Translations under genes and position numbers: made by a program
Assembly (NCBI RefSeq): GCF_014863585.1
Contig: NZ_CP062253.1
Location: 1,328,501-1,392,500 of the forward strand
From: Pseudomonas gozinkensis
GTDB lineage: Bacteria > Pseudomonadota > Gammaproteobacteria > Pseudomonadales > Pseudomonadaceae
Length of the DNA: 64,000 nt
Reading direction: 5' to 3'
The notes under the pieces: generated by a model
Told to the model about the DNA's origin: nothing
Seen by the model: the letters and a program-made list of their open reading frames with translations, nothing else
Database searches by the model: none
Shown here: positions 1-64,000 of the stretch, in pieces
Layout of the letters: each line of letters opens with the position of its first letter
Numbering within the stretch: the first letter of the stretch is position 1

Positions 1-3
1 CGG

Positions 4-678
4 TTACGCCGTTTCTGCAGCGGGATAGGGATAGGCCTTCGCCATGAAGGCCTTGTCTTTTTCACTGAGCGTCCGATTCAGATCAATCTTGAAATCGCCG
101 TGAGTCCAATCCTGGCGAACGGGGTAATGCATGATCGATGTCGGATCGTAAGGCGAATAGTCGAACGAGCTCGCATCAAGCAGGTTGAAGTAGCGTTCAT
201 CGACAGACAGGCGCGCGTAATCGTCTTCATCGGCGTCTTCGGCCACGCCATGTGCGGCGTAAACCGCAGGCTTGTTCCAGGGAATGTTTGACTCCGGGTG
301 CAGGTGCTCGTGTTCGGCCCCCAGAGCATGTCCGAACTCATGCATGACATTGGCGGCGAAGAATGCCGCTGCCCGCAGGTCCGGTGACAGCCTCATGGTC
401 GGGTCTTGTGCTTCGATCAGCGTTGCGTTGTTGCCGATAGCAGACCAGTAAACGCCGGGATCGCTCTTGATACGGATATCCCCCGAGTCTCCCTCGACGA
501 AATCGAACTTCAGGTTGATATGAGGCAGCCAACTGCTCGCTGCAGCTTTGACAGCGTCCTTGAACGCCTGATCGCCATTCAGAAAGGCAATGCACAATGT
601 CTGGCCTGGCGTCCAGAAGTGAGCAGGCTTGCCGACTGCGCGTTTATTTCGATGGGTTCGGGTGACGGTTTGATTCAT
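4..678 (-). CDS. Astacin-like zinc metalloprotease (paralog 1)
   Basis: This is a predicted zinc-dependent endopeptidase of the metzincin type, 224 residues from the ATG at 678. The zinc motif HEFGHALGAEH supplies His113, Glu114, His117 and His123, and a Met-turn SIMHYP (Met183) lies about 60 residues later, as in M12A astacins and related ZnMc-domain proteins. ATG 678 is preferred over an upstream TTG because AAGGA sits nine bases before it. No N-terminal signal peptide or membrane segment is visible, so any export would need a non-Sec route; substrate and location are unknown. It is closely related to the next gene on the same strand, sharing for example WLPHINLKF and GDIRI, so the pair looks like a tandem duplication. 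The family call is secure; the biological role is not. Confidence 0.85.
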   Translation of the reverse strand: MNQTVTRTHRNKRAVGKPAHFWTPGQTLCIAFLNGDQAFKDAVKAAASSWLPHINLKFDFVEGDSGDIRIKSDPGVYWSAIGNNATLIEAQDPTMRLSPDLRAAAFFAANVMHEFGHALGAEHEHLHPESNIPWNKPAVYAAHGVAEDADEDDYARLSVDERYFNLLDASSFDYSPYDPTSIMHYPVRQDWTHGDFKIDLNRTLSEKDKAFMAKAYPYPAAETA

Positions 679-811
679 GTTCAAGTGTCCTTGCTTGTAA
701 GGGAATAATTGACGTGTCCACGAATTCGATGAGTTCGGGTGGTGGTGAAGTTATTGATGATCGGGAATGTGTGAAAGTTGTTTGGTGTAAGTTGATGTTT
801 GTGTAATTGAT

Positions 812-838
812 GTTCGTCAGGCGTTGCGCCTGACGAAC
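812..838. terminator. Perfect inverted repeat between the two metalloproteases
   Basis: An 11-bp perfect stem (GTTCGTCAGGC with its complement) flanks a 5-base loop, 22 bases beyond the stop codon of the second metalloprotease. It could terminate that gene on the minus strand, but no clear T-run follows in that direction. Rho-independent activity is therefore uncertain. Confidence 0.45.
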
Positions 839-859
839 TGTGTTGTTTTGAGTTGCGGT

Positions 860-1594
860 TTATTTCGGATAAAGCAGTTTCATCAATTGTTTGTCTTTTT
901 TACTGATCTTGCGGTTTGTCGAGACTTCCCATTTGCCGATGGTCAAATCGTTCGATACAGGGTGGTGCATGATCGATCGCCTGTCGTAGTTCGTATAAAT
1001 CGCATCCAGCGTATCGAAGGACGCAAACAGGTTGCGGTCGACCTGTTCGCGGGTCAGCGGATTCATTTCCCGATTCCGGTAAAACTCGTACACCTTGGGT
1101 TTGTCCCACGGAATATTGGCTTGAGGGTGCTGATGTTCATGCAGCGCTCCCAGCGCATGGCCGAACTCGTGGATCACGATGGTCTCGAAGTCGGCATGTT
1201 CCGGTTTGACGCCCAGGTTCATCGTTGGATGGTCGGGATGAATCAACAGCGCATCGGTGCCGAGCATCGAGCTGTTGTTATTGTTCCGGGTGGCGATACG
1301 GATATCACCTTTCAGATCGTCGACGAATTCAAACTTGAGGTTGATATGGGGCAGCCATTTACACGCGGCGTTGATAATTGCGGTTTTATGGTTGGCGTCG
1401 GGTGCATCCAGGAAAGCAATCTTTAAAGTTCGGCCATTTGCCCAGAGTTTCGAATAATTGACCACGGAGCGTTTGCGGCGTGAACCCGGTGCGCTTTGCG
1501 GACCTGCATTCGCCGGATTTTCGTTGATGGCTACCGAGTAAGCGGCCTGATCGTCAGGCCATTGAATCAGTTGGCAATCCAGAAGTTCGTTCAT
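860..1594 (-). CDS. Astacin-like zinc metalloprotease (paralog 2)
   Basis: A 244-residue predicted metzincin. The zinc ligands and catalytic Glu are in HEFGHALGALH (His142, Glu143, His146, His152), and the Met-turn is SIMHHP (Met209). The start ATG at 1594 is preceded by GGAAGAAG. It resembles the downstream paralog over about 200 residues but carries an extra roughly 25-residue N-terminal segment containing a basic RRKR patch near residue 39. That patch could be a short propeptide or linker; this is inference. No Sec signal is visible. A hairpin separates it from the downstream copy, so the two may be transcribed separately. The fold call is strong, the function is unassigned. Confidence 0.85.
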   Translation of the reverse strand: MNELLDCQLIQWPDDQAAYSVAINENPANAGPQSAPGSRRKRSVVNYSKLWANGRTLKIAFLDAPDANHKTAIINAACKWLPHINLKFEFVDDLKGDIRIATRNNNNSSMLGTDALLIHPDHPTMNLGVKPEHADFETIVIHEFGHALGALHEHQHPQANIPWDKPKVYEFYRNREMNPLTREQVDRNLFASFDTLDAIYTNYDRRSIMHHPVSNDLTIGKWEVSTNRKISKKDKQLMKLLYPK

Positions 1595-1724
1595 TGTTCA
1601 CTTCTTCCATGAAGTTAAAGTTGGCATTCATTGATGCGCAGCGAATGGCGCAACTCAAGACTAACGTCTGGCCGATGGGGGAGTGCGGTAGAAACAGGAG
1701 GGGAACTGTTACGTGATATTGACA

Positions 1725-1749
1725 CCCGTGCCGGATTGCCCGGCACGGG
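1725..1749 (-). terminator. Candidate dapC terminator hairpin
   Basis: A 10-bp perfect inverted repeat, CCCGTGCCGG / CCGGCACGGG with a 5-base loop, lies just past the dapC stop codon on the minus strand. The U-tract is weak, so it may act as an mRNA 3' end stabiliser or a factor-assisted terminator. Confidence 0.5.
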
Positions 1750-1759
1750 CATTCAGGCA

Positions 1760-2959
1760 TTACTTGCGACGCAGGATGAAGTCGCGAATACGCTCGGCCG
1801 CTTCGACACACTCGGCCAGTGGTGCAACCAGTGCCATCCGCACGCGCCCGGCACCCGGATTGACGCCATCGACGTCGCGCGACAGGTAAGAGCCCGGCAC
1901 GACGGTCACGTGTTCTTCGGTAAACAGGTCCCGGCAGAATGCGGCGTCGTCACCTTGCACGTTCGGCCACAGATAGAAGCTGCCATCCGGACGCTGCACG
2001 TCCATCACCGGGCTAAGGATCGCCAGCACGGCGTCGAACTTCTCGCGATACAGCGCGCGGTTGGCGCGTACATGGACTTCGTCATTCCACGCAGCAACGC
2101 TGGCCAGTTGGGTCTGAACCGGCATCGCGCAGCCGTGGTAGGTGCGGTACAGCAGAAAACCCTTGAGGATGTCGGCATCGCCGGCGACGAAACCGGAGCG
2201 CAGGCCCGGCAGGTTCGAACGCTTGGACAGGCTGTGGAACACCACGCAACGCTTGAAGTCCTTGCGGCCCAGTTCGGCGCAGGCGCTGAGCAGGCCCGGC
2301 GGCGGGGTCTGTTCGTCGAAGTACAGCTCGCTGTAGCACTCGTCGGCGGCGATCACGAAGTCGTATTCGTCGGCCAGGGCGATCAGCTTTTTCAGCACGT
2401 CGACCGGAATCAGCGCGCCGGTCGGGTTGCCCGGCGAGCAGAGGAACAGGATCTGGCAGCGTTTCCAGATGTCCGGCGATACCGCGTCGAAGTCCGGGTT
2501 GAAGCCGTTCCCGTCCAGGCATGGCAGGTAGTGCGGCTTGGCGCCGGCGAGGAATGCCGCGCCTTCGTAGATCTGATAGAACGGGTTCGGGCTGACCACC
2601 AGCGCGTCGTCGCCACGGTTGACCACGGTCTGAGTGAAGGCGAACAGCGCTTCACGGGTGCCGTTGACCGGCAGCACGTTGCGCGCCGGGTCGATCCAGC
2701 TGCTCGGCACGTTGAAGCGACGCTCGCACCATGCGGCGATGGCTTCGCGCAGGGCCGGGATGCCGAGGGTGGTCGGGTACACCGCCATCTGATCCAGATT
2801 GTTGGCCAGCGCCTCGGCGACAAAACTCGGCGAGCGATGCTTCGGTTCGCCGATGGACAGCGCGATCGGGCGCTTGTCCGGGTTTGGCGTGACGCTGCCG
2901 AGCAGGGCGCGGAGCTTTTCGAACGGGTAGGGCTGAAGCTGGGACAGAGCGTTGTTCAT
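1760..2959 (-). CDS. dapC: N-succinyldiaminopimelate aminotransferase
   Basis: A PLP-dependent class I/II aminotransferase of 399 residues. It converts N-succinyl-2-amino-6-ketopimelate to N-succinyl-LL-diaminopimelate in lysine and peptidoglycan precursor synthesis, in the cytosol. The pyridoxal-binding lysine is in SLSKRSNLPG (Lys246), with SPGNPTG and the ADECYSELYF aspartate/tyrosine segment upstream. The start was set at ATG 2959; the frame remains open to an ATT at 2974, but MNNALSQLQP is the usual Pseudomonas N-terminus. It follows map and glnD on the same strand, and this neighbourhood is conserved in Pseudomonas and supports dapC over a generic aspartate aminotransferase. A REP pair separates it from glnD. 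Confidence 0.92.
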   Translation of the reverse strand: MNNALSQLQPYPFEKLRALLGSVTPNPDKRPIALSIGEPKHRSPSFVAEALANNLDQMAVYPTTLGIPALREAIAAWCERRFNVPSSWIDPARNVLPVNGTREALFAFTQTVVNRGDDALVVSPNPFYQIYEGAAFLAGAKPHYLPCLDGNGFNPDFDAVSPDIWKRCQILFLCSPGNPTGALIPVDVLKKLIALADEYDFVIAADECYSELYFDEQTPPPGLLSACAELGRKDFKRCVVFHSLSKRSNLPGLRSGFVAGDADILKGFLLYRTYHGCAMPVQTQLASVAAWNDEVHVRANRALYREKFDAVLAILSPVMDVQRPDGSFYLWPNVQGDDAAFCRDLFTEEHVTVVPGSYLSRDVDGVNPGAGRVRMALVAPLAECVEAAERIRDFILRRK

Positions 2960-2974
2960 GAGGGCCTCGTTCAA

Positions 2975-3092
2975 TGTGGGAGCGAGCTAGCTCCGGGCGG
3001 CGAACCGACGAATGCGGTGTATCAGTCGAAAATGATGTTCAATGTGACATCGCATTCGTCGGATCGCCGCCCGGAGCAAGCTCGCTCCCACA
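2975..3092. repeat. REP doublet (REPIN-like), variant core
   Basis: Two inverted REP-type copies bracket about 60 bases. The left begins TGTGGGAGCGAGCT and the right ends with AGCTCGCTCCCACA. The inner part of each arm (CTCCGGGCGGCG and its complement) differs from the GCTCGCG core of the other two doublets in the window. It sits between glnD and dapC and can fold into a long hairpin. Confidence 0.88.
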
Positions 3093-3108
3093 GGGGGGAA
3101 TGGTTGAT

Positions 3109-5811
3109 TCAGATGCTGATGCGCGACAGTTTGATATCGGGTTCCTGATTGACGCTCAACTGTTCGACGATGGCATCCTGCAAACGGCTGCACAGCAGCG
3201 GGTCGGACAGTGGTTGATTGTGGGCGTCGGTGATGAAGAACACGTCTTCCACCCGCTCGCCCAGGGTGGCGATCTTGGCGTTCTGCAGCGACAGGTCGAA
3301 CTCGAGGAAAATCCCGCCGACCCGTGCCAGCAGGCCGGGGCGATCCGGCGCGGTGAGTTCCAGCACCGTCACCGGACGCTGGGCATCGTTGTGGATCGTC
3401 ACCTGCGGGGCGAACGCAAAATGCTTGAGCTGACGCGGCACCCGACGCTGGATGATCGTCGGGTAGTCGGCGGGGTTGCGCAGCGCTTCGGTCAGACCCT
3501 CGCGAATCTGCTTGACCCGGATTGGGTTGTCGCCGATCGAGTCGCCGTCGGTGTCGAGCACGATGTAAGTGTCGAGGGTGAACTGGCTGCTGGACGTGAT
3601 GACCCGGGCGTCGTGAATGTTCAGGTTGAGCTGGTCCATCGCGGCCACGGTCACGGCGAAGAAGTCGTGCTGGTCCGGTGCATAGATGAAGATCTGCGTG
3701 CCGCCCTCAAATTCGCGCTGGGTGGTTTCCTTGATCAGCACCAGCGGACCGCCGTCGGCCGGTTGCTGGAGGATCGCGTCGGTGTGCCAGGCCACGTCGC
3801 CGGCGGTGTGGCGCAGGAAGTAGTCGTCGCCCAGTTGCGCCCACAATTGCTCGACGTCATCCGGATCGGTGCCGCCACGTACCAGAATGTCCAACGCTGC
3901 GCTCTGGGTCTGGCGGATCTGCTCTTCGCGATCTACCGGGTTCTCCAGGCCACGGCGCAGGGCGCGCTTGGTCTCGGTATAGAGCTGGCGCAACAGGCTG
4001 GCGCGCCACGAATTCCACAGGGTCGGGTTGGTCGCGTTGATGTCGGCCACGGTCAGCACGTACAGATAGTCGAGACGGGTTTCGTCACCGACCGCCAGGG
4101 CGAAATCATGGATCACCTGCGGGTCGGACAAGTCCTTGCGCTGTGCGGTGGTCGACATCACCAGGTGGTTCTGCACCAGCCAGACGATCAGGCGGCTGTC
4201 CCAAACCGGCAGTTGGTGACGCTGGCAGAACGCCTCGGCATCGACCGCGCCGATTTCCGAGTGGTCGCCATGTCGGCCCTTGCCGATGTCGTGATACAGG
4301 CCCGCCATATAAATGAGTTCAGGTTTGGGCAGTTTCGCCATGAGCTTGGCGGCCAGCGGGAATTTCTCCGACACCTGGGTGTACTGCAATTTGCGCAGGT
4401 GTTTGATCAGGTTCAGCGTGTGCGCATCGACCGTATAGATGTGGAACAGGTCGTGCTGCATTTGCCCGACGATGAAGCCGAACTCCGGCAGATAGCGCCC
4501 GAGAATGCCGTAACGGTTCATCCGCCGCAGGTTGCGGTGGATGCCGATCTTGCACTTGAACAGCTCGATGAACAGGCTGGTGTTGCGGATGTCGTTGCGG
4601 AAATTGTCGTCGATCAGGTGACGGTTTTCCCGCAGCAGACGAATGGTGTCGGCGCGTACGCCTTTGATTTCCGGCTGCTGGGCCATCAGCACGAAGATCT
4701 CGAGCATGGCGAACGGCGTGCGGCGGAATACGTTGTCGTTGCGTGCCTCGATGTAGCCGTCGTGCAACTGGAAGCGCGAGTTGATCGGCTGCGGCGGGGC
4801 TTCGTCTTCCGGGGCGAGGATGACTTCCTCGAAGTGCTGGATGATCAGGTCGCTGAGCTGGGCAATGCTCATCACAACGCGGAAGTATTGCTGCATGAAG
4901 TTTTCGACAGCCTGTTTGGCGTCGTCGCCTTCAAAACCCAGCAGCCCGGCAATGGTGCGCTGGTGATCGAACAGCAGACGGTCTTCGGAGCGACCGGCGA
5001 GCATGTGCAGGGCGTAACGCACCTTCCAGAGGAATTCCTGGGAGGACGCCAGCAGGGCGTTTTCACTTTCGACCAGAAACCCTTCACCGGCCAGCGCGCG
5101 CAGGTTCAGGGTGCCGTACTGACGACGGGCCACCCACAGAATCGTCTGAATATCCCGTAGTCCGCCGGGGGAGCCTTTGACGTTGGGTTCCAGGTTGTAT
5201 TCGGTGTCGTTGTACTTGTGGTGGCGAGCCTTCTGCTCGGCGCGCTTGGCCAGGAAGAACTCCTTGCTCGGCCACATGTGTGCAGTGCTGGTGACGTCGA
5301 GCATGCGCTGGCGCAGACGTTCGGGGCCGCAAATGGTGCGGCTTTCCATCAGGTTGGTGACTACCGTCAGGTCGGCGCGCGCCTCTTCGGCGCATTCGTC
5401 GACCGAGCGAACGCTCTGACCGACTTCAAGGCCGATATCCCACAGCAGCGTCAGAAAGCGCTCGATGGAATCGCGGAAAATTTCGTGGTCGGCGCTGTCC
5501 AGCAGGATCAGCAGGTCGATGTCGGAGTAGGGGTGCAACTCGCCGCGACCGTAGCCGCCGACCGCGACCAGCGCGATGTCGGCGTCTTCACTCCAGTCGA
5601 ACTGATCCCAGGCCTTTTGCAGGATGTTGTCGACGAACCACGCTCGGTCTTCGATCAGCCGCCGGATGTCGCGACCGGCCCGAAAACGTGCATCGAGCAC
5701 CTCGCGGGCCTGGCGGATCGCCTTCTTGAACGCCGCGATGGGACTCGCTTTCAGGGCCAGTTCAGCCTGGAACTGGCCGCGGTCGAAGAGTTCGGGATCC
5801 ACCTGCGGCAT
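3109..5811 (-). CDS. glnD: Bifunctional [protein-PII] uridylyltransferase / uridylyl-removing enzyme
   Basis: The cytosolic nitrogen sensor that uridylylates PII under nitrogen limitation and removes UMP when glutamine is high. The 900-residue length is usual. The nucleotidyltransferase motif [19 protein letters not shown] lies near residues 85-103 with metal-binding Asp97 and Asp99. The HD hydrolase motif [13 protein letters not shown] lies near residues 500-515. Two ACT domains occupy the C-terminus, where glutamine is sensed (for example [14 protein letters not shown]). The start ATG at 5811 has AAGGAA upstream. It is 40 bases downstream of map and probably cotranscribed with it. All catalytic motifs are intact. 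Confidence 0.97.
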
Positions 5812-5851
5812 CGATTGGCTTTCCTTCTATAGACTGGGAGCGGTGGGTGAA

Positions 5852-6634
5852 TCAGGCCGAGATGCGCGGGATTGTATCGTCGCTGCGCAGGGTGAAGATC
5901 TCGTAGCCGGTGTCGGTGACAAGCAAAGTGTGTTCCCACTGGGCAGACAGCTTGCGGTCCTTGGTGATCGCGGTCCAGCCGTCGCCCAGTACCTTGGTGT
6001 CGGCCTTGCCCTGGTTGATCATCGGCTCGATGGTGAAGGTCATGCCGGCCTTCAGTTCCATGCCGGTGCCAGCGCGGCCGTAATGCAGGATCTGCGGCTC
6101 TTCGTGGAACACCTTGCCGATGCCGTGGCCGCAGAACTCACGCACCACCGAGAAACCGTTCTTTTCCGCGTGCTTCTGAATGATTTCGCCGATGTCACCG
6201 AGGCGGCAGCCGGGTTTGACGATCTCGATCGCCTTGTACATGCATTCCTGGGTGACCTGCGACAGGCGCTCGGCCCAGACCGGTACGGTGCCGACGTGGA
6301 ACATGCGGCTGGTGTCGCCGTGGTAGCCGTCCTTGATCACGGTGACGTCGATGTTCAGGGTGTCGCCGTTTTTCAGCGGCTTGTCGTTCGGGATGCCGTG
6401 GCAGACCACGTGGTTGATCGAAGTGCAGATCGACTTCGGGTAGCCCTTGTAGTTGAGCGGGGCAGGGATGGCCTGCTGCACGTTGACGATGTAGTCGTGG
6501 CAGATCTGGTTCAGCTCATCGGTGGTCACGCCCGGCTTGACGTGCTCGGCAATCATTTCCAGCACATCGGCGGCCAGTTTGCCGGCGACACGCATCGCGG
6601 CGATGTCCTCGGGGGTTTTGAGGGTGACGGTCAT
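5852..6634 (-). CDS. map: Methionine aminopeptidase, type I
   Basis: Removes the N-terminal methionine from nascent proteins in the cytosol; binds two divalent metals. The 260-residue length fits type Ia bacterial MetAP. The start is ATG 6634 (MTVTLKTPEDIAAMRVAGKL); the frame is open further upstream, but that extension does not look like coding sequence and would run into the rpsB promoter region. Recognisable segments are the metal-binding NIDVTVIKDGYHGDTSRMF, the His-containing FCGHGIG and the C-terminal FTIEP and WEHT. It is divergent from rpsB and lies upstream of glnD and dapC, an order conserved in pseudomonads. Confidence 0.96.
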   Translation of the reverse strand: MTVTLKTPEDIAAMRVAGKLAADVLEMIAEHVKPGVTTDELNQICHDYIVNVQQAIPAPLNYKGYPKSICTSINHVVCHGIPNDKPLKNGDTLNIDVTVIKDGYHGDTSRMFHVGTVPVWAERLSQVTQECMYKAIEIVKPGCRLGDIGEIIQKHAEKNGFSVVREFCGHGIGKVFHEEPQILHYGRAGTGMELKAGMTFTIEPMINQGKADTKVLGDGWTAITKDRKLSAQWEHTLLVTDTGYEIFTLRSDDTIPRISA

Positions 6635-7008
6635 ACAGGCTCTCTCTGCGCTCGGCGGCGCTTGCTGATACGGACAGGGGCGCGGCTGTTGATTTGGCGG
6701 CCCCGAAAAACGCGATTCTAACAGACCAAAGGCGCAAATCCGCGCCCGCGTGCATCGCTTCTCTCGATACAATGCGGTGCATTGTCCCGATTCCAAGGGG
6801 CTGGCGCGCATGTCCCTGACGCGATTGCAGATTCCGGGTTCCGTTTGCGTCGCCCCTGTGGTATAAAATGCGCCGCTTTCCGGGGATAGCCCCGAGAGCA
6901 TTAACCCACACACGTGTCGACACGATGGCCTGGGTGCCGTTGATCCTCGGATCAATGGTTGGTCATTGGGATACGTGGAGGCCCAACCCGACTTATCAAG
7001 GAACTATC
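6635..7008. other. Divergent intergenic region map / rpsB
   Basis: 374 bases without a convincing gene. It holds the promoter for rpsB (annotated separately) and presumably one for map on the other strand. Downstream of the rpsB -10 box, CCGGGGATAGCCCCG (near 6881-6895) can form a short hairpin in a roughly 130-base leader. That is a plausible place for S2-mediated autogenous control as in other gammaproteobacteria; the control itself is inference. Confidence 0.6.
6839..6867 (+). promoter_or_regulatory. Candidate sigma-70 promoter for rpsB-tsf
   Basis: TTCCGT at 6839-6844 and TATAAA at 6862-6867 are separated by 17 bases. The -10 is strong and the -35 is moderate. It implies an rpsB leader of about 130 bases. 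No other good -10 was seen nearer the gene. Confidence 0.55.
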
Positions 7009-7746
7009 ATGTCCCAAGTCAACATGCGCGATATGCTGAAGGCCGGTGTGCACTTCGGTCACCAAACCCGTTACTGGAATCCGAAAATGGGTAAATACAT
7101 TTTCGGCGCGCGTAACAAGATTCACATCATCAACCTTGAAAAAACCCTGCCAATGTTCAACGAAGCTCTGACTTTCGTAGAGCGTCTGGCCCAGGGCAAA
7201 AACAAGATTCTGTTCGTCGGCACCAAGCGTTCCGCTGGCAAGATCGTTGCTGAAGAAGCAGCACGTTGCGGTTCGCCGTACGTCGATCACCGCTGGTTGG
7301 GCGGCATGCTGACCAACTTCAAGACCATTCGTGCTTCCATCAAGCGTCTGCGTGACCTTGAAGTACAAGCCGAAGACGGTACTTTCGCCAAGCTGACCAA
7401 GAAAGAAGCGCTGATGCGCACTCGCGATCTTGAGAAGCTGGACCGCTCCCTGGGCGGCATCAAGGACATGGGCGGTCTGCCAGACGCACTGTTCGTGATC
7501 GACGTTGACCACGAGCGCATCGCGATCACCGAAGCCAACAAGCTGGGCATCCCGGTCATCGGCGTTGTCGATACCAACAGCAGCCCGGAAGGCGTTGACT
7601 ACATCATCCCAGGCAACGATGACGCTATCCGCGCTATCCAGCTGTACATGGGTTCGATGGCTGACGCAGTGATCCGCGGTCGCAACAACGTTGCTGGCGG
7701 CACTGTAGAATTCGCAGCTGAAGAAACTCAGGCTGCAGCTGAGTAA
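7009..7746 (+). CDS. rpsB: 30S ribosomal protein S2
   Basis: A structural protein of the small ribosomal subunit, added late in assembly and needed to bind S1. The 245-residue length is normal. The start is ATG 7009 ([20 protein letters not shown]) with AAGGAA upstream; a longer open frame begins in the leader and is not used. Conserved segments include the N-terminal [13 protein letters not shown], the [11 protein letters not shown] region and the C-terminal PGNDDA. A strong intrinsic terminator follows, after which tsf begins, so tsf is expressed by readthrough or from its own promoter. Confidence 0.98.
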
Positions 7747-7772
7747 TTGACGCCCTGGCGTTGACTCAGTAA

Positions 7773-7801
7773 GCAAAAAGGGGGCTTGGCCCCCTTTTTG
7801 C
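7773..7801 (+). terminator. Rho-independent terminator after rpsB
   Basis: A 12-bp perfect stem (GCAAAAAGGGGG paired with CCCCCTTTTTGC) with a 5-base loop, 27 bases after the rpsB stop. Stem and embedded T-run are typical of an intrinsic terminator. It probably sets the S2:EF-Ts ratio by partial termination. Confidence 0.85.
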
Positions 7802-7936
7802 CACCTCGAAAACCATCTGTCGGCAGCGCAGCTACAGCATCTGTAACGTGCAGCGGCTACAAACAGGTTCGGGAAGAATTGAACGCCCGTTCGATCGGGT
7901 GGAATGGTTGAAAACCTATCCAAGAGGAATTTGAAA

Positions 7937-8800
7937 ATGGCAGCAATTACTGCAGCGTTGGTCAAAGAACTGCGCGAGCGTACCGGCGAAGGCATGATGG
8001 ATTGCAAGAAGGCCCTGGAAAAGGCTGGCGGCGACATCGAAAAAGCCATTGATGACATGCGTGCTTCGGGCGCCATCAAGGCTGCCAAGAAAGCCGGCAA
8101 CGTTGCCGCTGAAGGCGCTATCGCCATCAAGGACGACGGCAAGGCTGCCGTTCTGATCGAAGTCAACTCGCAGACCGACTTCCTGGCTCTGCAGGACGAC
8201 TTCAAAAACTTCGTTGCTGCCAGCGTCGACAAGGCATTCGCTGACAAGCTGACCGACGCAGCTCCGCTGATCGCTTCTCAAGAAGCTGCTCGCGAAGCAC
8301 TGGTTGCCAAAGTAGGCGAGAACGTGAACATCCGTCGTCTGGTGCGCGTAGAAGGCGACGTAGTCGGCACCTACCTGCACGGCAACAAGATCGGTGTTGC
8401 TGTTGTCCTGAAAGGCGGCGACGTCGAGCTGGCCAAAGATATCGCAATGCACGTTGCTGCAAGCAACCCTGAGTTCCTGCTGCCTTCGCAAGTCTCCGAC
8501 GAAGCGATCGAGCGTGAAAAGGCTGTGTTCCTGCAGCTGAACGAAGAAAAAATCAAAGGCAAACCAGAAAATATTGTTGAGAACATGGTCAAGGGCCGTA
8601 TCAGCAAGTTCCTGGCAGAGGCGAGCCTGGTTGAGCAGGCGTTCGTCAAGAACCCTGAAATCAAGGTTGGCGAGCTGGCCAAGAAAGGCGGCGCTGAAAT
8701 CGTTTCCTTCACCTACTTCAAAGTAGGCGAAGGCATCGAGAAGCCGGTCGACAACTTCGCTGAAGAAGTTGCTGCCCAGCTGGCTGCCGCCAAGCAATAA
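7937..8800 (+). CDS. tsf: Elongation factor Ts
   Basis: The guanine nucleotide exchange factor that regenerates EF-Tu-GTP during translation elongation. The 287 residues contain the N-terminal UBA-like domain with LRERTGEGMMDCKKAL, the core with the TDF motif (VNSQTDFLA) that contacts EF-Tu, and a coiled-coil region. The start ATG 7937 follows AAGAGGAA. It follows rpsB after a terminator, the usual bacterial pairing, and has its own terminator at 8824-8859. Confidence 0.98.
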   Translation: MAAITAALVKELRERTGEGMMDCKKALEKAGGDIEKAIDDMRASGAIKAAKKAGNVAAEGAIAIKDDGKAAVLIEVNSQTDFLALQDDFKNFVAASVDKAFADKLTDAAPLIASQEAAREALVAKVGENVNIRRLVRVEGDVVGTYLHGNKIGVAVVLKGGDVELAKDIAMHVAASNPEFLLPSQVSDEAIEREKAVFLQLNEEKIKGKPENIVENMVKGRISKFLAEASLVEQAFVKNPEIKVGELAKKGGAEIVSFTYFKVGEGIEKPVDNFAEEVAAQLAAAKQ

Positions 8801-8823
8801 GACGGTTTTTCAACTGTCGCCCG

Positions 8824-8859
8824 AAAGAGGCTGCCCGCTCACGCGCGCAGCCTCTTTTC
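8824..8859 (+). terminator. Terminator after tsf
   Basis: An 11-bp stem, AAAGAGGCTGC / GCAGCCTCTTT, with a 12-base loop and a short T-run, 23 bases after the tsf stop. A second small perfect hairpin (ACCAATT / AATTGGT, 8870-8886) follows in the spacer before pyrH. Confidence 0.8.
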
Positions 8860-9011
8860 AGATAGGGTTACCAATTTTTAATTGGTTTCCCCTTGGAACT
8901 GACTTACAAAGCCATGTTCCGATGGCGCTGAAGCAGCGCCAAGCTAGAGTGAACGCCAGCTGTAAACAGCTCGCAAAGAATTTTTAAAATACGCCGCAGG
9001 AGAGATTCGCA

Positions 9012-9755
9012 ATGGCTCAGCAGGGCAGTGGTTATCAGGCTCGCTATAAACGCATTCTACTCAAGCTTAGCGGCGAGGCCCTGATGGGCTCGGAAGAGTT
9101 CGGGATCGATCCGAAAGTGCTCGATCGCATGGCGCTGGAAGTCGGCCAACTGGTCGGTATCGGCGTTCAGGTCGGTCTGGTGATCGGTGGTGGCAACCTG
9201 TTCCGCGGTGAAGCGCTGAGCAAGGCCGGCATGGATCGGGTCACGGGCGACCACATGGGCATGCTGGCCACTGTGATGAACGCCCTGGCCATGCGCGATG
9301 CGCTGGAACGTGCCAATATCTCGGCCATCGTGATGTCGGCCATTTCCATGGTCGGTGTGACCGATCACTATGACCGTCGCAAGGCCATGCGCCACCTGAA
9401 CTCCAAGGACGTGGTGATTTTCGCGGCCGGCACCGGCAATCCGTTCTTTACCACGGATTCGGCAGCCTGCCTGCGCGCCATTGAAATCGACGCCGATGTC
9501 GTGCTCAAGGCGACCAAGGTCGATGGCGTCTACACCGCTGACCCGTTCAAAGACCCGCATGCCGAGAAGTTCGATCATCTGACATACGATGAAGTACTGG
9601 ATCGCAAGCTGGGTGTAATGGATCTGACGGCTATCTGCCTGTGCCGCGATCACAAGATGCCGCTGCGCGTATTTAACATGAACAAGCCCGGTGCCCTGCT
9701 GAACATTGTGCACGGCGGCGCAGAAGGGACTTTGATCGAGGAAGGCCAACAATGA
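9012..9755 (+). CDS. pyrH: Uridylate (UMP) kinase
   Basis: Phosphorylates UMP to UDP, the entry to pyrimidine nucleotides, with an amino-acid-kinase fold and UTP/GTP allostery in this family. The 247 residues include [10 protein letters not shown] near the N-terminus, GGGNLFRG and the acceptor-binding [10 protein letters not shown]. The start ATG 9012 follows AGGAGA. Its stop overlaps the frr start as ATGA, so frr is probably translationally coupled. Confidence 0.97.
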
Positions 9756-10309
9756 TCAACGAAATCAAGAAAGACGCCCAAGCGCGTATGCAGAAATCCC
9801 TGGAGTCTCTGAACCACGCGTTCGGCCAGATTCGTACCGGCAAGGCTCACCCGAGCATCCTCGGCAGTGTCATGGTGCCTTACTACGGCACTGACACTCC
9901 GCTGAGCGGCGTTGCCAACGTCACCGTGAAAGACTCGCGCACCCTGCAGGTCGTGGCATTCGAGCGCAACATGCTTGCTGCCGTCGACAAGGCAATCCAG
10001 AGCGCCGGTCTGAACCTCAACCCGACCAACCTGGGTGAGTTGCTGTTGATCCCTATGCCGGCCCTCACCGAGGAAACGCGTAAAGGCTTCACCAAGCAGG
10101 CGCGTAGCGCTGCTGAAGACGCGCGTGTTGCCGTGCGCAATATTCGTCGTGATGCCTTGGGCGAGCTCAAGAAACTGGTCAAGGACAAGGAAATCAGCGA
10201 AGACGAAGAGCGTCGTGCAATCGCTGATATCGATAAGCTGACCAAAGAATCCGAGGCCCAGATCACCAAGGCCACGGACGAAAAAGAAAAAGACCTGATG
10301 GCCGTATAA
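9752..10309 (+). CDS. frr: Ribosome recycling factor
   Basis: Splits the post-termination ribosome together with EF-G. The 185-residue length is standard, with the three-helix-bundle and beta-domain pattern and family segments [11 protein letters not shown] and VRNIRRDA. The start ATG overlaps the pyrH stop by four bases. The next gene, uppS, begins 14 bases later. Confidence 0.98.
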
Positions 10310-10323
10310 GGGTCGAGCTTTAA

Positions 10324-11079
10324 ATGGACAAGACCAAGCAGACTGCGCCGTCCGCGGTGCCGCGCCATGTCGCGATCATCATGGATGGCAATAATCGCTG
10401 GGCGAAAAAACGCTTCATGCCAGGTGTCGCCGGGCATAAAGCGGGCGTGGACGCTGTGCGGGCGGTGATCGAAGTGTGTGCCGAGGCCAAGGTCGAGGTG
10501 CTCACCCTGTTCGCATTTTCCAGTGAAAACTGGCAGCGTCCGGCCGATGAGGTCAGCGCCTTGATGGATCTGTTCTTCAAGGCACTGCGTCGTGAAGCCA
10601 AGCGCCTGAACGACAACAACATCAGTCTGCGCATCATTGGCGACCGTACGCGGTTCCATCCGGAGCTTCAGGCAGCCATGCGTGAGGCTGAAGCGATGAC
10701 CGCCGGTGCCAACCGTTTCATCCTGCAGATCGCCGCCAACTACGGCGGTCAGTGGGACATCGCGCAAGCGGCGCAGCGACTGGCTCGTGAGGTCCAGGCG
10801 GGACATCTGCGGCCGGAAGACATCACGCCGGATCTGCTGCAGACCTGTCTGGTCACCGGTGATCTGCCGTTGCCCGACTTGTGCATCCGCACCGGTGGCG
10901 AACACCGCATCAGCAACTTCCTTTTGTGGCAGCTGGCTTACGCCGAGTTGTACTTCTCCGACCTGTTCTGGCCGGACTTCAAACACGAAGCCATGCGCAA
11001 TGCGCTGGCCGATTTCGCTTTGCGCCAGCGCCGCTTCGGTAAAACGAGCGAGCAGGTCGAAGCTGGAGCCCGGGTTTAA
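10324..11079 (+). CDS. uppS: Undecaprenyl diphosphate synthase (cis-prenyltransferase)
   Basis: Condenses eight isopentenyl diphosphates onto farnesyl diphosphate to make the C55 carrier for peptidoglycan and O-antigen. The 251 residues carry HVAIIMDGNNRWAKK near residues 15-29 with the catalytic aspartate, FAFSSENW, and the C-terminal IRTGGEHRISNFLLWQ. It begins the uppS-cdsA-dxr-rseP-bamA envelope block; its stop overlaps the cdsA start by one base. Confidence 0.97.
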   Translation: MDKTKQTAPSAVPRHVAIIMDGNNRWAKKRFMPGVAGHKAGVDAVRAVIEVCAEAKVEVLTLFAFSSENWQRPADEVSALMDLFFKALRREAKRLNDNNISLRIIGDRTRFHPELQAAMREAEAMTAGANRFILQIAANYGGQWDIAQAAQRLAREVQAGHLRPEDITPDLLQTCLVTGDLPLPDLCIRTGGEHRISNFLLWQLAYAELYFSDLFWPDFKHEAMRNALADFALRQRRFGKTSEQVEAGARV

Positions 11080-11885
11080 TGCTTAAACAACGCATCATCA
11101 CTGCACTGATTCTGCTGCCGATCGCTCTGGGCGGTTTTTTCCTGCTCGAAGGTTCCGGGTTTGCCTTGTTCATCGGTCTGGTCGTGAGTCTGGGCGCCTG
11201 GGAATGGGCGCGTCTGGCCGGCTTCACCGCGCAGCCATTTCGTGTCGGCTACGCGGCGGTGGTCGCGCTGATGCTGTTCGTCATGTACATCCTCCCGGGG
11301 CTGGCGCCCTGGGTGCTGGGCGCTTCGGTGATCTGGTGGGCATTGGCGACCTGGCTGGTATTGACATACCCGCGCTCCAGTGAGCACTGGTCCAGTGCTG
11401 CCACCAAACTGGTGATCGGTTTGCTGATTCTGTTGCCTGCCTGGCAAGGGCTGGTGCTGATCAAGCAGTACCCGCTCGGTAACTGGCTGATCATGGCGGT
11501 GATGGTGCTGGTGTGGGGCGCTGACATCGGGGCGTATTTCTCCGGTCGAGCATTCGGCAAACGCAAGCTGGCGCCGCAAGTCAGTCCCGGTAAAAGCTGG
11601 GAAGGCGTATATGGTGGTCTGGCGTTGAGTCTGGTCATTACCACGCTGGTGGCTCTGTTCCGTGACTGGACGGTGGCGCAACTGTTCAAGGGTTTGATCG
11701 GTGCTGCAGTGATCGTATTCATCTCGGTGGTAGGCGACCTGACCGAAAGCATGTTCAAGCGTCAGTCCGGCATCAAGGACAGCAGTAATCTGCTGCCTGG
11801 TCACGGTGGCGTGCTGGATCGCATCGACAGCCTGACGGCGGCGATCCCGGTCTTTGCGGTGCTGTTGTGGATGGCGGCGTCGTGA
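11079..11885 (+). CDS. cdsA: Phosphatidate cytidylyltransferase (CDP-diglyceride synthase)
   Basis: An inner-membrane enzyme that makes CDP-diacylglycerol from phosphatidate and CTP, the branch point of phospholipid synthesis. The 268 residues contain several hydrophobic segments (for example residues 7-33 and 55-75) and the family signature around [12 protein letters not shown] with the C-terminal [16 protein letters not shown]. It begins at ATG 11079 on the uppS stop codon and overlaps dxr by four bases. Confidence 0.96.
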
Positions 11886-13072
11886 GTCGCCCGCAGCAGA
11901 TTACCGTCCTGGGGGCAACCGGTTCGATCGGTCTGAGCACCCTTGATGTCATCGCTCGTCATCCGGAGCGTTATCAGGCTTTCGCCCTGAGCGGTTTCAC
12001 GCGTCTGAGTGAATTGTTTGCCCTGTGTGTTCGTCATCTCCCGAAATATGCAGTAGTGCCGGAAGCCGGCGCTGCTCGCAGCCTGCAGGACGATTTGCGT
12101 GCGGCAGGCCTGTCGACGCAGGTGTTGGTCGGCGAGGAAGGCTTGTGTCAGGTCGCTGCTGCGCCGGAGGTGGATGCTGTCATGGCCGCCATCGTCGGCG
12201 CGGCCGGCCTGCGCCCGACTCTTGCGGCTGTCGAGGCGGGCAAGAAGATTCTTCTGGCCAACAAGGAAGCGCTGGTCATGTCCGGCGCCTTGTTCATGCA
12301 GGCTGTGCGTAAAAGCGGTTCGGTCCTGCTGCCGATTGACAGTGAGCACAACGCGATTTTCCAGTGCATGCCGCAGGACTTTGCTCGTGGGCTGAGCAAT
12401 GTTGGAGTCCGTCGGATTTTGCTGACAGCTTCTGGTGGCCCTTTCCGGCAGACGCCGATGGCCGAGCTGGCGCATGTTTCACCCGATCAGGCGTGTGCTC
12501 ACCCGAACTGGTCGATGGGCCGCAAGATATCCGTGGATTCGGCCAGCATGATGAACAAGGGGCTCGAGTTGATCGAAGCCTGCTGGTTGTTCGATGCCAA
12601 GCCTTCGCAAGTCCAAGTGGTGATTCATCCCCAGAGCGTGATTCATTCGCTGGTCGACTATGTGGACGGTTCGGTACTGGCGCAGTTGGGTAATCCCGAC
12701 ATGCGCACACCGATTGCCAATGCACTGGCGTGGCCTGAACGCATTGACTCGGGCGTGGCGCCGCTGGATCTGTTCGCTGTCGCGCGCCTGGACTTCGAAG
12801 CCCCCGACGAAGATCGCTTCCCATGTCTGCGTCTGGCACGGCAAGCTGCCGAAGCGGGAAACAGCGCACCAGCCATGCTCAACGCGGCGAATGAAGTGGC
12901 GGTTGCTGCGTTTCTCGACGGGCGGGTTCGCTATCTGGAAATCGCGAGTATCATCGAGGAAGTCTTGAATCTCGAGCCAGTTGTGGCGTTGAACGATCTC
13001 GAAGCGGTGTTTACCGCTGACGCGACTGCTCGGACATTGGCCGTACAGTGGCTGACTCGACACGGCCGATAG
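11882..13072 (+). CDS. dxr: 1-deoxy-D-xylulose 5-phosphate reductoisomerase
   Basis: The NADPH-dependent second step of the MEP isoprenoid pathway, making methylerythritol phosphate; the target of fosmidomycin. The 396 residues start at GTG 11882 ([17 protein letters not shown]), overlapping the cdsA stop; an upstream ATG in frame is less likely. The nucleotide motif GATGSIG is at residues 11-17, with NKEALV and [10 protein letters not shown] carrying metal and substrate ligands. It acts upstream of ispD and ispF, also in this window. Confidence 0.96.
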
Positions 13073-13125
13073 GTCTTGCAACACATGGCTTCACGCGGCA
13101 CTGGACAGGATTGCGGAGAAAGTAG

Positions 13126-14478
13126 ATGAGCGCGCTCTATATGATTGCCGGCACCCTGATCGCTCTGGGTGTGCTGGTTACCTTTCACGAATTCGGCCAC
13201 TTCTGGGTCGCGCGTCGCTGTGGCGTCAAGGTTCTGCGTTTCTCCGTGGGCTTCGGCATGCCACTGCTGCGCTGGCACGACAAGCAGGGTACCGAATTCG
13301 TGGTCGCGGCCATTCCGCTGGGTGGCTACGTCAAGATGCTCGACGAGCGCGAAGGCGAAGTGCCGGCCGATCAAGTTCATCAGTCATTCAATCGCAAGTC
13401 CGTGCGTCAGCGTATCGCTATCGTCGCGGCCGGCCCTGTAGCCAACTTCCTGCTCGCGCTGGTGTTTTTCTGGGTGCTGGCCATGCTCGGCAGCGAGCAG
13501 ATTCGCCCGGTCATCGGTTCGGTGGAGTCCGGCAGCATCGCCGCAACGGCTGGACTGAGCGCCGGTCAGGAAATCGTTGCGATCGACGGTGAGCCGACCT
13601 CGGGGTGGGCTGCGGTCAACCTTCAGCTGGTGCGGCGTCTGGGGGAAAGCGGCTCACTGCAAATGCTGGTGCGCGATCAGGGTTCCACGGCGGATTCGCC
13701 TCGTGTGCTGGCACTCGATAAATGGCTCAAGGGGGCTGACGAGCCGGATCCGATTCGCTCTCTCGGCATTCGCCCTTGGCGCCCGGCATTGCCGCCGGTG
13801 CTGGCCGAACTCGATCCGAAAGGTCCGGCACAGGCAGCCGGGCTGAAAACCGGCGATCGTCTGCTGACGCTGGATGGCAAGGGGCTGGATGACTGGCAGC
13901 AGGTGGTCGACACCGTTCGTACGCGTCCTGATACCAAAATCGTGCTGCGCGTCGAGCGCGACGGTGTTCAAATCGATGTCCCTGTGACACTGGCCGCGCG
14001 TGGCGAGAAGGCGTCGCCAAGCGGTTACCTGGGGGCGGGTGTGAAGGCTGTCGACTGGCCGCCGGAAATGATTCGCGAGGTCAGCTATGGGCCTTTGGCG
14101 GCGATTGGCGAGGGTGCCCGTCGTACCTGGACCATGAGCGTCCTGACGCTGGATTCACTGAAGAAAATGCTCTTCGGCGAGCTCTCGGTAAAAAACTTGA
14201 GTGGACCGATAACCATTGCTAAAGTGGCGGGCGCTTCTGCCCAGTCGGGCGTCGCTGATTTCCTGAATTTCCTTGCTTATCTGAGTATTAGCCTGGGGGT
14301 TCTGAATTTGCTGCCCATTCCTGTACTGGATGGGGGGCATTTGTTGTTTTATCTGATCGAGTGGGCGCGTGGTCGTCCCTTGTCGGATCGGGTGCAAGGT
14401 TGGGGGATACAGATCGGTATCAGTTTGGTGGTCGGAGTGATGTTGCTTGCTCTGGTCAACGATCTGGGTCGTCTGTAA
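13126..14478 (+). CDS. rseP: Inner-membrane site-2 zinc protease, sigma-E pathway
   Basis: An intramembrane metalloprotease that cleaves the anti-sigma factor (MucA/RseA type) after DegS/AlgW, releasing the envelope stress sigma factor. The 450 residues show HEFGHF in the first membrane helix (His22, Glu23, His26), two PDZ domains in the periplasmic middle part, and the second active-site segment LLPIPVLDGGHL near residues 397-408. It lies directly upstream of bamA and is part of the envelope biogenesis cluster. Confidence 0.96.
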   Translation: MSALYMIAGTLIALGVLVTFHEFGHFWVARRCGVKVLRFSVGFGMPLLRWHDKQGTEFVVAAIPLGGYVKMLDEREGEVPADQVHQSFNRKSVRQRIAIVAAGPVANFLLALVFFWVLAMLGSEQIRPVIGSVESGSIAATAGLSAGQEIVAIDGEPTSGWAAVNLQLVRRLGESGSLQMLVRDQGSTADSPRVLALDKWLKGADEPDPIRSLGIRPWRPALPPVLAELDPKGPAQAAGLKTGDRLLTLDGKGLDDWQQVVDTVRTRPDTKIVLRVERDGVQIDVPVTLAARGEKASPSGYLGAGVKAVDWPPEMIREVSYGPLAAIGEGARRTWTMSVLTLDSLKKMLFGELSVKNLSGPITIAKVAGASAQSGVADFLNFLAYLSISLGVLNLLPIPVLDGGHLLFYLIEWARGRPLSDRVQGWGIQIGISLVVGVMLLALVNDLGRL

Positions 14479-14552
14479 CGCTTCGCTGAATTGCGAATCT
14501 GCCGCATTTTGCGGCAGTTTGTTTATTGCCAGTTGGAATAAGAAAGGACTTC

Positions 14553-16943
14553 ATGAAACGTCTGCTGCTAACTGCGGTTCTCACCGTATTGATGATCGCC
14601 GAAGTTCACGCCGAGTCCTTCACTATCTCTGATATTCGCGTCAATGGCCTCCAGCGGGTCTCCGCGGGTAGTGTCTTTGGTGCCTTGCCGTTGAACGTCG
14701 GCGAGCAGGCGGATGATCGTCGCCTGGTGGAATCCACTCGTGCGTTGTTCAAAACCGGTTTCTTTCAAGATATCCAGCTGGGCCGCGAAGGCAACGTTCT
14801 GGTGATCACTGTCGTCGAACGTCCGTCGGTTGCCAGCATCGAGATCGAAGGCAACAAGGCGATCTCCACCGAAGACCTGATGAAAGGCCTCAAGCAATCC
14901 GGTCTGGCCGAAGGCGAGATTTTCCAGCGCGCGACCCTCGAAGGCGTACGTAACGAGCTGCAACGTCAATACGTTGCACAGGGCCGTTACTCGGCTACCG
15001 TCGATACCGAAGTGGTCTCGCAGCCGCGCAACCGTGTCGGCCTGAAAGTGAAGATCAACGAAGGCACCGTCGCAGCCATTCAGCACATCAACGTGGTGGG
15101 CAACACGGTTTTCCCCGAGGAAGACCTGACCGACCTGTTCGAACTGAAAACCACCAACTGGCTGTCGTTCTTCAAGAACGACGACAAGTACGCCCGTGAA
15201 AAACTGTCCGGTGACCTGGAGCGTCTGCGTTCCTACTACCTGGACCGTGGCTATATCAACATGGATATCGCTTCGACCCAGGTGTCCATCACCCCGGACA
15301 AGAAGCACGTCTACATCACCGTCAACGTCAACGAAGGCGAGAAGTACACCGTTCGTGACGTCAAGCTCAGCGGTGACCTGAAAGTCCCTGAGGACCAGGT
15401 CAAGTCGCTGTTGCTGGTGCAGAAAGGCCAGGTCTTCTCGCGCAAGCTGATGACCACCACATCCGAACTGATTACCCGTCGTCTTGGTAACGAGGGTTAT
15501 ACCTTCGCCAACGTCAACGGCGTGCCACAACCGCACGACGAAGATCACACCGTCGATATCCTGTTTGCTGTCGATCCGGGCAAGCGTGCCTACGTCAACC
15601 GCATCAACTTCCGTGGCAACACCAAGTCCGAGGACGAGGTGCTGCGTCGTGAAATGCGTCAGATGGAAGGTGGCTGGGCTTCGACCTACCTGATCGACCA
15701 GTCCAAGACTCGTCTGGAACGTCTGGGCTTCTTCAAGGAAGTCAACGTCGAAACCCCGGCCGTGCCAGGTGTCGACGACCAGGTTGATGTGAACTACAGC
15801 GTTGAAGAGCAGGCTTCCGGTTCGATCACCGCCAGCGTCGGTTTCGCCCAGAGCGCCGGTCTGATCCTCGGTGGTTCGATCACTCAGAACAACTTCCTCG
15901 GTACCGGTAACCGCGTCAGCGTCGGCCTGACCCGCAGCGAATACCAGAGCCGCTACAACTTCGGCTATGTTGACCCCTACTGGACCGCCGATGGCGTGAG
16001 CCTGGGTTACAACGCGTTCTATCGCACCACCGACTACAAAGACCTCGACGTTGACGTAGCGAGCTATGCGGTTGACAGCCTGGGCGCCGGCGTAAACGTG
16101 GGCTACCCGATCAGCGAGACTTCGCGTCTGACCTTCGGCCTGTCCGCTCAGCAGGACAAGATCAAGACCGGTCAGTACACCGTTGACGAGATTTTCGACT
16201 TCGTTAAGCGTGAAGGCGATAACTACCTGAACTTCAAGGCTTCGGCCGGTTGGTCCGAGTCGACCCTGAACAAGGGTGTGTTGCCAACCCGTGGTCGCTC
16301 CCAGAGCCTGACCCTGGAAACCACCATTCCAGGCAGCGACCTGTCGTTCTTCAAGCTCGATTATCGTGGCCAGTTGTTCCAGCCTCTGAGCGAGAACTAC
16401 ACCATGCGCCTGCACACCGAACTGGGTTATGGCGATGGTTATGGTTCGACCGACGGCTTGCCGTTCTATGAAAACTACTATGCTGGTGGTTTCAACTCGG
16501 TTCGTGGCTTCAAGGACAGTACCCTCGGTCCGCGCAGTACGCCTAGCCGTGGCGTGGGTGTAACCGGTAACGCCGGTACGCTTGCCGACCCGGATCAGGA
16601 TCCGCTGCCGTTCGGTGGTAACGTGTTGATCCAGGGTGGTGTCGAGGTGTTGTTCCCGCTGCCATTCGTCAAGGATCAGCGTTCCCTGCGTACTTCGGTA
16701 TTCTGGGACGTGGGTAACGTATTTGACTCCAAGTGCGAGAAGACTACCAACGCGACTGTCGGTTCGACTTCTGCCACTCAGTGCAACGACATCAGCCTCA
16801 GCAACATGGCCAGCTCCGTCGGTGTCGGCGTGACCTGGGTCACCGCACTGGGCCCGCTGAGTTTTGCACTGGCGATGCCGATCAAGAAACCGGATGACGC
16901 TGAAACTCAAGTGTTCCAATTCTCCCTCGGCCAGACGTTCTAA
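14553..16943 (+). CDS. bamA: Outer membrane protein assembly factor BamA
   Basis: The central Omp85 subunit of the BAM complex that inserts beta-barrel proteins. The 796 residues start at ATG 14553, with a signal peptide ending near AEVHA at residue 20. Five POTRA domains follow to about residue 420, then a 16-strand barrel ending in the aromatic C-terminus SLGQTF. The lid-loop motif VRGF is present (VRGFKDST). The frame is open upstream, but AAGGAC before 14553 and the signal peptide fix the start. It is followed by the periplasmic chaperone skp, its functional partner. Confidence 0.97.
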   Translation: MKRLLLTAVLTVLMIAEVHAESFTISDIRVNGLQRVSAGSVFGALPLNVGEQADDRRLVESTRALFKTGFFQDIQLGREGNVLVITVVERPSVASIEIEGNKAISTEDLMKGLKQSGLAEGEIFQRATLEGVRNELQRQYVAQGRYSATVDTEVVSQPRNRVGLKVKINEGTVAAIQHINVVGNTVFPEEDLTDLFELKTTNWLSFFKNDDKYAREKLSGDLERLRSYYLDRGYINMDIASTQVSITPDKKHVYITVNVNEGEKYTVRDVKLSGDLKVPEDQVKSLLLVQKGQVFSRKLMTTTSELITRRLGNEGYTFANVNGVPQPHDEDHTVDILFAVDPGKRAYVNRINFRGNTKSEDEVLRREMRQMEGGWASTYLIDQSKTRLERLGFFKEVNVETPAVPGVDDQVDVNYSVEEQASGSITASVGFAQSAGLILGGSITQNNFLGTGNRVSVGLTRSEYQSRYNFGYVDPYWTADGVSLGYNAFYRTTDYKDLDVDVASYAVDSLGAGVNVGYPISETSRLTFGLSAQQDKIKTGQYTVDEIFDFVKREGDNYLNFKASAGWSESTLNKGVLPTRGRSQSLTLETTIPGSDLSFFKLDYRGQLFQPLSENYTMRLHTELGYGDGYGSTDGLPFYENYYAGGFNSVRGFKDSTLGPRSTPSRGVGVTGNAGTLADPDQDPLPFGGNVLIQGGVEVLFPLPFVKDQRSLRTSVFWDVGNVFDSKCEKTTNATVGSTSATQCNDISLSNMASSVGVGVTWVTALGPLSFALAMPIKKPDDAETQVFQFSLGQTF

Positions 16944-16988
16944 GCGTCTGACCCAAGATAACGACAATGGATTTTGTAGGAGTGCATC

Positions 16989-17492
16989 GTGCGTAAGTTG
17001 ACTCAATTGGTTCTCCTGGCCTCCGTACTGGTGGCAGGCCCGGCATTTGCCGACATGAAAATCGCCGTTCTGAACTATCAGATGGCTCTGCTGGAATCCG
17101 ACGCGGCCAAGAAGTACGCCGTGGATGCCGAGAAGAAGTTCGGTCCTCAACTGACCAAACTCAAGACCCTCGAAAGCAGCGCCAAGGGCATTCAGGATCG
17201 TCTGATGGCCGGTGGCGACAAGATGCAGCAAGGCGAACGCGAGCGTCTGGAGCTGGAGTTCAAGCAAAAGGCGCGTGACTTCCAGTTCCAGTCCAAGGAG
17301 CTGAACGAAGCCAAGGCTGTTGCCGACCGCGAAATGCTCAAGCAACTGAAGCCGAAACTGGATAGCGCAGTGGAAGAAGTCATCAAGAAAGGTGGTTTTG
17401 ACCTGGTGTTCGAGCGTGGCGCAGTCATTGATGTCAAACCTCAGTACGACATCACGCGCCAGGTTATCGAGCGCATGAATCAGCTGAAGTAA
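16989..17492 (+). CDS. skp: Periplasmic chaperone Skp/OmpH
   Basis: A trimeric jellyfish-like periplasmic holdase that delivers unfolded outer-membrane proteins to BAM. The 167 residues start at GTG 16989 with TAGGAG upstream; the signal peptide ends at GPAFA (residue 21) and mature DMKIAVLNYQ follows. Long charged helices from about residue 45 to 120 fit the tentacles. lpxD begins three bases after its stop. Confidence 0.95.
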   Translation: MRKLTQLVLLASVLVAGPAFADMKIAVLNYQMALLESDAAKKYAVDAEKKFGPQLTKLKTLESSAKGIQDRLMAGGDKMQQGERERLELEFKQKARDFQFQSKELNEAKAVADREMLKQLKPKLDSAVEEVIKKGGFDLVFERGAVIDVKPQYDITRQVIERMNQLK

Positions 17493-17495
17493 CCC

Positions 17496-18551
17496 ATGAC
17501 CGTGACCATCAAGCTCGGCCAGTTGGCCGAGTTCCTCGGCGCCACCCTGAGTGGCGACCCCGAGAAGCAAATCACTGGGCTAGCCACCTTGCAGGAGGCT
17601 GGCCCAGCTCAGTTGAGCTTTCTGGCAAACCCCCAATACCGTAAATACCTGGCAGGCTCGCAAGCCGCAGCCCTGTTGCTCAAGGCTGCCGACGCCGAAG
17701 GTTATGCCGGTAATGCGCTGGTGGTGCCGGATCCTTACCTGGCTTACGCACGCATTTCCCATCTGTTCGATCCGAAACCCAAGGCTGTTGCCGGCGTTCA
17801 TCCGACTGCCGTGATCGCCGAGGATGCCGTGGTCGATCCGAGCGCCAGTATCGGTCCGTTCGTGGTGATCGAAGCCGGTGTGCGAATCGGTGCGGACGTG
17901 ACGCTCGGTGCGCATTGCGTGGTCGGTGCCCGCAGCGAAATCGGTGAGGGCGGCTGGCTGGCCCCGCGAGTCACGCTGTATCACGATGTGCGGATCGGCA
18001 AGCGTGTAGTGATCCAGTCCGGTGCCGTGCTCGGCGGTGAAGGCTTCGGCTTTGCCAACGAGAAGGGCATCTGGCAGAAAATCGCCCAGATCGGTGGCGT
18101 GACCATCGGCGACGATGTGGAGATCGGCGTGAATACCGCCATCGACCGCGGTGCGTTGGCCGATACCGTGATCGGCAACGGCGTGAAGCTCGACAACCAG
18201 ATTCAGATCGCCCACAACGTACAGGTCGGTGATCACACCGCCATGGCAGCGTGCGTGGGGATTTCCGGCAGCACCAAAATCGGCAAGCACTGCATGCTCG
18301 CCGGCGGTGTTGGTCTGGTTGGGCACATCGATATTTGCGACAACGTATTCCTGACCGGGATGACCATGGTGACCCACTCGATTACCGAGCCGGGTGCCTA
18401 TTCTTCCGGCACAGCTATGCAGCCTGCGGCCGAGTGGCGCAAAAGCGCGGCCCGTATTCGTCAGCTCGATGACATCGCGCGACGTTTGAAACAGCTGGAA
18501 AAGCGGTCCGGGGAAGTGACCCCCGACGGTAATGCTTCATCTGAAGGCTGA
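17496..18551 (+). CDS. lpxD: UDP-3-O-(3-hydroxyacyl)glucosamine N-acyltransferase
   Basis: The third enzyme of lipid A synthesis; transfers an R-3-hydroxyacyl chain from ACP to the amine of UDP-3-O-acylglucosamine. The 351 residues have an N-terminal uridine-binding domain, about residues 100-300 as left-handed beta-helix hexapeptide repeats ([18 protein letters not shown]), and a C-terminal helix. The catalytic histidine is expected in [11 protein letters not shown]. It is nearly contiguous with skp. Confidence 0.96.
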
Positions 18552-18657
18552 TACCATTTCCATATCAAGTGTGCACAGCCTCTGGACTGCCTCCTTGATT
18601 TGCTAGAGGAGTGCGCGTCAGTCGCGCTCCCAATCTTTACATAGGCTTCCCCCCGAA

Positions 18658-19098
18658 ATGATGGACATCAACGAGATTCGCGAATACCTGCCTCACCGTT
18701 ACCCGTTCCTGCTGGTGGACCGGGTAGTGGAGCTGGATACGGAAGGCAAGCGCATTCGCGCCTACAAGAATGTCAGCATCAACGAGCCGTTCTTCAACGG
18801 TCACTTCCCAGCGCACCCGATCATGCCGGGCGTACTGATCATCGAAGCCATGGCTCAGGCTGCCGGGATCCTCGGTTTCAAGATGCTTGACGTGAAACCG
18901 GCCGACGGCACCCTTTACTACTTCGTCGGTTCCGACAAGCTGCGCTTCCGCCAGCCGGTGCTGCCGGGTGATCAATTGATCCTCGAAGCCAAGTTCATCA
19001 GCTGCAAGCGTCAGATCTGGAAGTTCGAATGCCAGGCTTCGGTCGATGGCAAACCGGTCTGCTCGGCTGAAATCATCTGTGCGGAACGCAAGCTATGA
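18658..19098 (+). CDS. fabZ: 3-hydroxyacyl-[acyl-carrier-protein] dehydratase FabZ
   Basis: Dehydrates 3-hydroxyacyl-ACP in type II fatty acid synthesis and competes with LpxA/LpxD for hydroxyacyl-ACP. The 146-residue hot-dog fold has the catalytic His49 in [12 protein letters not shown] and Glu63 in IIEAMAQ. Two consecutive ATG codons (18658 and 18661) can serve as start. Its stop overlaps lpxA by four bases, linking fatty-acid and lipid A flux. Confidence 0.97.
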
Positions 19099-19871
19099 GT
19101 TTGATTGACCCTCGCGCAATCATCGATCCGTCGGCCGTCCTGGCTGACGGCGTCGAGGTCGGCCCGTGGTCGATCATCGGTGCAGGTGTGGAAATCGGCG
19201 AGGGAACGGTCATCGGGCCACACGTGATCCTCAAAGGTCCGACCCGTATCGGCAAGCACAACCGCATCTACCAGTTTTCCTCGGTAGGCGAAGACACGCC
19301 GGACCTGAAATACAAGGGCGAAGAAACCCGCCTGGTGATCGGTGACCACAACGTCATCCGCGAAGGCGTGACGATTCACCGTGGCACCGTTCAGGATCGT
19401 TCCGAAACGACCCTGGGTGATCACAACCTGATCATGGCCTACGCCCACATCGGACATGACAGCGTCATCGGCAACCACTGCATTCTGGTCAACAACACCG
19501 CACTGGCCGGCCATGTGCATGTTGATGACTGGGCAATCCTGTCCGGTTTCACCCTGGTGCATCAGTATTGCCACATCGGCGCCCACAGCTTTTCCGGCAT
19601 GGGTACGGCTATCGGCAAGGATGTTCCGGCGTTCGTCACGGTGTTCGGCAACCCGGCCGAAGCGCGCAGCATGAACTTCGAGGGCATGCGCCGTCGCGGT
19701 TTCAGCGAAGACGCCATTCACGCCCTGCGTCGTGCGTACAAAACGGTGTATCGCCAGGGACTCACCGTCGAGCAGGCGCTGGCCGAACTGGCCGATCCGT
19801 CCGCGCAGTTCCCGGAAGTCGCAATGTTCCGTGACTCCATCCAGTCGTCGACCCGCGGCATCACCCGCTGA
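19095..19871 (+). CDS. lpxA: UDP-N-acetylglucosamine acyltransferase
   Basis: The first enzyme of lipid A synthesis. The 258 residues form hexapeptide beta-helix repeats (for example [21 protein letters not shown]), with the catalytic histidine expected near AYAHIGHDS (about residue 122), and a C-terminal helical domain. The start overlaps the fabZ stop as ATGA; lpxB follows after two bases. Confidence 0.97.
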
Positions 19872-19873
19872 CC

Positions 19874-21004
19874 ATGGCCAATCTGCGTATTGCGCTGGTG
19901 GCGGGGGAGGCTTCCGGTGACATTCTGGGCGCCGGTCTCATGCGCGCCCTCAAGGCACAGCATCCTGCGGTGGAGTTCATCGGTGTCGGCGGTCCGCTGA
20001 TGCAGGCCGAAGGCCTGACGTCCTATTTTCCGATGGAGCGTCTGTCGGTCATGGGGCTGGTGGAAGTCCTGGGGCGGTTGCGTGAACTGCTCAAGCGCCG
20101 CAAGGACCTGATCGCCACGCTTATCGCTGAAAAACCGGATGTGTTCATCGGTATCGATGCCCCGGATTTCAACCTCAATATCGAACTCAAGCTGCGTCAG
20201 GCCGGAATCAAGACCGTGCACTACGTCAGCCCTTCGGTGTGGGCGTGGCGGCAGAAGCGGGTGCTGAAGATCCGCGAGGGCTGCGATCTGATGCTCACGC
20301 TGCTGCCGTTCGAAGCCAGATTCTACGAAGAGAAGGGCGTTCCTGTACGGTTTGTCGGCCATACGCTGGCCGATACCATTCCACTGGAGTCCGATCGCAG
20401 CGCTGCGCGTGCAGAGCTTGATCTTCCGGACGGTCCGCTCGTGGCTCTGATGCCCGGCAGCCGGGGCGGCGAAGTCAGTCGTCTGGGTGCGTTGTTCCTC
20501 GATACCGCCGAACGCCTGCGTGCCATGCGCCCGGGTGTGCGTTTCGTCATTCCGTGCGCCAACTCCGAGCGTCGCGCCCAGCTTGAAGAACTGCTGGCTG
20601 GGCGCGACCTGCCGGTGACCTTGCTTGATGGCAAATCCCACCTGGCCCTGGCGGCGTGCAATGCGGTCTTGATCGCGTCGGGCACGGCAACCCTGGAAGC
20701 GCTGTTGTACAAGCGTCCGATGGTTGTGGCTTATCGTCTTGCGCCGCTGACGTTCTGGATTCTCAAGCGCATGGTCAAGAGCCCGTACGTTTCCCTGCCG
20801 AACCTGCTGGCCCAGCGCTTGCTGGTGCCGGAATTGTTGCAGGATGATGCGACGGTTGAGGCGCTTGCCCAAACCTTGTCGCCGTTGATCGACGGTGGCG
20901 AAGAGCAGACCCGCGGCTTCGACGAGATCCATCGCACCCTGCGCCTGGACGCTTCCAATCAGGCGGCTGACGCCGTTCTGAACCTGATCGGGCAAACACG
21001 ATGA
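19874..21004 (+). CDS. lpxB: Lipid-A-disaccharide synthase
   Basis: A peripheral membrane glycosyltransferase (GT19) that joins UDP-2,3-diacylglucosamine and lipid X. The 376 residues show [15 protein letters not shown] at residues 8-22, [27 protein letters not shown] and MPGSRGGEV, all characteristic. The start follows lpxA closely, and the stop overlaps rnhB by four bases. Confidence 0.97.
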
Positions 21005-21642
21005 GCAAGACAAGCATGCAGATGGGCCTGGATTTCACCCTGGTCGCCGAAGTCGAAGAACTGGTGGCCGGCGTCGATGAAGTCGGTCGCGGCCCTTTGT
21101 GCGGCGCGGTTGTCACGGCTGCGGTGATCCTCGATCCGAACCGGCCGATCCTCGGTCTCAACGATTCGAAAAAACTGACCGAAGCCAAGCGCGAAAAGCT
21201 CTACGACGAAATCTGCGAGAAAGCACTGAGCTGGTGCATCGCTCGTGCTGAAGTCGAAGAAATCGATGAGCTGAACATCCTTCACGCGACCATGCTGGCA
21301 ATGCAGCGCGCGGTCGCTGGCCTGCACATCCAGCCGAAACTGGCGATGATCGACGGCAACCGCTGCCCTAAATTGCCGATGCGTTCCGAGGCGGTGGTCA
21401 AGGGCGACAGCAAGGTTCCAGCCATCGCCGCTGCATCGATTCTGGCCAAGGTCAGCCGCGACCGCGAAATGGCTGCATTCGAATTGATCTACCCGGGTTA
21501 CGGCATCGGCGGGCACAAAGGCTACCCGACGCCCGTTCATCTGGAAGCGCTGGTGCGCCTCGGGCCGACGCCGATTCACCGGCGTTCATTTGCTCCGGTG
21601 CGGCAGGCTTACGAGGCGCTGGAAGGTTTCGCGCCGGTTTAG
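21001..21642 (+). CDS. rnhB: Ribonuclease HII
   Basis: Cleaves the RNA strand of RNA/DNA hybrids and at single ribonucleotides in DNA. The 213 residues contain the active-site [14 protein letters not shown] with Asp26 and Glu27, the MIDGN aspartate, and [10 protein letters not shown]. The ATG overlaps the lpxB stop; dnaE begins 76 bases later. Confidence 0.97.
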
Positions 21643-21718
21643 CGGCGAGGCTGATGTTTTGTTTGGGGCCCGGTACAATCCGGGCCTTGTTGTCTCTATG
21701 TAACTGGACAGGATCACT

Positions 21719-24700
21719 ATGCCGGCTTCATTCGTTCATCTACGCCTGCACACTGAATACTCCCTGGTCGACGGGCTGGTGCGGATCAAGCCGCTGGTCA
21801 AGGCGCTGACCGGCATGGGCATGCCGGCCGTTGCGGTGACCGACCAGAACAACATGTGTTCGCTGGTCAAATTCTATAAAAACACCATGGGCGCAGGGAT
21901 CAAGCCGATCTGCGGCGCCGACCTGTGGCTGTCGAACAAGGACCCGGATGGCCCGCTGAGCCGCATCAGCCTGCTGGTCATGAATGCTCAGGGCTATCGC
22001 AACCTGACCGAGCTGATTTCTCGTGGCTTCATTGAAGGTCAGCGCAACGGCATGATCATCATCGAGCGCGAATGGGTCGCCGAGGCCAACGAAGGCCTGA
22101 TCATGTTGTCCGCCGCCAAAGAAGGCGAGATCGGCATGGCCATGATCGGCGGCAATCCCGCCGAAGCCGAAACCCTGACGCGTGAATGGATGGCGGTATT
22201 CCCGGATCGTTTCTATCTGGAAATCCAGCGCACCAACCGTCCGAATGACGAAGAACAGTTACACGGCGCCGTGGCCCTGGCCGACAAGCTCGGTGCGCCG
22301 CTGGTCGCGACCAACGATGTGCGCTTCATCAAGCAGGAAGACTTCGCCGCCCACGAAACCCGCGTCTGCATCGGTGAGGGCCGCGCCCTCGACGATCCGC
22401 GGCGTTCGAAGAACTACAGCGATCAGCAGTACCTCAAAAGCGCCGAGGAAATGGCCGAGCTGTTCAGCGACCTGCCCGATGCAATCGAAAACACGGTCGA
22501 GATCGCCAAGCGCTGCAACATCGACGTGAAGCTGGGCAAGCACTTCCTGCCCGACTACCCGATTCCCGATGGCATGACCATCGACGAGTATTTCCGCAAG
22601 GTATCGTTCGACGGTCTGGACGATCGCCTCAGCGTGCTGCTGCCCAAGGACACCACCGAGGACTACGAGGCCAAGCGTCAGGTCTACGTCGACCGGCTGA
22701 ATTTCGAGCTGGATATCATTATCCAGATGGGGTTCCCCGGTTACTTCCTGATCGTGATGGACTTTATCCAGTGGGCCAAGAACAACGGCGTGCCGGTGGG
22801 TCCTGGCCGGGGGTCGGGTGCCGGATCGCTGGTGGCCTATGTGCAGAAGATCACCGACCTCGACCCGCTGGAATATGACCTGCTGTTCGAACGTTTCCTT
22901 AACCCGGAACGGGTATCGATGCCCGACTTCGACGTCGACTTCTGCATGGACGGTCGCGACCGGGTAATCGATTACGTGGCCGAAAAGTACGGCCGTAACG
23001 CGGTGAGCCAGATCATCACCTTCGGTTCCATGGCGGCGAAGGCTGTGGTCCGTGACGTGGCTCGGGCCCAGGGCAAGTCGTTCGGCCTGGCGGATCGCCT
23101 CTCGAAGATGATTCCGTTCGAAGTCGGCATGACCCTGGAAAAAGCCTACGAGCAGGAAGAAATCCTGCGCGACTTCATCAAGGTCGATGAAGAAGCGGCG
23201 GAAATCTGGGAGATGGCGCGCAAGCTCGAAGGCGTGGTGCGTAACGTCGGTAAACACGCCGGTGGTGTGGTCATCGCGCCGACCAAGCTGACCGACTTCT
23301 CGCCGATCTATTGCGACGAGGCCGGCGACGGTCTGGTGACCCAGTTCGACAAGGACGACGTCGAGGCGGCCGGTCTGGTGAAGTTCGACTTCCTCGGCCT
23401 GCGGACCCTGACGATCATCGACTGGGCGCTGAAAACGATCAACCGTGATCGCGCCAAAGTCAACGAGCCGCCGCTGGACATCGCGTTCATCCCGCTGGAT
23501 GACAAACCGACTTATCAACTGCTGCAAAAAGCTGAAACCACCGCGGTGTTCCAGCTTGAATCCCGCGGCATGAAAGAGCTGATCAAAAAGCTCAAGCCCG
23601 ACTGCCTCGAAGACTTGATCGCACTGGTGGCCCTGTTCCGTCCGGGCCCGTTGCAGTCCGGCATGGTGGATGACTTCATCAACCGCAAGCACGGTCGCGC
23701 CGAGCTTGCGTATCCGCATCCGGATTACCAGTACGAAGGTTTGCAGCCGGTGCTGGCGCCGACGTACGGCATCATCCTGTATCAGGAACAGGTGATGCAG
23801 ATCGCCCAGGTCATGGCCGGTTACACCCTCGGTGGTGCGGACATGCTGCGTCGGGCGATGGGCAAGAAGAAACCCGAGGAAATGGCCAAGCAGCGCGGCG
23901 GTTTCATTGAGGGTTGTGCGTCGAACAATATCGACGCGGATCTGGCCGGTAACATTTTCGACCTGGTAGAGAAATTCGCCGGTTACGGCTTCAACAAATC
24001 CCACTCCGCCGCCTACGGCCTGGTGTCGTACCAGACTGCCTGGCTGAAAGCCCACTACCCGGCGCCGTTCATGGCCGCGGTACTCTCGGCGGACATGCAC
24101 AACACCGACAAGGTCGTGACCTTGATCGAGGAAGTGCGCACGATGAAGCTGCGCCTCGACGCGCCGGACGTGAACACTTCGGAGTTCAAGTTCACGGTGA
24201 ACGACGACGGCCGCATCGTGTACGGGCTGGGCGCGATCAAAGGCGTCGGCGAAGGCCCGGTGGAAGCGATCACCGAGGCGCGTCAGGCCGGCCCGTTCAA
24301 GGACCTGTTCGACTTCTGCGCCCGGGTCGACCTCAAGCGCATCAACAAACGCACGCTGGACGGTCTGATTCGCAGCGGCGCTCTGGATCGCCTCGGCCCG
24401 TACTTCCACGACGAACAAAAGGCTTATCAGGCCAACATTGACCGCAACCGCGCCGTGCTGCTGGCGGCGATGGAAGAGGCGATCAAGTCGGCCGAGCAGA
24501 CCGCGCGCACCCGCGACAGCGGCCACGCCGACCTGTTTGGCGGGCTGTTCGTCGAGGAAGACGCGGACGTTTACGCGATCCACCGCAAGGCGAAAGAGCT
24601 GACCCTCAAGGAACGACTCAAAGGTGAAAAAGACACCTTGGGCCTGTACCTGACCGGTCACCCGATCGACGAATACGAAGGTGAAATCCGCCGTTTCGCC

Positions 24701-25240
24701 CGTCAGCGCATCATCGACCTGAAACCGGCCCGGGACACCCAGACGGTGGCGGGGATGATCATCGCTCTGCGGGTGATGAAGAACAAAAAGGGCGACAAGA
24801 TGGGCTTCATCACCCTCGACGACCGCTCCGGGCGGATCGAGGCGTCGCTGTTCGCCGATGCGTTCCACTCCGCACAATCGCTGCTTCAGACCGATGCGAT
24901 GGTGGTGGTCGAAGGCGAGGTCAGCAACGATGACTTCTCCGGCGGCCTGCGTCTTCGGGTCAAGCGGGTGATGAGCATGGAAGATGCGCGCACCAACCTG
25001 GCCGAGAGCCTGCGCCTGAAGTTGCAGACCCAGGATCTGAAAGGCGATCAGCTACGCTGGTTGGGTGATTTGCTCAAGCGTCATCGCGGGGCGTGCCCGA
25101 TCACCATGGAATACACCAGTCCCGATGCCAAGACCTTGCTGCAGTTTGGCGAGACCTGGCGGATCGACCCGGCGGATGCCTTGATTCAAGCCCTGCGTGA
25201 CCAGTTCGGGCGAGACAACGTCTTCCTCCAATACCGTTGA
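21719..25240 (+). CDS. dnaE: DNA polymerase III subunit alpha
   Basis: The replicative polymerase catalytic subunit. The 1173 residues hold an N-terminal PHP domain (FVHLRLHTEYSLVDG), the palm with PDFDVDFC near residues 401-408 containing two catalytic aspartates and a third within the following region, GPGRGSGAGSL, a helix-hairpin-helix segment, an OB fold near residue 1000, and a C-terminal tau-binding region. The start ATG 21719 has AGGATC upstream. It is adjacent to rnhB and accA, as in most gammaproteobacteria. Confidence 0.98.
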   Translation: MPASFVHLRLHTEYSLVDGLVRIKPLVKALTGMGMPAVAVTDQNNMCSLVKFYKNTMGAGIKPICGADLWLSNKDPDGPLSRISLLVMNAQGYRNLTELISRGFIEGQRNGMIIIEREWVAEANEGLIMLSAAKEGEIGMAMIGGNPAEAETLTREWMAVFPDRFYLEIQRTNRPNDEEQLHGAVALADKLGAPLVATNDVRFIKQEDFAAHETRVCIGEGRALDDPRRSKNYSDQQYLKSAEEMAELFSDLPDAIENTVEIAKRCNIDVKLGKHFLPDYPIPDGMTIDEYFRKVSFDGLDDRLSVLLPKDTTEDYEAKRQVYVDRLNFELDIIIQMGFPGYFLIVMDFIQWAKNNGVPVGPGRGSGAGSLVAYVQKITDLDPLEYDLLFERFLNPERVSMPDFDVDFCMDGRDRVIDYVAEKYGRNAVSQIITFGSMAAKAVVRDVARAQGKSFGLADRLSKMIPFEVGMTLEKAYEQEEILRDFIKVDEEAAEIWEMARKLEGVVRNVGKHAGGVVIAPTKLTDFSPIYCDEAGDGLVTQFDKDDVEAAGLVKFDFLGLRTLTIIDWALKTINRDRAKVNEPPLDIAFIPLDDKPTYQLLQKAETTAVFQLESRGMKELIKKLKPDCLEDLIALVALFRPGPLQSGMVDDFINRKHGRAELAYPHPDYQYEGLQPVLAPTYGIILYQEQVMQIAQVMAGYTLGGADMLRRAMGKKKPEEMAKQRGGFIEGCASNNIDADLAGNIFDLVEKFAGYGFNKSHSAAYGLVSYQTAWLKAHYPAPFMAAVLSADMHNTDKVVTLIEEVRTMKLRLDAPDVNTSEFKFTVNDDGRIVYGLGAIKGVGEGPVEAITEARQAGPFKDLFDFCARVDLKRINKRTLDGLIRSGALDRLGPYFHDEQKAYQANIDRNRAVLLAAMEEAIKSAEQTARTRDSGHADLFGGLFVEEDADVYAIHRKAKELTLKERLKGEKDTLGLYLTGHPIDEYEGEIRRFARQRIIDLKPARDTQTVAGMIIALRVMKNKKGDKMGFITLDDRSGRIEASLFADAFHSAQSLLQTDAMVVVEGEVSNDDFSGGLRLRVKRVMSMEDARTNLAESLRLKLQTQDLKGDQLRWLGDLLKRHRGACPITMEYTSPDAKTLLQFGETWRIDPADALIQALRDQFGRDNVFLQYR

Positions 25241-25379
25241 CCGGCAGGTGCCAGCAAAGCGCCTGCCCACAACCTGAATTTTTAATCTCGACCTCAGCGC
25301 GCCTCTCCCTTAAGGTAGGGCGCGAATAGACAACCGGCCGGCCCAAGCTCATTTGGGACACGACCCAAGACGGACGCCT

Positions 25380-26327
25380 ATGAACCCGAATTTTCTAGAT
25401 TTCGAACAGCCGATCGCCGACCTGCAAGCCAAGATCGAAGAGTTGCGCTTGGTCGGTAATGACAATTCGCTGAATATCGGCGATGAGATCTCCCGCCTGC
25501 AGGACAAGAGCAAGACGCTGACCGAAGACATCTTCGGCAAGCTGACCAGCTGGCAGATCGCACGTCTGGCGCGTCACCCGAAACGTCCTTACACCCTGGA
25601 CTACATCGACCACATCTTCACCGAGTTCGACGAACTGCACGGTGACCGTCACTTCTCCGACGACGCGGCCATTGTGGGCGGCGTGGCACGTCTGGAAGAC
25701 CAGCCAGTGATGGTGATCGGTCACCAGAAGGGCCGTGAAGTGCGTGAAAAGGTACGCCGCAACTTCGGCATGCCGCGTCCGGAAGGCTACCGCAAGGCTT
25801 GCCGCCTGATGGAAATGGCCGAGCGTTTCAAGATGCCGATCCTGACCTTCATCGACACTCCGGGCGCCTACCCTGGCATCGATGCCGAAGAGCGTAACCA
25901 GAGCGAAGCGATTGCCTGGAACCTGCGCGTCATGGCTCGCCTGAAAACCCCGATCATCGCCACCGTGATCGGTGAAGGTGGTTCCGGCGGAGCACTGGCG
26001 ATCGGCGTGTGCGACCAGTTGAACATGCTGCAGTACTCGACCTACGCGGTGATCTCGCCGGAAGGTTGCGCTTCGATTCTGTGGAAAACCGCAGAAAAAG
26101 CGCCGGATGCTGCTGAAGCGATGGGCATCACCGCCGAGCGCCTGAAAGGCTTGGGCATCGTCGACAAGGTGATCGGCGAGCCTCTGGGCGGCGCCCACCG
26201 TGATCCGGCCGCTGCCGCTGCCTCGATCCGTGCCGAGCTGAGCTCGCAACTGGCGATGCTGAAGAAGTTCGACAACGAAGCGCTGCTCAAGCGTCGTTAC
26301 GACCGTCTGATGAGCTACGGTCTCTGA
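25380..26327 (+). CDS. accA: Acetyl-CoA carboxylase carboxyltransferase subunit alpha
   Basis: With AccD it transfers carboxyl from carboxybiotin to acetyl-CoA, the committed step of fatty acid synthesis. The 315 residues start at ATG 25380 ([12 protein letters not shown]). The crotonase-like core includes [19 protein letters not shown] and the oxyanion region [13 protein letters not shown] longer in-frame ATG at 25353 is possible but lacks the family N-terminus. A REP doublet follows 33 bases after the stop. Confidence 0.97.
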
Positions 26328-26360
26328 TCGAACGCCGTTTTGGCTGACAATGCAAAACAC

Positions 26361-26450
26361 TGTGGGAGCGAGCTTGCTCGCGATAGCGGTAGAACAGGCA
26401 ACGAATGTGTTGAATGTTAATCCGCCTTCGCGAGCAAGCTCGCTCCCACA
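26361..26450. repeat. REP doublet (REPIN-like) between accA and tilS
   Basis: Inverted copies begin TGTGGGAGCGAGCTTGCTCG and end with the complement, spaced so that the whole 90 bases can fold as one hairpin. It lies 33 bases after accA and 24 bases before tilS, and is nearly identical in its arms to the copy at 56609-56698. Confidence 0.92.
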
Positions 26451-26474
26451 TTTGGTTTATGCAAAGGTGTAGAT

Positions 26475-27803
26475 ATGGGTCAGCCGACGATTGATTTGCC
26501 TTCCAGGCTTCTGCGCAATCTCAAGCCCTGGCTCAGTGCTTCCCATTGGCGCATCGCCTTCTCCGGTGGACTCGATTCCACCGTCCTGCTGCACCTTCTG
26601 GCACATCTCGCCAAAACCCAATCTGTTCCGGCGCTAAGCGCCATCCATGTCCATCACGGCCTTCAGGCTGCGGCCGACGCATGGCCGGCGCATTGCCAGG
26701 CTGTCTGCGATGAACTGTCGGTGCCGTTGCAAGTGGTGCGTGTGCAGGTGCAGCCGGGGGCGAGTCTGGAGCGCGCGGCGCGGGATGCGCGCTATGCGGC
26801 GTTCAGTGCGGCGACTCTGGCCAGTGATGTGCTGCTGACCGGTCAGCATCGCGATGATCAGGCTGAAACGCTGTTGTTCCGCCTGCTGCGTGGCGCCGGT
26901 GTGCGTGGGCTGTCCGGTATGCCGGTCACGCGAGCGCTGGGGCAGGGCAGTCTGGTTCGGCCGTTGCTCGACGTAACGCGTGCCGAGCTGGAAGCCTATG
27001 CGCAGGACCATTGTTTGCATTGGGTCGAGGACCCATCGAATCAGGATCGGCAGTTCTCGCGCAACTATCTGCGCCATCAGGTCATGCCGCTGCTGACCGG
27101 CCGCTGGCCTCAGGCACACGCCAGCATGGCCCGCAGCGCGGCGCATCTGCGTGAGGCGCAGGGTTTGCTTGATGAGCTGGCGCAAATCGACCTGGCTCAA
27201 GCGAGCTTGCCTGGCGAGTTCGAATGGCCGGGATTGCCATCACTGGTGTTTGCAGCTATTGCGGGGTTATCCGATGCCCGTCAGCGAAACGCGCTCAGTC
27301 ACTGGCTTGAACCTTTGACCCGACTACCGGATACCGACCATTGGTCGGGTTGGGCGGATCTGCGTGATGCCGGCAACGATGCCTCGCCTGTCTGGCGTCT
27401 GGCTGATGGCGAGCTGCATCGAAGCGCCGGTCGCTTGTGGTGGCTCAGCGGGCAATGGTTGCGCGCGCCGGTGGTCAGTGGCGACTGGCATGACCTGTCG
27501 TCAGCGCTACGCTTGCCCGATAACGGACGTGTCATGTTCAGCGGTCAGACTCCCGCCGGGCCGCTGCAGATTCGCTATCGGCAGGGCGGCGAGATGATGC
27601 ATCTGGCGGATCGCGGTCATCGCGATCTCAAGCGTCTGCTCAATGAACGCGCGGTGCCGGGCTTCGTGCGTGGCAGATTGCCGCTGCTGTTTCGTGGTGA
27701 CGAACTGCTCGCCGTGGCGAACCTGCCGGGGCTCGACGGCAATGCGCTGGAAGGCTGGCGATTGCATTGGCAGCCTTCGGACGAAGATCAAGGTTTGAGA
27801 TGA
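26475..27803 (+). CDS. tilS: tRNA(Ile)-lysidine synthetase
   Basis: Modifies C34 of the CAU-anticodon tRNA-Ile to lysidine so that it reads AUA. The 442 residues have the N-type ATP pyrophosphatase P-loop SGGLDS at residues 30-35, the HHGL segment, GQHRDDQAETLLFRLLRGAG, and the C-terminal substrate-binding domains with LKRLLNERAVP. The start ATG 26475 follows AAGGTG. Codon use resembles the neighbours. Confidence 0.96.
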   Translation: MGQPTIDLPSRLLRNLKPWLSASHWRIAFSGGLDSTVLLHLLAHLAKTQSVPALSAIHVHHGLQAAADAWPAHCQAVCDELSVPLQVVRVQVQPGASLERAARDARYAAFSAATLASDVLLTGQHRDDQAETLLFRLLRGAGVRGLSGMPVTRALGQGSLVRPLLDVTRAELEAYAQDHCLHWVEDPSNQDRQFSRNYLRHQVMPLLTGRWPQAHASMARSAAHLREAQGLLDELAQIDLAQASLPGEFEWPGLPSLVFAAIAGLSDARQRNALSHWLEPLTRLPDTDHWSGWADLRDAGNDASPVWRLADGELHRSAGRLWWLSGQWLRAPVVSGDWHDLSSALRLPDNGRVMFSGQTPAGPLQIRYRQGGEMMHLADRGHRDLKRLLNERAVPGFVRGRLPLLFRGDELLAVANLPGLDGNALEGWRLHWQPSDEDQGLR

Positions 27804-30560
<2,757 letters not shown>

Positions 30561-30578
30561 ACCTCAATTCTCCGGTAA

Positions 30579-32006
<1,428 letters not shown>

Positions 32007-32092
32007 GTTGTAAATGGTAAAAAGACACCGGATTGTGTCGGAAAAGTCGTGACAGCGATGGATTTGCCACTAATCTGATGCCTTATATGCAC

Positions 32093-32113
32093 AAGCCTGG
32101 ATATTCCAGGCTT
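32093..32113 (+). terminator. Hairpin in the eno-ftsB spacer
   Basis: An 8-bp perfect stem, AAGCCTGG / CCAGGCTT with a 5-base loop, lies 87 bases after eno. It lacks a T-run, so it may be a transcript-end stabiliser rather than a true intrinsic terminator. Confidence 0.35.
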
Positions 32114-32177
32114 CGTGCTATCAGATGCTTCAAAGTTTTGGCGTGGCTGTCTTTTTTCACTGGATACCTGATATTCG

Positions 32178-32456
32178 ATGCGCAGTCCTTACTGGTTGTT
32201 TCTCGTTTTGCTCTTGCTGCTGGCCGGTCTGCAGTACCGCCTGTGGGTGGGCAATGGCAGTCTGGCGCAAGTCGCCGAACTGAATCAGCAGATTGCTGAT
32301 CAACACGCCGAGAACGAAGCCCTGCTGGAGCGCAACCGGGTGATGGACGCTGAAGTCAGCGAGTTGAAGAAAGGCATGGAGACCGTTGAAGAGCGGGCTC
32401 GTCACGAACTGGGCATGGTCAAGGACGGCGAAACCCTTTACCAGTTGGCCCAATGA
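32178..32456 (+). CDS. ftsB: Cell division protein FtsB
   Basis: A small bitopic inner-membrane divisome protein forming a complex with FtsL and FtsQ. The 92 residues have an N-terminal membrane helix (about residues 3-20, YWLFLVLLLLLAGLQYRLW), then a coiled coil rich in heptad leucines to about residue 72, and the RARHELGMVKDGET segment conserved in FtsB. The stop overlaps ispD by four bases. Confidence 0.95.
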   Translation: MRSPYWLFLVLLLLLAGLQYRLWVGNGSLAQVAELNQQIADQHAENEALLERNRVMDAEVSELKKGMETVEERARHELGMVKDGETLYQLAQ

Positions 32457-33156
32457 TCGATTCCCTGCCGGCCTTCTGGGCCGTGATTCCTGCCGCGGGC
32501 GTCGGTGCCCGTATGGCCGCGGACCGTCCCAAGCAATATCTGCAACTGGGCGGGCGCACAATTCTCGAACACAGCCTCGGCTGTTTCCTCGATCACCCGA
32601 GCCTCAAAGGCCTGGTGGTCAGTCTTGCCGTTGATGACCCTTATTGGCCGAACCTGGCCAGCGCCAGCGATCCGCGCATTCAACGGGTCGACGGTGGTGC
32701 CGAACGCTCCTGCTCGGTGCTCAACGCCTTGTTGCACCTGCATGCGCAAGGTGCCGACGATGAAGATTGGGTGCTGGTACACGATGCGGCACGGCCCAAT
32801 CTGAGCCGTGACGATCTCGACAAATTGCTCGCTGAACTGGCAACCGATCCGGTCGGCGGCCTGTTGGCCGTGCCGGCGAAGGACACCCTGAAACGGGTCG
32901 ACAAACACGGTCGGGTGGTGGAAACCGTCGATCGCAGCGTGATCTGGCAAGCCTATACGCCGCAGATGTTCCGCCTGGGTGCGCTGCACCGCGCACTGGC
33001 AGACAGTCTGGTGGCGGATGCGGTGATTACCGATGAAGCCTCGGCGATGGAGTGGGCCGGCATGGCGCCGCGTCTGATCGAAGGCCGCGCGGACAATCTG
33101 AAAGTCACCCGCCCCGAAGACCTCGAATGGTTGCGCCAGCGCTGGGCCAATCGTCG

Positions 33157-33160
<4 letters not shown>
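32453..33160 (+). CDS. ispD: 2-C-methyl-D-erythritol 4-phosphate cytidylyltransferase
   Basis: The third MEP pathway enzyme; transfers CMP from CTP to methylerythritol phosphate. The 235 residues contain the nucleotide-binding PAAGVGARMAADRPKQY near residues 11-27, VHDAARP, and the C-terminal VTRPEDLEWL. It overlaps ftsB at the start. It converges on the LysR gene with a four-base tail overlap. ispF is 3 kb downstream rather than adjacent, interrupted by adhC-fghA. Confidence 0.96.
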
Positions 33161-35282
<2,122 letters not shown>

Positions 35283-35337
35283 TCAATCGCGATGCCACGG
35301 CTGCCAATGTGCAGGCGTGGCTGCGTAGGAGTCCTAC

Positions 35338-36183
35338 ATGAGTCTGGAAAACATCTCCTGTCAGAAGAGTTTCGGCGGCTGGCACAAGCGCTATCGCCAT
35401 CGTTCCGAAGTGCTGGGCTGCGACATGGTGTTCGCCGTGTACCTGCCGCCGCAGGCAGAGCAGGGCGGCAAGTTGCCGGTGCTGTACTGGCTGTCGGGCC
35501 TGACCTGCACGGACGAGAACTTCATGCAGAAGGCCGGCGCGATGCGCATGGCGGCCGAACTCGGCCTGATCATCGTGGCGCCGGACTCCAGCCCCCGTGG
35601 CCCCGACGTACCGGGTGATCCCGATGGCGCGTGGGATTTCGGCCTCGGCGCCGGGTTCTATCTGAATGCCACGCAAGAACCCTGGTCGCGGCACTATCGG
35701 ATGCATGATTACGTCGTGCAGGAATTGCCTTCACTGGTTGAGGCGCATTTCCCGGCATCGGACAAGCGCAGCATCAGCGGCCACTCCATGGGCGGTCACG
35801 GTGCGCTGGTCTGTGCGTTGCGCAATCCGGGGCGTTATCAGTCGGTGTCAGCGTTTTCGCCGATCAATAATCCGATGGATTGCCCGTGGGGCCAGAAGGC
35901 ATTCACCCGCTATCTGGGCGAAGACCGGTCGAAGTGGCGCGAGTGGGATGCCTGTGCGCTGATTGCCGAGGCGGACGAAAAGCTGCCGCTGCTGGTCGAT
36001 CAGGGTGATCGCGACGATTTCCTCGCCACCCAGCTCAAACCCGAAGCCCTGCAACAAGCGGCAAAACAAGCGGGCCACCCGCTGACGTTGCGCCTGCAAC
36101 CGGGTTACGACCACAGCTATTTCTTCATCGCGAGCTTCATTGACGACCACTTGCAGCATCACGCGCGCGCTCTGAAGGGTTAA
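35338..36183 (+). CDS. fghA: S-formylglutathione hydrolase
   Basis: A cytosolic esterase-D-type serine hydrolase releasing formate and glutathione from S-formylglutathione. The 281-residue alpha/beta hydrolase has its nucleophile Ser150 in [10 protein letters not shown], a histidine in GYDHSYFF near the C-terminus, and the [11 protein letters not shown] segment. The start ATG 35338 has TAGGAG upstream. It works directly after FrmA. A hairpin with a T-run follows at 36197-36226. Confidence 0.96.
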
Positions 36184-36196
36184 TGCAGGTAGAATC

Positions 36197-36226
36197 ACGC
36201 CCTGACAAAATTCGGGGCGTTTTTTT
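36197..36226 (+). terminator. Terminator-like hairpin abutting the ispF start codon
   Basis: A 6-bp stem ACGCCC / GGGCGT with an 11-base loop is followed by seven T residues at 36220-36226. The ispF ATG begins at the next base. It could end the fghA transcript. The only G-rich sequence available as ispF ribosome-binding site (GGGGCG) lies in the stem. Confidence 0.65.
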
Positions 36227-36700
36227 ATGCGTATTGGCCACGGCTATGATGTGCACCGTTTCGCTGAAGGCGATTTCATTACTCTGGGCGGCGTGCGAAT
36301 CGCACACGGCTTCGGGCTGCTCGCTCACTCCGACGGTGACGTCCTGCTGCATGCCTTGAGCGACGCCTTGCTCGGCGCGGCTGCGCTGGGTGATATCGGC
36401 AAGCATTTCCCGGACACCGACCCGCAATTCAAAGGTGCTGACAGCCGAGTGCTGCTGCGTCACGTGGTCAGTCTGATCCACGCCAAAGGCTGGAAGGTCG
36501 GCAACGTCGACAACACCATCGTTGCCCAGGCACCGAAGATGGCCCCTCACATCGAATCGATGCGCGCGCTGATTGCCGCGGATCTGCAAGTAGAACTGGA
36601 TCAAGTGAACGTGAAAGCCACCACCACCGAGAAGCTTGGCTTCGTCGGTCGCGAAGAAGGCATTGCCGTGCATTCCGTTGCCTTGTTGCTGCGCGCATGA
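36227..36700 (+). CDS. ispF: 2-C-methyl-D-erythritol 2,4-cyclodiphosphate synthase
   Basis: The fifth MEP pathway step, a trimeric zinc enzyme. The 157 residues show the metal-binding GHGYDVHRF at residues 4-12, [18 protein letters not shown], and [16 protein letters not shown]. Its start lies directly after the T-run of a hairpin, an unusual context. It overlaps truD by four bases. Confidence 0.96.
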
Positions 36701-37742
36701 ACGAACTGCAACTGCTCGGCCCGCGCGCCTATGGCGATGCCCTCGGCACCGCGGTACTGAAAGCCATCGCCGAAGATTTCCAGGTCGATGAAGTCCTCGA
36801 CATTCCGTTCAGCGGTGACGGCGAGCACCTGTGGATCTGGGTGGAAAAGCGTGGCCTGAACACCGAAGAAGCCGCGCGCCGTATCGCCAAGGCTGCCGGT
36901 GTGCCGCTGCGCACGGTCAGTTACGCCGGTCTGAAGGATCGTCAGGCGCTGACTCGCCAGTGGTTCAGCGTGCAACTGCCGGGCAAGGCCGATCCGGATC
37001 TGTCGGCGGCGGAAAACGACACGCTGAAAATTCTCAAGACCACCCGCCACAAACGCAAGCTGCAACGCGGTGCGCATTCGGCCAACGGCTTCACGCTGCG
37101 CCTGACCCAGTTCAATGGCGACAAGGCCGCCATCGACGAGCGTCTGCAACTGATCGCCAAGCAAGGCATCCCCAATTACTTCGGCGCCCAGCGTTTCGGC
37201 CATGACGGCGGCAACGTGGTCGATGCCCGTTCGTGGGCGGCGCGCAAGGCACTGCCGGAGCAACGCAATGTGCGTTCGCGCCTGCTGTCGACCGCGCGCA
37301 GTTTTCTGTTCAATCAGGTGCTCGCGGCGCGGGTCTCCGATGGCACCTGGCAGCGCGCCCGGGTTGGCGATTTGCTGGCCTTTACCGACAGCCGCAGCTT
37401 TTTCCCGGCCGGTGAGGCCGAGTGCAGCGACCCGCGTCTGGCGATTCTCGACCTGCACCCGACCGGTCCGCAGTGGGGCGAAGGTGACTCGCCGGCGGCC
37501 GGGGCTGTCCATGATCTGGAGCAGGGGATTGCCGCACGCGAGGCGGATCTGCGCGATTGGTTGATTAATGCCGGTATGAGCCACGAACGTCGCATCCTGC
37601 GGCTGCCCATTGGCGGGTTGACGTGGCATTATCCCGAGCCTGACATTCTGCAACTGGAATTCGTCCTCCCGGCCGGATGCTTCGCCACCGTATTGGTGCG
37701 CGAACTCGTTGATCTGGTGCCGGTGGGGCAGACGGACAGCCC

Positions 37743-37755
<13 letters not shown>
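36697..37755 (+). CDS. truD: tRNA pseudouridine(13) synthase
   Basis: Isomerises U13 in tRNA-Glu and related tRNAs. The 352 residues have the catalytic aspartate in [17 protein letters not shown] near residue 80, [12 protein letters not shown], and a TRUD insertion domain. It is translationally coupled to ispF and overlaps surE by 13 bases. Confidence 0.96.
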
Positions 37756-39169
<1,414 letters not shown>

Positions 39170-39380
39170 GCATTTGTTCGAGGTCGCTGAATTCCTGTCG
39201 AACGCGCCTGTCTTACAGCGGCAGCGAGTGTTTAAACAGGATGGATCGTCTACAAGCAAACGTGTGCGCCAGGCGATAGCGCTTCTATAAAGGTAAAGCC
39301 GGTTGCGCCCGTTATACTTGCGAAGTTTCATGCCGGAATCGGCATTCCACATTTTTCAGCCACCACAAAGGGAGCGGCGG

Positions 39381-40262
39381 GTGAGTCTCACAGTCATTGC
39401 GCAGCGTATGGGTAACACGAGCTTTCAGCGCCTGGTGACTGGCCTTGTCTTGAGCACCTTGCTGGTCGGTTGCTCCAGCACAAAATCGAGCAACGTTCGG
39501 GTCGTCGATCGCAACAATGCGGTGGCCCAGCGTCCGGTCGTGACGACCGGGCAGTATGTAGTCCGTCCGGGCGATACTTTGTTTTCCATCGCTTTTCGCT
39601 ACGGCTGGGACTACAAAGCCCTCGCTGCCCGGAACAATATTCCTACGCCATACACGATACATCCGGGTCAGACGATTCGCTTCGACGGACGTAGCGGTTC
39701 AACGTCGACTGCGGTTGTCACCAGCGCCGGTTCTTCGGCGTCTTCGTCCAGTAAAACCACGGTTATCCGGCGCCAGGCGAATGGCACGACGACCACCACA
39801 ACCACGGGGACCGGCGCAGCTTCCACGGCGGTTGTACCGTCCGTCGCCAACAAGCAACCCCCCGCTCCATTGCCTCCACCGGGCCCGGCCCCGACCGGCT
39901 GGGGATGGCCATCTAATGGCATTCTGATTGGAAAATTCTCTTCAAACGGTAGTTTGAATAAAGGAATTGATATCGCCGGAGATTTGGGACAGCCTGTTTT
40001 AGCTGCGTCTGATGGGACGGTGGTTTACGCCGGGAGTGGCTTAAGGGGCTACGGCGAATTAGTCATCATCAAACACAGCGAAACCTACGTCAGTGCTTAC
40101 GGACACAACCGTCGGCTGTTGGTACGGGAGGGGCAGCAGGTCAAGGTCGGACAGACAATTGCCGAAATGGGGTCAACGGGTACAGACCGGGTGAAACTGC
40201 ATTTTGAGATTCGCCGACAAGGTAAACCTGTAGATCCGCTGCAGTTCCTGCCAAGACGTTGA
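39381..40262 (+). CDS. nlpD: Murein hydrolase activator NlpD (LysM/LytM lipoprotein)
   Basis: An outer-membrane lipoprotein that activates the amidase AmiC at the septum. The 293 residues from GTG 39381 have a lipobox LLVGC (Cys31), a LysM domain near residues 55-98 (YVVRPGDTLFSIAFRYGWDY), a Ser/Thr-rich linker, and a C-terminal LytM domain. The LytM domain is degenerate: the usual zinc histidine is replaced in NKGIDIAGD, as in E. coli NlpD, so a regulatory role is expected. In pseudomonads the rpoS promoter commonly lies in this gene; no box was assigned here. Confidence 0.94.
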   Translation: MSLTVIAQRMGNTSFQRLVTGLVLSTLLVGCSSTKSSNVRVVDRNNAVAQRPVVTTGQYVVRPGDTLFSIAFRYGWDYKALAARNNIPTPYTIHPGQTIRFDGRSGSTSTAVVTSAGSSASSSSKTTVIRRQANGTTTTTTTGTGAASTAVVPSVANKQPPAPLPPPGPAPTGWGWPSNGILIGKFSSNGSLNKGIDIAGDLGQPVLAASDGTVVYAGSGLRGYGELVIIKHSETYVSAYGHNRRLLVREGQQVKVGQTIAEMGSTGTDRVKLHFEIRRQGKPVDPLQFLPRR

Positions 40263-40272
40263 TTTGCAGACC

Positions 40273-40303
40273 AGCCTGTTCCTTCACGTAGAGGGGACAG
40301 GCT
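40273..40303 (+). promoter_or_regulatory. Hairpin in the rpoS leader
   Basis: A 10-bp stem with one G-U pair (AGCCTGTTCC with GGGGACAGGCT) sits between nlpD and rpoS, 66 bases before the rpoS start. No T-run follows, so it is more likely a leader structure than a terminator. Post-transcriptional control of rpoS is known in pseudomonads, but a role for this hairpin is inference. Confidence 0.4.
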
Positions 40304-40368
40304 CCAGCGTTGCCAAGGATAAAGGCGCCGCTTGAGCTTGGGGTCGAACTCACCAAAGGACTATAACA

Positions 40369-41376
40369 ATGGCTCTCAGTAAAGAAGTGCCGGAGTTTGA
40401 CATCGACGATGAGGTTCTCCTGATGGAGACCGGCATCGATTCGGATTCGATGTCGAATGATGAAGGGGCTGCTCCACCTTCCGTTCGTGCCAAATCCAAA
40501 CACTCCGCTTCACTTAAACAACACAAGTACATCGATTACACTCGGGCACTCGACGCCACGCAGCTGTACCTCAACGAAATCGGCTTTTCCCCACTGCTCT
40601 CCCCGGAAGAAGAAGTTCATTTTGCGCGCTTGTCGCAAAGTGGCGATCCTGCCGGGCGCAAGCGCATGATTGAAAGTAACCTGCGGCTGGTGGTCAAAAT
40701 CGCCCGGCGTTACGTCAATCGGGGGCTGTCGCTGCTGGATCTGATCGAAGAGGGCAACCTCGGGCTGATCCGCGCAGTGGAAAAGTTCGATCCCGAGCGC
40801 GGCTTCCGCTTCTCGACCTACGCGACCTGGTGGATCCGTCAGACCATCGAGCGCGCGATCATGAATCAGACCCGGACCATCCGGCTGCCGATCCATGTGG
40901 TCAAGGAGCTCAACGTGTACCTGCGGGCTGCACGGGAGCTGACGCAAAAGCTCGATCACGAACCTTCACCCGAAGAAATCGCCAACCTGCTGGAAAAACC
41001 GGTGGGCGAGGTCAAGCGCATGCTGGGCCTGAACGAGCGGGTTTCTTCGGTCGACGTCTCGCTGGGTCCGGATTCGGATAAAACCCTGCTGGACACCCTG
41101 ACGGATGACCGTCCGACCGATCCTTGCGAACTGTTGCAGGATGACGATCTGTCGCAGAGCATCGATCAATGGCTCTCGGAACTGACCGACAAGCAACGCG
41201 AAGTGGTGGTACGCCGCTTCGGCCTGCGCGGCCACGAGAGCAGCACGCTGGAAGATGTAGGCCTGGAGATCGGCCTGACCCGGGAACGGGTGAGACAGAT
41301 CCAGGTGGAAGGCCTTAAACGCCTTCGGGAAATTCTCGAGAAGAACGGCCTGTCGAGCGAGTCGCTGTTCCAGTAA
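40369..41376 (+). CDS. rpoS: RNA polymerase sigma factor RpoS
   Basis: The stationary-phase and general stress sigma factor. The 335 residues hold region 1.2, region 2 ([36 protein letters not shown]), region 3, and region 4 with [19 protein letters not shown] for -35 recognition. The start ATG 40369 follows AAAGGAC. It is downstream of nlpD and upstream of the Gac/Rsm RNA rsmZ, the typical pseudomonad order. A strong terminator follows. Confidence 0.98.
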
Positions 41377-41395
41377 GCGTTCTGCATGACCGCCA

Positions 41396-41430
41396 ACAAA
41401 AAGCCCCGACTGGTTCGGGGCTTTTTGTTG
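41396..41430 (+). terminator. Rho-independent terminator after rpoS
   Basis: ACAAAAAGCCCCGAC pairs with TTCGGGGCTTTTTGT around a short loop, followed by further T residues, 20 bases after the rpoS stop. A textbook intrinsic terminator. Confidence 0.9.
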
Positions 41431-41497
41431 TCCGGCTCTGGCGAGGGGCCTGGAACCTGACGACCGGTCGTCATTTCCCGGGTTTGTAGTCTCGCGG

Positions 41498-41515
41498 TGT
41501 AAGCCCTGGCTTACT
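41498..41515 (+). promoter_or_regulatory. GacA-binding upstream activating sequence of rsmZ
   Basis: TGTAAGCCCTGGCTTACT matches the palindromic GacA box TGTAAG-N6-CTTACA with a single change at the last base. It lies about 170-190 bases upstream of the rsmZ start, the distance described for rsmY/rsmZ promoters in pseudomonads. It makes the RNA dependent on the GacS/GacA two-component system. Confidence 0.9.
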
Positions 41516-41651
41516 CTTTCGTAAGTGTTCGTTATTTTTACACTGCGGAAGACATCCATTGAGCTATTGAGTAATGTCTAACGTTTTGATTTGTATGAAT
41601 ATTTTTAAATATTAAACGCTTATGACACGAGGTTTTAACGGAACGGACCGG

Positions 41652-41679
41652 TTGCCCAAATCGGGGAACTCTCTAGTAT
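41652..41679 (+). promoter_or_regulatory. rsmZ core promoter
   Basis: TTGCCC at 41652-41657 and TAGTAT at 41674-41679 with a 16-base spacer, placing the transcription start at about 41688, which matches the start of the RNA inferred from sequence similarity. Confidence 0.6.
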
Positions 41680-41687
41680 CTGGGTTG

Positions 41688-41816
41688 TGTCGACGGATAG
41701 ACACGCCCTTCAAGGAAGAGGGGGATGGACATCGCAGGACGCGATTCATCAGGACGATGAAAAGGAATACAGGGAATAGGGAAAAAATGTGGGCGGGTCA
41801 AACCGCCCCTTTTTTT
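41688..41816 (+). ncRNA. rsmZ: Regulatory small RNA RsmZ
   Basis: A non-coding RNA of about 129 nt that sequesters RsmA/RsmE-type translational repressors. It begins TGTCGACGGATAGACAC, a 5' hairpin presenting ACGGA in its loop as in known RsmZ. Nine GGA motifs occur in the body (for example TCAAGGA, CGCAGGACGCG, ATCAGGACGAT), and it ends in a GGGCGG / CCGCCC terminator with seven Ts. Position between rpoS and fdxA and the GacA box upstream confirm the identity. Confidence 0.93.
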
Positions 41817-41841
41817 GCCCGAAGAAAAGCAAAACCCGGAA

Positions 41842-41869
41842 AAGCAAAAAGGCCCGCGAGGGGCCTTTT
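41842..41869 (-). terminator. fdxA terminator
   Basis: A 9-bp stem AAAAGGCCC / GGGCCTTTT with a 5-base loop; on the minus strand it is followed by TTGCTTTT. It lies 18 bases past the fdxA stop and may also back up rsmZ termination from the other direction. Confidence 0.75.
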
Positions 41870-41887
41870 CTTCAAACGCGGGACAGA

Positions 41888-42211
41888 TCAGCGTTCGAGG
41901 TCTTTGATCTTGCCTTTGACACCATCCCACTCTTCGGCATCCGGCAGCGATTCTTTCTTCTCGGTGATGTTCGGCCAGATTTCGGCCAATTCAACGTTCA
42001 GCTGAATGAATTCCTGCATCTCTTCCGGAACTTCGTCCTCGGAGAAAATGGCTACGGCCGGGCATTCCGGTTCGCACAGGGCGCAGTCGATGCACTCATC
42101 CGGGTGAATCACCAGGAAGTTCGGGCCTTCGTAAAAGCAGTCCACCGGACAGACTTCTACGCAGTCGGTGTACTTGCACTTGATGCAGTTGTCGGTGACG
42201 ACGAAGGTCAT
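41888..42211 (-). CDS. fdxA: 7Fe ferredoxin FdxA
   Basis: A soluble electron carrier with one [3Fe-4S] and one [4Fe-4S] cluster. The 107 residues from ATG 42211 contain the cysteine series at 9, 12, 17, 21, 25, 40, 43, 46 and 50 ([18 protein letters not shown] and [12 protein letters not shown]), as in the Azotobacter FdI-type family. It is the neighbour of rsmZ in pseudomonads. The segment after residue 55 is acidic and typical. Confidence 0.96.
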
Positions 42212-42353
42212 TTCTAATTTTCTCCTCAGGCGGCGGCAGCGTTGCCCCTTCACGGTTGGGGTCGCCAGGTTCGGGAGCGATGTCTGCCAGCCAGGCTATT
42301 AGCCAGCAGCATCCCAAACCGCGCGAGATTCTAACAGCTTGAAGCCGTTTGCG

Positions 42354-42395
42354 TTATATCCGGTTCTTCAGTGCTTATATCCGGTTCTTCAGCGC
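42354..42395. repeat. 21-bp tandem duplication at the mutS 3' end
   Basis: Two adjacent 21-base units, 42354-42374 and 42375-42395, differ at one base. On the minus strand each encodes ALKNRI plus a TAA stop, so the last six codons and stop of mutS are repeated directly after the real stop. Confidence 0.9.
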
Positions 42396-44957
42396 ATATA
42401 GCATTTCGAGTGCCCGGCGCGGGGTCACGTCATCCAGGTCCAGTTTTGCCAGTTCATCGAGCACCGGGTGCGGCAGGCTTGCAAACATGTCGCTCTGTTG
42501 CGGGGCCGCCGGTTTGCCTTTGATGGCAGGCTTTGGCGCTTCGTGCGGCAGTGCGGTGTCTTCCAGGCGGCTCAGGTGCTCACGAGCACGGACGATCACC
42601 TCACTTGGCACCCCGGCCAGTTGCGCGACCGCAAGGCCATAGCTCTGGCTTGCCGGCCCCGGCAGCACATGGTGCAGGAACACGATGCGTTCGTTGTGCT
42701 CGGTTGCGTTGAGATGCACGTTGGCAACCAACGGCTCGGCTTCAGGTAGCACGGTCAGTTCGAAATAGTGCGTCGCAAATAGAGTATAGGCACGCAAATG
42801 CGCCAGTCGCTCGGCCGCCGCCCATGCCAGCGACAACCCGTCGAAGGTACTGGTGCCGCGACCGACTTCGTCCATCAGGACCAGGCTGCGTTCAGTGGCG
42901 TTGTGCAGGATGTTCGCGGTCTCGCTCATTTCCACCATGAAGGTCGAGCGCCCGCCGGCCAGGTCGTCGCTGGAGCCGATCCGGGTGAAGATCCGGTCCA
43001 CCAGCGACAGTTCGCAACTGGCCGCCGGCACGAAGCTGCCGATATGCGCCAGCAGCACGATCAGGGCAGTCTGGCGCATATAGGTGGATTTACCGCCCAT
43101 GTTCGGGCCGGTAATGACCAGCATGCGGGTGTTGTCATCAAGGCTCAGGTCGTTGGCCACGAACGGCGTGGTCAGCACTTGCTCGACCACCGGGTGACGG
43201 CCCTGGGTGATACGCATGCACGGTTCGCTGACGAAGGTCGGGCAATTCAGGTCGAGATTCAGTGCACGTTCGGCGAGGTTGCTCAGCACGTCCAGTTCGG
43301 CCAGCGCTCCAGCAGTATCCTGCAACGGCGGCAACTGGCTGATCAGATCTTCCAGCAGCGCCTCATAAAGCATCTTCTCGCGAGCCAGAGCGCGGCTCTT
43401 GGCCGACAGTGCCTTGTCTTCGAACTCTTTCAGTTCTGGTGTGATGAAGCGCTCTGCACCCTTGAGGGTCTGGCGGCGAATGTAATCTGCCGGCGCCGAT
43501 TCAGCCTGTTTGCTCGGCAACTCGATGAAGTAGCCATGGATGCGGTTGTAACCGACCTTCAGGTTGGCGAGGCCGGTACGGGCCTTTTCCCGGGCTTCCA
43601 GATCGATCAGGAACTGACCGGCGTTCTCGCTCAGTGATTGCAGCTCGTCGAGCTCGCTGTCGTAACCGGTTTTCAGTACGCCGCCGTCGCGGATCACCGC
43701 CGGCGGGTTGTCGATGATGGCTTTTTCCAGCAGCGCCGCCAGTTCCGGGTAGGTGCTGGTGGTGGTCGCCAGACGTTGCAGGTGCGGCGCTTCCAGATCG
43801 GTCATCGCCACTTGCAGTTCAGGCAGGGCACCGAGCGCATCACGCAGGCGAGCGAGGTCGCGAGGGCGGGCATTGCGCAGGCCGATCCGCGCCAGGATTC
43901 GCTCGATGTCGCCGATTTCCTTGAGCTGCGGTTGCAGGTTTTCAAAGCGATAGCGGTCGAGCAGGCAAGTGATCGAGGTCTGGCGAGCCAGCAGCACGGT
44001 CAGATCGCGCAGCGGACGGTTGAGCCAGCGGGTCAGCAAGCGGCTGCCCATGGCGGTCTGGCAACGGTCGACAACCGATTGCAGGGTGTTGTCGCGGCCG
44101 CCGGCCAGGTTGGTGTCGAGTTCGAGGTTGCGCCGGCTGGCACCGTCCAGCACCACGGTGTCGTCCAGCCGCTCATGACGCAGGCTGCGCAAATGGGGCA
44201 GGGCGGTGCGCTGGGTTTCCTTGGCGTACGCCAACAGGCAACCGGCGGCGCCGATGGCCAGGGTCAGGGTTTCGCAGCCGAAGCCTTTCAGGTCTTGGGT
44301 GGAGAATTGCTGGCAGAGACTTTTCAGCGCCGAATCACGCTCGAAATCCCACGGTGCACGGCGACGTACCCCACGGCGTTTTTCTGCCGGCAAGTCTTTT
44401 GGCCAGTCATCCGGGATCAACAGCTCGACCGGGTTGACCCGCTCCAGCTCCGCCAGCAGGTTTTCCCAGCCCTTGATCTCCAGCACGGTGAAGTTGCCGC
44501 TGGTGATGTCCAGCACGGCCAGACCGAACAGACGCTCGTCGCCCAGCACCGCCGCGATCAGGTTGTCGCGACGCTCATCCAGCAACGCCTCATCGCTGAC
44601 CGTACCCGGAGTGATGATCCGCACCACCTGACGCTCCACCGGGCCCTTGCTGGTGGCCGGGTCGCCGACCTGTTCACAGATCACCACCGACTCGCCGAGC
44701 TTGACCAGTTTCGCCAGGTAGCCTTCCGCCGCGTGATACGGAATCCCGCACATCGGAATCGCCTGCCCGGCCGACTGCCCGCGCGCGGTGAGGGTGATGT
44801 CCAGCAACTTGGCCGCCTTCTTCGCGTCTTCGTAGAAGATCTCGTAGAAGTCGCCCATGCGGTAGAACATCAGCTGGTCCGGGTGCTGATTCTTCAGGCG
44901 CCAGTACTGCTGCATCATCGGAGTGTGGGAGGACAGGTCGGAGACGGCTTTATTCAT
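42375..44957 (-). CDS. mutS: DNA mismatch repair protein MutS
   Basis: Recognises mismatches and small loops and recruits MutL. The 860 residues from ATG 44957 contain the mismatch-binding FYRMGDFYE near residue 32, the connector and lever domains, and the C-terminal ABC-type ATPase with Walker [10 protein letters not shown] near residues 613-621 and the [12 protein letters not shown] signature. An in-frame TTG at 44981 would add eight residues. The gene marks the left border of the tailocin locus, as in many P. fluorescens-group genomes. Confidence 0.97.
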
Positions 44958-45158
44958 CGGATTGTCAGGCAACTCGTTCAAAGGTGTGGGGCAAAAGCGT
45001 GGCCGTGGCCGGGCTTTTCCGCGATGGGCGCAAGGTTACCATGGGCGGTCTGTGGTACGCAGGCATCGCGGTCGGGTGACATGCATCGGGTATAAAAAGG
45101 TCGACTATGCACGATTTATGCAAATCAGCATTTGTCTTCGCGAAAAACTTCAAGCACT

Positions 45159-45902
45159 ATGCGCGTTATGCAAAAACGCAACGTATCTACCGTCTTAAGA
45201 GCACTGCTCGATCAGCACGGGATCTCCCCCACGGAGCTCCACCGTCGCACCGGCGTGCCTCAATCCACGCTCTCGCGGATTCTCAGCGGGAAGATCGTCG
45301 ATCCTTCGGATAAACACATCTCGAAGATCGCCGAGTACTTTGCCGTGAGCACCGATCAGTTGCGCGGGCGCGCGGATGTTGCGCCCACCGCCAACGCCGG
45401 ACGCGACGAGTTGCATTCCGAACTCAAGGACATAAGCCTGTGGGACGACGACACGCCAGTCGATGACGACGAGGTGTCGGTGCCCTTTCTTCGCGAGGTT
45501 GAATTGGCTGCTGGATCGGGAAGATTCGTCATCGAAGAGAGCGAGCGCTCCAGCCTGCGCTTCGGCAAGCGCAGCCTGCGCCATAACGGTGTGCAGTTCG
45601 ATCAGGCCAAATGCGTGACGGTGCGCGGCAACAGCATGCTGCCGGTGCTGCGCGACGGTGCCACGGTCGGGGTCAATGCCGGCAAGTGCGGTATCGGCGA
45701 CATCATTGATGGCGACCTTTATGCGATCAACCACAACGGTCAATTGCGAGTGAAGCAGCTCTATCGCCTGCCTACCGGTATCCGTCTGCGCAGCTTCAAT
45801 CGCGATGAGCATCCGGACGAGGACTACAGCTTCCAGGATATGCAGGAAGAGCAGATCGTCATCCTCGGTCACGTCTTCTGGTGGGGCATGTACGCCCGAT
45901 AA
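45159..45902 (+). CDS. prtR: S24/CI-type self-cleaving repressor of the tailocin locus (PrtR-like)
   Basis: 247 residues from ATG 45159 (a second ATG at 45168 and a TTG at 45132 are alternatives; none has a clear Shine-Dalgarno). The N-terminal HTH_XRE domain spans about residues 8-68 (TELHRRTGVPQSTLSRIL). The C-terminal LexA/S24 peptidase has the Ala118-Gly119 cleavage site (ELAAGSG), nucleophile Ser159 in RGNSML and base Lys199 in LRVKQ. It is expected to repress the rightward tailocin promoter and be cleaved when RecA is activated, inducing the particle during the SOS response. No PrtN-like activator gene is seen. The symbol is by analogy with pyocin PrtR. Confidence 0.88.
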   Translation: MRVMQKRNVSTVLRALLDQHGISPTELHRRTGVPQSTLSRILSGKIVDPSDKHISKIAEYFAVSTDQLRGRADVAPTANAGRDELHSELKDISLWDDDTPVDDDEVSVPFLREVELAAGSGRFVIEESERSSLRFGKRSLRHNGVQFDQAKCVTVRGNSMLPVLRDGATVGVNAGKCGIGDIIDGDLYAINHNGQLRVKQLYRLPTGIRLRSFNRDEHPDEDYSFQDMQEEQIVILGHVFWWGMYAR

Positions 45903-45920
45903 CCCGATCCCTTTCAGATA

Positions 45921-45948
45921 AAACCCGCTTCGGCGGGTTTTTTTTCGC
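45921..45948 (+). terminator. Terminator after the repressor
   Basis: AAACCCGC TTC GGCGGGTTT followed by a run of T residues, 18 bases past the stop. A strong intrinsic terminator isolating the repressor from the late operon. Confidence 0.88.
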
Positions 45949-45987
45949 CTGCACAAAACCCTCGGACCCTTGAATGACGGGGCTTTC

Positions 45988-46055
45988 ATGCATCTGCGCA
46001 TTTCTTGTGCATAAATAAATGCATTTACGCATTGACTGTATATGCATCCATGCAT
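45988..46055 (+). promoter_or_regulatory. Candidate repressor operator cluster
   Basis: Repeated ATGCAT and closely related sites occur at 45988, 46019, 46042 and 46050, with TGCGCA at 45995, TGCAT at 46008 and ACGCAT at 46027. The same short motif (TATGCA, TGCAAATCAGCATTTG) recurs upstream of the repressor at about 45106-45134. The cluster overlaps the promoter elements, as expected for operators of the S24 repressor. Binding is inferred. Confidence 0.65.
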
Positions 46056-46060
46056 ATTCT
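46032..46060 (+). promoter_or_regulatory. Strong sigma-70 promoter of the tailocin operon
   Basis: TTGACT at 46032-46037 and TATTCT at 46055-46060 with a 17-base spacer. The spacer contains two ATGCAT sites, so bound repressor would block polymerase directly. Confidence 0.8.
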
Positions 46061-46127
46061 TGCCACCAAGCCGCTCGACAAAGCGGCTGGCAACAACAGC
46101 TCTTTAGTTCCACAAGAACAGGCAGCG

Positions 46128-46238
46128 ATGAACCGGCCTCAACGGTTCAGAGGGTTGGCAACTGACCCGGGTGTGCAGCGTAAAGCACCAGAAGCAGTTA
46201 TCCGGCGGGCAGGGACCGCGGTCGGAAAAACAATCTGA
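46128..46238 (+). CDS. Possible 36-residue leader peptide
   Basis: An ATG-initiated frame of 36 codons in the tailocin leader, encoding a basic peptide (MNRPQRFRGLATDPG...VGKTI). The ribosome-binding site is weak and no homologue is recognised. It ends 86 bases before the leader terminator, so translation could influence folding of the downstream hairpins. It may equally be non-coding. Confidence 0.3.
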   Translation: MNRPQRFRGLATDPGVQRKAPEAVIRRAGTAVGKTI

Positions 46239-46324
46239 ATGGACTCGTACCGCGCCAGTAGCGCCGAAAAGTCAGCTTCCTTCACGTACACAGGATTGAA
46301 GGAAGGCAAAGGAGTGCATTACTG

Positions 46325-46352
46325 AAAAGCCCGGCGAGCTGCCGGGCTTTTT
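46325..46352 (+). terminator. Intrinsic terminator in the tailocin leader
   Basis: An 11-bp perfect stem, AAAAGCCCGGC / GCCGGGCTTTT, with a 5-base loop and trailing Ts. It lies between the promoter and the first gene, com, so the operon needs readthrough, antitermination or a second promoter. Confidence 0.88.
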
Positions 46353-46434
46353 GGAATGCCTACCTGACGCAGGCCGCTTCAACGAAGCTTCACGGCATAA
46401 ACGCAGTCAGGCGGAGAATCAAAAGGATTTGCAG

Positions 46435-46626
46435 ATGTTGAAAGAATGCCGCTGCGGCCATTGCAAACGACTGCTCGCCCGGGTGGGTGAGTACACAGAA
46501 CTCCAGATCAAATGTTCCCGCTGCGGAACATTGAATCATGTGAGGGCCACGAGCCCCGAGCGATCGCCTTTGAGCGACATGCGTGCTGCACCGTCAGCAC
46601 AACCGGATCATTTAACTCATAGGTAA
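46435..46626 (+). CDS. Com-like zinc-binding protein
   Basis: 63 residues from ATG 46435, with AAAGGA upstream. It resembles phage Mu Com, a small zinc protein that activates translation of mom: two cysteine pairs, Cys7-x2-Cys10 and Cys27-x2-Cys30, set in CGHCKRLLARV and IKCSRCGTLN. No mom-like DNA modification gene follows. Its target in a tailocin locus is unknown; RNA binding is possible by family. The C-terminal third is Ser/Pro-rich and probably disordered. Confidence 0.75.
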   Translation: MLKECRCGHCKRLLARVGEYTELQIKCSRCGTLNHVRATSPERSPLSDMRAAPSAQPDHLTHR

Positions 46627-46631
46627 AGACA

Positions 46632-47210
46632 ATGAACATTCTGAAAAAATACGTTGCTCCACTGCTCGCTCTTGCACTGCTGGGCAATGGGGGCAGCGCA
46701 ATCGCCGCAAACCTCCTGGTGAACGGCAGCTTTGAACAATCGACATGCGGTGGTGGCTGCATTCTGGGCACCCCTGCAAAAACCAATGCCATTACGGGCT
46801 GGACGACGTTTCTGTCCGGTGCCGAATACTTCAACATGCCCAATGCCATCGGCGGTTCCGTGGCAGCAGATGGCGTGATGATCGTTGACCTGGCCAACTA
46901 TGTTTACGGCAACGGTGGCGGGATTCAGCAGAACTTCGCGACCACTCCGGGCGCCAGGTACCGTCTGACTTTCAGTGCTGGCAACTCCCGATTCGCCAGC
47001 CGCTCCGGTGACGGTGTCATTCAGGTGAAAGTGGCCGGGCAAACCGCGACGTTCAACACACCGACAGCCAAAGGCGTCGCGGTCGAGTGGAACACTGTCA
47101 CTTACGAGTTCACCGCGATTACCGCGCAGACAACGCTGGCATTTTCCAACGAGCAGAACCCGTACGCCAACTATGCCTTTATCGACAACGTCATTGTTGA
47201 GCGCCTGTAA
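46632..47210 (+). CDS. Secreted choice-of-anchor-C / DUF642-like protein
   Basis: 192 residues. A Sec signal peptide ends near AIAA (residue 26), and mature NLLVNGSFEQ begins the classical start of choice-of-anchor C and DUF642 domains, which have galactose-binding-like jelly-roll folds. GWTTFLSGAEYF, GGGIQQNFATTPGARYRLTFSAGN and the closing FIDNVIVERL fit this family. No C-terminal sorting or anchor motif is present, so it may be released to the periplasm or outside. It lies between com and the holin and has no known role in tailocins; it could be cargo. The start ATG 46632 follows TAGGTAAAG. Confidence 0.7.
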   Translation: MNILKKYVAPLLALALLGNGGSAIAANLLVNGSFEQSTCGGGCILGTPAKTNAITGWTTFLSGAEYFNMPNAIGGSVAADGVMIVDLANYVYGNGGGIQQNFATTPGARYRLTFSAGNSRFASRSGDGVIQVKVAGQTATFNTPTAKGVAVEWNTVTYEFTAITAQTTLAFSNEQNPYANYAFIDNVIVERL

Positions 47211-47248
47211 CGCTTTGCGCGGAGTCGCTGCGGTTACTACCCGTGTGA

Positions 47249-47276
47249 AAAGACAGCACCTCTTCGGTGCTGTTTG
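47249..47276 (+). terminator. Terminator-like hairpin after the choice-of-anchor-C gene
   Basis: An 8-bp stem (ACAGCACC / GGTGCTGT) with a TCTTC loop and short T-run. Together with the leader terminator at 46325-46352 it brackets the com and choice-of-anchor-C genes. Confidence 0.6.
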
Positions 47277-47318
47277 CTCACGACCCTTTATTTCATCAAC
47301 GCTCCCGGGAGGCGTGAC

Positions 47319-47657
47319 ATGACAAACGAGCAACAAGCGTTGGCGGACATGCCGATCTGGCTGGTCATCCTGCTGGCCGTGGCCGGTGGCGTTTCCGGCG
47401 AAATGTGGCGCGCCGACAAGGATGGCGCCCGCGGCTGGCCATTGCTGCGACGCCTGGCCCTGCGCTCCGGTGCCTGCATGATCTGCGGCGTGTCGGCGAT
47501 CATGCTGCTGTACGCCGCCGGCATGTCGATCTGGGCCGCCGGGGCATTTGGTTGCCTGACGGCCATGGCCGGTGCCGACGTGGCCATCGGTCTTTATGAA
47601 CGCTGGGCTGCCAAGCGCATCGGCGTCTGCGAAGTTCCCCCGCGCGATCCGCAATAA
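47319..47657 (+). CDS. Tailocin holin
   Basis: 112 residues with two or three hydrophobic segments (about residues 12-30, 51-68 and 68-90) and a charged C-terminus, preceded by GGGAGG. Size, topology and position immediately before the terminator/V genes match the pyocin R holin (PA0614 position). It should form inner-membrane holes that let an endolysin reach the wall so particles can escape. No endolysin is present in the window. Confidence 0.82.
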   Translation: MTNEQQALADMPIWLVILLAVAGGVSGEMWRADKDGARGWPLLRRLALRSGACMICGVSAIMLLYAAGMSIWAAGAFGCLTAMAGADVAIGLYERWAAKRIGVCEVPPRDPQ

Positions 47658-47728
47658 CCCTCACTTTATTGTCTCGCTGCACGTCGTGCGGCGGGACTTC
47701 GCGTGGACATCAGAAAAGGAGGTCAAGC

Positions 47729-48250
47729 ATGCCCACACCGATCCAGCAGCCTTCGCAGCTGTTCACCGCGATGGCGACGGCCTTGCGCAACAGCGCCGAC
47801 CTGAACGTGCAAGTCGGCAATCACGATGACTTCACGGCCCCCGGCGACAAGGCATGGGTGCTGATCGACATCGAACGAAATGCACCGGGAGAGCGCGCCG
47901 CCAACGGACGGATCGCTCATGTGCTCACGTTGTCGCTGCAAGTGATTCCGGCGGTTTCCGCTACAGCATTTGCCGCGTGCGATCTCATTGCGGCACTTAA
48001 GAATCTAGTCACGGATAACCGCTGGGGCCTGTCCGGTGATCAATGCGATCTGCCGATGAACATCGATGGATTGCCGTCATTGCTCATCCGCGCCGATCAA
48101 CCGAACAAAGCCTGGACACTGTCGTTCAACCAGACCCTCTATCTGGGCCCGACCCTGCTGGACGATCCGCTCGGCACGCCGAAATTCGCCCGGACCTGGG
48201 AGGTCAGCGACATCGACGATCCCGACCAATACACCTCGCTGGAGGCCTGA
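47729..48250 (+). CDS. Probable tail terminator/collar protein
   Basis: 173 residues from ATG 47729 with AAGGAGG upstream. No strong motif is visible. It occupies the position of PA0615 in R-pyocin clusters, between holin and gpV, and its mixed alpha/beta pattern with a C-terminal acidic tail fits small tail-completion proteins such as gp37/gpU types. It is assigned by context; the exact function is uncertain. Confidence 0.6.
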   Translation: MPTPIQQPSQLFTAMATALRNSADLNVQVGNHDDFTAPGDKAWVLIDIERNAPGERAANGRIAHVLTLSLQVIPAVSATAFAACDLIAALKNLVTDNRWGLSGDQCDLPMNIDGLPSLLIRADQPNKAWTLSFNQTLYLGPTLLDDPLGTPKFARTWEVSDIDDPDQYTSLEA

Positions 48251-48253
48251 GCG

Positions 48254-48862
48254 ATGTTCGACGCATTACTGCGTATGCAACTGGGCCCGATCATCGAGCG
48301 CCTGGCGGAAATGGAAGCCGAGATCGAAGACTTGCACCGGCGCGCCGAGAGTTATTGCCGCATCGGCATCTGTCAGGAAGTCGATGCCGCCAGTAACACC
48401 TGCAGAGTCAGCCACGGTGGATTGCTGACACCCGCCATCAAGTTCTTCAACCCCAGCGCCGGCGCGCAGAGCGAGTCGCGGATCCCGACGGTGGGCGAAC
48501 AGTGTCTGCTGTTCAACTACGGCAGCGGTGAAAGCGGCGCGCAAAGCGTGGCGTTGTTCGGCCTCAACAGTGACCGGTTTCCGCCGGCCTCCACCGTACC
48601 GACGCTGACGCGACGGGTACATCAGGACGGCAGTGAAAGCGGCTACGACGACGCCACACACACCCTGCACTGGCAAAACGGTCCGGCCGCCTTCAGCGGT
48701 TCTCGCGAATCGCTCGAACTGAGCATCGGACCGGCGCGACTGGCGATGACCCCGCAGGCGATCAGCCTGCAACTGGGCGCCGTCGGACTGACCATCGACG
48801 CCTCGGGCGTGCACTTCAGCGGACCGCTGGTGGATCACCAGGGCCGCGTCATCAGCCCCTGA
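48254..48862 (+). CDS. Baseplate spike protein, gpV-like
   Basis: The membrane-piercing central spike of the contractile tail. The 202 residues start with a helical segment, then an OB-fold region (YCRIGICQEVDAASNTCRVSHGG) and a C-terminal beta-helix (residues about 150-202) ending LVDHQGRVISP, as in P2 gpV and R-pyocin PA0616. The ATG follows the previous stop by three bases. Confidence 0.9.
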   Translation: MFDALLRMQLGPIIERLAEMEAEIEDLHRRAESYCRIGICQEVDAASNTCRVSHGGLLTPAIKFFNPSAGAQSESRIPTVGEQCLLFNYGSGESGAQSVALFGLNSDRFPPASTVPTLTRRVHQDGSESGYDDATHTLHWQNGPAAFSGSRESLELSIGPARLAMTPQAISLQLGAVGLTIDASGVHFSGPLVDHQGRVISP

Positions 48863-48876
48863 ATCAAGAGCTTCCC

Positions 48877-49209
48877 ATGATCGGAATCGATAGAGACAGC
48901 GGGGCCACGGTCGACGACTGGCTGCAATTCGTGCAGCGCGCGACCCGGGCCCTGACCACGCCGCTGGGCACCCGGCAAAAACGGCCCTTGTACGGTTCGC
49001 TGATCCCGACGCTGCTGGGGCAGAACCTGGGCGACGACATCCTGTTGCTCGCCCAGAGCCACGCAGCCCAGGCGTTCTACAACCCGCAAAACGGCATCGG
49101 CGATTTCCAGCCTGGCGTGATCGTCGCCACTCGACAGGGCGCGGGGTTGTTGCTGCGATTTGCCGGCACCTGGAAAAACCGCCAACAGACTTTCGAGGTC
49201 GTGACATGA
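48877..49209 (+). CDS. Baseplate protein gpW (GPW/gp25 family)
   Basis: 110 residues with the gp25-type fold signature (LTTPLGTRQKRPLYGS; NPQNGIGDFQPG). It forms the baseplate sheath-polymerisation platform in P2, T4 and R-pyocins. The stop overlaps gpJ by four bases. Confidence 0.9.
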   Translation: MIGIDRDSGATVDDWLQFVQRATRALTTPLGTRQKRPLYGSLIPTLLGQNLGDDILLLAQSHAAQAFYNPQNGIGDFQPGVIVATRQGAGLLLRFAGTWKNRQQTFEVVT

Positions 49210-50201
49210 GCATGTTGATCCCCGGCCAGAACCAGTTGGCCGAACCCTCCTTGATCAAGGTCGATGCGTTCGAGGATCTGCTCGCCGAGTTCAAGACCTT
49301 CGTCATCGAGTACGTCGGCGCACGCTCGCCGCAGAGCGCGGAAAAACTCAAGACCAGCCTGGAAAACGAAAGCGAACTGCTGACCCTGGCCCTGGAAGCT
49401 TTCTGCGTTCGTCTGCAAACCCACGAACGCAAATACAACGCCCGGATCAAGCAGATGCTGGCGTGGTGGGCCACCGGCAGCAACCTGGATGCGCGGCTGG
49501 CGGACATGGGCCTGGAGCGGCAGTTGCTCGATCCGGGCGATCCGGCGGCATTCCCGCCGGTACCGGCGATTTACGAGAGCGACGATGACGCTCGGCTGCG
49601 CTATTACCTGGCGCCCCATGCGCCGGCGGCAGGTTCGCGGATGCAGTATCGCCGCGAGGTGTTCACCCTTGGCGAGCGGCCGGCGGTGAAAGTCGAATCC
49701 ACCGATGCGGGTGTGGTGAACGTCACTTACACCTTCGACCCGGACGGTCTCGCCGCGCAGGTCAAGGACGGTAACGGTCGCCGCACGGCGCCCGGTGAAG
49801 TGCAGGTGACTGTGCTTGCCCGCGACGCTGACGGCACACCGTCCGCCGCGCTGCTCGACGGCGTGCGCAAACATTTTGCCCGGCCGGATGTTTGTCCGGA
49901 AACCGACAAAGTAACGGTCAAAGGCGCCGAGATTCAGCGCTACAAAATCCGCGTCGTGGCCAGGATCAATTCCGGCCCGGATTCGGGCCTGACCAAGGTC
50001 GCCGCCCAGCAACACTTGCAGGCCTACGCCGACAGCTGCCATCGCCTGGAAGGCCGGGTCGATCCGAGCTGGATCGACTACACGCTGCACAGCGCCGGCG
50101 CCGTGCAGTTGCAGATTGTTGAACCGCTGACGCCGATCGTGTGCACGGCGTTTCAAGCGCCGTACTGCACGGCGGTTGAAGTCGAGGTACAGACGCTATG
50201 A
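49206..50201 (+). CDS. Baseplate wedge protein gpJ
   Basis: 331 residues of the Baseplate_J family; it forms the wedge triangle with gpI. YESDDDARLRYYLAPHAPAAGSRMQYRRE and ESTDAGVVNVTY are characteristic. The ATG overlaps the gpW stop, and the stop overlaps gpI by four bases, indicating tight translational coupling. Confidence 0.92.
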   Translation: MSMLIPGQNQLAEPSLIKVDAFEDLLAEFKTFVIEYVGARSPQSAEKLKTSLENESELLTLALEAFCVRLQTHERKYNARIKQMLAWWATGSNLDARLADMGLERQLLDPGDPAAFPPVPAIYESDDDARLRYYLAPHAPAAGSRMQYRREVFTLGERPAVKVESTDAGVVNVTYTFDPDGLAAQVKDGNGRRTAPGEVQVTVLARDADGTPSAALLDGVRKHFARPDVCPETDKVTVKGAEIQRYKIRVVARINSGPDSGLTKVAAQQHLQAYADSCHRLEGRVDPSWIDYTLHSAGAVQLQIVEPLTPIVCTAFQAPYCTAVEVEVQTL

Positions 50202-50833
50202 CCGATCAGACAGCGCGTCCGACCCTGCTGCCGGCCAACAGTTCGGCGCTGGAACGGGCACTCGACATCGGCTTCGGCGCATTGCTTGATCGCGTCGCGC
50301 CGCCGTTTCCCGAACTGATGAACCCGGCTTCGACACCCGTTGCGTTCCTGCCATATCTGGCGGCGGATCGTGGTGTTGCCGAGTGGAGCACCGACGCACC
50401 GGAAGCGGAAAAGCGCCTGACCGTCGAACTGGCTTGGCCCACCGCGCGCCAGGCCGGCACTCGCAAGGCGCTGGAGAACGCCGCCAAGGGCTTGCAGCTC
50501 AGGCCGGAAATTCGCTCTTGGTACGAACAGACACCGCCCGGCGAGCCTTACAGCTTTTCCGTTCGGGCCTTCAGCGAGCAACCCTACAGCGAAGAAATCG
50601 ACGCCCGTCTCGACCGACGCCTGGCTGATGCCAAGAGCGAACGGGACGTGCTGTCGGTGTCGGTCGGCCTCAGCGCCTTCGGCAATCACGTCATCGGCGC
50701 CGCGACTTTCTGCGGTGAGCTGACCACGGTTTATCCGGTTTTCCTCGAAGGGCTCGAGACATCCGGCGAGGCCTTCATGGCGGCTGCGCTGTACACCGTC
50801 GAAACATCCACTATTTATCCTCAGGGGGCCTGA
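50198..50833 (+). CDS. Baseplate tail protein gpI
   Basis: 211 residues of the P2 gpI family, which connects the wedge to the tail fibre. LLPANSSALERALDIGFGAL and YLAADRGVAEWSTDAPEAEKR are typical. The fibre gene begins at the next base after its stop. Confidence 0.9.
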   Translation: MTDQTARPTLLPANSSALERALDIGFGALLDRVAPPFPELMNPASTPVAFLPYLAADRGVAEWSTDAPEAEKRLTVELAWPTARQAGTRKALENAAKGLQLRPEIRSWYEQTPPGEPYSFSVRAFSEQPYSEEIDARLDRRLADAKSERDVLSVSVGLSAFGNHVIGAATFCGELTTVYPVFLEGLETSGEAFMAAALYTVETSTIYPQGA

Positions 50834-53593
50834 ATGGCTGACTATTACACCCTGCTCACCAACGCAGGGATTGCCTACGAAACCGCCTGCAAGGCAGCGG
50901 GCACGCCGATCAAGTTGACGCAGATTTCCGTCGGCGATGGTGGTGAGGGCGGGGTCTACAACCCGGCCGCAACCGCTACCGCACTGAAACGCGAAGTCTG
51001 GCGCGGTCCGCTCAATGCGCTGTTCCAGGACGAGAAGAATCCGAGCTGGCTGCTCGCCGAAGTCACCATTCCGCCGGACGTCGGCGGCTGGTATGTGCGT
51101 GAAGCCGGGCTGTGGACAGACACCGGCATTCTCTACGCCATCGTCAAATACCCGGAGTCGTTCAAGCCGGTACTGGCTAACTCCGGCTCGGGCAAGGAGT
51201 TCTACATCCGCTCGATTTTCGAGACCAGCAATGCCTCGCTGGTGACGCTGTTGATCGATGACACGGTGGTCAAGGCCACTCGCGCCTGGGTCATGAGTTA
51301 CCTCGCCGAAGAACTCGGCAAACTTGATGGCAAGCAATCGGTACGTGTCGCCGCCACCGCCAACGTGGTGTTGAACGGTGCGCAGCAGATCGACGGCGTG
51401 GCGGTGATCGCCGGTGACCGCGTGCTGCTGCCGAACCAGACCCTGGCCAAGGACAACGGTCTGTGGATCGTCGCCAACGGTAACTGGATTCGGGCGAACG
51501 ATGCCAACGTCAGCGCCAAGGTCACACCGGGCCTGACGGTGATGGTGGAAGAGGGCACGCTCAACGGCGATTCGCTGTGGCACCTGACCACCAACGCGCC
51601 GATTACCCTCGGCACCACTGCGCTGACATTCAAGATGCTGGCAGGGCGCACCGGGATTGCTGCCGGCACTTACAAGAGTCTGAGCGTCGACGAATACGGC
51701 CGCGCGACGGCCGGGTCGAACCCCGACACGTTGTCCGGGTTTGGCATCAAGGATTCGTACACCAAGGCTGAAGTCGAGGCGCTGATTGCCAAGGCCTCGG
51801 CATTGCCGGTGGGGTCGATTGTTGCGTTCCCGGTTGACTCGCCACCTCCGGGTTTTCTGGAGCTGGACAACAGCGTCAGGAGCAGCGCGACTTACCCGGA
51901 CTTGAGCGCCTATCTGGGTGGCAAGTTCAACAAGGGGGATGAGGGCGTCGGGAATTTCCGCTTGCCTGAGGCGCGTGGGGAGTTTTTGCGGGGTTGGGAT
52001 CATGGGCGCGGCATCGATGGCGGTCGGGTAATCGGCAGTTCTCAGAGTGACACGCTGCAGAACATCTACGGCACCTTCGATGGCTATCTCGATATCACCA
52101 CCGTAAGTGGCGCATTCACAATGGGCAACATGAGCCGGTCCTCATCGTCGCTCAATCAGAAAGACGCTTACCACAGTGTGATCCTTGATGCTTCAAAGGT
52201 GGCTCGAACTTCTGCGGAAACCCGTCCCCGCAACATCGCCGTCATGTGGTGCATCAAGGCCTGGAATGCGCCGATCAATCAGGGAAACATCGACGTAGCC
52301 GCACTGGCCAAGGAAGTCGAAAAGCTCAAATCCTCCGTTCCGGTCGGTGCTGTCCTGTCGTTCCCAATGGGCGTCGTGCCTGCCGGTTATCTGGAACTGG
52401 ATGGCAGCGTACAGAGCATTGCGACCTATCCGGATCTGGCGGCGTATCTCGGCACTACGTTCAACAAGGGAGATGAAGGTGCCGGGAATTTCCGCTTGCC
52501 AGAGTCTCGTGGTGAGTTTCTACGCGGCTGGGATCATGGGCGGGGCATCGATATCGGCCGTAGTGTCGGCAGCTATCAGGCAGGTACAAAGACTCAGGGC
52601 GATGACGGCACGGCCCCAGCTGTTCAAGGTATCGGCAACTCCAGTTTGATCGATGCCGATCCGGCTCCTGGTTTCAGTGGCGATATTTACTACACCGCTA
52701 CCGATGTCACCGTGAAGAACTTTACCAACGCGTTCTGGAAAACGGTTCGCCCACGCAACCTCGCCGTGATGTGGTGCATCAAGGCCTGGAATGCACCGGT
52801 CAATCAGGGAAGCATTGATGTTGCCGCGTTGGCAGCTGAAACCAGACTGGCTCGACTCAACGGCGCAGAAGTAGGCGCCGCGCGTAATCTGAGAATGTCG
52901 CTGCCTGTCGCCGCATCGGTTGCAACGCTGACCGCTGACCAACTGATTGTCGAGCAGCCGGGTGTTGGCCAGTACAAGTTGTCTAACGTCAACTTGTCCA
53001 TCGACCTGACAACGGTCGGCGCTGGCGGAATGGACATTGGTGCTGCTCCTGCCAGTGGCAGCGTCGGCATCTATGTTATCTACAACCCTGACTCCAAAGT
53101 GGCGAAGATGTTGGCCGTCAACGCCACTTCGATTTCAATCCCTGAAGTCTACGGCGGTTCCAATATGCCAGCCGGTTACACAGCAAGTGCGCTGGTCAGT
53201 ATCTGGCAGACCTATGCGAGTCGACTGATGTTATCTGGTACCCAATATCAGCGGTTGGTATCCATCGGCAAAACGTCGATTCTGTCCAACGGCGTGTCAC
53301 AGACATGGACACCCCTTTCTCTGGCAGCTGTGGTTCCGAAGAACGCCAAGACAGTTGGCGGATATGTTCACTACATTGCGAATGCTGAAACGGGTGGAGG
53401 CGGTTACCTGGGAATCGCGTCCGATGCAACGGGTAGTGGAATGAAGACTATCGGAATTGGTGGAGTAGCCAGGCTGGGGGTTCTGAGCGCATTTTCCGAC
53501 ATGGCAATGACGACGTCCCAGACGATTTACTACACCGTGGATACATCCGTACCGAGTGCAAACAGCATCTTTATCTCGCAATACAGTTTTTAA
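50834..53593 (+). CDS. Tail fibre with duplicated collar domains
   Basis: The receptor-binding fibre that sets killing range. The 919 residues begin with a P2 gpH/DUF3751-type baseplate attachment domain (YYTLLTNAGIAYETACKAAG, QISVGDGG, to about residue 150), a linker of beta repeats, then two tandem phage tail collar domains starting near residues 324 (LPVGSIVAFP) and 502 (VPVGAVLSFP), spaced about 178 residues. A unique C-terminal tip follows from about residue 680. The duplication is visible at DNA level (51803-52310 versus 52337-52835). Two chaperone genes follow. Confidence 0.9.
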   Translation: MADYYTLLTNAGIAYETACKAAGTPIKLTQISVGDGGEGGVYNPAATATALKREVWRGPLNALFQDEKNPSWLLAEVTIPPDVGGWYVREAGLWTDTGILYAIVKYPESFKPVLANSGSGKEFYIRSIFETSNASLVTLLIDDTVVKATRAWVMSYLAEELGKLDGKQSVRVAATANVVLNGAQQIDGVAVIAGDRVLLPNQTLAKDNGLWIVANGNWIRANDANVSAKVTPGLTVMVEEGTLNGDSLWHLTTNAPITLGTTALTFKMLAGRTGIAAGTYKSLSVDEYGRATAGSNPDTLSGFGIKDSYTKAEVEALIAKASALPVGSIVAFPVDSPPPGFLELDNSVRSSATYPDLSAYLGGKFNKGDEGVGNFRLPEARGEFLRGWDHGRGIDGGRVIGSSQSDTLQNIYGTFDGYLDITTVSGAFTMGNMSRSSSSLNQKDAYHSVILDASKVARTSAETRPRNIAVMWCIKAWNAPINQGNIDVAALAKEVEKLKSSVPVGAVLSFPMGVVPAGYLELDGSVQSIATYPDLAAYLGTTFNKGDEGAGNFRLPESRGEFLRGWDHGRGIDIGRSVGSYQAGTKTQGDDGTAPAVQGIGNSSLIDADPAPGFSGDIYYTATDVTVKNFTNAFWKTVRPRNLAVMWCIKAWNAPVNQGSIDVAALAAETRLARLNGAEVGAARNLRMSLPVAASVATLTADQLIVEQPGVGQYKLSNVNLSIDLTTVGAGGMDIGAAPASGSVGIYVIYNPDSKVAKMLAVNATSISIPEVYGGSNMPAGYTASALVSIWQTYASRLMLSGTQYQRLVSIGKTSILSNGVSQTWTPLSLAAVVPKNAKTVGGYVHYIANAETGGGGYLGIASDATGSGMKTIGIGGVARLGVLSAFSDMAMTTSQTIYYTVDTSVPSANSIFISQYSF

Positions 53594-53603
53594 GGAGTTA
53601 CCT

Positions 53604-54113
53604 ATGTTGAGAGCTTACTCAAATGTGGGGACGGCCTTTCGTTGTGTCGCCCCGGACTGGCCGCTGGCTGACGGCGAGGTTCTTTTTGACCATGAACCTA
53701 CCGAAAGCGAACTGGAAGAGGCGTTTGGTCATGCCTACGGCACGTTGATAAAAAGCCGTCGGTTGGCCTCTATTGCCGAAGAGCGATTCCATCGTGAAGG
53801 CTCGGGCATCGTGGTCGATGGCGTCGCTGTCGATACTTCCCGAGACAGCCAGTCGCTGATCGCCGGCATGGCTGTCTCAGCGATGCTGGACCCTACCTAT
53901 CACTGCAGTTACAAGGCTGTAGCCGGTTTTGTCGAGCTGACCTCCGCGCAGATCCTCGGCATTGCAAAGGCTGTTCGTTTTCATGTTCAGGCCTGTTTTG
54001 ACCGGGAGAGGGCGCTGACTGAAACGGTGAATGCCCAAACCTACACCGATGAAATGCTCAAGGATGGCTGGCCGGATTCCTCGCCAGGCACATCAGACCC
54101 AACCCTTCAATAA
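53604..54113 (+). CDS. Tail fibre assembly protein, DUF4376
   Basis: 169 residues from ATG 53604 with AAGGAG upstream. The C-terminal half carries the DUF4376 pattern (VVDGVAVDTSRDSQSLI; FVELTSAQILGIAKAVRFHVQACFDRE), found next to tail fibre genes. It probably helps fold or attach the fibre tip. A terminator hairpin follows immediately. Confidence 0.8.
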   Translation: MLRAYSNVGTAFRCVAPDWPLADGEVLFDHEPTESELEEAFGHAYGTLIKSRRLASIAEERFHREGSGIVVDGVAVDTSRDSQSLIAGMAVSAMLDPTYHCSYKAVAGFVELTSAQILGIAKAVRFHVQACFDRERALTETVNAQTYTDEMLKDGWPDSSPGTSDPTLQ

Positions 54114-54136
54114 CGCCCCGTACAACGGGGCGTTTT
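54112..54136 (+). terminator. Terminator between the two fibre chaperones
   Basis: AACGCCCCG / CGGGGCGTT stem with a 5-base loop and Ts, beginning within the stop codon of the DUF4376 gene. It lies inside the tail operon. Confidence 0.85.
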
Positions 54137-54198
54137 CATATCAACCCACCCAAGAGGGGGGGTTGAAAGTCGTTGTTCATCAAACAAGGAAGAACCTA

Positions 54199-54621
54199 AT
54201 GTTTTATTCGAAATCCACTGGCGGTTTTTACGATTCTGCCATTCATACCGAAATGCCCGCCGATGTCGTTGAAATCTCGCGCGAGTACTGGCAGGAACTT
54301 CTGAACGGGCAGTCCATCGGCAAAATGATTGTCGCGAATGAAGAAGGCTATCCGATCCTGGTTGACCAGCCGGGGCCGACACCTGAAGAGCTTGAGTACT
54401 ATGAACTTGTCTGGCGCAACCAGCAGCTTGTAGCCACTGACCGCGTCGTTACCCAGTACCGTGACGAGGTGGAGCGCTGGCCTACTCTGCTGACTCCGGC
54501 GCAGTACATCGAGCTGCAAACCTATCGCCGCACGCTGCGTATCTGGCCGGTTGGCGGTGAGTTGCCCCTGAGCGAACACCGGCCGGCAGCGCCGGCGTGG
54601 CTCGCCAGCCTGCCTCAATAA
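54199..54621 (+). CDS. Tail fibre assembly chaperone (Caudo_TAP-like)
   Basis: 140 residues. The N-terminal MFYSKSTGGFYDSAIHTEMP followed by YWQELLNGQSIGKMI and DQPGPTPEE is typical of phage tail fibre assembly chaperones. The C-terminus ends in a Trp/Pro-rich WPVGGELPLSEHRPAAPAW segment. The start is ATG 54199 with AAGGAAG upstream. It is flanked by terminators on both sides. Confidence 0.8.
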   Translation: MFYSKSTGGFYDSAIHTEMPADVVEISREYWQELLNGQSIGKMIVANEEGYPILVDQPGPTPEELEYYELVWRNQQLVATDRVVTQYRDEVERWPTLLTPAQYIELQTYRRTLRIWPVGGELPLSEHRPAAPAWLASLPQ

Positions 54622-54649
54622 AAACGCCCCGCACCGTCGGGGCGTTTTC
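54621..54649 (+). terminator. Terminator after the fibre chaperone
   Basis: AAAACGCCCC paired with GGGGCGTTTT with a 9-base loop, starting at the chaperone stop. It closely resembles the hairpin at 54112-54136. Confidence 0.85.
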
Positions 54650-54670
54650 TTGTCCGCCGATCAGTAATTG

Positions 54671-54696
54671 AGCCCCTCTCTCAAACCGAGGGGCTT
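54671..54696 (+). terminator. Third hairpin before the sheath genes
   Basis: AGCCCCTC / GAGGGGCT with a 10-base loop followed by TTTCCC. It lies just before a small gene and the sheath gene, making three terminator-like structures within 600 bases. Confidence 0.65.
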
Positions 54697-54719
54697 TCCC
54701 GTTTATGGAGAAACGAAAA

Positions 54720-54905
54720 ATGGCAACCCGCCAAACCTACACCGTGCTCGTTCCATTCCCCACCGGCGGTGGGCACTGGTCGAGTGTCGGCCAGGAACTC
54801 GACCTGCTCGATGTCGAGGCCAGTGCCCTGCACAGCGCCGGTCGACTGGAGCTGAAAACACCTACCACCCAGGCCGTGAAGGCCGCTGCCAAGAAGGCTG
54901 ACTGA
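54720..54905 (+). CDS. Small protein preceding the sheath gene, unknown function
   Basis: 61 residues from ATG 54720, with GGAG upstream. The N-terminus (YTVLVPFPTGGGHW) is beta-like and the Ala/Lys-rich C-terminus (AVKAAAKKAD) probably flexible. In the second tail module a protein of almost the same size (DUF2635-like) likewise directly precedes the sheath gene, so it may have an equivalent role. No firm family was recognised. Confidence 0.6.
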   Translation: MATRQTYTVLVPFPTGGGHWSSVGQELDLLDVEASALHSAGRLELKTPTTQAVKAAAKKAD

Positions 54906-54907
54906 CT

Positions 54908-56074
54908 ATGGCTGAGGTTCTGAACTTCGAGCACAACGGCATTACCGTCAATGCCACCGAATCCCCCGAGGCCATGGGTGGCCTGGGCGACAACGTCATC
55001 GGTCTGGTCGGCACCGCGCCGAAGGCCGATCCGCTGATTCCGCGCAACGCACCGTTTCGCATCAACAGCTTCACCACCCACGCACTGCTCGATCCGACCG
55101 GCTCGGAAGAGGGCACCCTTTACCACGCCGTTTACCAGATCCTCAAAGTGGTCAAGGTGCCGGTGTACGTGGTGATCGTCGAAGCGGGCGCGACCCCGGC
55201 CGATACCGTCAACGCGGTAATCGGCGGTGTTGAACCGGCGACCGGCCGCAAACTCGGTCTGGCGGCACTGGGCAGCGTTCCGGAAGACCTGACCATCATC
55301 GGCGCGCCGGGCTTCACCGGCACCAAGGCTGTGGCCAGCGAGTTCGCCTCGTTCGGCAAGCGCATCAAGGCCCGTGTGGTGCTGGACGGCAAGGACGCCT
55401 CGGTCGCCGACCAGGTGCTGTACAGCCAGGAACTGGGCGGTGCGGATCTCGGTTTCGACCGTTGCCTGGTGGTGCACAACATGCCTGCCGTGTACTCGAA
55501 AGCCGCGAAGAAAAACGTGTTCCTCGCGCCATCCAGTCTGGCGATTGCCGCGCTGGCCAAGGTCAAGCAGTGGGAAAGCCCGGGCAACCAGGTGACCTAC
55601 GCCGAAGACGTGTCGCGGGTCGTCGAGTACAACATCCTCGACACCTCCACCGAAGGCGATCTGCTGAACCGCTACGGCGTCAGCTACTACGCCCGCACCA
55701 TCCTTGGCGGCTTCTCGCTGCTGGGCAACCGCTCGATCACCGGCAAGTTCATCAGCTACGTCGGTCTGGAAGACGCCATCAGCCGCAAGCTGGTGAAAGC
55801 CGGCCAGAAAGCCATGGCGAAGAACCTGACCAAGTCGTTCATGGATCAGGAAGTCAAACGCATCAACGACTGGCTGCAGACCCTGGTCGCCGACGAAACC
55901 ATTCCCGGCGGCAGCGTGTACCTGCACCCGGAACTCAACAGCGTCGAGAAGTACAAGAACGGCACCTGGTACGTGGTCATCGACTACGGCCGATACGCGC
56001 CGAACGAACACATGGTTTATCAACTCAACGCCCGCGATGAAATCATCGAGCAGTTCCTGGAGGACGTTCTCTAA
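54908..56074 (+). CDS. Contractile tail sheath protein (P2 FI-like)
   Basis: 388 residues. The contracting outer layer of the particle in the first module. NGITVNATESPEAMGGLGDNV-type N-terminus and the C-terminal RTWFVI-like region (KRINDWLQTLV; YGRYAPNEHMVYQLNARDEI) match P2 FI and R-pyocin PA0622. The stop shares one base with the tube gene. Confidence 0.93.
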   Translation: MAEVLNFEHNGITVNATESPEAMGGLGDNVIGLVGTAPKADPLIPRNAPFRINSFTTHALLDPTGSEEGTLYHAVYQILKVVKVPVYVVIVEAGATPADTVNAVIGGVEPATGRKLGLAALGSVPEDLTIIGAPGFTGTKAVASEFASFGKRIKARVVLDGKDASVADQVLYSQELGGADLGFDRCLVVHNMPAVYSKAAKKNVFLAPSSLAIAALAKVKQWESPGNQVTYAEDVSRVVEYNILDTSTEGDLLNRYGVSYYARTILGGFSLLGNRSITGKFISYVGLEDAISRKLVKAGQKAMAKNLTKSFMDQEVKRINDWLQTLVADETIPGGSVYLHPELNSVEKYKNGTWYVVIDYGRYAPNEHMVYQLNARDEIIEQFLEDVL

Positions 56075-56580
56075 TGTTTACCAACCGCGTAAGACAGGCC
56101 ATCGCGGCCACCCTGCAAGGCCTGCCGTTGTCGGCAACCGTGGAAGAGTTCACCCCGCCGAAGATCGAATTCGATGTGGAAGAGATGCGTGGCGGCCGTT
56201 TCATCGTCGAAGAAATGGCCAAGGGCGGCAAAGCGCTCAATGCCAAGTTGACCCTGCAAGGCATGGGCACCGAAGTCATGCTCGCACTGGGTGTGAAGCT
56301 GGGCGACGACATCCTGCTGAACGTGCGTGAAGCCGGTCAGGATCAGGATGGCAACACCTGGTTCACCTACCACACCGTAGGCGGCAAGCTGAAATCCCTG
56401 GAGGAAACCGCGGTGAAGATGGGTGAAAAACCCAAGACCAACCTGGAACTCTCCTGCCGCACCTACAACCGCCTGGAAAACGGCGTGCCGGTGATCGACA
56501 TCGACGTGCGCACCCAGAAGTTCGTGCTCAACGGCGTCGACATCCTCGGTGATGCCCGTCGTGCGGTGCTGATGCCGTAA
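56074..56580 (+). CDS. Tail tube protein (P2 FII-like)
   Basis: 168 residues forming the inner rigid tube. VEEFTPPKIEFDVEEMRGG and KMGEKPKTNLELSCRTYNR are typical of FII. Its start overlaps the sheath stop. A REP doublet follows, so the next gene is 152 bases away, an interruption in the otherwise dense operon. Confidence 0.92.
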   Translation: MFTNRVRQAIAATLQGLPLSATVEEFTPPKIEFDVEEMRGGRFIVEEMAKGGKALNAKLTLQGMGTEVMLALGVKLGDDILLNVREAGQDQDGNTWFTYHTVGGKLKSLEETAVKMGEKPKTNLELSCRTYNRLENGVPVIDIDVRTQKFVLNGVDILGDARRAVLMP

Positions 56581-56608
56581 GCCTCGGCCAAAGGCAATCA
56601 CAAAACCC

Positions 56609-56698
56609 TGTGGGAGCGAGCTTGCTCGCGAAAGCGATCTGATGTTCAACATTGATGTTGACGGACCCGACGCCTTCGCGAGCAAGCTCGCTCCCACA
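56609..56698. repeat. REP doublet (REPIN-like) inside the tailocin operon
   Basis: 90 bases with arms beginning TGTGGGAGCGAGCTTGCTCG and their inverted complement. It lies between the tube and E genes and is the same class as the accA-tilS copy. It shows the locus has been resident in this lineage long enough to acquire a chromosomal repeat, or that the locus recombined with one carrying it. Confidence 0.92.
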
Positions 56699-56732
56699 GA
56701 GGATCTAAACGAATCACCAAGGAATTCCTTTC

Positions 56733-57314
56733 ATGTCGTGGATGCCACCCAAGCATGACCTGCTGTCGCCGATCACCGGTGATGACGGCACGCAGATCGA
56801 ATCGATCCAGCTCAAGCCGCTGTTCTACGCCGCCCAGAAAGAAGCGCTGGAACGCGCCGGCGACGATGAAGACGACCAGTTCTTTGAACTGGCGCTGCTG
56901 GCCACCGGCTTGTCGGTCAAGGAACTCGACCAGCTCAAGCGCCCGGACTACGTGACCATCGCGCAGTACGTGCACGAATTCTCGACCCGTCCGGCGTCGT
57001 TCTTTCTCGACCAGGTCGAAGACGCGGAACAGTCCGATGATCCCGATCAGGTGCAACTGCTGTTGCCGCTCGCCGTCACCGGCCGCACCGTGACTTCGCT
57101 GAGCCTGGAAATGCCGGCGCTGCGGGCCACCAAAGTGATGAAGAAACTGAAAACGGCCAAGGAACGCGCCGAGTTCATCACCGCCCATTGCACCGGCCTG
57201 ATGATCCCCGATCTGGCCCTGATGAGCGTGCCGGACTGGACGCAATTGCAGGTGCGCATCGACGATTTTTTAAACCAGCCGGCGGCCTTCTTTCAGAACG
57301 CGACATCGAAGTAA
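56733..57314 (+). CDS. Tail assembly protein gpE (frameshift precursor)
   Basis: 193 residues, the short product at the position of P2 E and lambda G, thought to chaperone the tape measure. The start ATG 56733 follows AAGGAAT. Near its 3' end the sequence TTTTTTA (57266-57272) is in the frame T TTT TTA required for -1 slippage. A second frame continues to 57436. Confidence 0.85.
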   Translation: MSWMPPKHDLLSPITGDDGTQIESIQLKPLFYAAQKEALERAGDDEDDQFFELALLATGLSVKELDQLKRPDYVTIAQYVHEFSTRPASFFLDQVEDAEQSDDPDQVQLLLPLAVTGRTVTSLSLEMPALRATKVMKKLKTAKERAEFITAHCTGLMIPDLALMSVPDWTQLQVRIDDFLNQPAAFFQNATSK

Positions 57315-57436
57315 TCCTCGATATCGTGCCGCTCATTTACCCGGTAAGTGAGGCGGAAATTCTGGAGTGGGACGCCGAAAAGGCGTTGCGCCGCTACGAC
57401 ATAGCGATCACTCGCCTTGGCGTGAAACAGGAGTAG
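56733..57436 (+). CDS. gpE+E' fusion by programmed -1 frameshift
   Basis: Slippage at T57266-TTT-TTA gives a 234-residue product: 180 residues of gpE followed by 54 from the -1 frame (KPAGGLLSERDIEVILDI ... RRYDIAITRLGVKQE). The E' part includes IYPVSEAEILEWDAEKALRRYD, the GpE/E' family pattern seen in P2 and R-pyocins. Standing alone, the E' frame has no good start codon near the boundary, which supports synthesis only by frameshift. Confidence 0.82.
57266..57272 (+). promoter_or_regulatory. Slippery heptamer T TTT TTA
   Basis: Codons TTT (57267-57269) and TTA (57270-57272) preceded by T. Both tRNAs can re-pair in the -1 frame. The downstream GC-rich segment (CCAGCCGGCGGCC) could form a stimulatory structure. 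Confidence 0.82.
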
Positions 57437-57442
57437 AGCGGC

Positions 57443-59695
57443 ATGGCAGAGAGCAAATTTGCGCTCACATACGCCAATGAGAGTGGCAACGCAGCAGCCG
57501 GGTTAAAGCTGCCCGATGGCCTTGGCAAACCACTGCAGGACTTGAACCTGACAATGGCGCTGGCGAGCGCGGATATCCGCTTGCTGACCCAGGAGCAGAT
57601 CAAGCTGCGGGAGCTGCTGGTCAGCCAGCAGTCGTTGTTCAAGGTCGTCACGGCGCCGCCCGCCGCCAATAGTGAGACGAAGTCGAAACTCAAGGCGGAA
57701 ATCGAGCAGCGTCCGCCACCGAAAAGACTGCAATCAGCCATGGCCAACGAGACGGCGCTGGTTGAATTGAATCAGGTGCTGCACCTGAGCACGAAATCGC
57801 TTCAGGCTCTTTCGGAAAAGAACCTGGAAATCGCCAGTGATAAACGGGTTGCCCCCAGCGGGGCTACCGGCGCGGATCTGTTGCAAGTGCAACTCGCCGG
57901 GCTGCGGTCCGGCATAAGTGATGGTCTGAAGGGCGAGCAGAAAACCGAGGCGTTACGGGATTTCTCTCGTGATGCTGCCATCAATGCCTCGGCCTTCAAG
58001 ATCGATGTCAAGGCTGCTGGCGAAATGTTGTCGGGCTGGCGCACCGCTCTGAAGCTTGATCGGGTGCAGAGCCAGGATCTGGCAGACGCGACCAATTACC
58101 TTGGCAACAGCGGCTTGAACGTCAAAGCTGCTGACATCGGCTCCGTCGTTCAAAGCGCCGGTGAGGGCGCCAAAGCTGCAGGGATGACACCCGAGCAAGT
58201 GGCTGGACTGGCGGCGGCGTTCCTCAACAGCGGCGCTAACAAGACAGATGCCGCAGCGGCGCTGAAGGGATTCACGACGGTTCTGGGCAAGGGAGAGTCG
58301 GCGTCACCGGCGCAGCGCTCGGCCTGGGCCGAAATGGGTCTGAACCCCGAGTCGCTGGCGCGTGGGATGAGTGACGATGCACCCCAAACGATCAAGCTGG
58401 TTCTGGAGCAGCTCAAGAAACAACCGGAAGAGAAACAGGCTTCGCTGACCAAAACGCTGTTTGGCAACAATGATGCAATCCTTGAGTTGTTGAAGAAGCC
58501 TGAGGATGTTCAAACGGCGTTCAAGCTGGTTTCTGACAAGTCCGTGTATGCAACATCCAGACGCGGTGAGGATGCAGGCTCGGCGGCAGAAACCGCTGCG
58601 ACTTATGGCAATACATCCCAAGGGCGCTGGAATGCGCTGGATGCGAGTCTCAACCGGCTGTCCACGGCAGTCGGCAATGCATTGGCCCCGGTGACAGACG
58701 GCATTGCCATCGGGCTTACTGCGGTGGTCAATGGACTGGGCGCAGCGGCCGAAACCTTCCCCTTCGTCACCGCTGCACTGACACTGCTTGGGGTGGCTGC
58801 CACGCCGTTCGTGGCGGGCGCGCTGAAAACCGGTGTGTCTGCAGTACTTGATGCGGTCTCCACGAGACTTCTGCGCCTGGCCGCAGCTCGGTTACCGTCC
58901 GACATCGGCGATATGATCACCGGTGACGATGACAACGGTGGCGGTCGTAAAAAGAAACGATCGTCTCGCAAGTCGGGTCGGGGCAAACAGGCCAAAGCCT
59001 CTGCGAAAAGTGCTCAGCCTAGCAAGCCCGCGGTTCGTCAAAGCCTGGGCAATCGCCTGCGCGGTGCAGCGATGAAGGTCATGCCTTCGATCAAGCGTGC
59101 GGCTGCCAGGGTCTTGCCTGCGGTGCGGAGTGCCGGAGCCAAGGTCATGCCTGCGGTGCGGAGCTTCGGAGCCAAGGTCATGCCGATGCTGTCCCGGATG
59201 GCACCTTTGGCGGGTAAGGTCGCTGTCCCGTTGATGGTGGCGCACGCCGCTTACACAGGTCTCAAAGGCGTGCGAGAAGGTGATGAGAAAGCGGTGGGAA
59301 GCGCAAAGGGTGAGCTGGCGGGGACAGCCATTGGCGCTCTGGTCGGCTCGTTTATTCTTCCGGGTTTCGGTACTGCCATCGGGAGTATCGCGGGTGGATA
59401 TTTCGGCTCATTGGTGGGAGAAGCACTCGCAGACCCGCCCGCCGACAAACTCGCTGCGCCGGGAGATGTCGCTAAAAACCTGGTCAACGCGCCCACCCAA
59501 AGTCAAAACCAGCAAGTCACCTTCTCCCCACTGATCCAGGTCACCTGTCCGGCACCGGATACTGCCGAGCAGATTCGCTCGATCATCGGGCAACAACTGA
59601 GCGGACAATTCCACGGCCAGTTCCTGCCGCTGTTGACCAACAACCCGCTCGCCACCCGCCGTGATGCAGCCCTGACCGATGGAGTCGCCCGATGA
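57443..59695 (+). CDS. Tail tape measure protein (P2 gpT-like)
   Basis: 750 residues that set tail length. A helical N-terminal half is followed by hydrophobic segments (about residues 425-455 and 590-660, the latter with Gly-rich IGALVGSFILPGFGTAIGS), a basic linker (KKKRSSRKSGRGKQAK) near residues 493-510, and 11-residue repeats (AKVMPAVRSFG) near residues 543-587. It overlaps gpU by four bases. Confidence 0.9.
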   Translation: MAESKFALTYANESGNAAAGLKLPDGLGKPLQDLNLTMALASADIRLLTQEQIKLRELLVSQQSLFKVVTAPPAANSETKSKLKAEIEQRPPPKRLQSAMANETALVELNQVLHLSTKSLQALSEKNLEIASDKRVAPSGATGADLLQVQLAGLRSGISDGLKGEQKTEALRDFSRDAAINASAFKIDVKAAGEMLSGWRTALKLDRVQSQDLADATNYLGNSGLNVKAADIGSVVQSAGEGAKAAGMTPEQVAGLAAAFLNSGANKTDAAAALKGFTTVLGKGESASPAQRSAWAEMGLNPESLARGMSDDAPQTIKLVLEQLKKQPEEKQASLTKTLFGNNDAILELLKKPEDVQTAFKLVSDKSVYATSRRGEDAGSAAETAATYGNTSQGRWNALDASLNRLSTAVGNALAPVTDGIAIGLTAVVNGLGAAAETFPFVTAALTLLGVAATPFVAGALKTGVSAVLDAVSTRLLRLAAARLPSDIGDMITGDDDNGGGRKKKRSSRKSGRGKQAKASAKSAQPSKPAVRQSLGNRLRGAAMKVMPSIKRAAARVLPAVRSAGAKVMPAVRSFGAKVMPMLSRMAPLAGKVAVPLMVAHAAYTGLKGVREGDEKAVGSAKGELAGTAIGALVGSFILPGFGTAIGSIAGGYFGSLVGEALADPPADKLAAPGDVAKNLVNAPTQSQNQQVTFSPLIQVTCPAPDTAEQIRSIIGQQLSGQFHGQFLPLLTNNPLATRRDAALTDGVAR
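59069..59203 (+). repeat. 33-bp in-frame repeats within the tape measure gene
   Basis: Units at 59069-59101, 59105-59137, 59138-59170 and 59171-59203. The second and third units match at 28 of 33 bases. They encode an 11-residue A-(K/R)-V-(M/L)-P pattern. Confidence 0.8.
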
Positions 59696-60075
59696 AACAA
59701 CAAATGGCACTGGGCAGTTTCATCTTCGGTCTGTCCCGGGATTTTGCGTACAGCACGCTGTCGCGAAAATCCGAGGGTGGCTGGACCGAGTTGCAGATCC
59801 TCAACAGCAAACCCAGATCCCATCAGACGGGGCAGAAGCCTGAAACCCTGACCATCTCCGGCACCTCGATGTACGCCGTGGCGATGGATCGGCTCGATGA
59901 GCTGCGTGCGCTGCAAGCGTTGAGAGCGCCGCTGCCGTTGATTGACGGTATTGGCCGCAACTGGGGTTTGTGGCGGATCAACAGCATCGACGAAAACCAG
60001 AGCGAGGTCATCGATGACGGCACCGCGATGGTGATCAAGTGGGTCATCGGATTGTCGGAGTTCAACAATGCGTAA
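59692..60075 (+). CDS. Tail protein gpU
   Basis: 127 residues of the P2 gpU family (LGSFIFGLSRDFAYSTLSRKS; DGIGRNWGLWRI). In P2-like tails it belongs to the baseplate hub or tail completion set. It overlaps gpT and gpX at its ends. Confidence 0.88.
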   Translation: MKQQMALGSFIFGLSRDFAYSTLSRKSEGGWTELQILNSKPRSHQTGQKPETLTISGTSMYAVAMDRLDELRALQALRAPLPLIDGIGRNWGLWRINSIDENQSEVIDDGTAMVIKWVIGLSEFNNA

Positions 60076-60280
60076 GGTACGAAGCGTGGCCGGTGATTCG
60101 GTGAATCTTTTGCTGTACCGCGAAACCGGTCGCAGCGATGACAGCGCCGAAGAAGCCCTCTGGACACTCAACCCGACCCTGGCCGAGCACGGCCCGATCC
60201 TGCCGGCAGGTGTCTGGGTGACACTGCCGGAACTCGATAGCAAACCGGCCGCGATCAGACCGGTTATGGCCTGGGATTAA
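60068..60280 (+). CDS. Tail protein gpX (LysM-like)
   Basis: 70 residues of the P2 gpX family, a small hub protein with a LysM-like fold (GDSVNLLLYRETGR; NPTLAEHGPILPAGVWVTLP). The start overlaps the gpU stop by eight bases. Confidence 0.88.
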   Translation: MRKVRSVAGDSVNLLLYRETGRSDDSAEEALWTLNPTLAEHGPILPAGVWVTLPELDSKPAAIRPVMAWD

Positions 60281-60289
60281 GGAGGCTGC

Positions 60290-61318
60290 ATGGCACAGGG
60301 ATTTACGCCGGCGATCGAAATCTACGGCGCCAACAAGGACCTGCTGAACCAGCGGCTGATCAGTTGGGAACACATCGATGCCGCCGGTATGGAGTCCGAT
60401 CAACTGACGCTGGTGCTCGACCTGGAAGGCCTTGAAGGCTTGCCGACCCTGGGCGGCATCATCGGCCTGCGGGTGGGGTATCTGGAGACCGGGCTGGTCG
60501 AAAAGGGCCAGTTCAAGGTCACTCGACTGACACCGACGCTGTTCCCGCTGCGCCTGACGCTGGTCGCGACCGCCGCGCCTTTCAGCGGCAAGGACGAAAC
60601 CGGATTCAAGGAACGGCGCACGGCCAGTCATGGCCCCACGACGCTGGGCGGGCTGTTTCGCAAACTGGTCGAGTCGCACGGTTTCTCGCCGCGGGTCGAT
60701 CCCGAACTGGCGCTGATCAGGATCGCTCATGTCGACCAGTCGAACGAAACCGACATGGGTTTCATCACACGACTGGCGAAAAAGTACGACGCGGTGGCCA
60801 AACCGTTCAACGACCTCTACGTACTGGCGAAACCGGCGCAGCTCAAAACCCTGTCGGGTCAGGTGATACCGAACGTCAGGCTGTCGGTGACCCACACCAA
60901 TCGGCCGGGCGATCACGCCTTCATCAGCGCCACGCTGGAAGAGACCGCCCGCACCCAGAATCAGGGTTGCAAAGTCTGCTGTTGGGACGCCAATGCCGGC
61001 AAGCAGGTGGAGGTGAAAACCGGCTCGGCACCCTTCAAGGTCATTCGTCAGAAACAGGCCAGTGTGGAAGAAGCCAAAGCCATCGGCGAAGCCGAAGTGC
61101 GCAAGATGCTGCGCGAGAAATACACGCTGAAAGTCACCTGTCCGGGTGATCCGCTATTGGTTGCCGAAGGCCTGCTGGTGCTCGATGACACCTGGCCGGA
61201 CTTCATGCGCGGTCGCTGGTCGATCGAGAAGGTGACTGCCAGCGGCAAGCCCGAAGAAAGCTATCGCTGCCTGATCGAAGCAAACGGCCGGGATCCCGAG
61301 GCAAAAGCCAAGGACTGA
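60290..61318 (+). CDS. Baseplate hub protein gpD (late control D)
   Basis: 342 residues. The tail hub that holds the spike; homologous to P2 gpD and VgrG/gp27. FVTRLAKKYDAVAKPFNDLYVLAKP and VTCPGDPLLVAEG are typical. In R-pyocins it is followed by endolysin and spanin genes; here the second tail module follows after 61 bases. Confidence 0.92.
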   Translation: MAQGFTPAIEIYGANKDLLNQRLISWEHIDAAGMESDQLTLVLDLEGLEGLPTLGGIIGLRVGYLETGLVEKGQFKVTRLTPTLFPLRLTLVATAAPFSGKDETGFKERRTASHGPTTLGGLFRKLVESHGFSPRVDPELALIRIAHVDQSNETDMGFITRLAKKYDAVAKPFNDLYVLAKPAQLKTLSGQVIPNVRLSVTHTNRPGDHAFISATLEETARTQNQGCKVCCWDANAGKQVEVKTGSAPFKVIRQKQASVEEAKAIGEAEVRKMLREKYTLKVTCPGDPLLVAEGLLVLDDTWPDFMRGRWSIEKVTASGKPEESYRCLIEANGRDPEAKAKD

Positions 61319-61379
61319 TCCCCCGGTCTCACCGCCACACGCATCACTGTGGCCACTCCCACATCCTGGAACGCTCCCC

Positions 61380-61964
61380 ATGAAGATCTCCCCGATCCTC
61401 ACGCAGCTGCGTGCGCAATGCCCAAGCCTTGGCGGCCATATCGCGACAGGTGTCGACCTGGCGCTGCTGCAAGGTGACCCGAATCTGCCGATGCCCTCGG
61501 CCCATGTTTCACCGCTGGCCGATCTGGCCAGCGCCAGCACCGCCCAGAACTCCGCCAGCCAACCGATCCGCGACCGCTTTGAAATCATCCTGGCACTGGA
61601 TGCCACGGACGCCACAAAAGCGCTGGATCTGTTGCACGACCTGCGCGCCGAACTGTGGCGTGCGCTGGTGGGATTCAAACCCGCAACCGACTACAGCGCC
61701 ATCGTTTATGACGGCGGCGAAACGGTCTCGATCAACAGCAGCCGCGCCTTCTACCGGCTGCGCTTTTTTGCCGAGTTCCAGCTGGGCCGCAATCTGCCAA
61801 GTCAGCCTGCGGAGAGTTGGCACGAACGCGAACTGGACGGTTTGTCGTCCTTTACCGGGGCCACCGTGCGGGTCGATGCGATCGACCCGGCCGACCCCAA
61901 TCTCAAACGCCCGGGCCCTGACGGGCGCGTGGAAATGACTTTCTCTGGAGACGTAACCCCATGA
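61380..61964 (+). CDS. Mu gp37-like tail protein (second module)
   Basis: 194 residues. A phage tail terminator-like protein of the gp37/DUF1834 type judged by position before a DUF2635-like gene and sheath (Mu order 37-38-L) and by segments such as RDRFEIILALDA and FYRLRFFAEF. It has no P2-type counterpart. It overlaps the next gene by four bases. Confidence 0.7.
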   Translation: MKISPILTQLRAQCPSLGGHIATGVDLALLQGDPNLPMPSAHVSPLADLASASTAQNSASQPIRDRFEIILALDATDATKALDLLHDLRAELWRALVGFKPATDYSAIVYDGGETVSINSSRAFYRLRFFAEFQLGRNLPSQPAESWHERELDGLSSFTGATVRVDAIDPADPNLKRPGPDGRVEMTFSGDVTP

Positions 61965-62140
61965 GCAACCGCATCACCGTAGTGCCGGCCGCCGGCCGTG
62001 CCGTGCCGGACCCGGAAGCAGGCGATCTGCTGCCACTGGAAGGCCGTGAAGTGCTGGACAGCGCCTGGTGGCGCCGGCGTCTGGCCGACGGCGATATCAC
62101 CCTCAAAACCGCAACAGCTAAACAAAAGGGAGCCAAATAA
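61961..62140 (+). CDS. DUF2635-like protein (Mu gp38 position)
   Basis: 59 residues: RITVVPAAGRAVPDPEAG, LEGREVLDSAWWRRRL and GDITLK are the pattern of DUF2635 proteins, which precede sheath genes in Mu-like tails. It overlaps its neighbours on both sides and is too short for many gene finders. Confidence 0.78.
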   Translation: MSNRITVVPAAGRAVPDPEAGDLLPLEGREVLDSAWWRRRLADGDITLKTATAKQKGAK

Positions 62141-63636
62141 TGGCGATCGGATTCAGCAACATTCCTGCGGACATTCGTGTACCGCTGTTCTATGCCGAAA
62201 TGGACAACTCGGCCGCCAATAGCGCGTCCTCGTCCATGCGCCGCCTGATCGTGGCGCAGGTCAACGACAACATCGCGCCGAGCGAAGTCGGCAAACTGGT
62301 GCTGGTTTCCAGCGTGGCACTGGCCAAGAGCATTGGCGGCCAGGGCTCGATGCTGGCGTCGATGTACGAGACCTTCCGCAAGGCCGACCCGATCGGCGAG
62401 ATCTGGTGCCTGCCGCTGCACAACGCCACCGGCGCCATCGCCAAAGGCGTGCTGACCCTGACCGGCACCGCGACTCAGGCTGGCATTCTCAACCTGTATG
62501 TCGGCGGCGTCCGCGTGCAGGCCACCGTGGTCAACGGTGCCACCGCTGCCCAGGCGGCCACCGCCCTGGCACAGAAAATCAACGCCACCGCCGATCTGCC
62601 GGTAAGCGCTGCGGCGGCCGAAGGCGTCGTCACTCTGAACGCCAAATGGACCGGCGAGAGCGGCAACGACATCAGCCTGCAATTCAATCGCCTGGGCAAG
62701 AGCAACGGCGAAGAAACCCCGGCCGGCCTGACCACCGCGATCACCGCCATGACCGGCGGCGTCGGTGTACCTGACCAGGTTGAAGCAGTTGCCGCACTGG
62801 GCGATGAGCCATTCGAATTCATCGCGCTGCCATGGTCCGACCTGGCCACCCTCAACACCTGGCAAGCGGTGATGGACGACAGCACCGGTCGCTGGTCGTG
62901 GGCCAAGCAACTGTTCGGTCACGTCTACAGCGCCAAGCGCGGCACCGTCGGCACGCTGGTGGCGGCCGGTCAGGCGCGCAACGACCAGCACATGACCATT
63001 CAGGCGCTGGAGCCGGGCGTTCCGCAACCGGTATGGGTACAAGCTGCAGCACTGGCTGCGCGCACGTCGGTGTTCATCTCGGCTGACGCCAGCCGTCCGA
63101 CCCAGAGCGGCAGCCTGCCAGGCGTCGATCCGGCACCGGCCAGCGAGCGCTTCACCCTGACCGAGCGTCAGTCGCTGCTCAACTACGGCATCGCCACCGC
63201 GTACTACGAAGGCGGTTACGTGCGCATCCAGCGCTCGATCACCACCTATCAGAAAAACGCTTACGGCCAGGCCGACAACTCGTACCTGGACAGCGAAACC
63301 ATGCACCAGTCGGCGTTCATCGTGCGTCGTCTGCAAAGCGTGATCACCAGCAAGTACGGTCGCCACAAACTGGCTTCCGACGGCACCCGTTTCGGCGCCG
63401 GCCAGCCGATCGTCACCCCGGCGACCATTCGCGGTGAGCTGATCGCCCAGTACGCCAAGCTCGAACTCGAAGGCCACGTGGAAAACGCCGAGCTGTTCGC
63501 CGAGCACCTGATCGTCGAACGCGACGTGCAGGACCCGAGCCGCGTGAACGTGCTGTTCCCGCCGGATTACATCAACGGTCTGCGCGTGTTCGCACTGCTC
63601 AACCAGTTCCGTCTGCAGTACGACGACGTCGCCTGA
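62140..63636 (+). CDS. Contractile tail sheath protein (Mu gpL/SfV-like)
   Basis: 498 residues, unrelated in length and N-terminus to the 388-residue sheath of the first module. FSNIPADIRVPLFYAEMDNSA and the C-terminal EHVLVERD-like segment (AEHLIVERDVQDPSRVNVLFPPDY) are typical of Mu-type sheaths. The protein contains an inserted beta domain near residues 100-200. It shows a second, independent contractile tail is encoded. Confidence 0.92.
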   Translation: MAIGFSNIPADIRVPLFYAEMDNSAANSASSSMRRLIVAQVNDNIAPSEVGKLVLVSSVALAKSIGGQGSMLASMYETFRKADPIGEIWCLPLHNATGAIAKGVLTLTGTATQAGILNLYVGGVRVQATVVNGATAAQAATALAQKINATADLPVSAAAAEGVVTLNAKWTGESGNDISLQFNRLGKSNGEETPAGLTTAITAMTGGVGVPDQVEAVAALGDEPFEFIALPWSDLATLNTWQAVMDDSTGRWSWAKQLFGHVYSAKRGTVGTLVAAGQARNDQHMTIQALEPGVPQPVWVQAAALAARTSVFISADASRPTQSGSLPGVDPAPASERFTLTERQSLLNYGIATAYYEGGYVRIQRSITTYQKNAYGQADNSYLDSETMHQSAFIVRRLQSVITSKYGRHKLASDGTRFGAGQPIVTPATIRGELIAQYAKLELEGHVENAELFAEHLIVERDVQDPSRVNVLFPPDYINGLRVFALLNQFRLQYDDVA

Positions 63637-63661
63637 TCGGCTCGTTTGACACTGTGATTTC

Positions 63662-63684
63662 AGCCCACCTTGCGTGGGCTTTTT
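63662..63684 (+). terminator. Hairpin between the second sheath and tube genes
   Basis: A 7-bp stem AGCCCAC / GTGGGCT with a 5-base loop and a T-run, between two genes that should be coexpressed. It may attenuate tube relative to sheath. Confidence 0.65.
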
Positions 63685-63703
63685 ATTTGAAGGGAGTAAC
63701 ACC

Positions 63704-64000
63704 ATGGGTCAACTGATTGCAGGCACCTGCTACGTCAAGGTCGACGGTGCACAACTGACCATCAACGGCGGCTGCGAAGCCCCGCTGATGGCCGTCAAAC
63801 GCGAAACCGTCGTGCCGGGTTTCTACAAGGAAACCGACATCGCGCCATCGTTCAAGGTGACGGCGCTGCACACCGCCGACTTCCCGCTGAAGAAGCTGAT
63901 CGAAGGCACCGACATTACCGTCACCTGCGAATTCAGCAACGGCAAAGTCTACGTACTGGCCGGTGCCTACCTGGTCGAAGAGCCAGTCTCCAAAGGCGAT
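63704..64000 (+). CDS. Tail tube protein, Mu gpM-like (partial)
   Basis: The first 99 residues of a tail tube protein, cut by the window end. GTCYVKVDGAQLTINGGCEAP and ETVVPGFYKETDIAPSFKVT match Mu/SfV-type tubes. The start ATG 63704 follows AGGGAG. Tape measure, baseplate and fibre genes of the second module would follow beyond the window. Confidence 0.88.
   Translation, partial: MGQLIAGTCYVKVDGAQLTINGGCEAPLMAVKRETVVPGFYKETDIAPSFKVTALHTADFPLKKLIEGTDITVTCEFSNGKVYVLAGAYLVEEPVSKGD

Follow-up and report, generated by a model that had tools for sequence, protein, structure and literature searches.

The mutS-cinA cluster and its two tailocins

The window analysed here, that is the whole stretch of 64,000 nucleotides (G000:C1:1328501-1392500), lies within a 6.56-Mb single-contig genome. 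Positions beyond its end are given in extended window coordinates, a position in the stretch L002 being the window position minus 60000. Between mutS and cinA-recA (cinA at about 79963-80493, recA from 80565) sits a 34-kb cluster with the order prtR, holin, P2/R-pyocin-like tailocin, Mu-like tailocin, lysozyme and spanin-like gene; all features described below lie on the + strand. The location between mutS and cinA/recA, PrtR and one lysis set are those of tandem tailocins at mutS-cinA. Of the 34,060-bp interval from prtR to cinA, 94% is covered by annotated genes, none of which has an internal stop; the assigned starts of tfa A (71951) and cinA are non-start codons and need shifting. Capsid, terminase and integrase families had zero matches among the genes of the interval, in line with the absence of such genes that an earlier note, made from the letters of the window, had reported; genes for a phage head, for packaging, replication or integration were likewise not recognised between prtR and cinA.

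The same note placed both tailocins behind one repressor and one holin. PrtR and a single operator-promoter region agree with this, whereas the lysis set turned out to be divided, with the holin (47319..47657, PF16085) as its 5' half and lysozyme and spanin-like gene at the 3' end. The variable cargo upstream of the holin consists of com, encoding a Mu Com-like Zn ribbon (46435..46626, PF10122), which occupies the place between prtR and holin in no more than a few of 41 clusters, and of a gene for a DUF642 protein (46632..47210, PF04862).

Family matches confirmed that module 1 (47729-61318) follows the proposed R-pyocin/P2 order, V-W-J-I-fibre-tfa-sheath-tube-E-T-U-X-D. Its first gene (47729..48250, PHROG 1072) is followed by those of the gpV spike (48254..48862; PF04717, 23.1 bits, slightly below the 23.8 cut-off), the gpW baseplate wedge (48877..49209, PHROG 43), gpJ (49206..50201, PF04865), gpI (50198..50833, PF09684) and a 919-residue fibre with two collar domains (50834..53593; PF12571 and PF07484 twice). 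This fibre is adjoined by a DUF4376 protein (53604..54113, PF14301) and by its chaperone (54199..54621, PHROG 188), beyond which the terminator scan gave an internal bidirectional terminator (54624..54645). A small protein (54705..54905, PHROG 6423) precedes the 388-residue sheath (54908..56074, PHROG 23) and the tube (56074..56580, PF04985). The gpE chaperone (56733..57314, PF10109) is presumably extended to 57436 as a frameshift product, gpE', without a start of its own, by parallel with P2. The tape measure (57443..59695, PF10145), gpU (59692..60075, PF06995), gpX (60068..60280, PF05489) and the gpD hub (60290..61318; PHROG 52, tail protein) complete the module, which holds the sheath, tube, tape measure, baseplate, fibre and chaperone genes of an R-type tailocin.

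Module 2 starts only 61 bp further on, at 61380, and extends beyond the window. It is Mu-like and has its own sheath and tube, as the earlier note had proposed. In the window it comprises a tail terminator (61380..61964, PF23840), a 59-residue protein called DUF2635 in that note (61961..62140, PHROG 208), a 498-residue sheath (62140..63636; PF04984/PF17482, PHROG 165) and a tube recognised by family matches (63704..64000, ending at 64051). The gap between sheath and tube contains an internal terminator (63662..63680) that is present in 36 of 37 clusters. Downstream of the tube there are a chaperone, a tape measure, a circularisation-type gene and gp44/45/46/47/48-like genes, and then five fibres, the lysozyme and the spanin-like gene, reaching 79924. 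Module 2 is a complete contractile tail with fibres, and the baseplate and fibre genes on which the earlier note had made its second tailocin depend are present.

The five fibres form, with their chaperones, five cassettes at the 3' end of module 2, with a common 75-residue anchor and differing heads. Relatives have one to five such cassettes in a near-constant order (105 fibres counted by domain E-value; 116 before second-domain artefacts were excluded). In both modules the tape-measure gene is hypervariable and the flanking genes are conserved. The fibre cassettes, the hypervariable tape measures and the structured leader described below had been missed by the earlier note. One PHROG match of fibre D is labelled 'head and packaging' and covers its fibre-like part.

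The two sheaths, whose lengths of 388 and 498 residues had been given correctly, belong to the separate PHROG families 23 and 165 and showed no significant BLASTP similarity (E 0.23), in keeping with the claim that their families differ; nor did the two tubes. The best solved structure by sequence was the R-pyocin sheath 3j9q for module 1 (E 5e-19) and 9khy for module 2 (E 5e-89). As far as sequence can, these data support the view that the two contractile tailocins are distinct and share one PrtR and one lysis set, a view sharpened by the single operator-promoter and by the lack of any further consensus promoter on the + strand of the scanned stretch; two assembled particles would be expected from this cluster.

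PrtR, its promoter and the leader RNA

The prtR gene (45159..45902) encodes a LexA/CI-type repressor (Pfam HTH_3 and Peptidase_S24) and is followed by an intrinsic terminator (45922..45939; a hairpin of -10.4 kcal/mol and a T run). Beyond it, one promoter with three ATGCATNNRYGCAT operators drives a 300-nt leader composed of a boxA, a structured RNA and a terminator. The promoter is of the sigma70 type (TTGACT-17-TATTCT, 46032..46060, promoter scan). Operator 1 lies at 45988..46001, operator 2 (46019..46032) extends by one base into the -35 hexamer, and operator 3 (46042..46055) is within the spacer and touches the -10 hexamer; all are exact matches. PrtR would be expected to bind these operator-like repeats, which, at 45988-46055, are all those in the window, and L002 had zero matches even when one mismatch was allowed. 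The promoter and at least 2 operators are kept in 37/37 clusters, our own included; 27 of these have zero operators downstream, and the other 10 have one or two one-mismatch matches inside the cluster. The scan was consensus-based, so that non-consensus promoters would escape it, and it gave no other promoter-like site on the + strand in 44900-64000 and none on the + strand of L002:1000-19500; promoter-like sites on the + strand were fewer than in shuffled sequence. PF11112 (PrtN) had no match in the genome, in a search whose control matched in 0/14 genomes.

The boxA-like GCTCTTTA (46099..46106, motif match) occurs in 34/34 distinct leaders of the tailocin type (40/40 loci), as compared to 0.036% of control windows. 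The same octamer is present in rRNA leaders, starting 161 nt upstream of both listed 16S genes of this genome. When two rrn boxA variants were tried in the genome, one had no match and the other matched once, upstream of 16S.

The RNA that follows (46119..46240, 122 nt) has four conserved hairpins, at 46129-46149, 46152-46168, 46170-46189 and 46201-46226. Its structure is shown to be conserved by covariation, which was seen in 12 of 26 pairs, with 99% of the aligned cells paired. Double changes affected 12 pairs and 42 cells, as compared to 4.3 and 6.8 in shuffles; none of 500 shuffles reached these values, a control that overstates significance because the aligned sequences are related. In a second control, with the alignment slid, double changes were seen in no more than 4 pairs and 4 cells. 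Conservation is extreme in the loops. Folded as a single sequence, the RNA has no unusual stability (z -0.97), and its minimum-energy structure deviates partly from the consensus. A scan of 46061-46365 with Rfam 15 gave no family at the gathering score, the best being RsmY (22.7 bits vs. 57). We also considered the leader as a small protein gene, since the RNA overlaps with an ATG frame of 36 codons. This reading was rejected: 15 of 39 aligned copies stop within the first 24 codons, and the RNA pairs are kept despite the stops.

The leader ends in a terminator found by a hairpin scan (AAAAGCCCGGC-GAGCT-GCCGGGCTTTTT, 46325..46351), the T run of which is partly inside the stem. As the strict terminator scan caught it in only 1/37 clusters, a laxer rule with control windows was adopted. 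By this rule, a terminator-like hairpin lies 170-230 nt past the RNA start in 38/40 tailocin-type leaders vs. 11/231 control windows (set A; phage, plasmid and IMG/VR control windows gave 10/40, 2/32 and 29/576). The earlier note had sought novelty in the combination of tailocins and in its shared control. The combination is not new, since the same P2-like and Mu-like pair was found in 18 of 149 sampled genomes, own included, and similar clusters are published; what is new in the control region is the RNA leader, of which that note made no mention.

Occurrence of the leader RNA and expression of the cluster

The leader RNA was found in 171/298 genomes of the genus; plasmids of Pseudomonas have it too, as do temperate phages, where it is close to the repressor. 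In four phages it lies near the repressor at the head of an operon; in plasmids it adjoins a LexA/Cro or HTH regulator and in two of them precedes a transglycosylase gene. In the phage record PseuP_224 the RNA is covered by the annotation of a small hypothetical CDS. Clusters with the Mu-like module only, for example G002, have the holin directly after the leader. No single protein family follows the RNA in viral loci (the largest, holin, in 24/72), which makes a dedicated antiterminator protein less likely; nor was any ORF family of 40 residues or more within 1.3 kb common to them. The exact boxA is absent from 14/18 other chromosomal copies, 3/5 GenBank phage, 4/4 plasmid and 26/73 IMG/VR copies, and therefore cannot be essential for every copy. 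Eight of the boxA-less copies (L192-L199) have a distant sheath gene 6-10 kb downstream and so are probably the leaders of other tail clusters. Copies followed by a terminator are likewise less frequent outside the tailocin type (other chromosomal 6/18, IMG/VR 34/73, phages 0/5, plasmids 0/4).

The tailocin clusters have internal terminators, with a median per cluster of 3 in sense orientation, as against 0 on the opposite strand (37 clusters); strong ones lie between sheath and tube of module 2 and between fibre cassettes. Leaders of the nut, put and rrn kind make RNA polymerase resistant to termination. We consider it fairly likely that a put/nut-like antitermination leader drives a single terminator-punctuated operon for the two tailocins and lysis, with the SOS-type switch, antitermination and the single transcript as inferences from sequence. 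PrtR would hold the three operators across the single promoter until DNA damage sets off its self-cleavage, as expected from the S24 domain. The transcript would open with boxA, four-hairpin RNA and intrinsic terminator, and boxA, the folded RNA and host Nus factors would together turn RNA polymerase termination-resistant. The modified polymerase could then run through the leader terminator and the several internal ones, so that a single operon of some 33 kb would cover the holin, both the P2-like and the Mu-like tailocin, the five alternative fibres, the lysozyme and the spanin. The holin-endolysin-spanin set, split across both ends, would release both particles simultaneously. Fibre heads would determine the targets, and the five module 2 fibres with their common anchor should yield mixed or heterotypic particles. 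The broader proposal is that of an uncatalogued family of processive antitermination RNAs, using host factors only and common to Pseudomonas tailocins, temperate phages and conjugative plasmids, which in tailocin clusters would bring both tails, the lysis genes and as many as five fibres together in one SOS-controlled operon; to this we would give even chances.

It is also conceivable, but in our judgement unlikely, that the leader works as a small RNA in its own right, or as an attenuator responsive to a ligand or protein, in which case the 300-nt transcript would end at 46351 until a signal opens it. The good terminator of 38/40 tailocin-type leaders, as in attenuators, the extreme conservation of the loops and the fact that boxA is not universal would fit such a role. 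However, for the RNA copies of 5 phages and 4 plasmids no following terminator was found, which means that the RNA is not bound to any single local terminator; moreover, in the loci inspected it stands at the start of long operons, close to repressors, further terminators follow downstream in tailocin operons, and the closely upstream boxA points to Nus factors.

Rather improbable is that the tailocins are transcribed separately from promoters unseen by the scan, so that the terminators delimit units and PrtR controls the first only. Neither an operator nor a promoter-like site was found in the 61-bp gap between the modules, and the Mu-only relatives G002, G058 and G049 have the same prtR-leader-holin head directly before the Mu module, which indicates that this module natively uses it. 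Separate units would on the other hand account for the strong terminators at the sheath-tube gap of module 2 and between the fibre cassettes, and non-consensus sites do escape promoter scans. An ordinary degrading prophage, or a prophage together with a tailocin, instead of two working tailocins is highly unlikely: phage tails are the origin of both modules, but no frame is broken, genes of the four classes named above (head, packaging, replication and integration) are not recognised, and core proteins are strongly conserved across the 18 tandem genomes (median sheath identities to the window 98% and 97%).

With the antitermination reading, boxA and the RNA leader offer a testable answer to how a terminator-punctuated cluster of 14-35 kb is expressed from one SOS-type promoter, and the conserved leader ties tailocin control to phage and plasmid operons. 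In the papers searched, tailocin work has so far concentrated on specificity and killing. Two further starting points for understanding the range of killing are the ordered fibre array with its five slots and the hypervariable tape measures.

Comparison with known systems

In lambda nut and HK022 put the leader comes after a repressor-controlled promoter, and boxA is part of nut and of the rrn boxBAC. Hairpins and a long terminator-rich operon, the latter proposed here, are shared with the present system; the four-hairpin structure of our leader is different and has no Rfam match. A boxA, as in nut and rrn, is present in the tailocin-type leaders and lacking in many copies elsewhere. In lambda N/nut the operon starts with an N-like antiterminator gene, and no N-like gene common to the loci was found here (ORF families, viral loci). 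HK022 put is a cis RNA of two stem-loops that works without a phage protein; the present leader has a cis RNA of four hairpins. Should it act without a phage protein, the leader would add an RNA-based antiterminator to a genus for which the literature searched describes no example.

EAR (epsC) of Bacillus is also a cis RNA with transcription antitermination activity (PMC2864571); it belongs to an unrelated phylum, and the Rfam scan of the present leader gave no EAR match. Carotovoricin of Pectobacterium has a variable fibre locus and a variable tape measure between chaperone and gpU, and differs in having an invertase in part of the loci, the parts of the source consulted making no mention of a five-fibre array (PMC13195805).

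The two-tailocin architecture is already known, as the earlier note had said of tandem tailocins at mutS-cinA. Published clusters combine two tailocins that differ in origin with PrtR and common lysis genes (PMC7815802; PMC8319346; PMC12090994), and those at mutS-cinA described by Carim et al. (2021; Rp3/Rp4, PMC8319346) encode 1-4 particles of mixed ancestry. The mutS-cinA clusters of P. protegens CHA0 and P. chlororaphis also have two R-tailocins of separate origin, and in P. chlororaphis the lysis cassette is shared and one of the tailocins, which has three fibre genes, makes three complexes (PMC7815802; PMC12090994, the latter summarising Dorosky 2017/2018). The present cluster differs from both in its five fibre cassettes; a leader RNA or antitermination is not mentioned in the consulted parts of these papers (PMC7815802, PMC12090994).

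The Q8r1-96 record EU982300 resembles our cluster in having prtR, Com, holin, a Mu-like module, lysozyme and cinA. It has two annotated fibre/collar genes, and between holin and Mu-like module it has a colicin M gene, where the P2-like module stands here. Its gene between Com and holin was considered as a relative of the DUF642 gene and showed no similarity (BLASTP E 0.25). The record has the same leader RNA, at 1905-2026, where it is unannotated.

Organisation of the cluster and exchange of its tail modules

The genome is a single contig, a 6.56-Mb chromosome. The cluster is flanked at its 5' side by a reverse-strand gene that we take to be mutS and at its 3' side by presumed cinA and then recA, names that also agree with the annotation of EU982300. 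Between mutS and the first tail module come prtR, the leader, com, a DUF642 gene and the holin, in this order. They are followed by a P2/R-pyocin-like tail module (module 1, 47729-61318), a Mu-like one (module 2, 61380-71001), five fibre/chaperone pairs (71016-78792 in extended window coordinates, 11016-18792 in the downstream extension L002), a GH19-type lysozyme (78849-79412) and a spanin-like gene (79394-79924), named by its shape and place without a family call. The DUF642 gene (46632-47210), between leader and holin, is found there in only some relatives. Annotated genes, none of which has an internal stop, account for 94% of the cluster's 34,060 bp.

Sheath 1 matched the R-pyocin sheath and PHROG 23, and sheath 2 matched PHROG 165 and a different contractile sheath. 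BLASTP gave no similarity between the two sheaths or between the two tubes, and no head, packaging or integration genes were recognised among the genes of the cluster. The earlier note was right in describing two unrelated tail modules with no capsid, terminase or integrase.

Both sheaths were searched in a sample of 149 genomes of the genus and, from the 60 with any match, 40 clusters (sheath 2 identity of at least about 81%) were fetched and compared to the window. The tandem was found in 18 genomes (the window's own and 17 others), always with the P2-like module first, between the holin and the Mu module; the draft genome G035 has both modules on different contigs. Many other clusters contain prtR, leader and holin, then the Mu module alone. 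In G073, G061 and G071 the slot between holin and Mu module is occupied by a distantly related P2-like module (27-40% identity), and in G062 and G036 by unrecognised content. Across the clusters, exchangeable tail modules are thus bordered by a shared head of prtR, leader and holin and a shared tail of lysozyme, spanin and cinA.

Variation of tape measures and fibres

In the 17 other tandem genomes, median identities to the window's sheaths were 98% (sheath 1) and 97% (sheath 2), and only 41% for the tape measure of module 1 (T1, window 57443-59695; 476-824 aa) and 40% for that of module 2 (TMP2, L002 4472-6046; 503-703 aa). Both genes vary as much as the fibres, amid near-identical neighbours. 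In the tandem genome G016 the neighbouring genes are 97-100% identical to those of the window, T1 59% and TMP2 41%. DNA identity stays near 95% until shortly after the start of TMP2, disappears mid-gene and returns at 93% in the 3' end, so that the interior looks as if it had been replaced; the interior of T1 gives the same impression. With four distant genomes left out, identity was below 60% for TMP2 in 51% of 74 genome pairs with a module-2 core at least 92% identical, and for T1 in 78% of 50 pairs with a module-1 core at least 90% identical. Tape-measure variation has been noted in carotovoricin (PMC13195805), and the accessible part of that source gave no explanation of it.

The five module-2 fibres have a common 75-residue N-terminus (32 of 75 columns invariant) and differ beyond it, except A and B, which are related. 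This N-terminus was counted in 105 fibres of 41 clusters: one fibre in 16, two in 7, three in 4, four in 7 and five in 7. The head families kept the majority order in 112 of 115 ordered pairs (2000 shuffles: mean agreement 67%, maximum 80%), a count that omits family pairs seen once and ignores kinship of the genomes. The window's genome and G016 have four cassettes in common, and their third cassettes are different alleles of one head family, as would be expected of replacement in place. Two intercassette terminators lie in the array (72381-72399 and 74150-74171, extended window coordinates). Clusters with multiple fibre genes are already known (PMC10598620; PMC12090994); in the portions of these papers available, no mention was found of as many as five fibre genes arrayed in a set order.

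The module-1 fibre showed a median identity of 47% across 16 genomes. Its collar segment is duplicated (window 51845-52833) and aligns with relatives at several offset positions, which suggests a change of repeat number within the gene.

Promoter, operators and structure of the leader RNA

Three exact copies of ATGCATNNRYGCAT surround a TTGACT-17-TATTCT promoter 3' of the prtR terminator, and no others were found in the window or L002. From their position, we infer that these putative operators are bound by PrtR. All 37 clusters with prtR, cinA and leader retain the promoter and two or more operators, counted with up to one mismatch; 10 of these have one or two internal matches at the same tolerance.

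The 300 nt after the promoter are strongly conserved, and present in 37 of 41 clusters. Three of the four leader-less clusters have no prtR, mutS or cinA within the stretch covered; in leader-less G130, prtR lies near cinA, away from the holin. Consensus folding of the leader RNA (46119-46240, forward strand) gave 26 pairs, 12 with compensatory changes. In the named structure 99% of cells were paired and 42 cells were doubly changed; shuffles gave 6.8 such cells and sliding the structure no more than 4, a comparison that is not a probability because the aligned sequences are related. Taken singly, the sequence has an unremarkable folding energy. An overlapping reading frame is interrupted in 15 of the 39 aligned copies, and Rfam has no family for this RNA.

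BLAST found the leader in 65 of 99 genomes of the genus (nine matching only pieces outside the core), in 11 of 50,697 phage records, one being the Q8r1-96 tailocin, and in 27 of 72,556 plasmid records, all from Pseudomonas. A covariance model built from 39 chosen sequences and searched with strict filters matched in 171 of 298 genus genomes, in 10 of 119 family genomes (3 of 19 genera) and in one of 145 in the order sample, solely the window's own. At least 120 IMG/VR stretches matched the alignment-derived pattern.

Probable antitermination and comparison with known systems

The boxA GCTCTTTA lies within 60 nt upstream of the RNA in all 34 distinct leaders of the window's type (40 loci, prtR being within the covered stretch of 39), in 47 of 73 IMG/VR copies among the matches listed, and in 4 of the 18 remaining chromosomal copies; of the phages 2 of 5 have it, and of the plasmids none of 4. 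Among 5,522 control windows it occurs in 0.036%. The octamer recurs upstream of both 16S genes found in this genome, beginning 161 nt before the gene, which is where the rrn boxA lies. Eight RNA copies (L192-L199), probably at the head of other tail clusters, lack boxA. At three of these loci (L192, L193, L194) the RNA and an operator-like repeat of the ATGCAT type lie upstream of a distant sheath gene, with no boxA between promoter and RNA, so that boxA may be dispensable there.

A terminator ends 38 of 40 leaders of the window's type, as compared to 11 of 231 controls. Further terminators number a median of 3 per cluster on the sense strand versus 0 on the other (37 clusters); one between sheath and tube is present in 36 of 37, and one of the five in the window's cluster falls within the lysozyme frame. 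No consensus promoter restarting transcription was found on the forward strand inside the cluster.

Phages PseuP_224, Medea1 and Aurca01 have the RNA downstream of CI and co-oriented with it. Medea1 has two ORFs on the opposite strand between CI and the RNA, and Aurca01 has one intervening ORF. In Orimi01 the RNA and a repressor-like gene are divergently oriented. Medea1 and Orimi01 also carry ERF recombination genes some kilobases downstream of the RNA. Lambda-type phages have nutL at a comparable place near the repressor. On plasmids the RNA adjoins LexA and Cro genes or an HTH gene, and precedes a lytic transglycosylase gene in 2 of 4. Plasmids of the P. syringae group carry it at L187:5001-5114, L211:3001-3114, L186:5001-5148 and L210:3001-3148. 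Among the matches listed, 80 IMG/VR loci, a related repressor lies within 4 kb upstream in 56 and in 14 there is none, the other 10 having too little sequence to judge; 32 contain tailocin genes. On the basis of the boxA, the terminators without a restarting promoter and the place near repressors, the leader RNA is likely an antitermination element. Since no protein family is common beside it (the largest occurs at 24 of 72 loci), host factors are its likelier partners.

The two-tailocin cluster belongs to a known class. Two R-tailocins of different origin between mutS and cinA, with PrtR and shared lysis genes, are already described in PMC7815802, PMC8319346 and PMC12090994, the last summarising Dorosky 2017/2018. 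With comparable clusters published and the same pair in 18 genomes, the novelty that had been claimed for the combination is not supported. The literature searched on phage antitermination, boxA and tailocins, which included only a minority of subscription papers, yielded no description of the leader. The new part of the cluster is this RNA leader, whose structure is demonstrated here.
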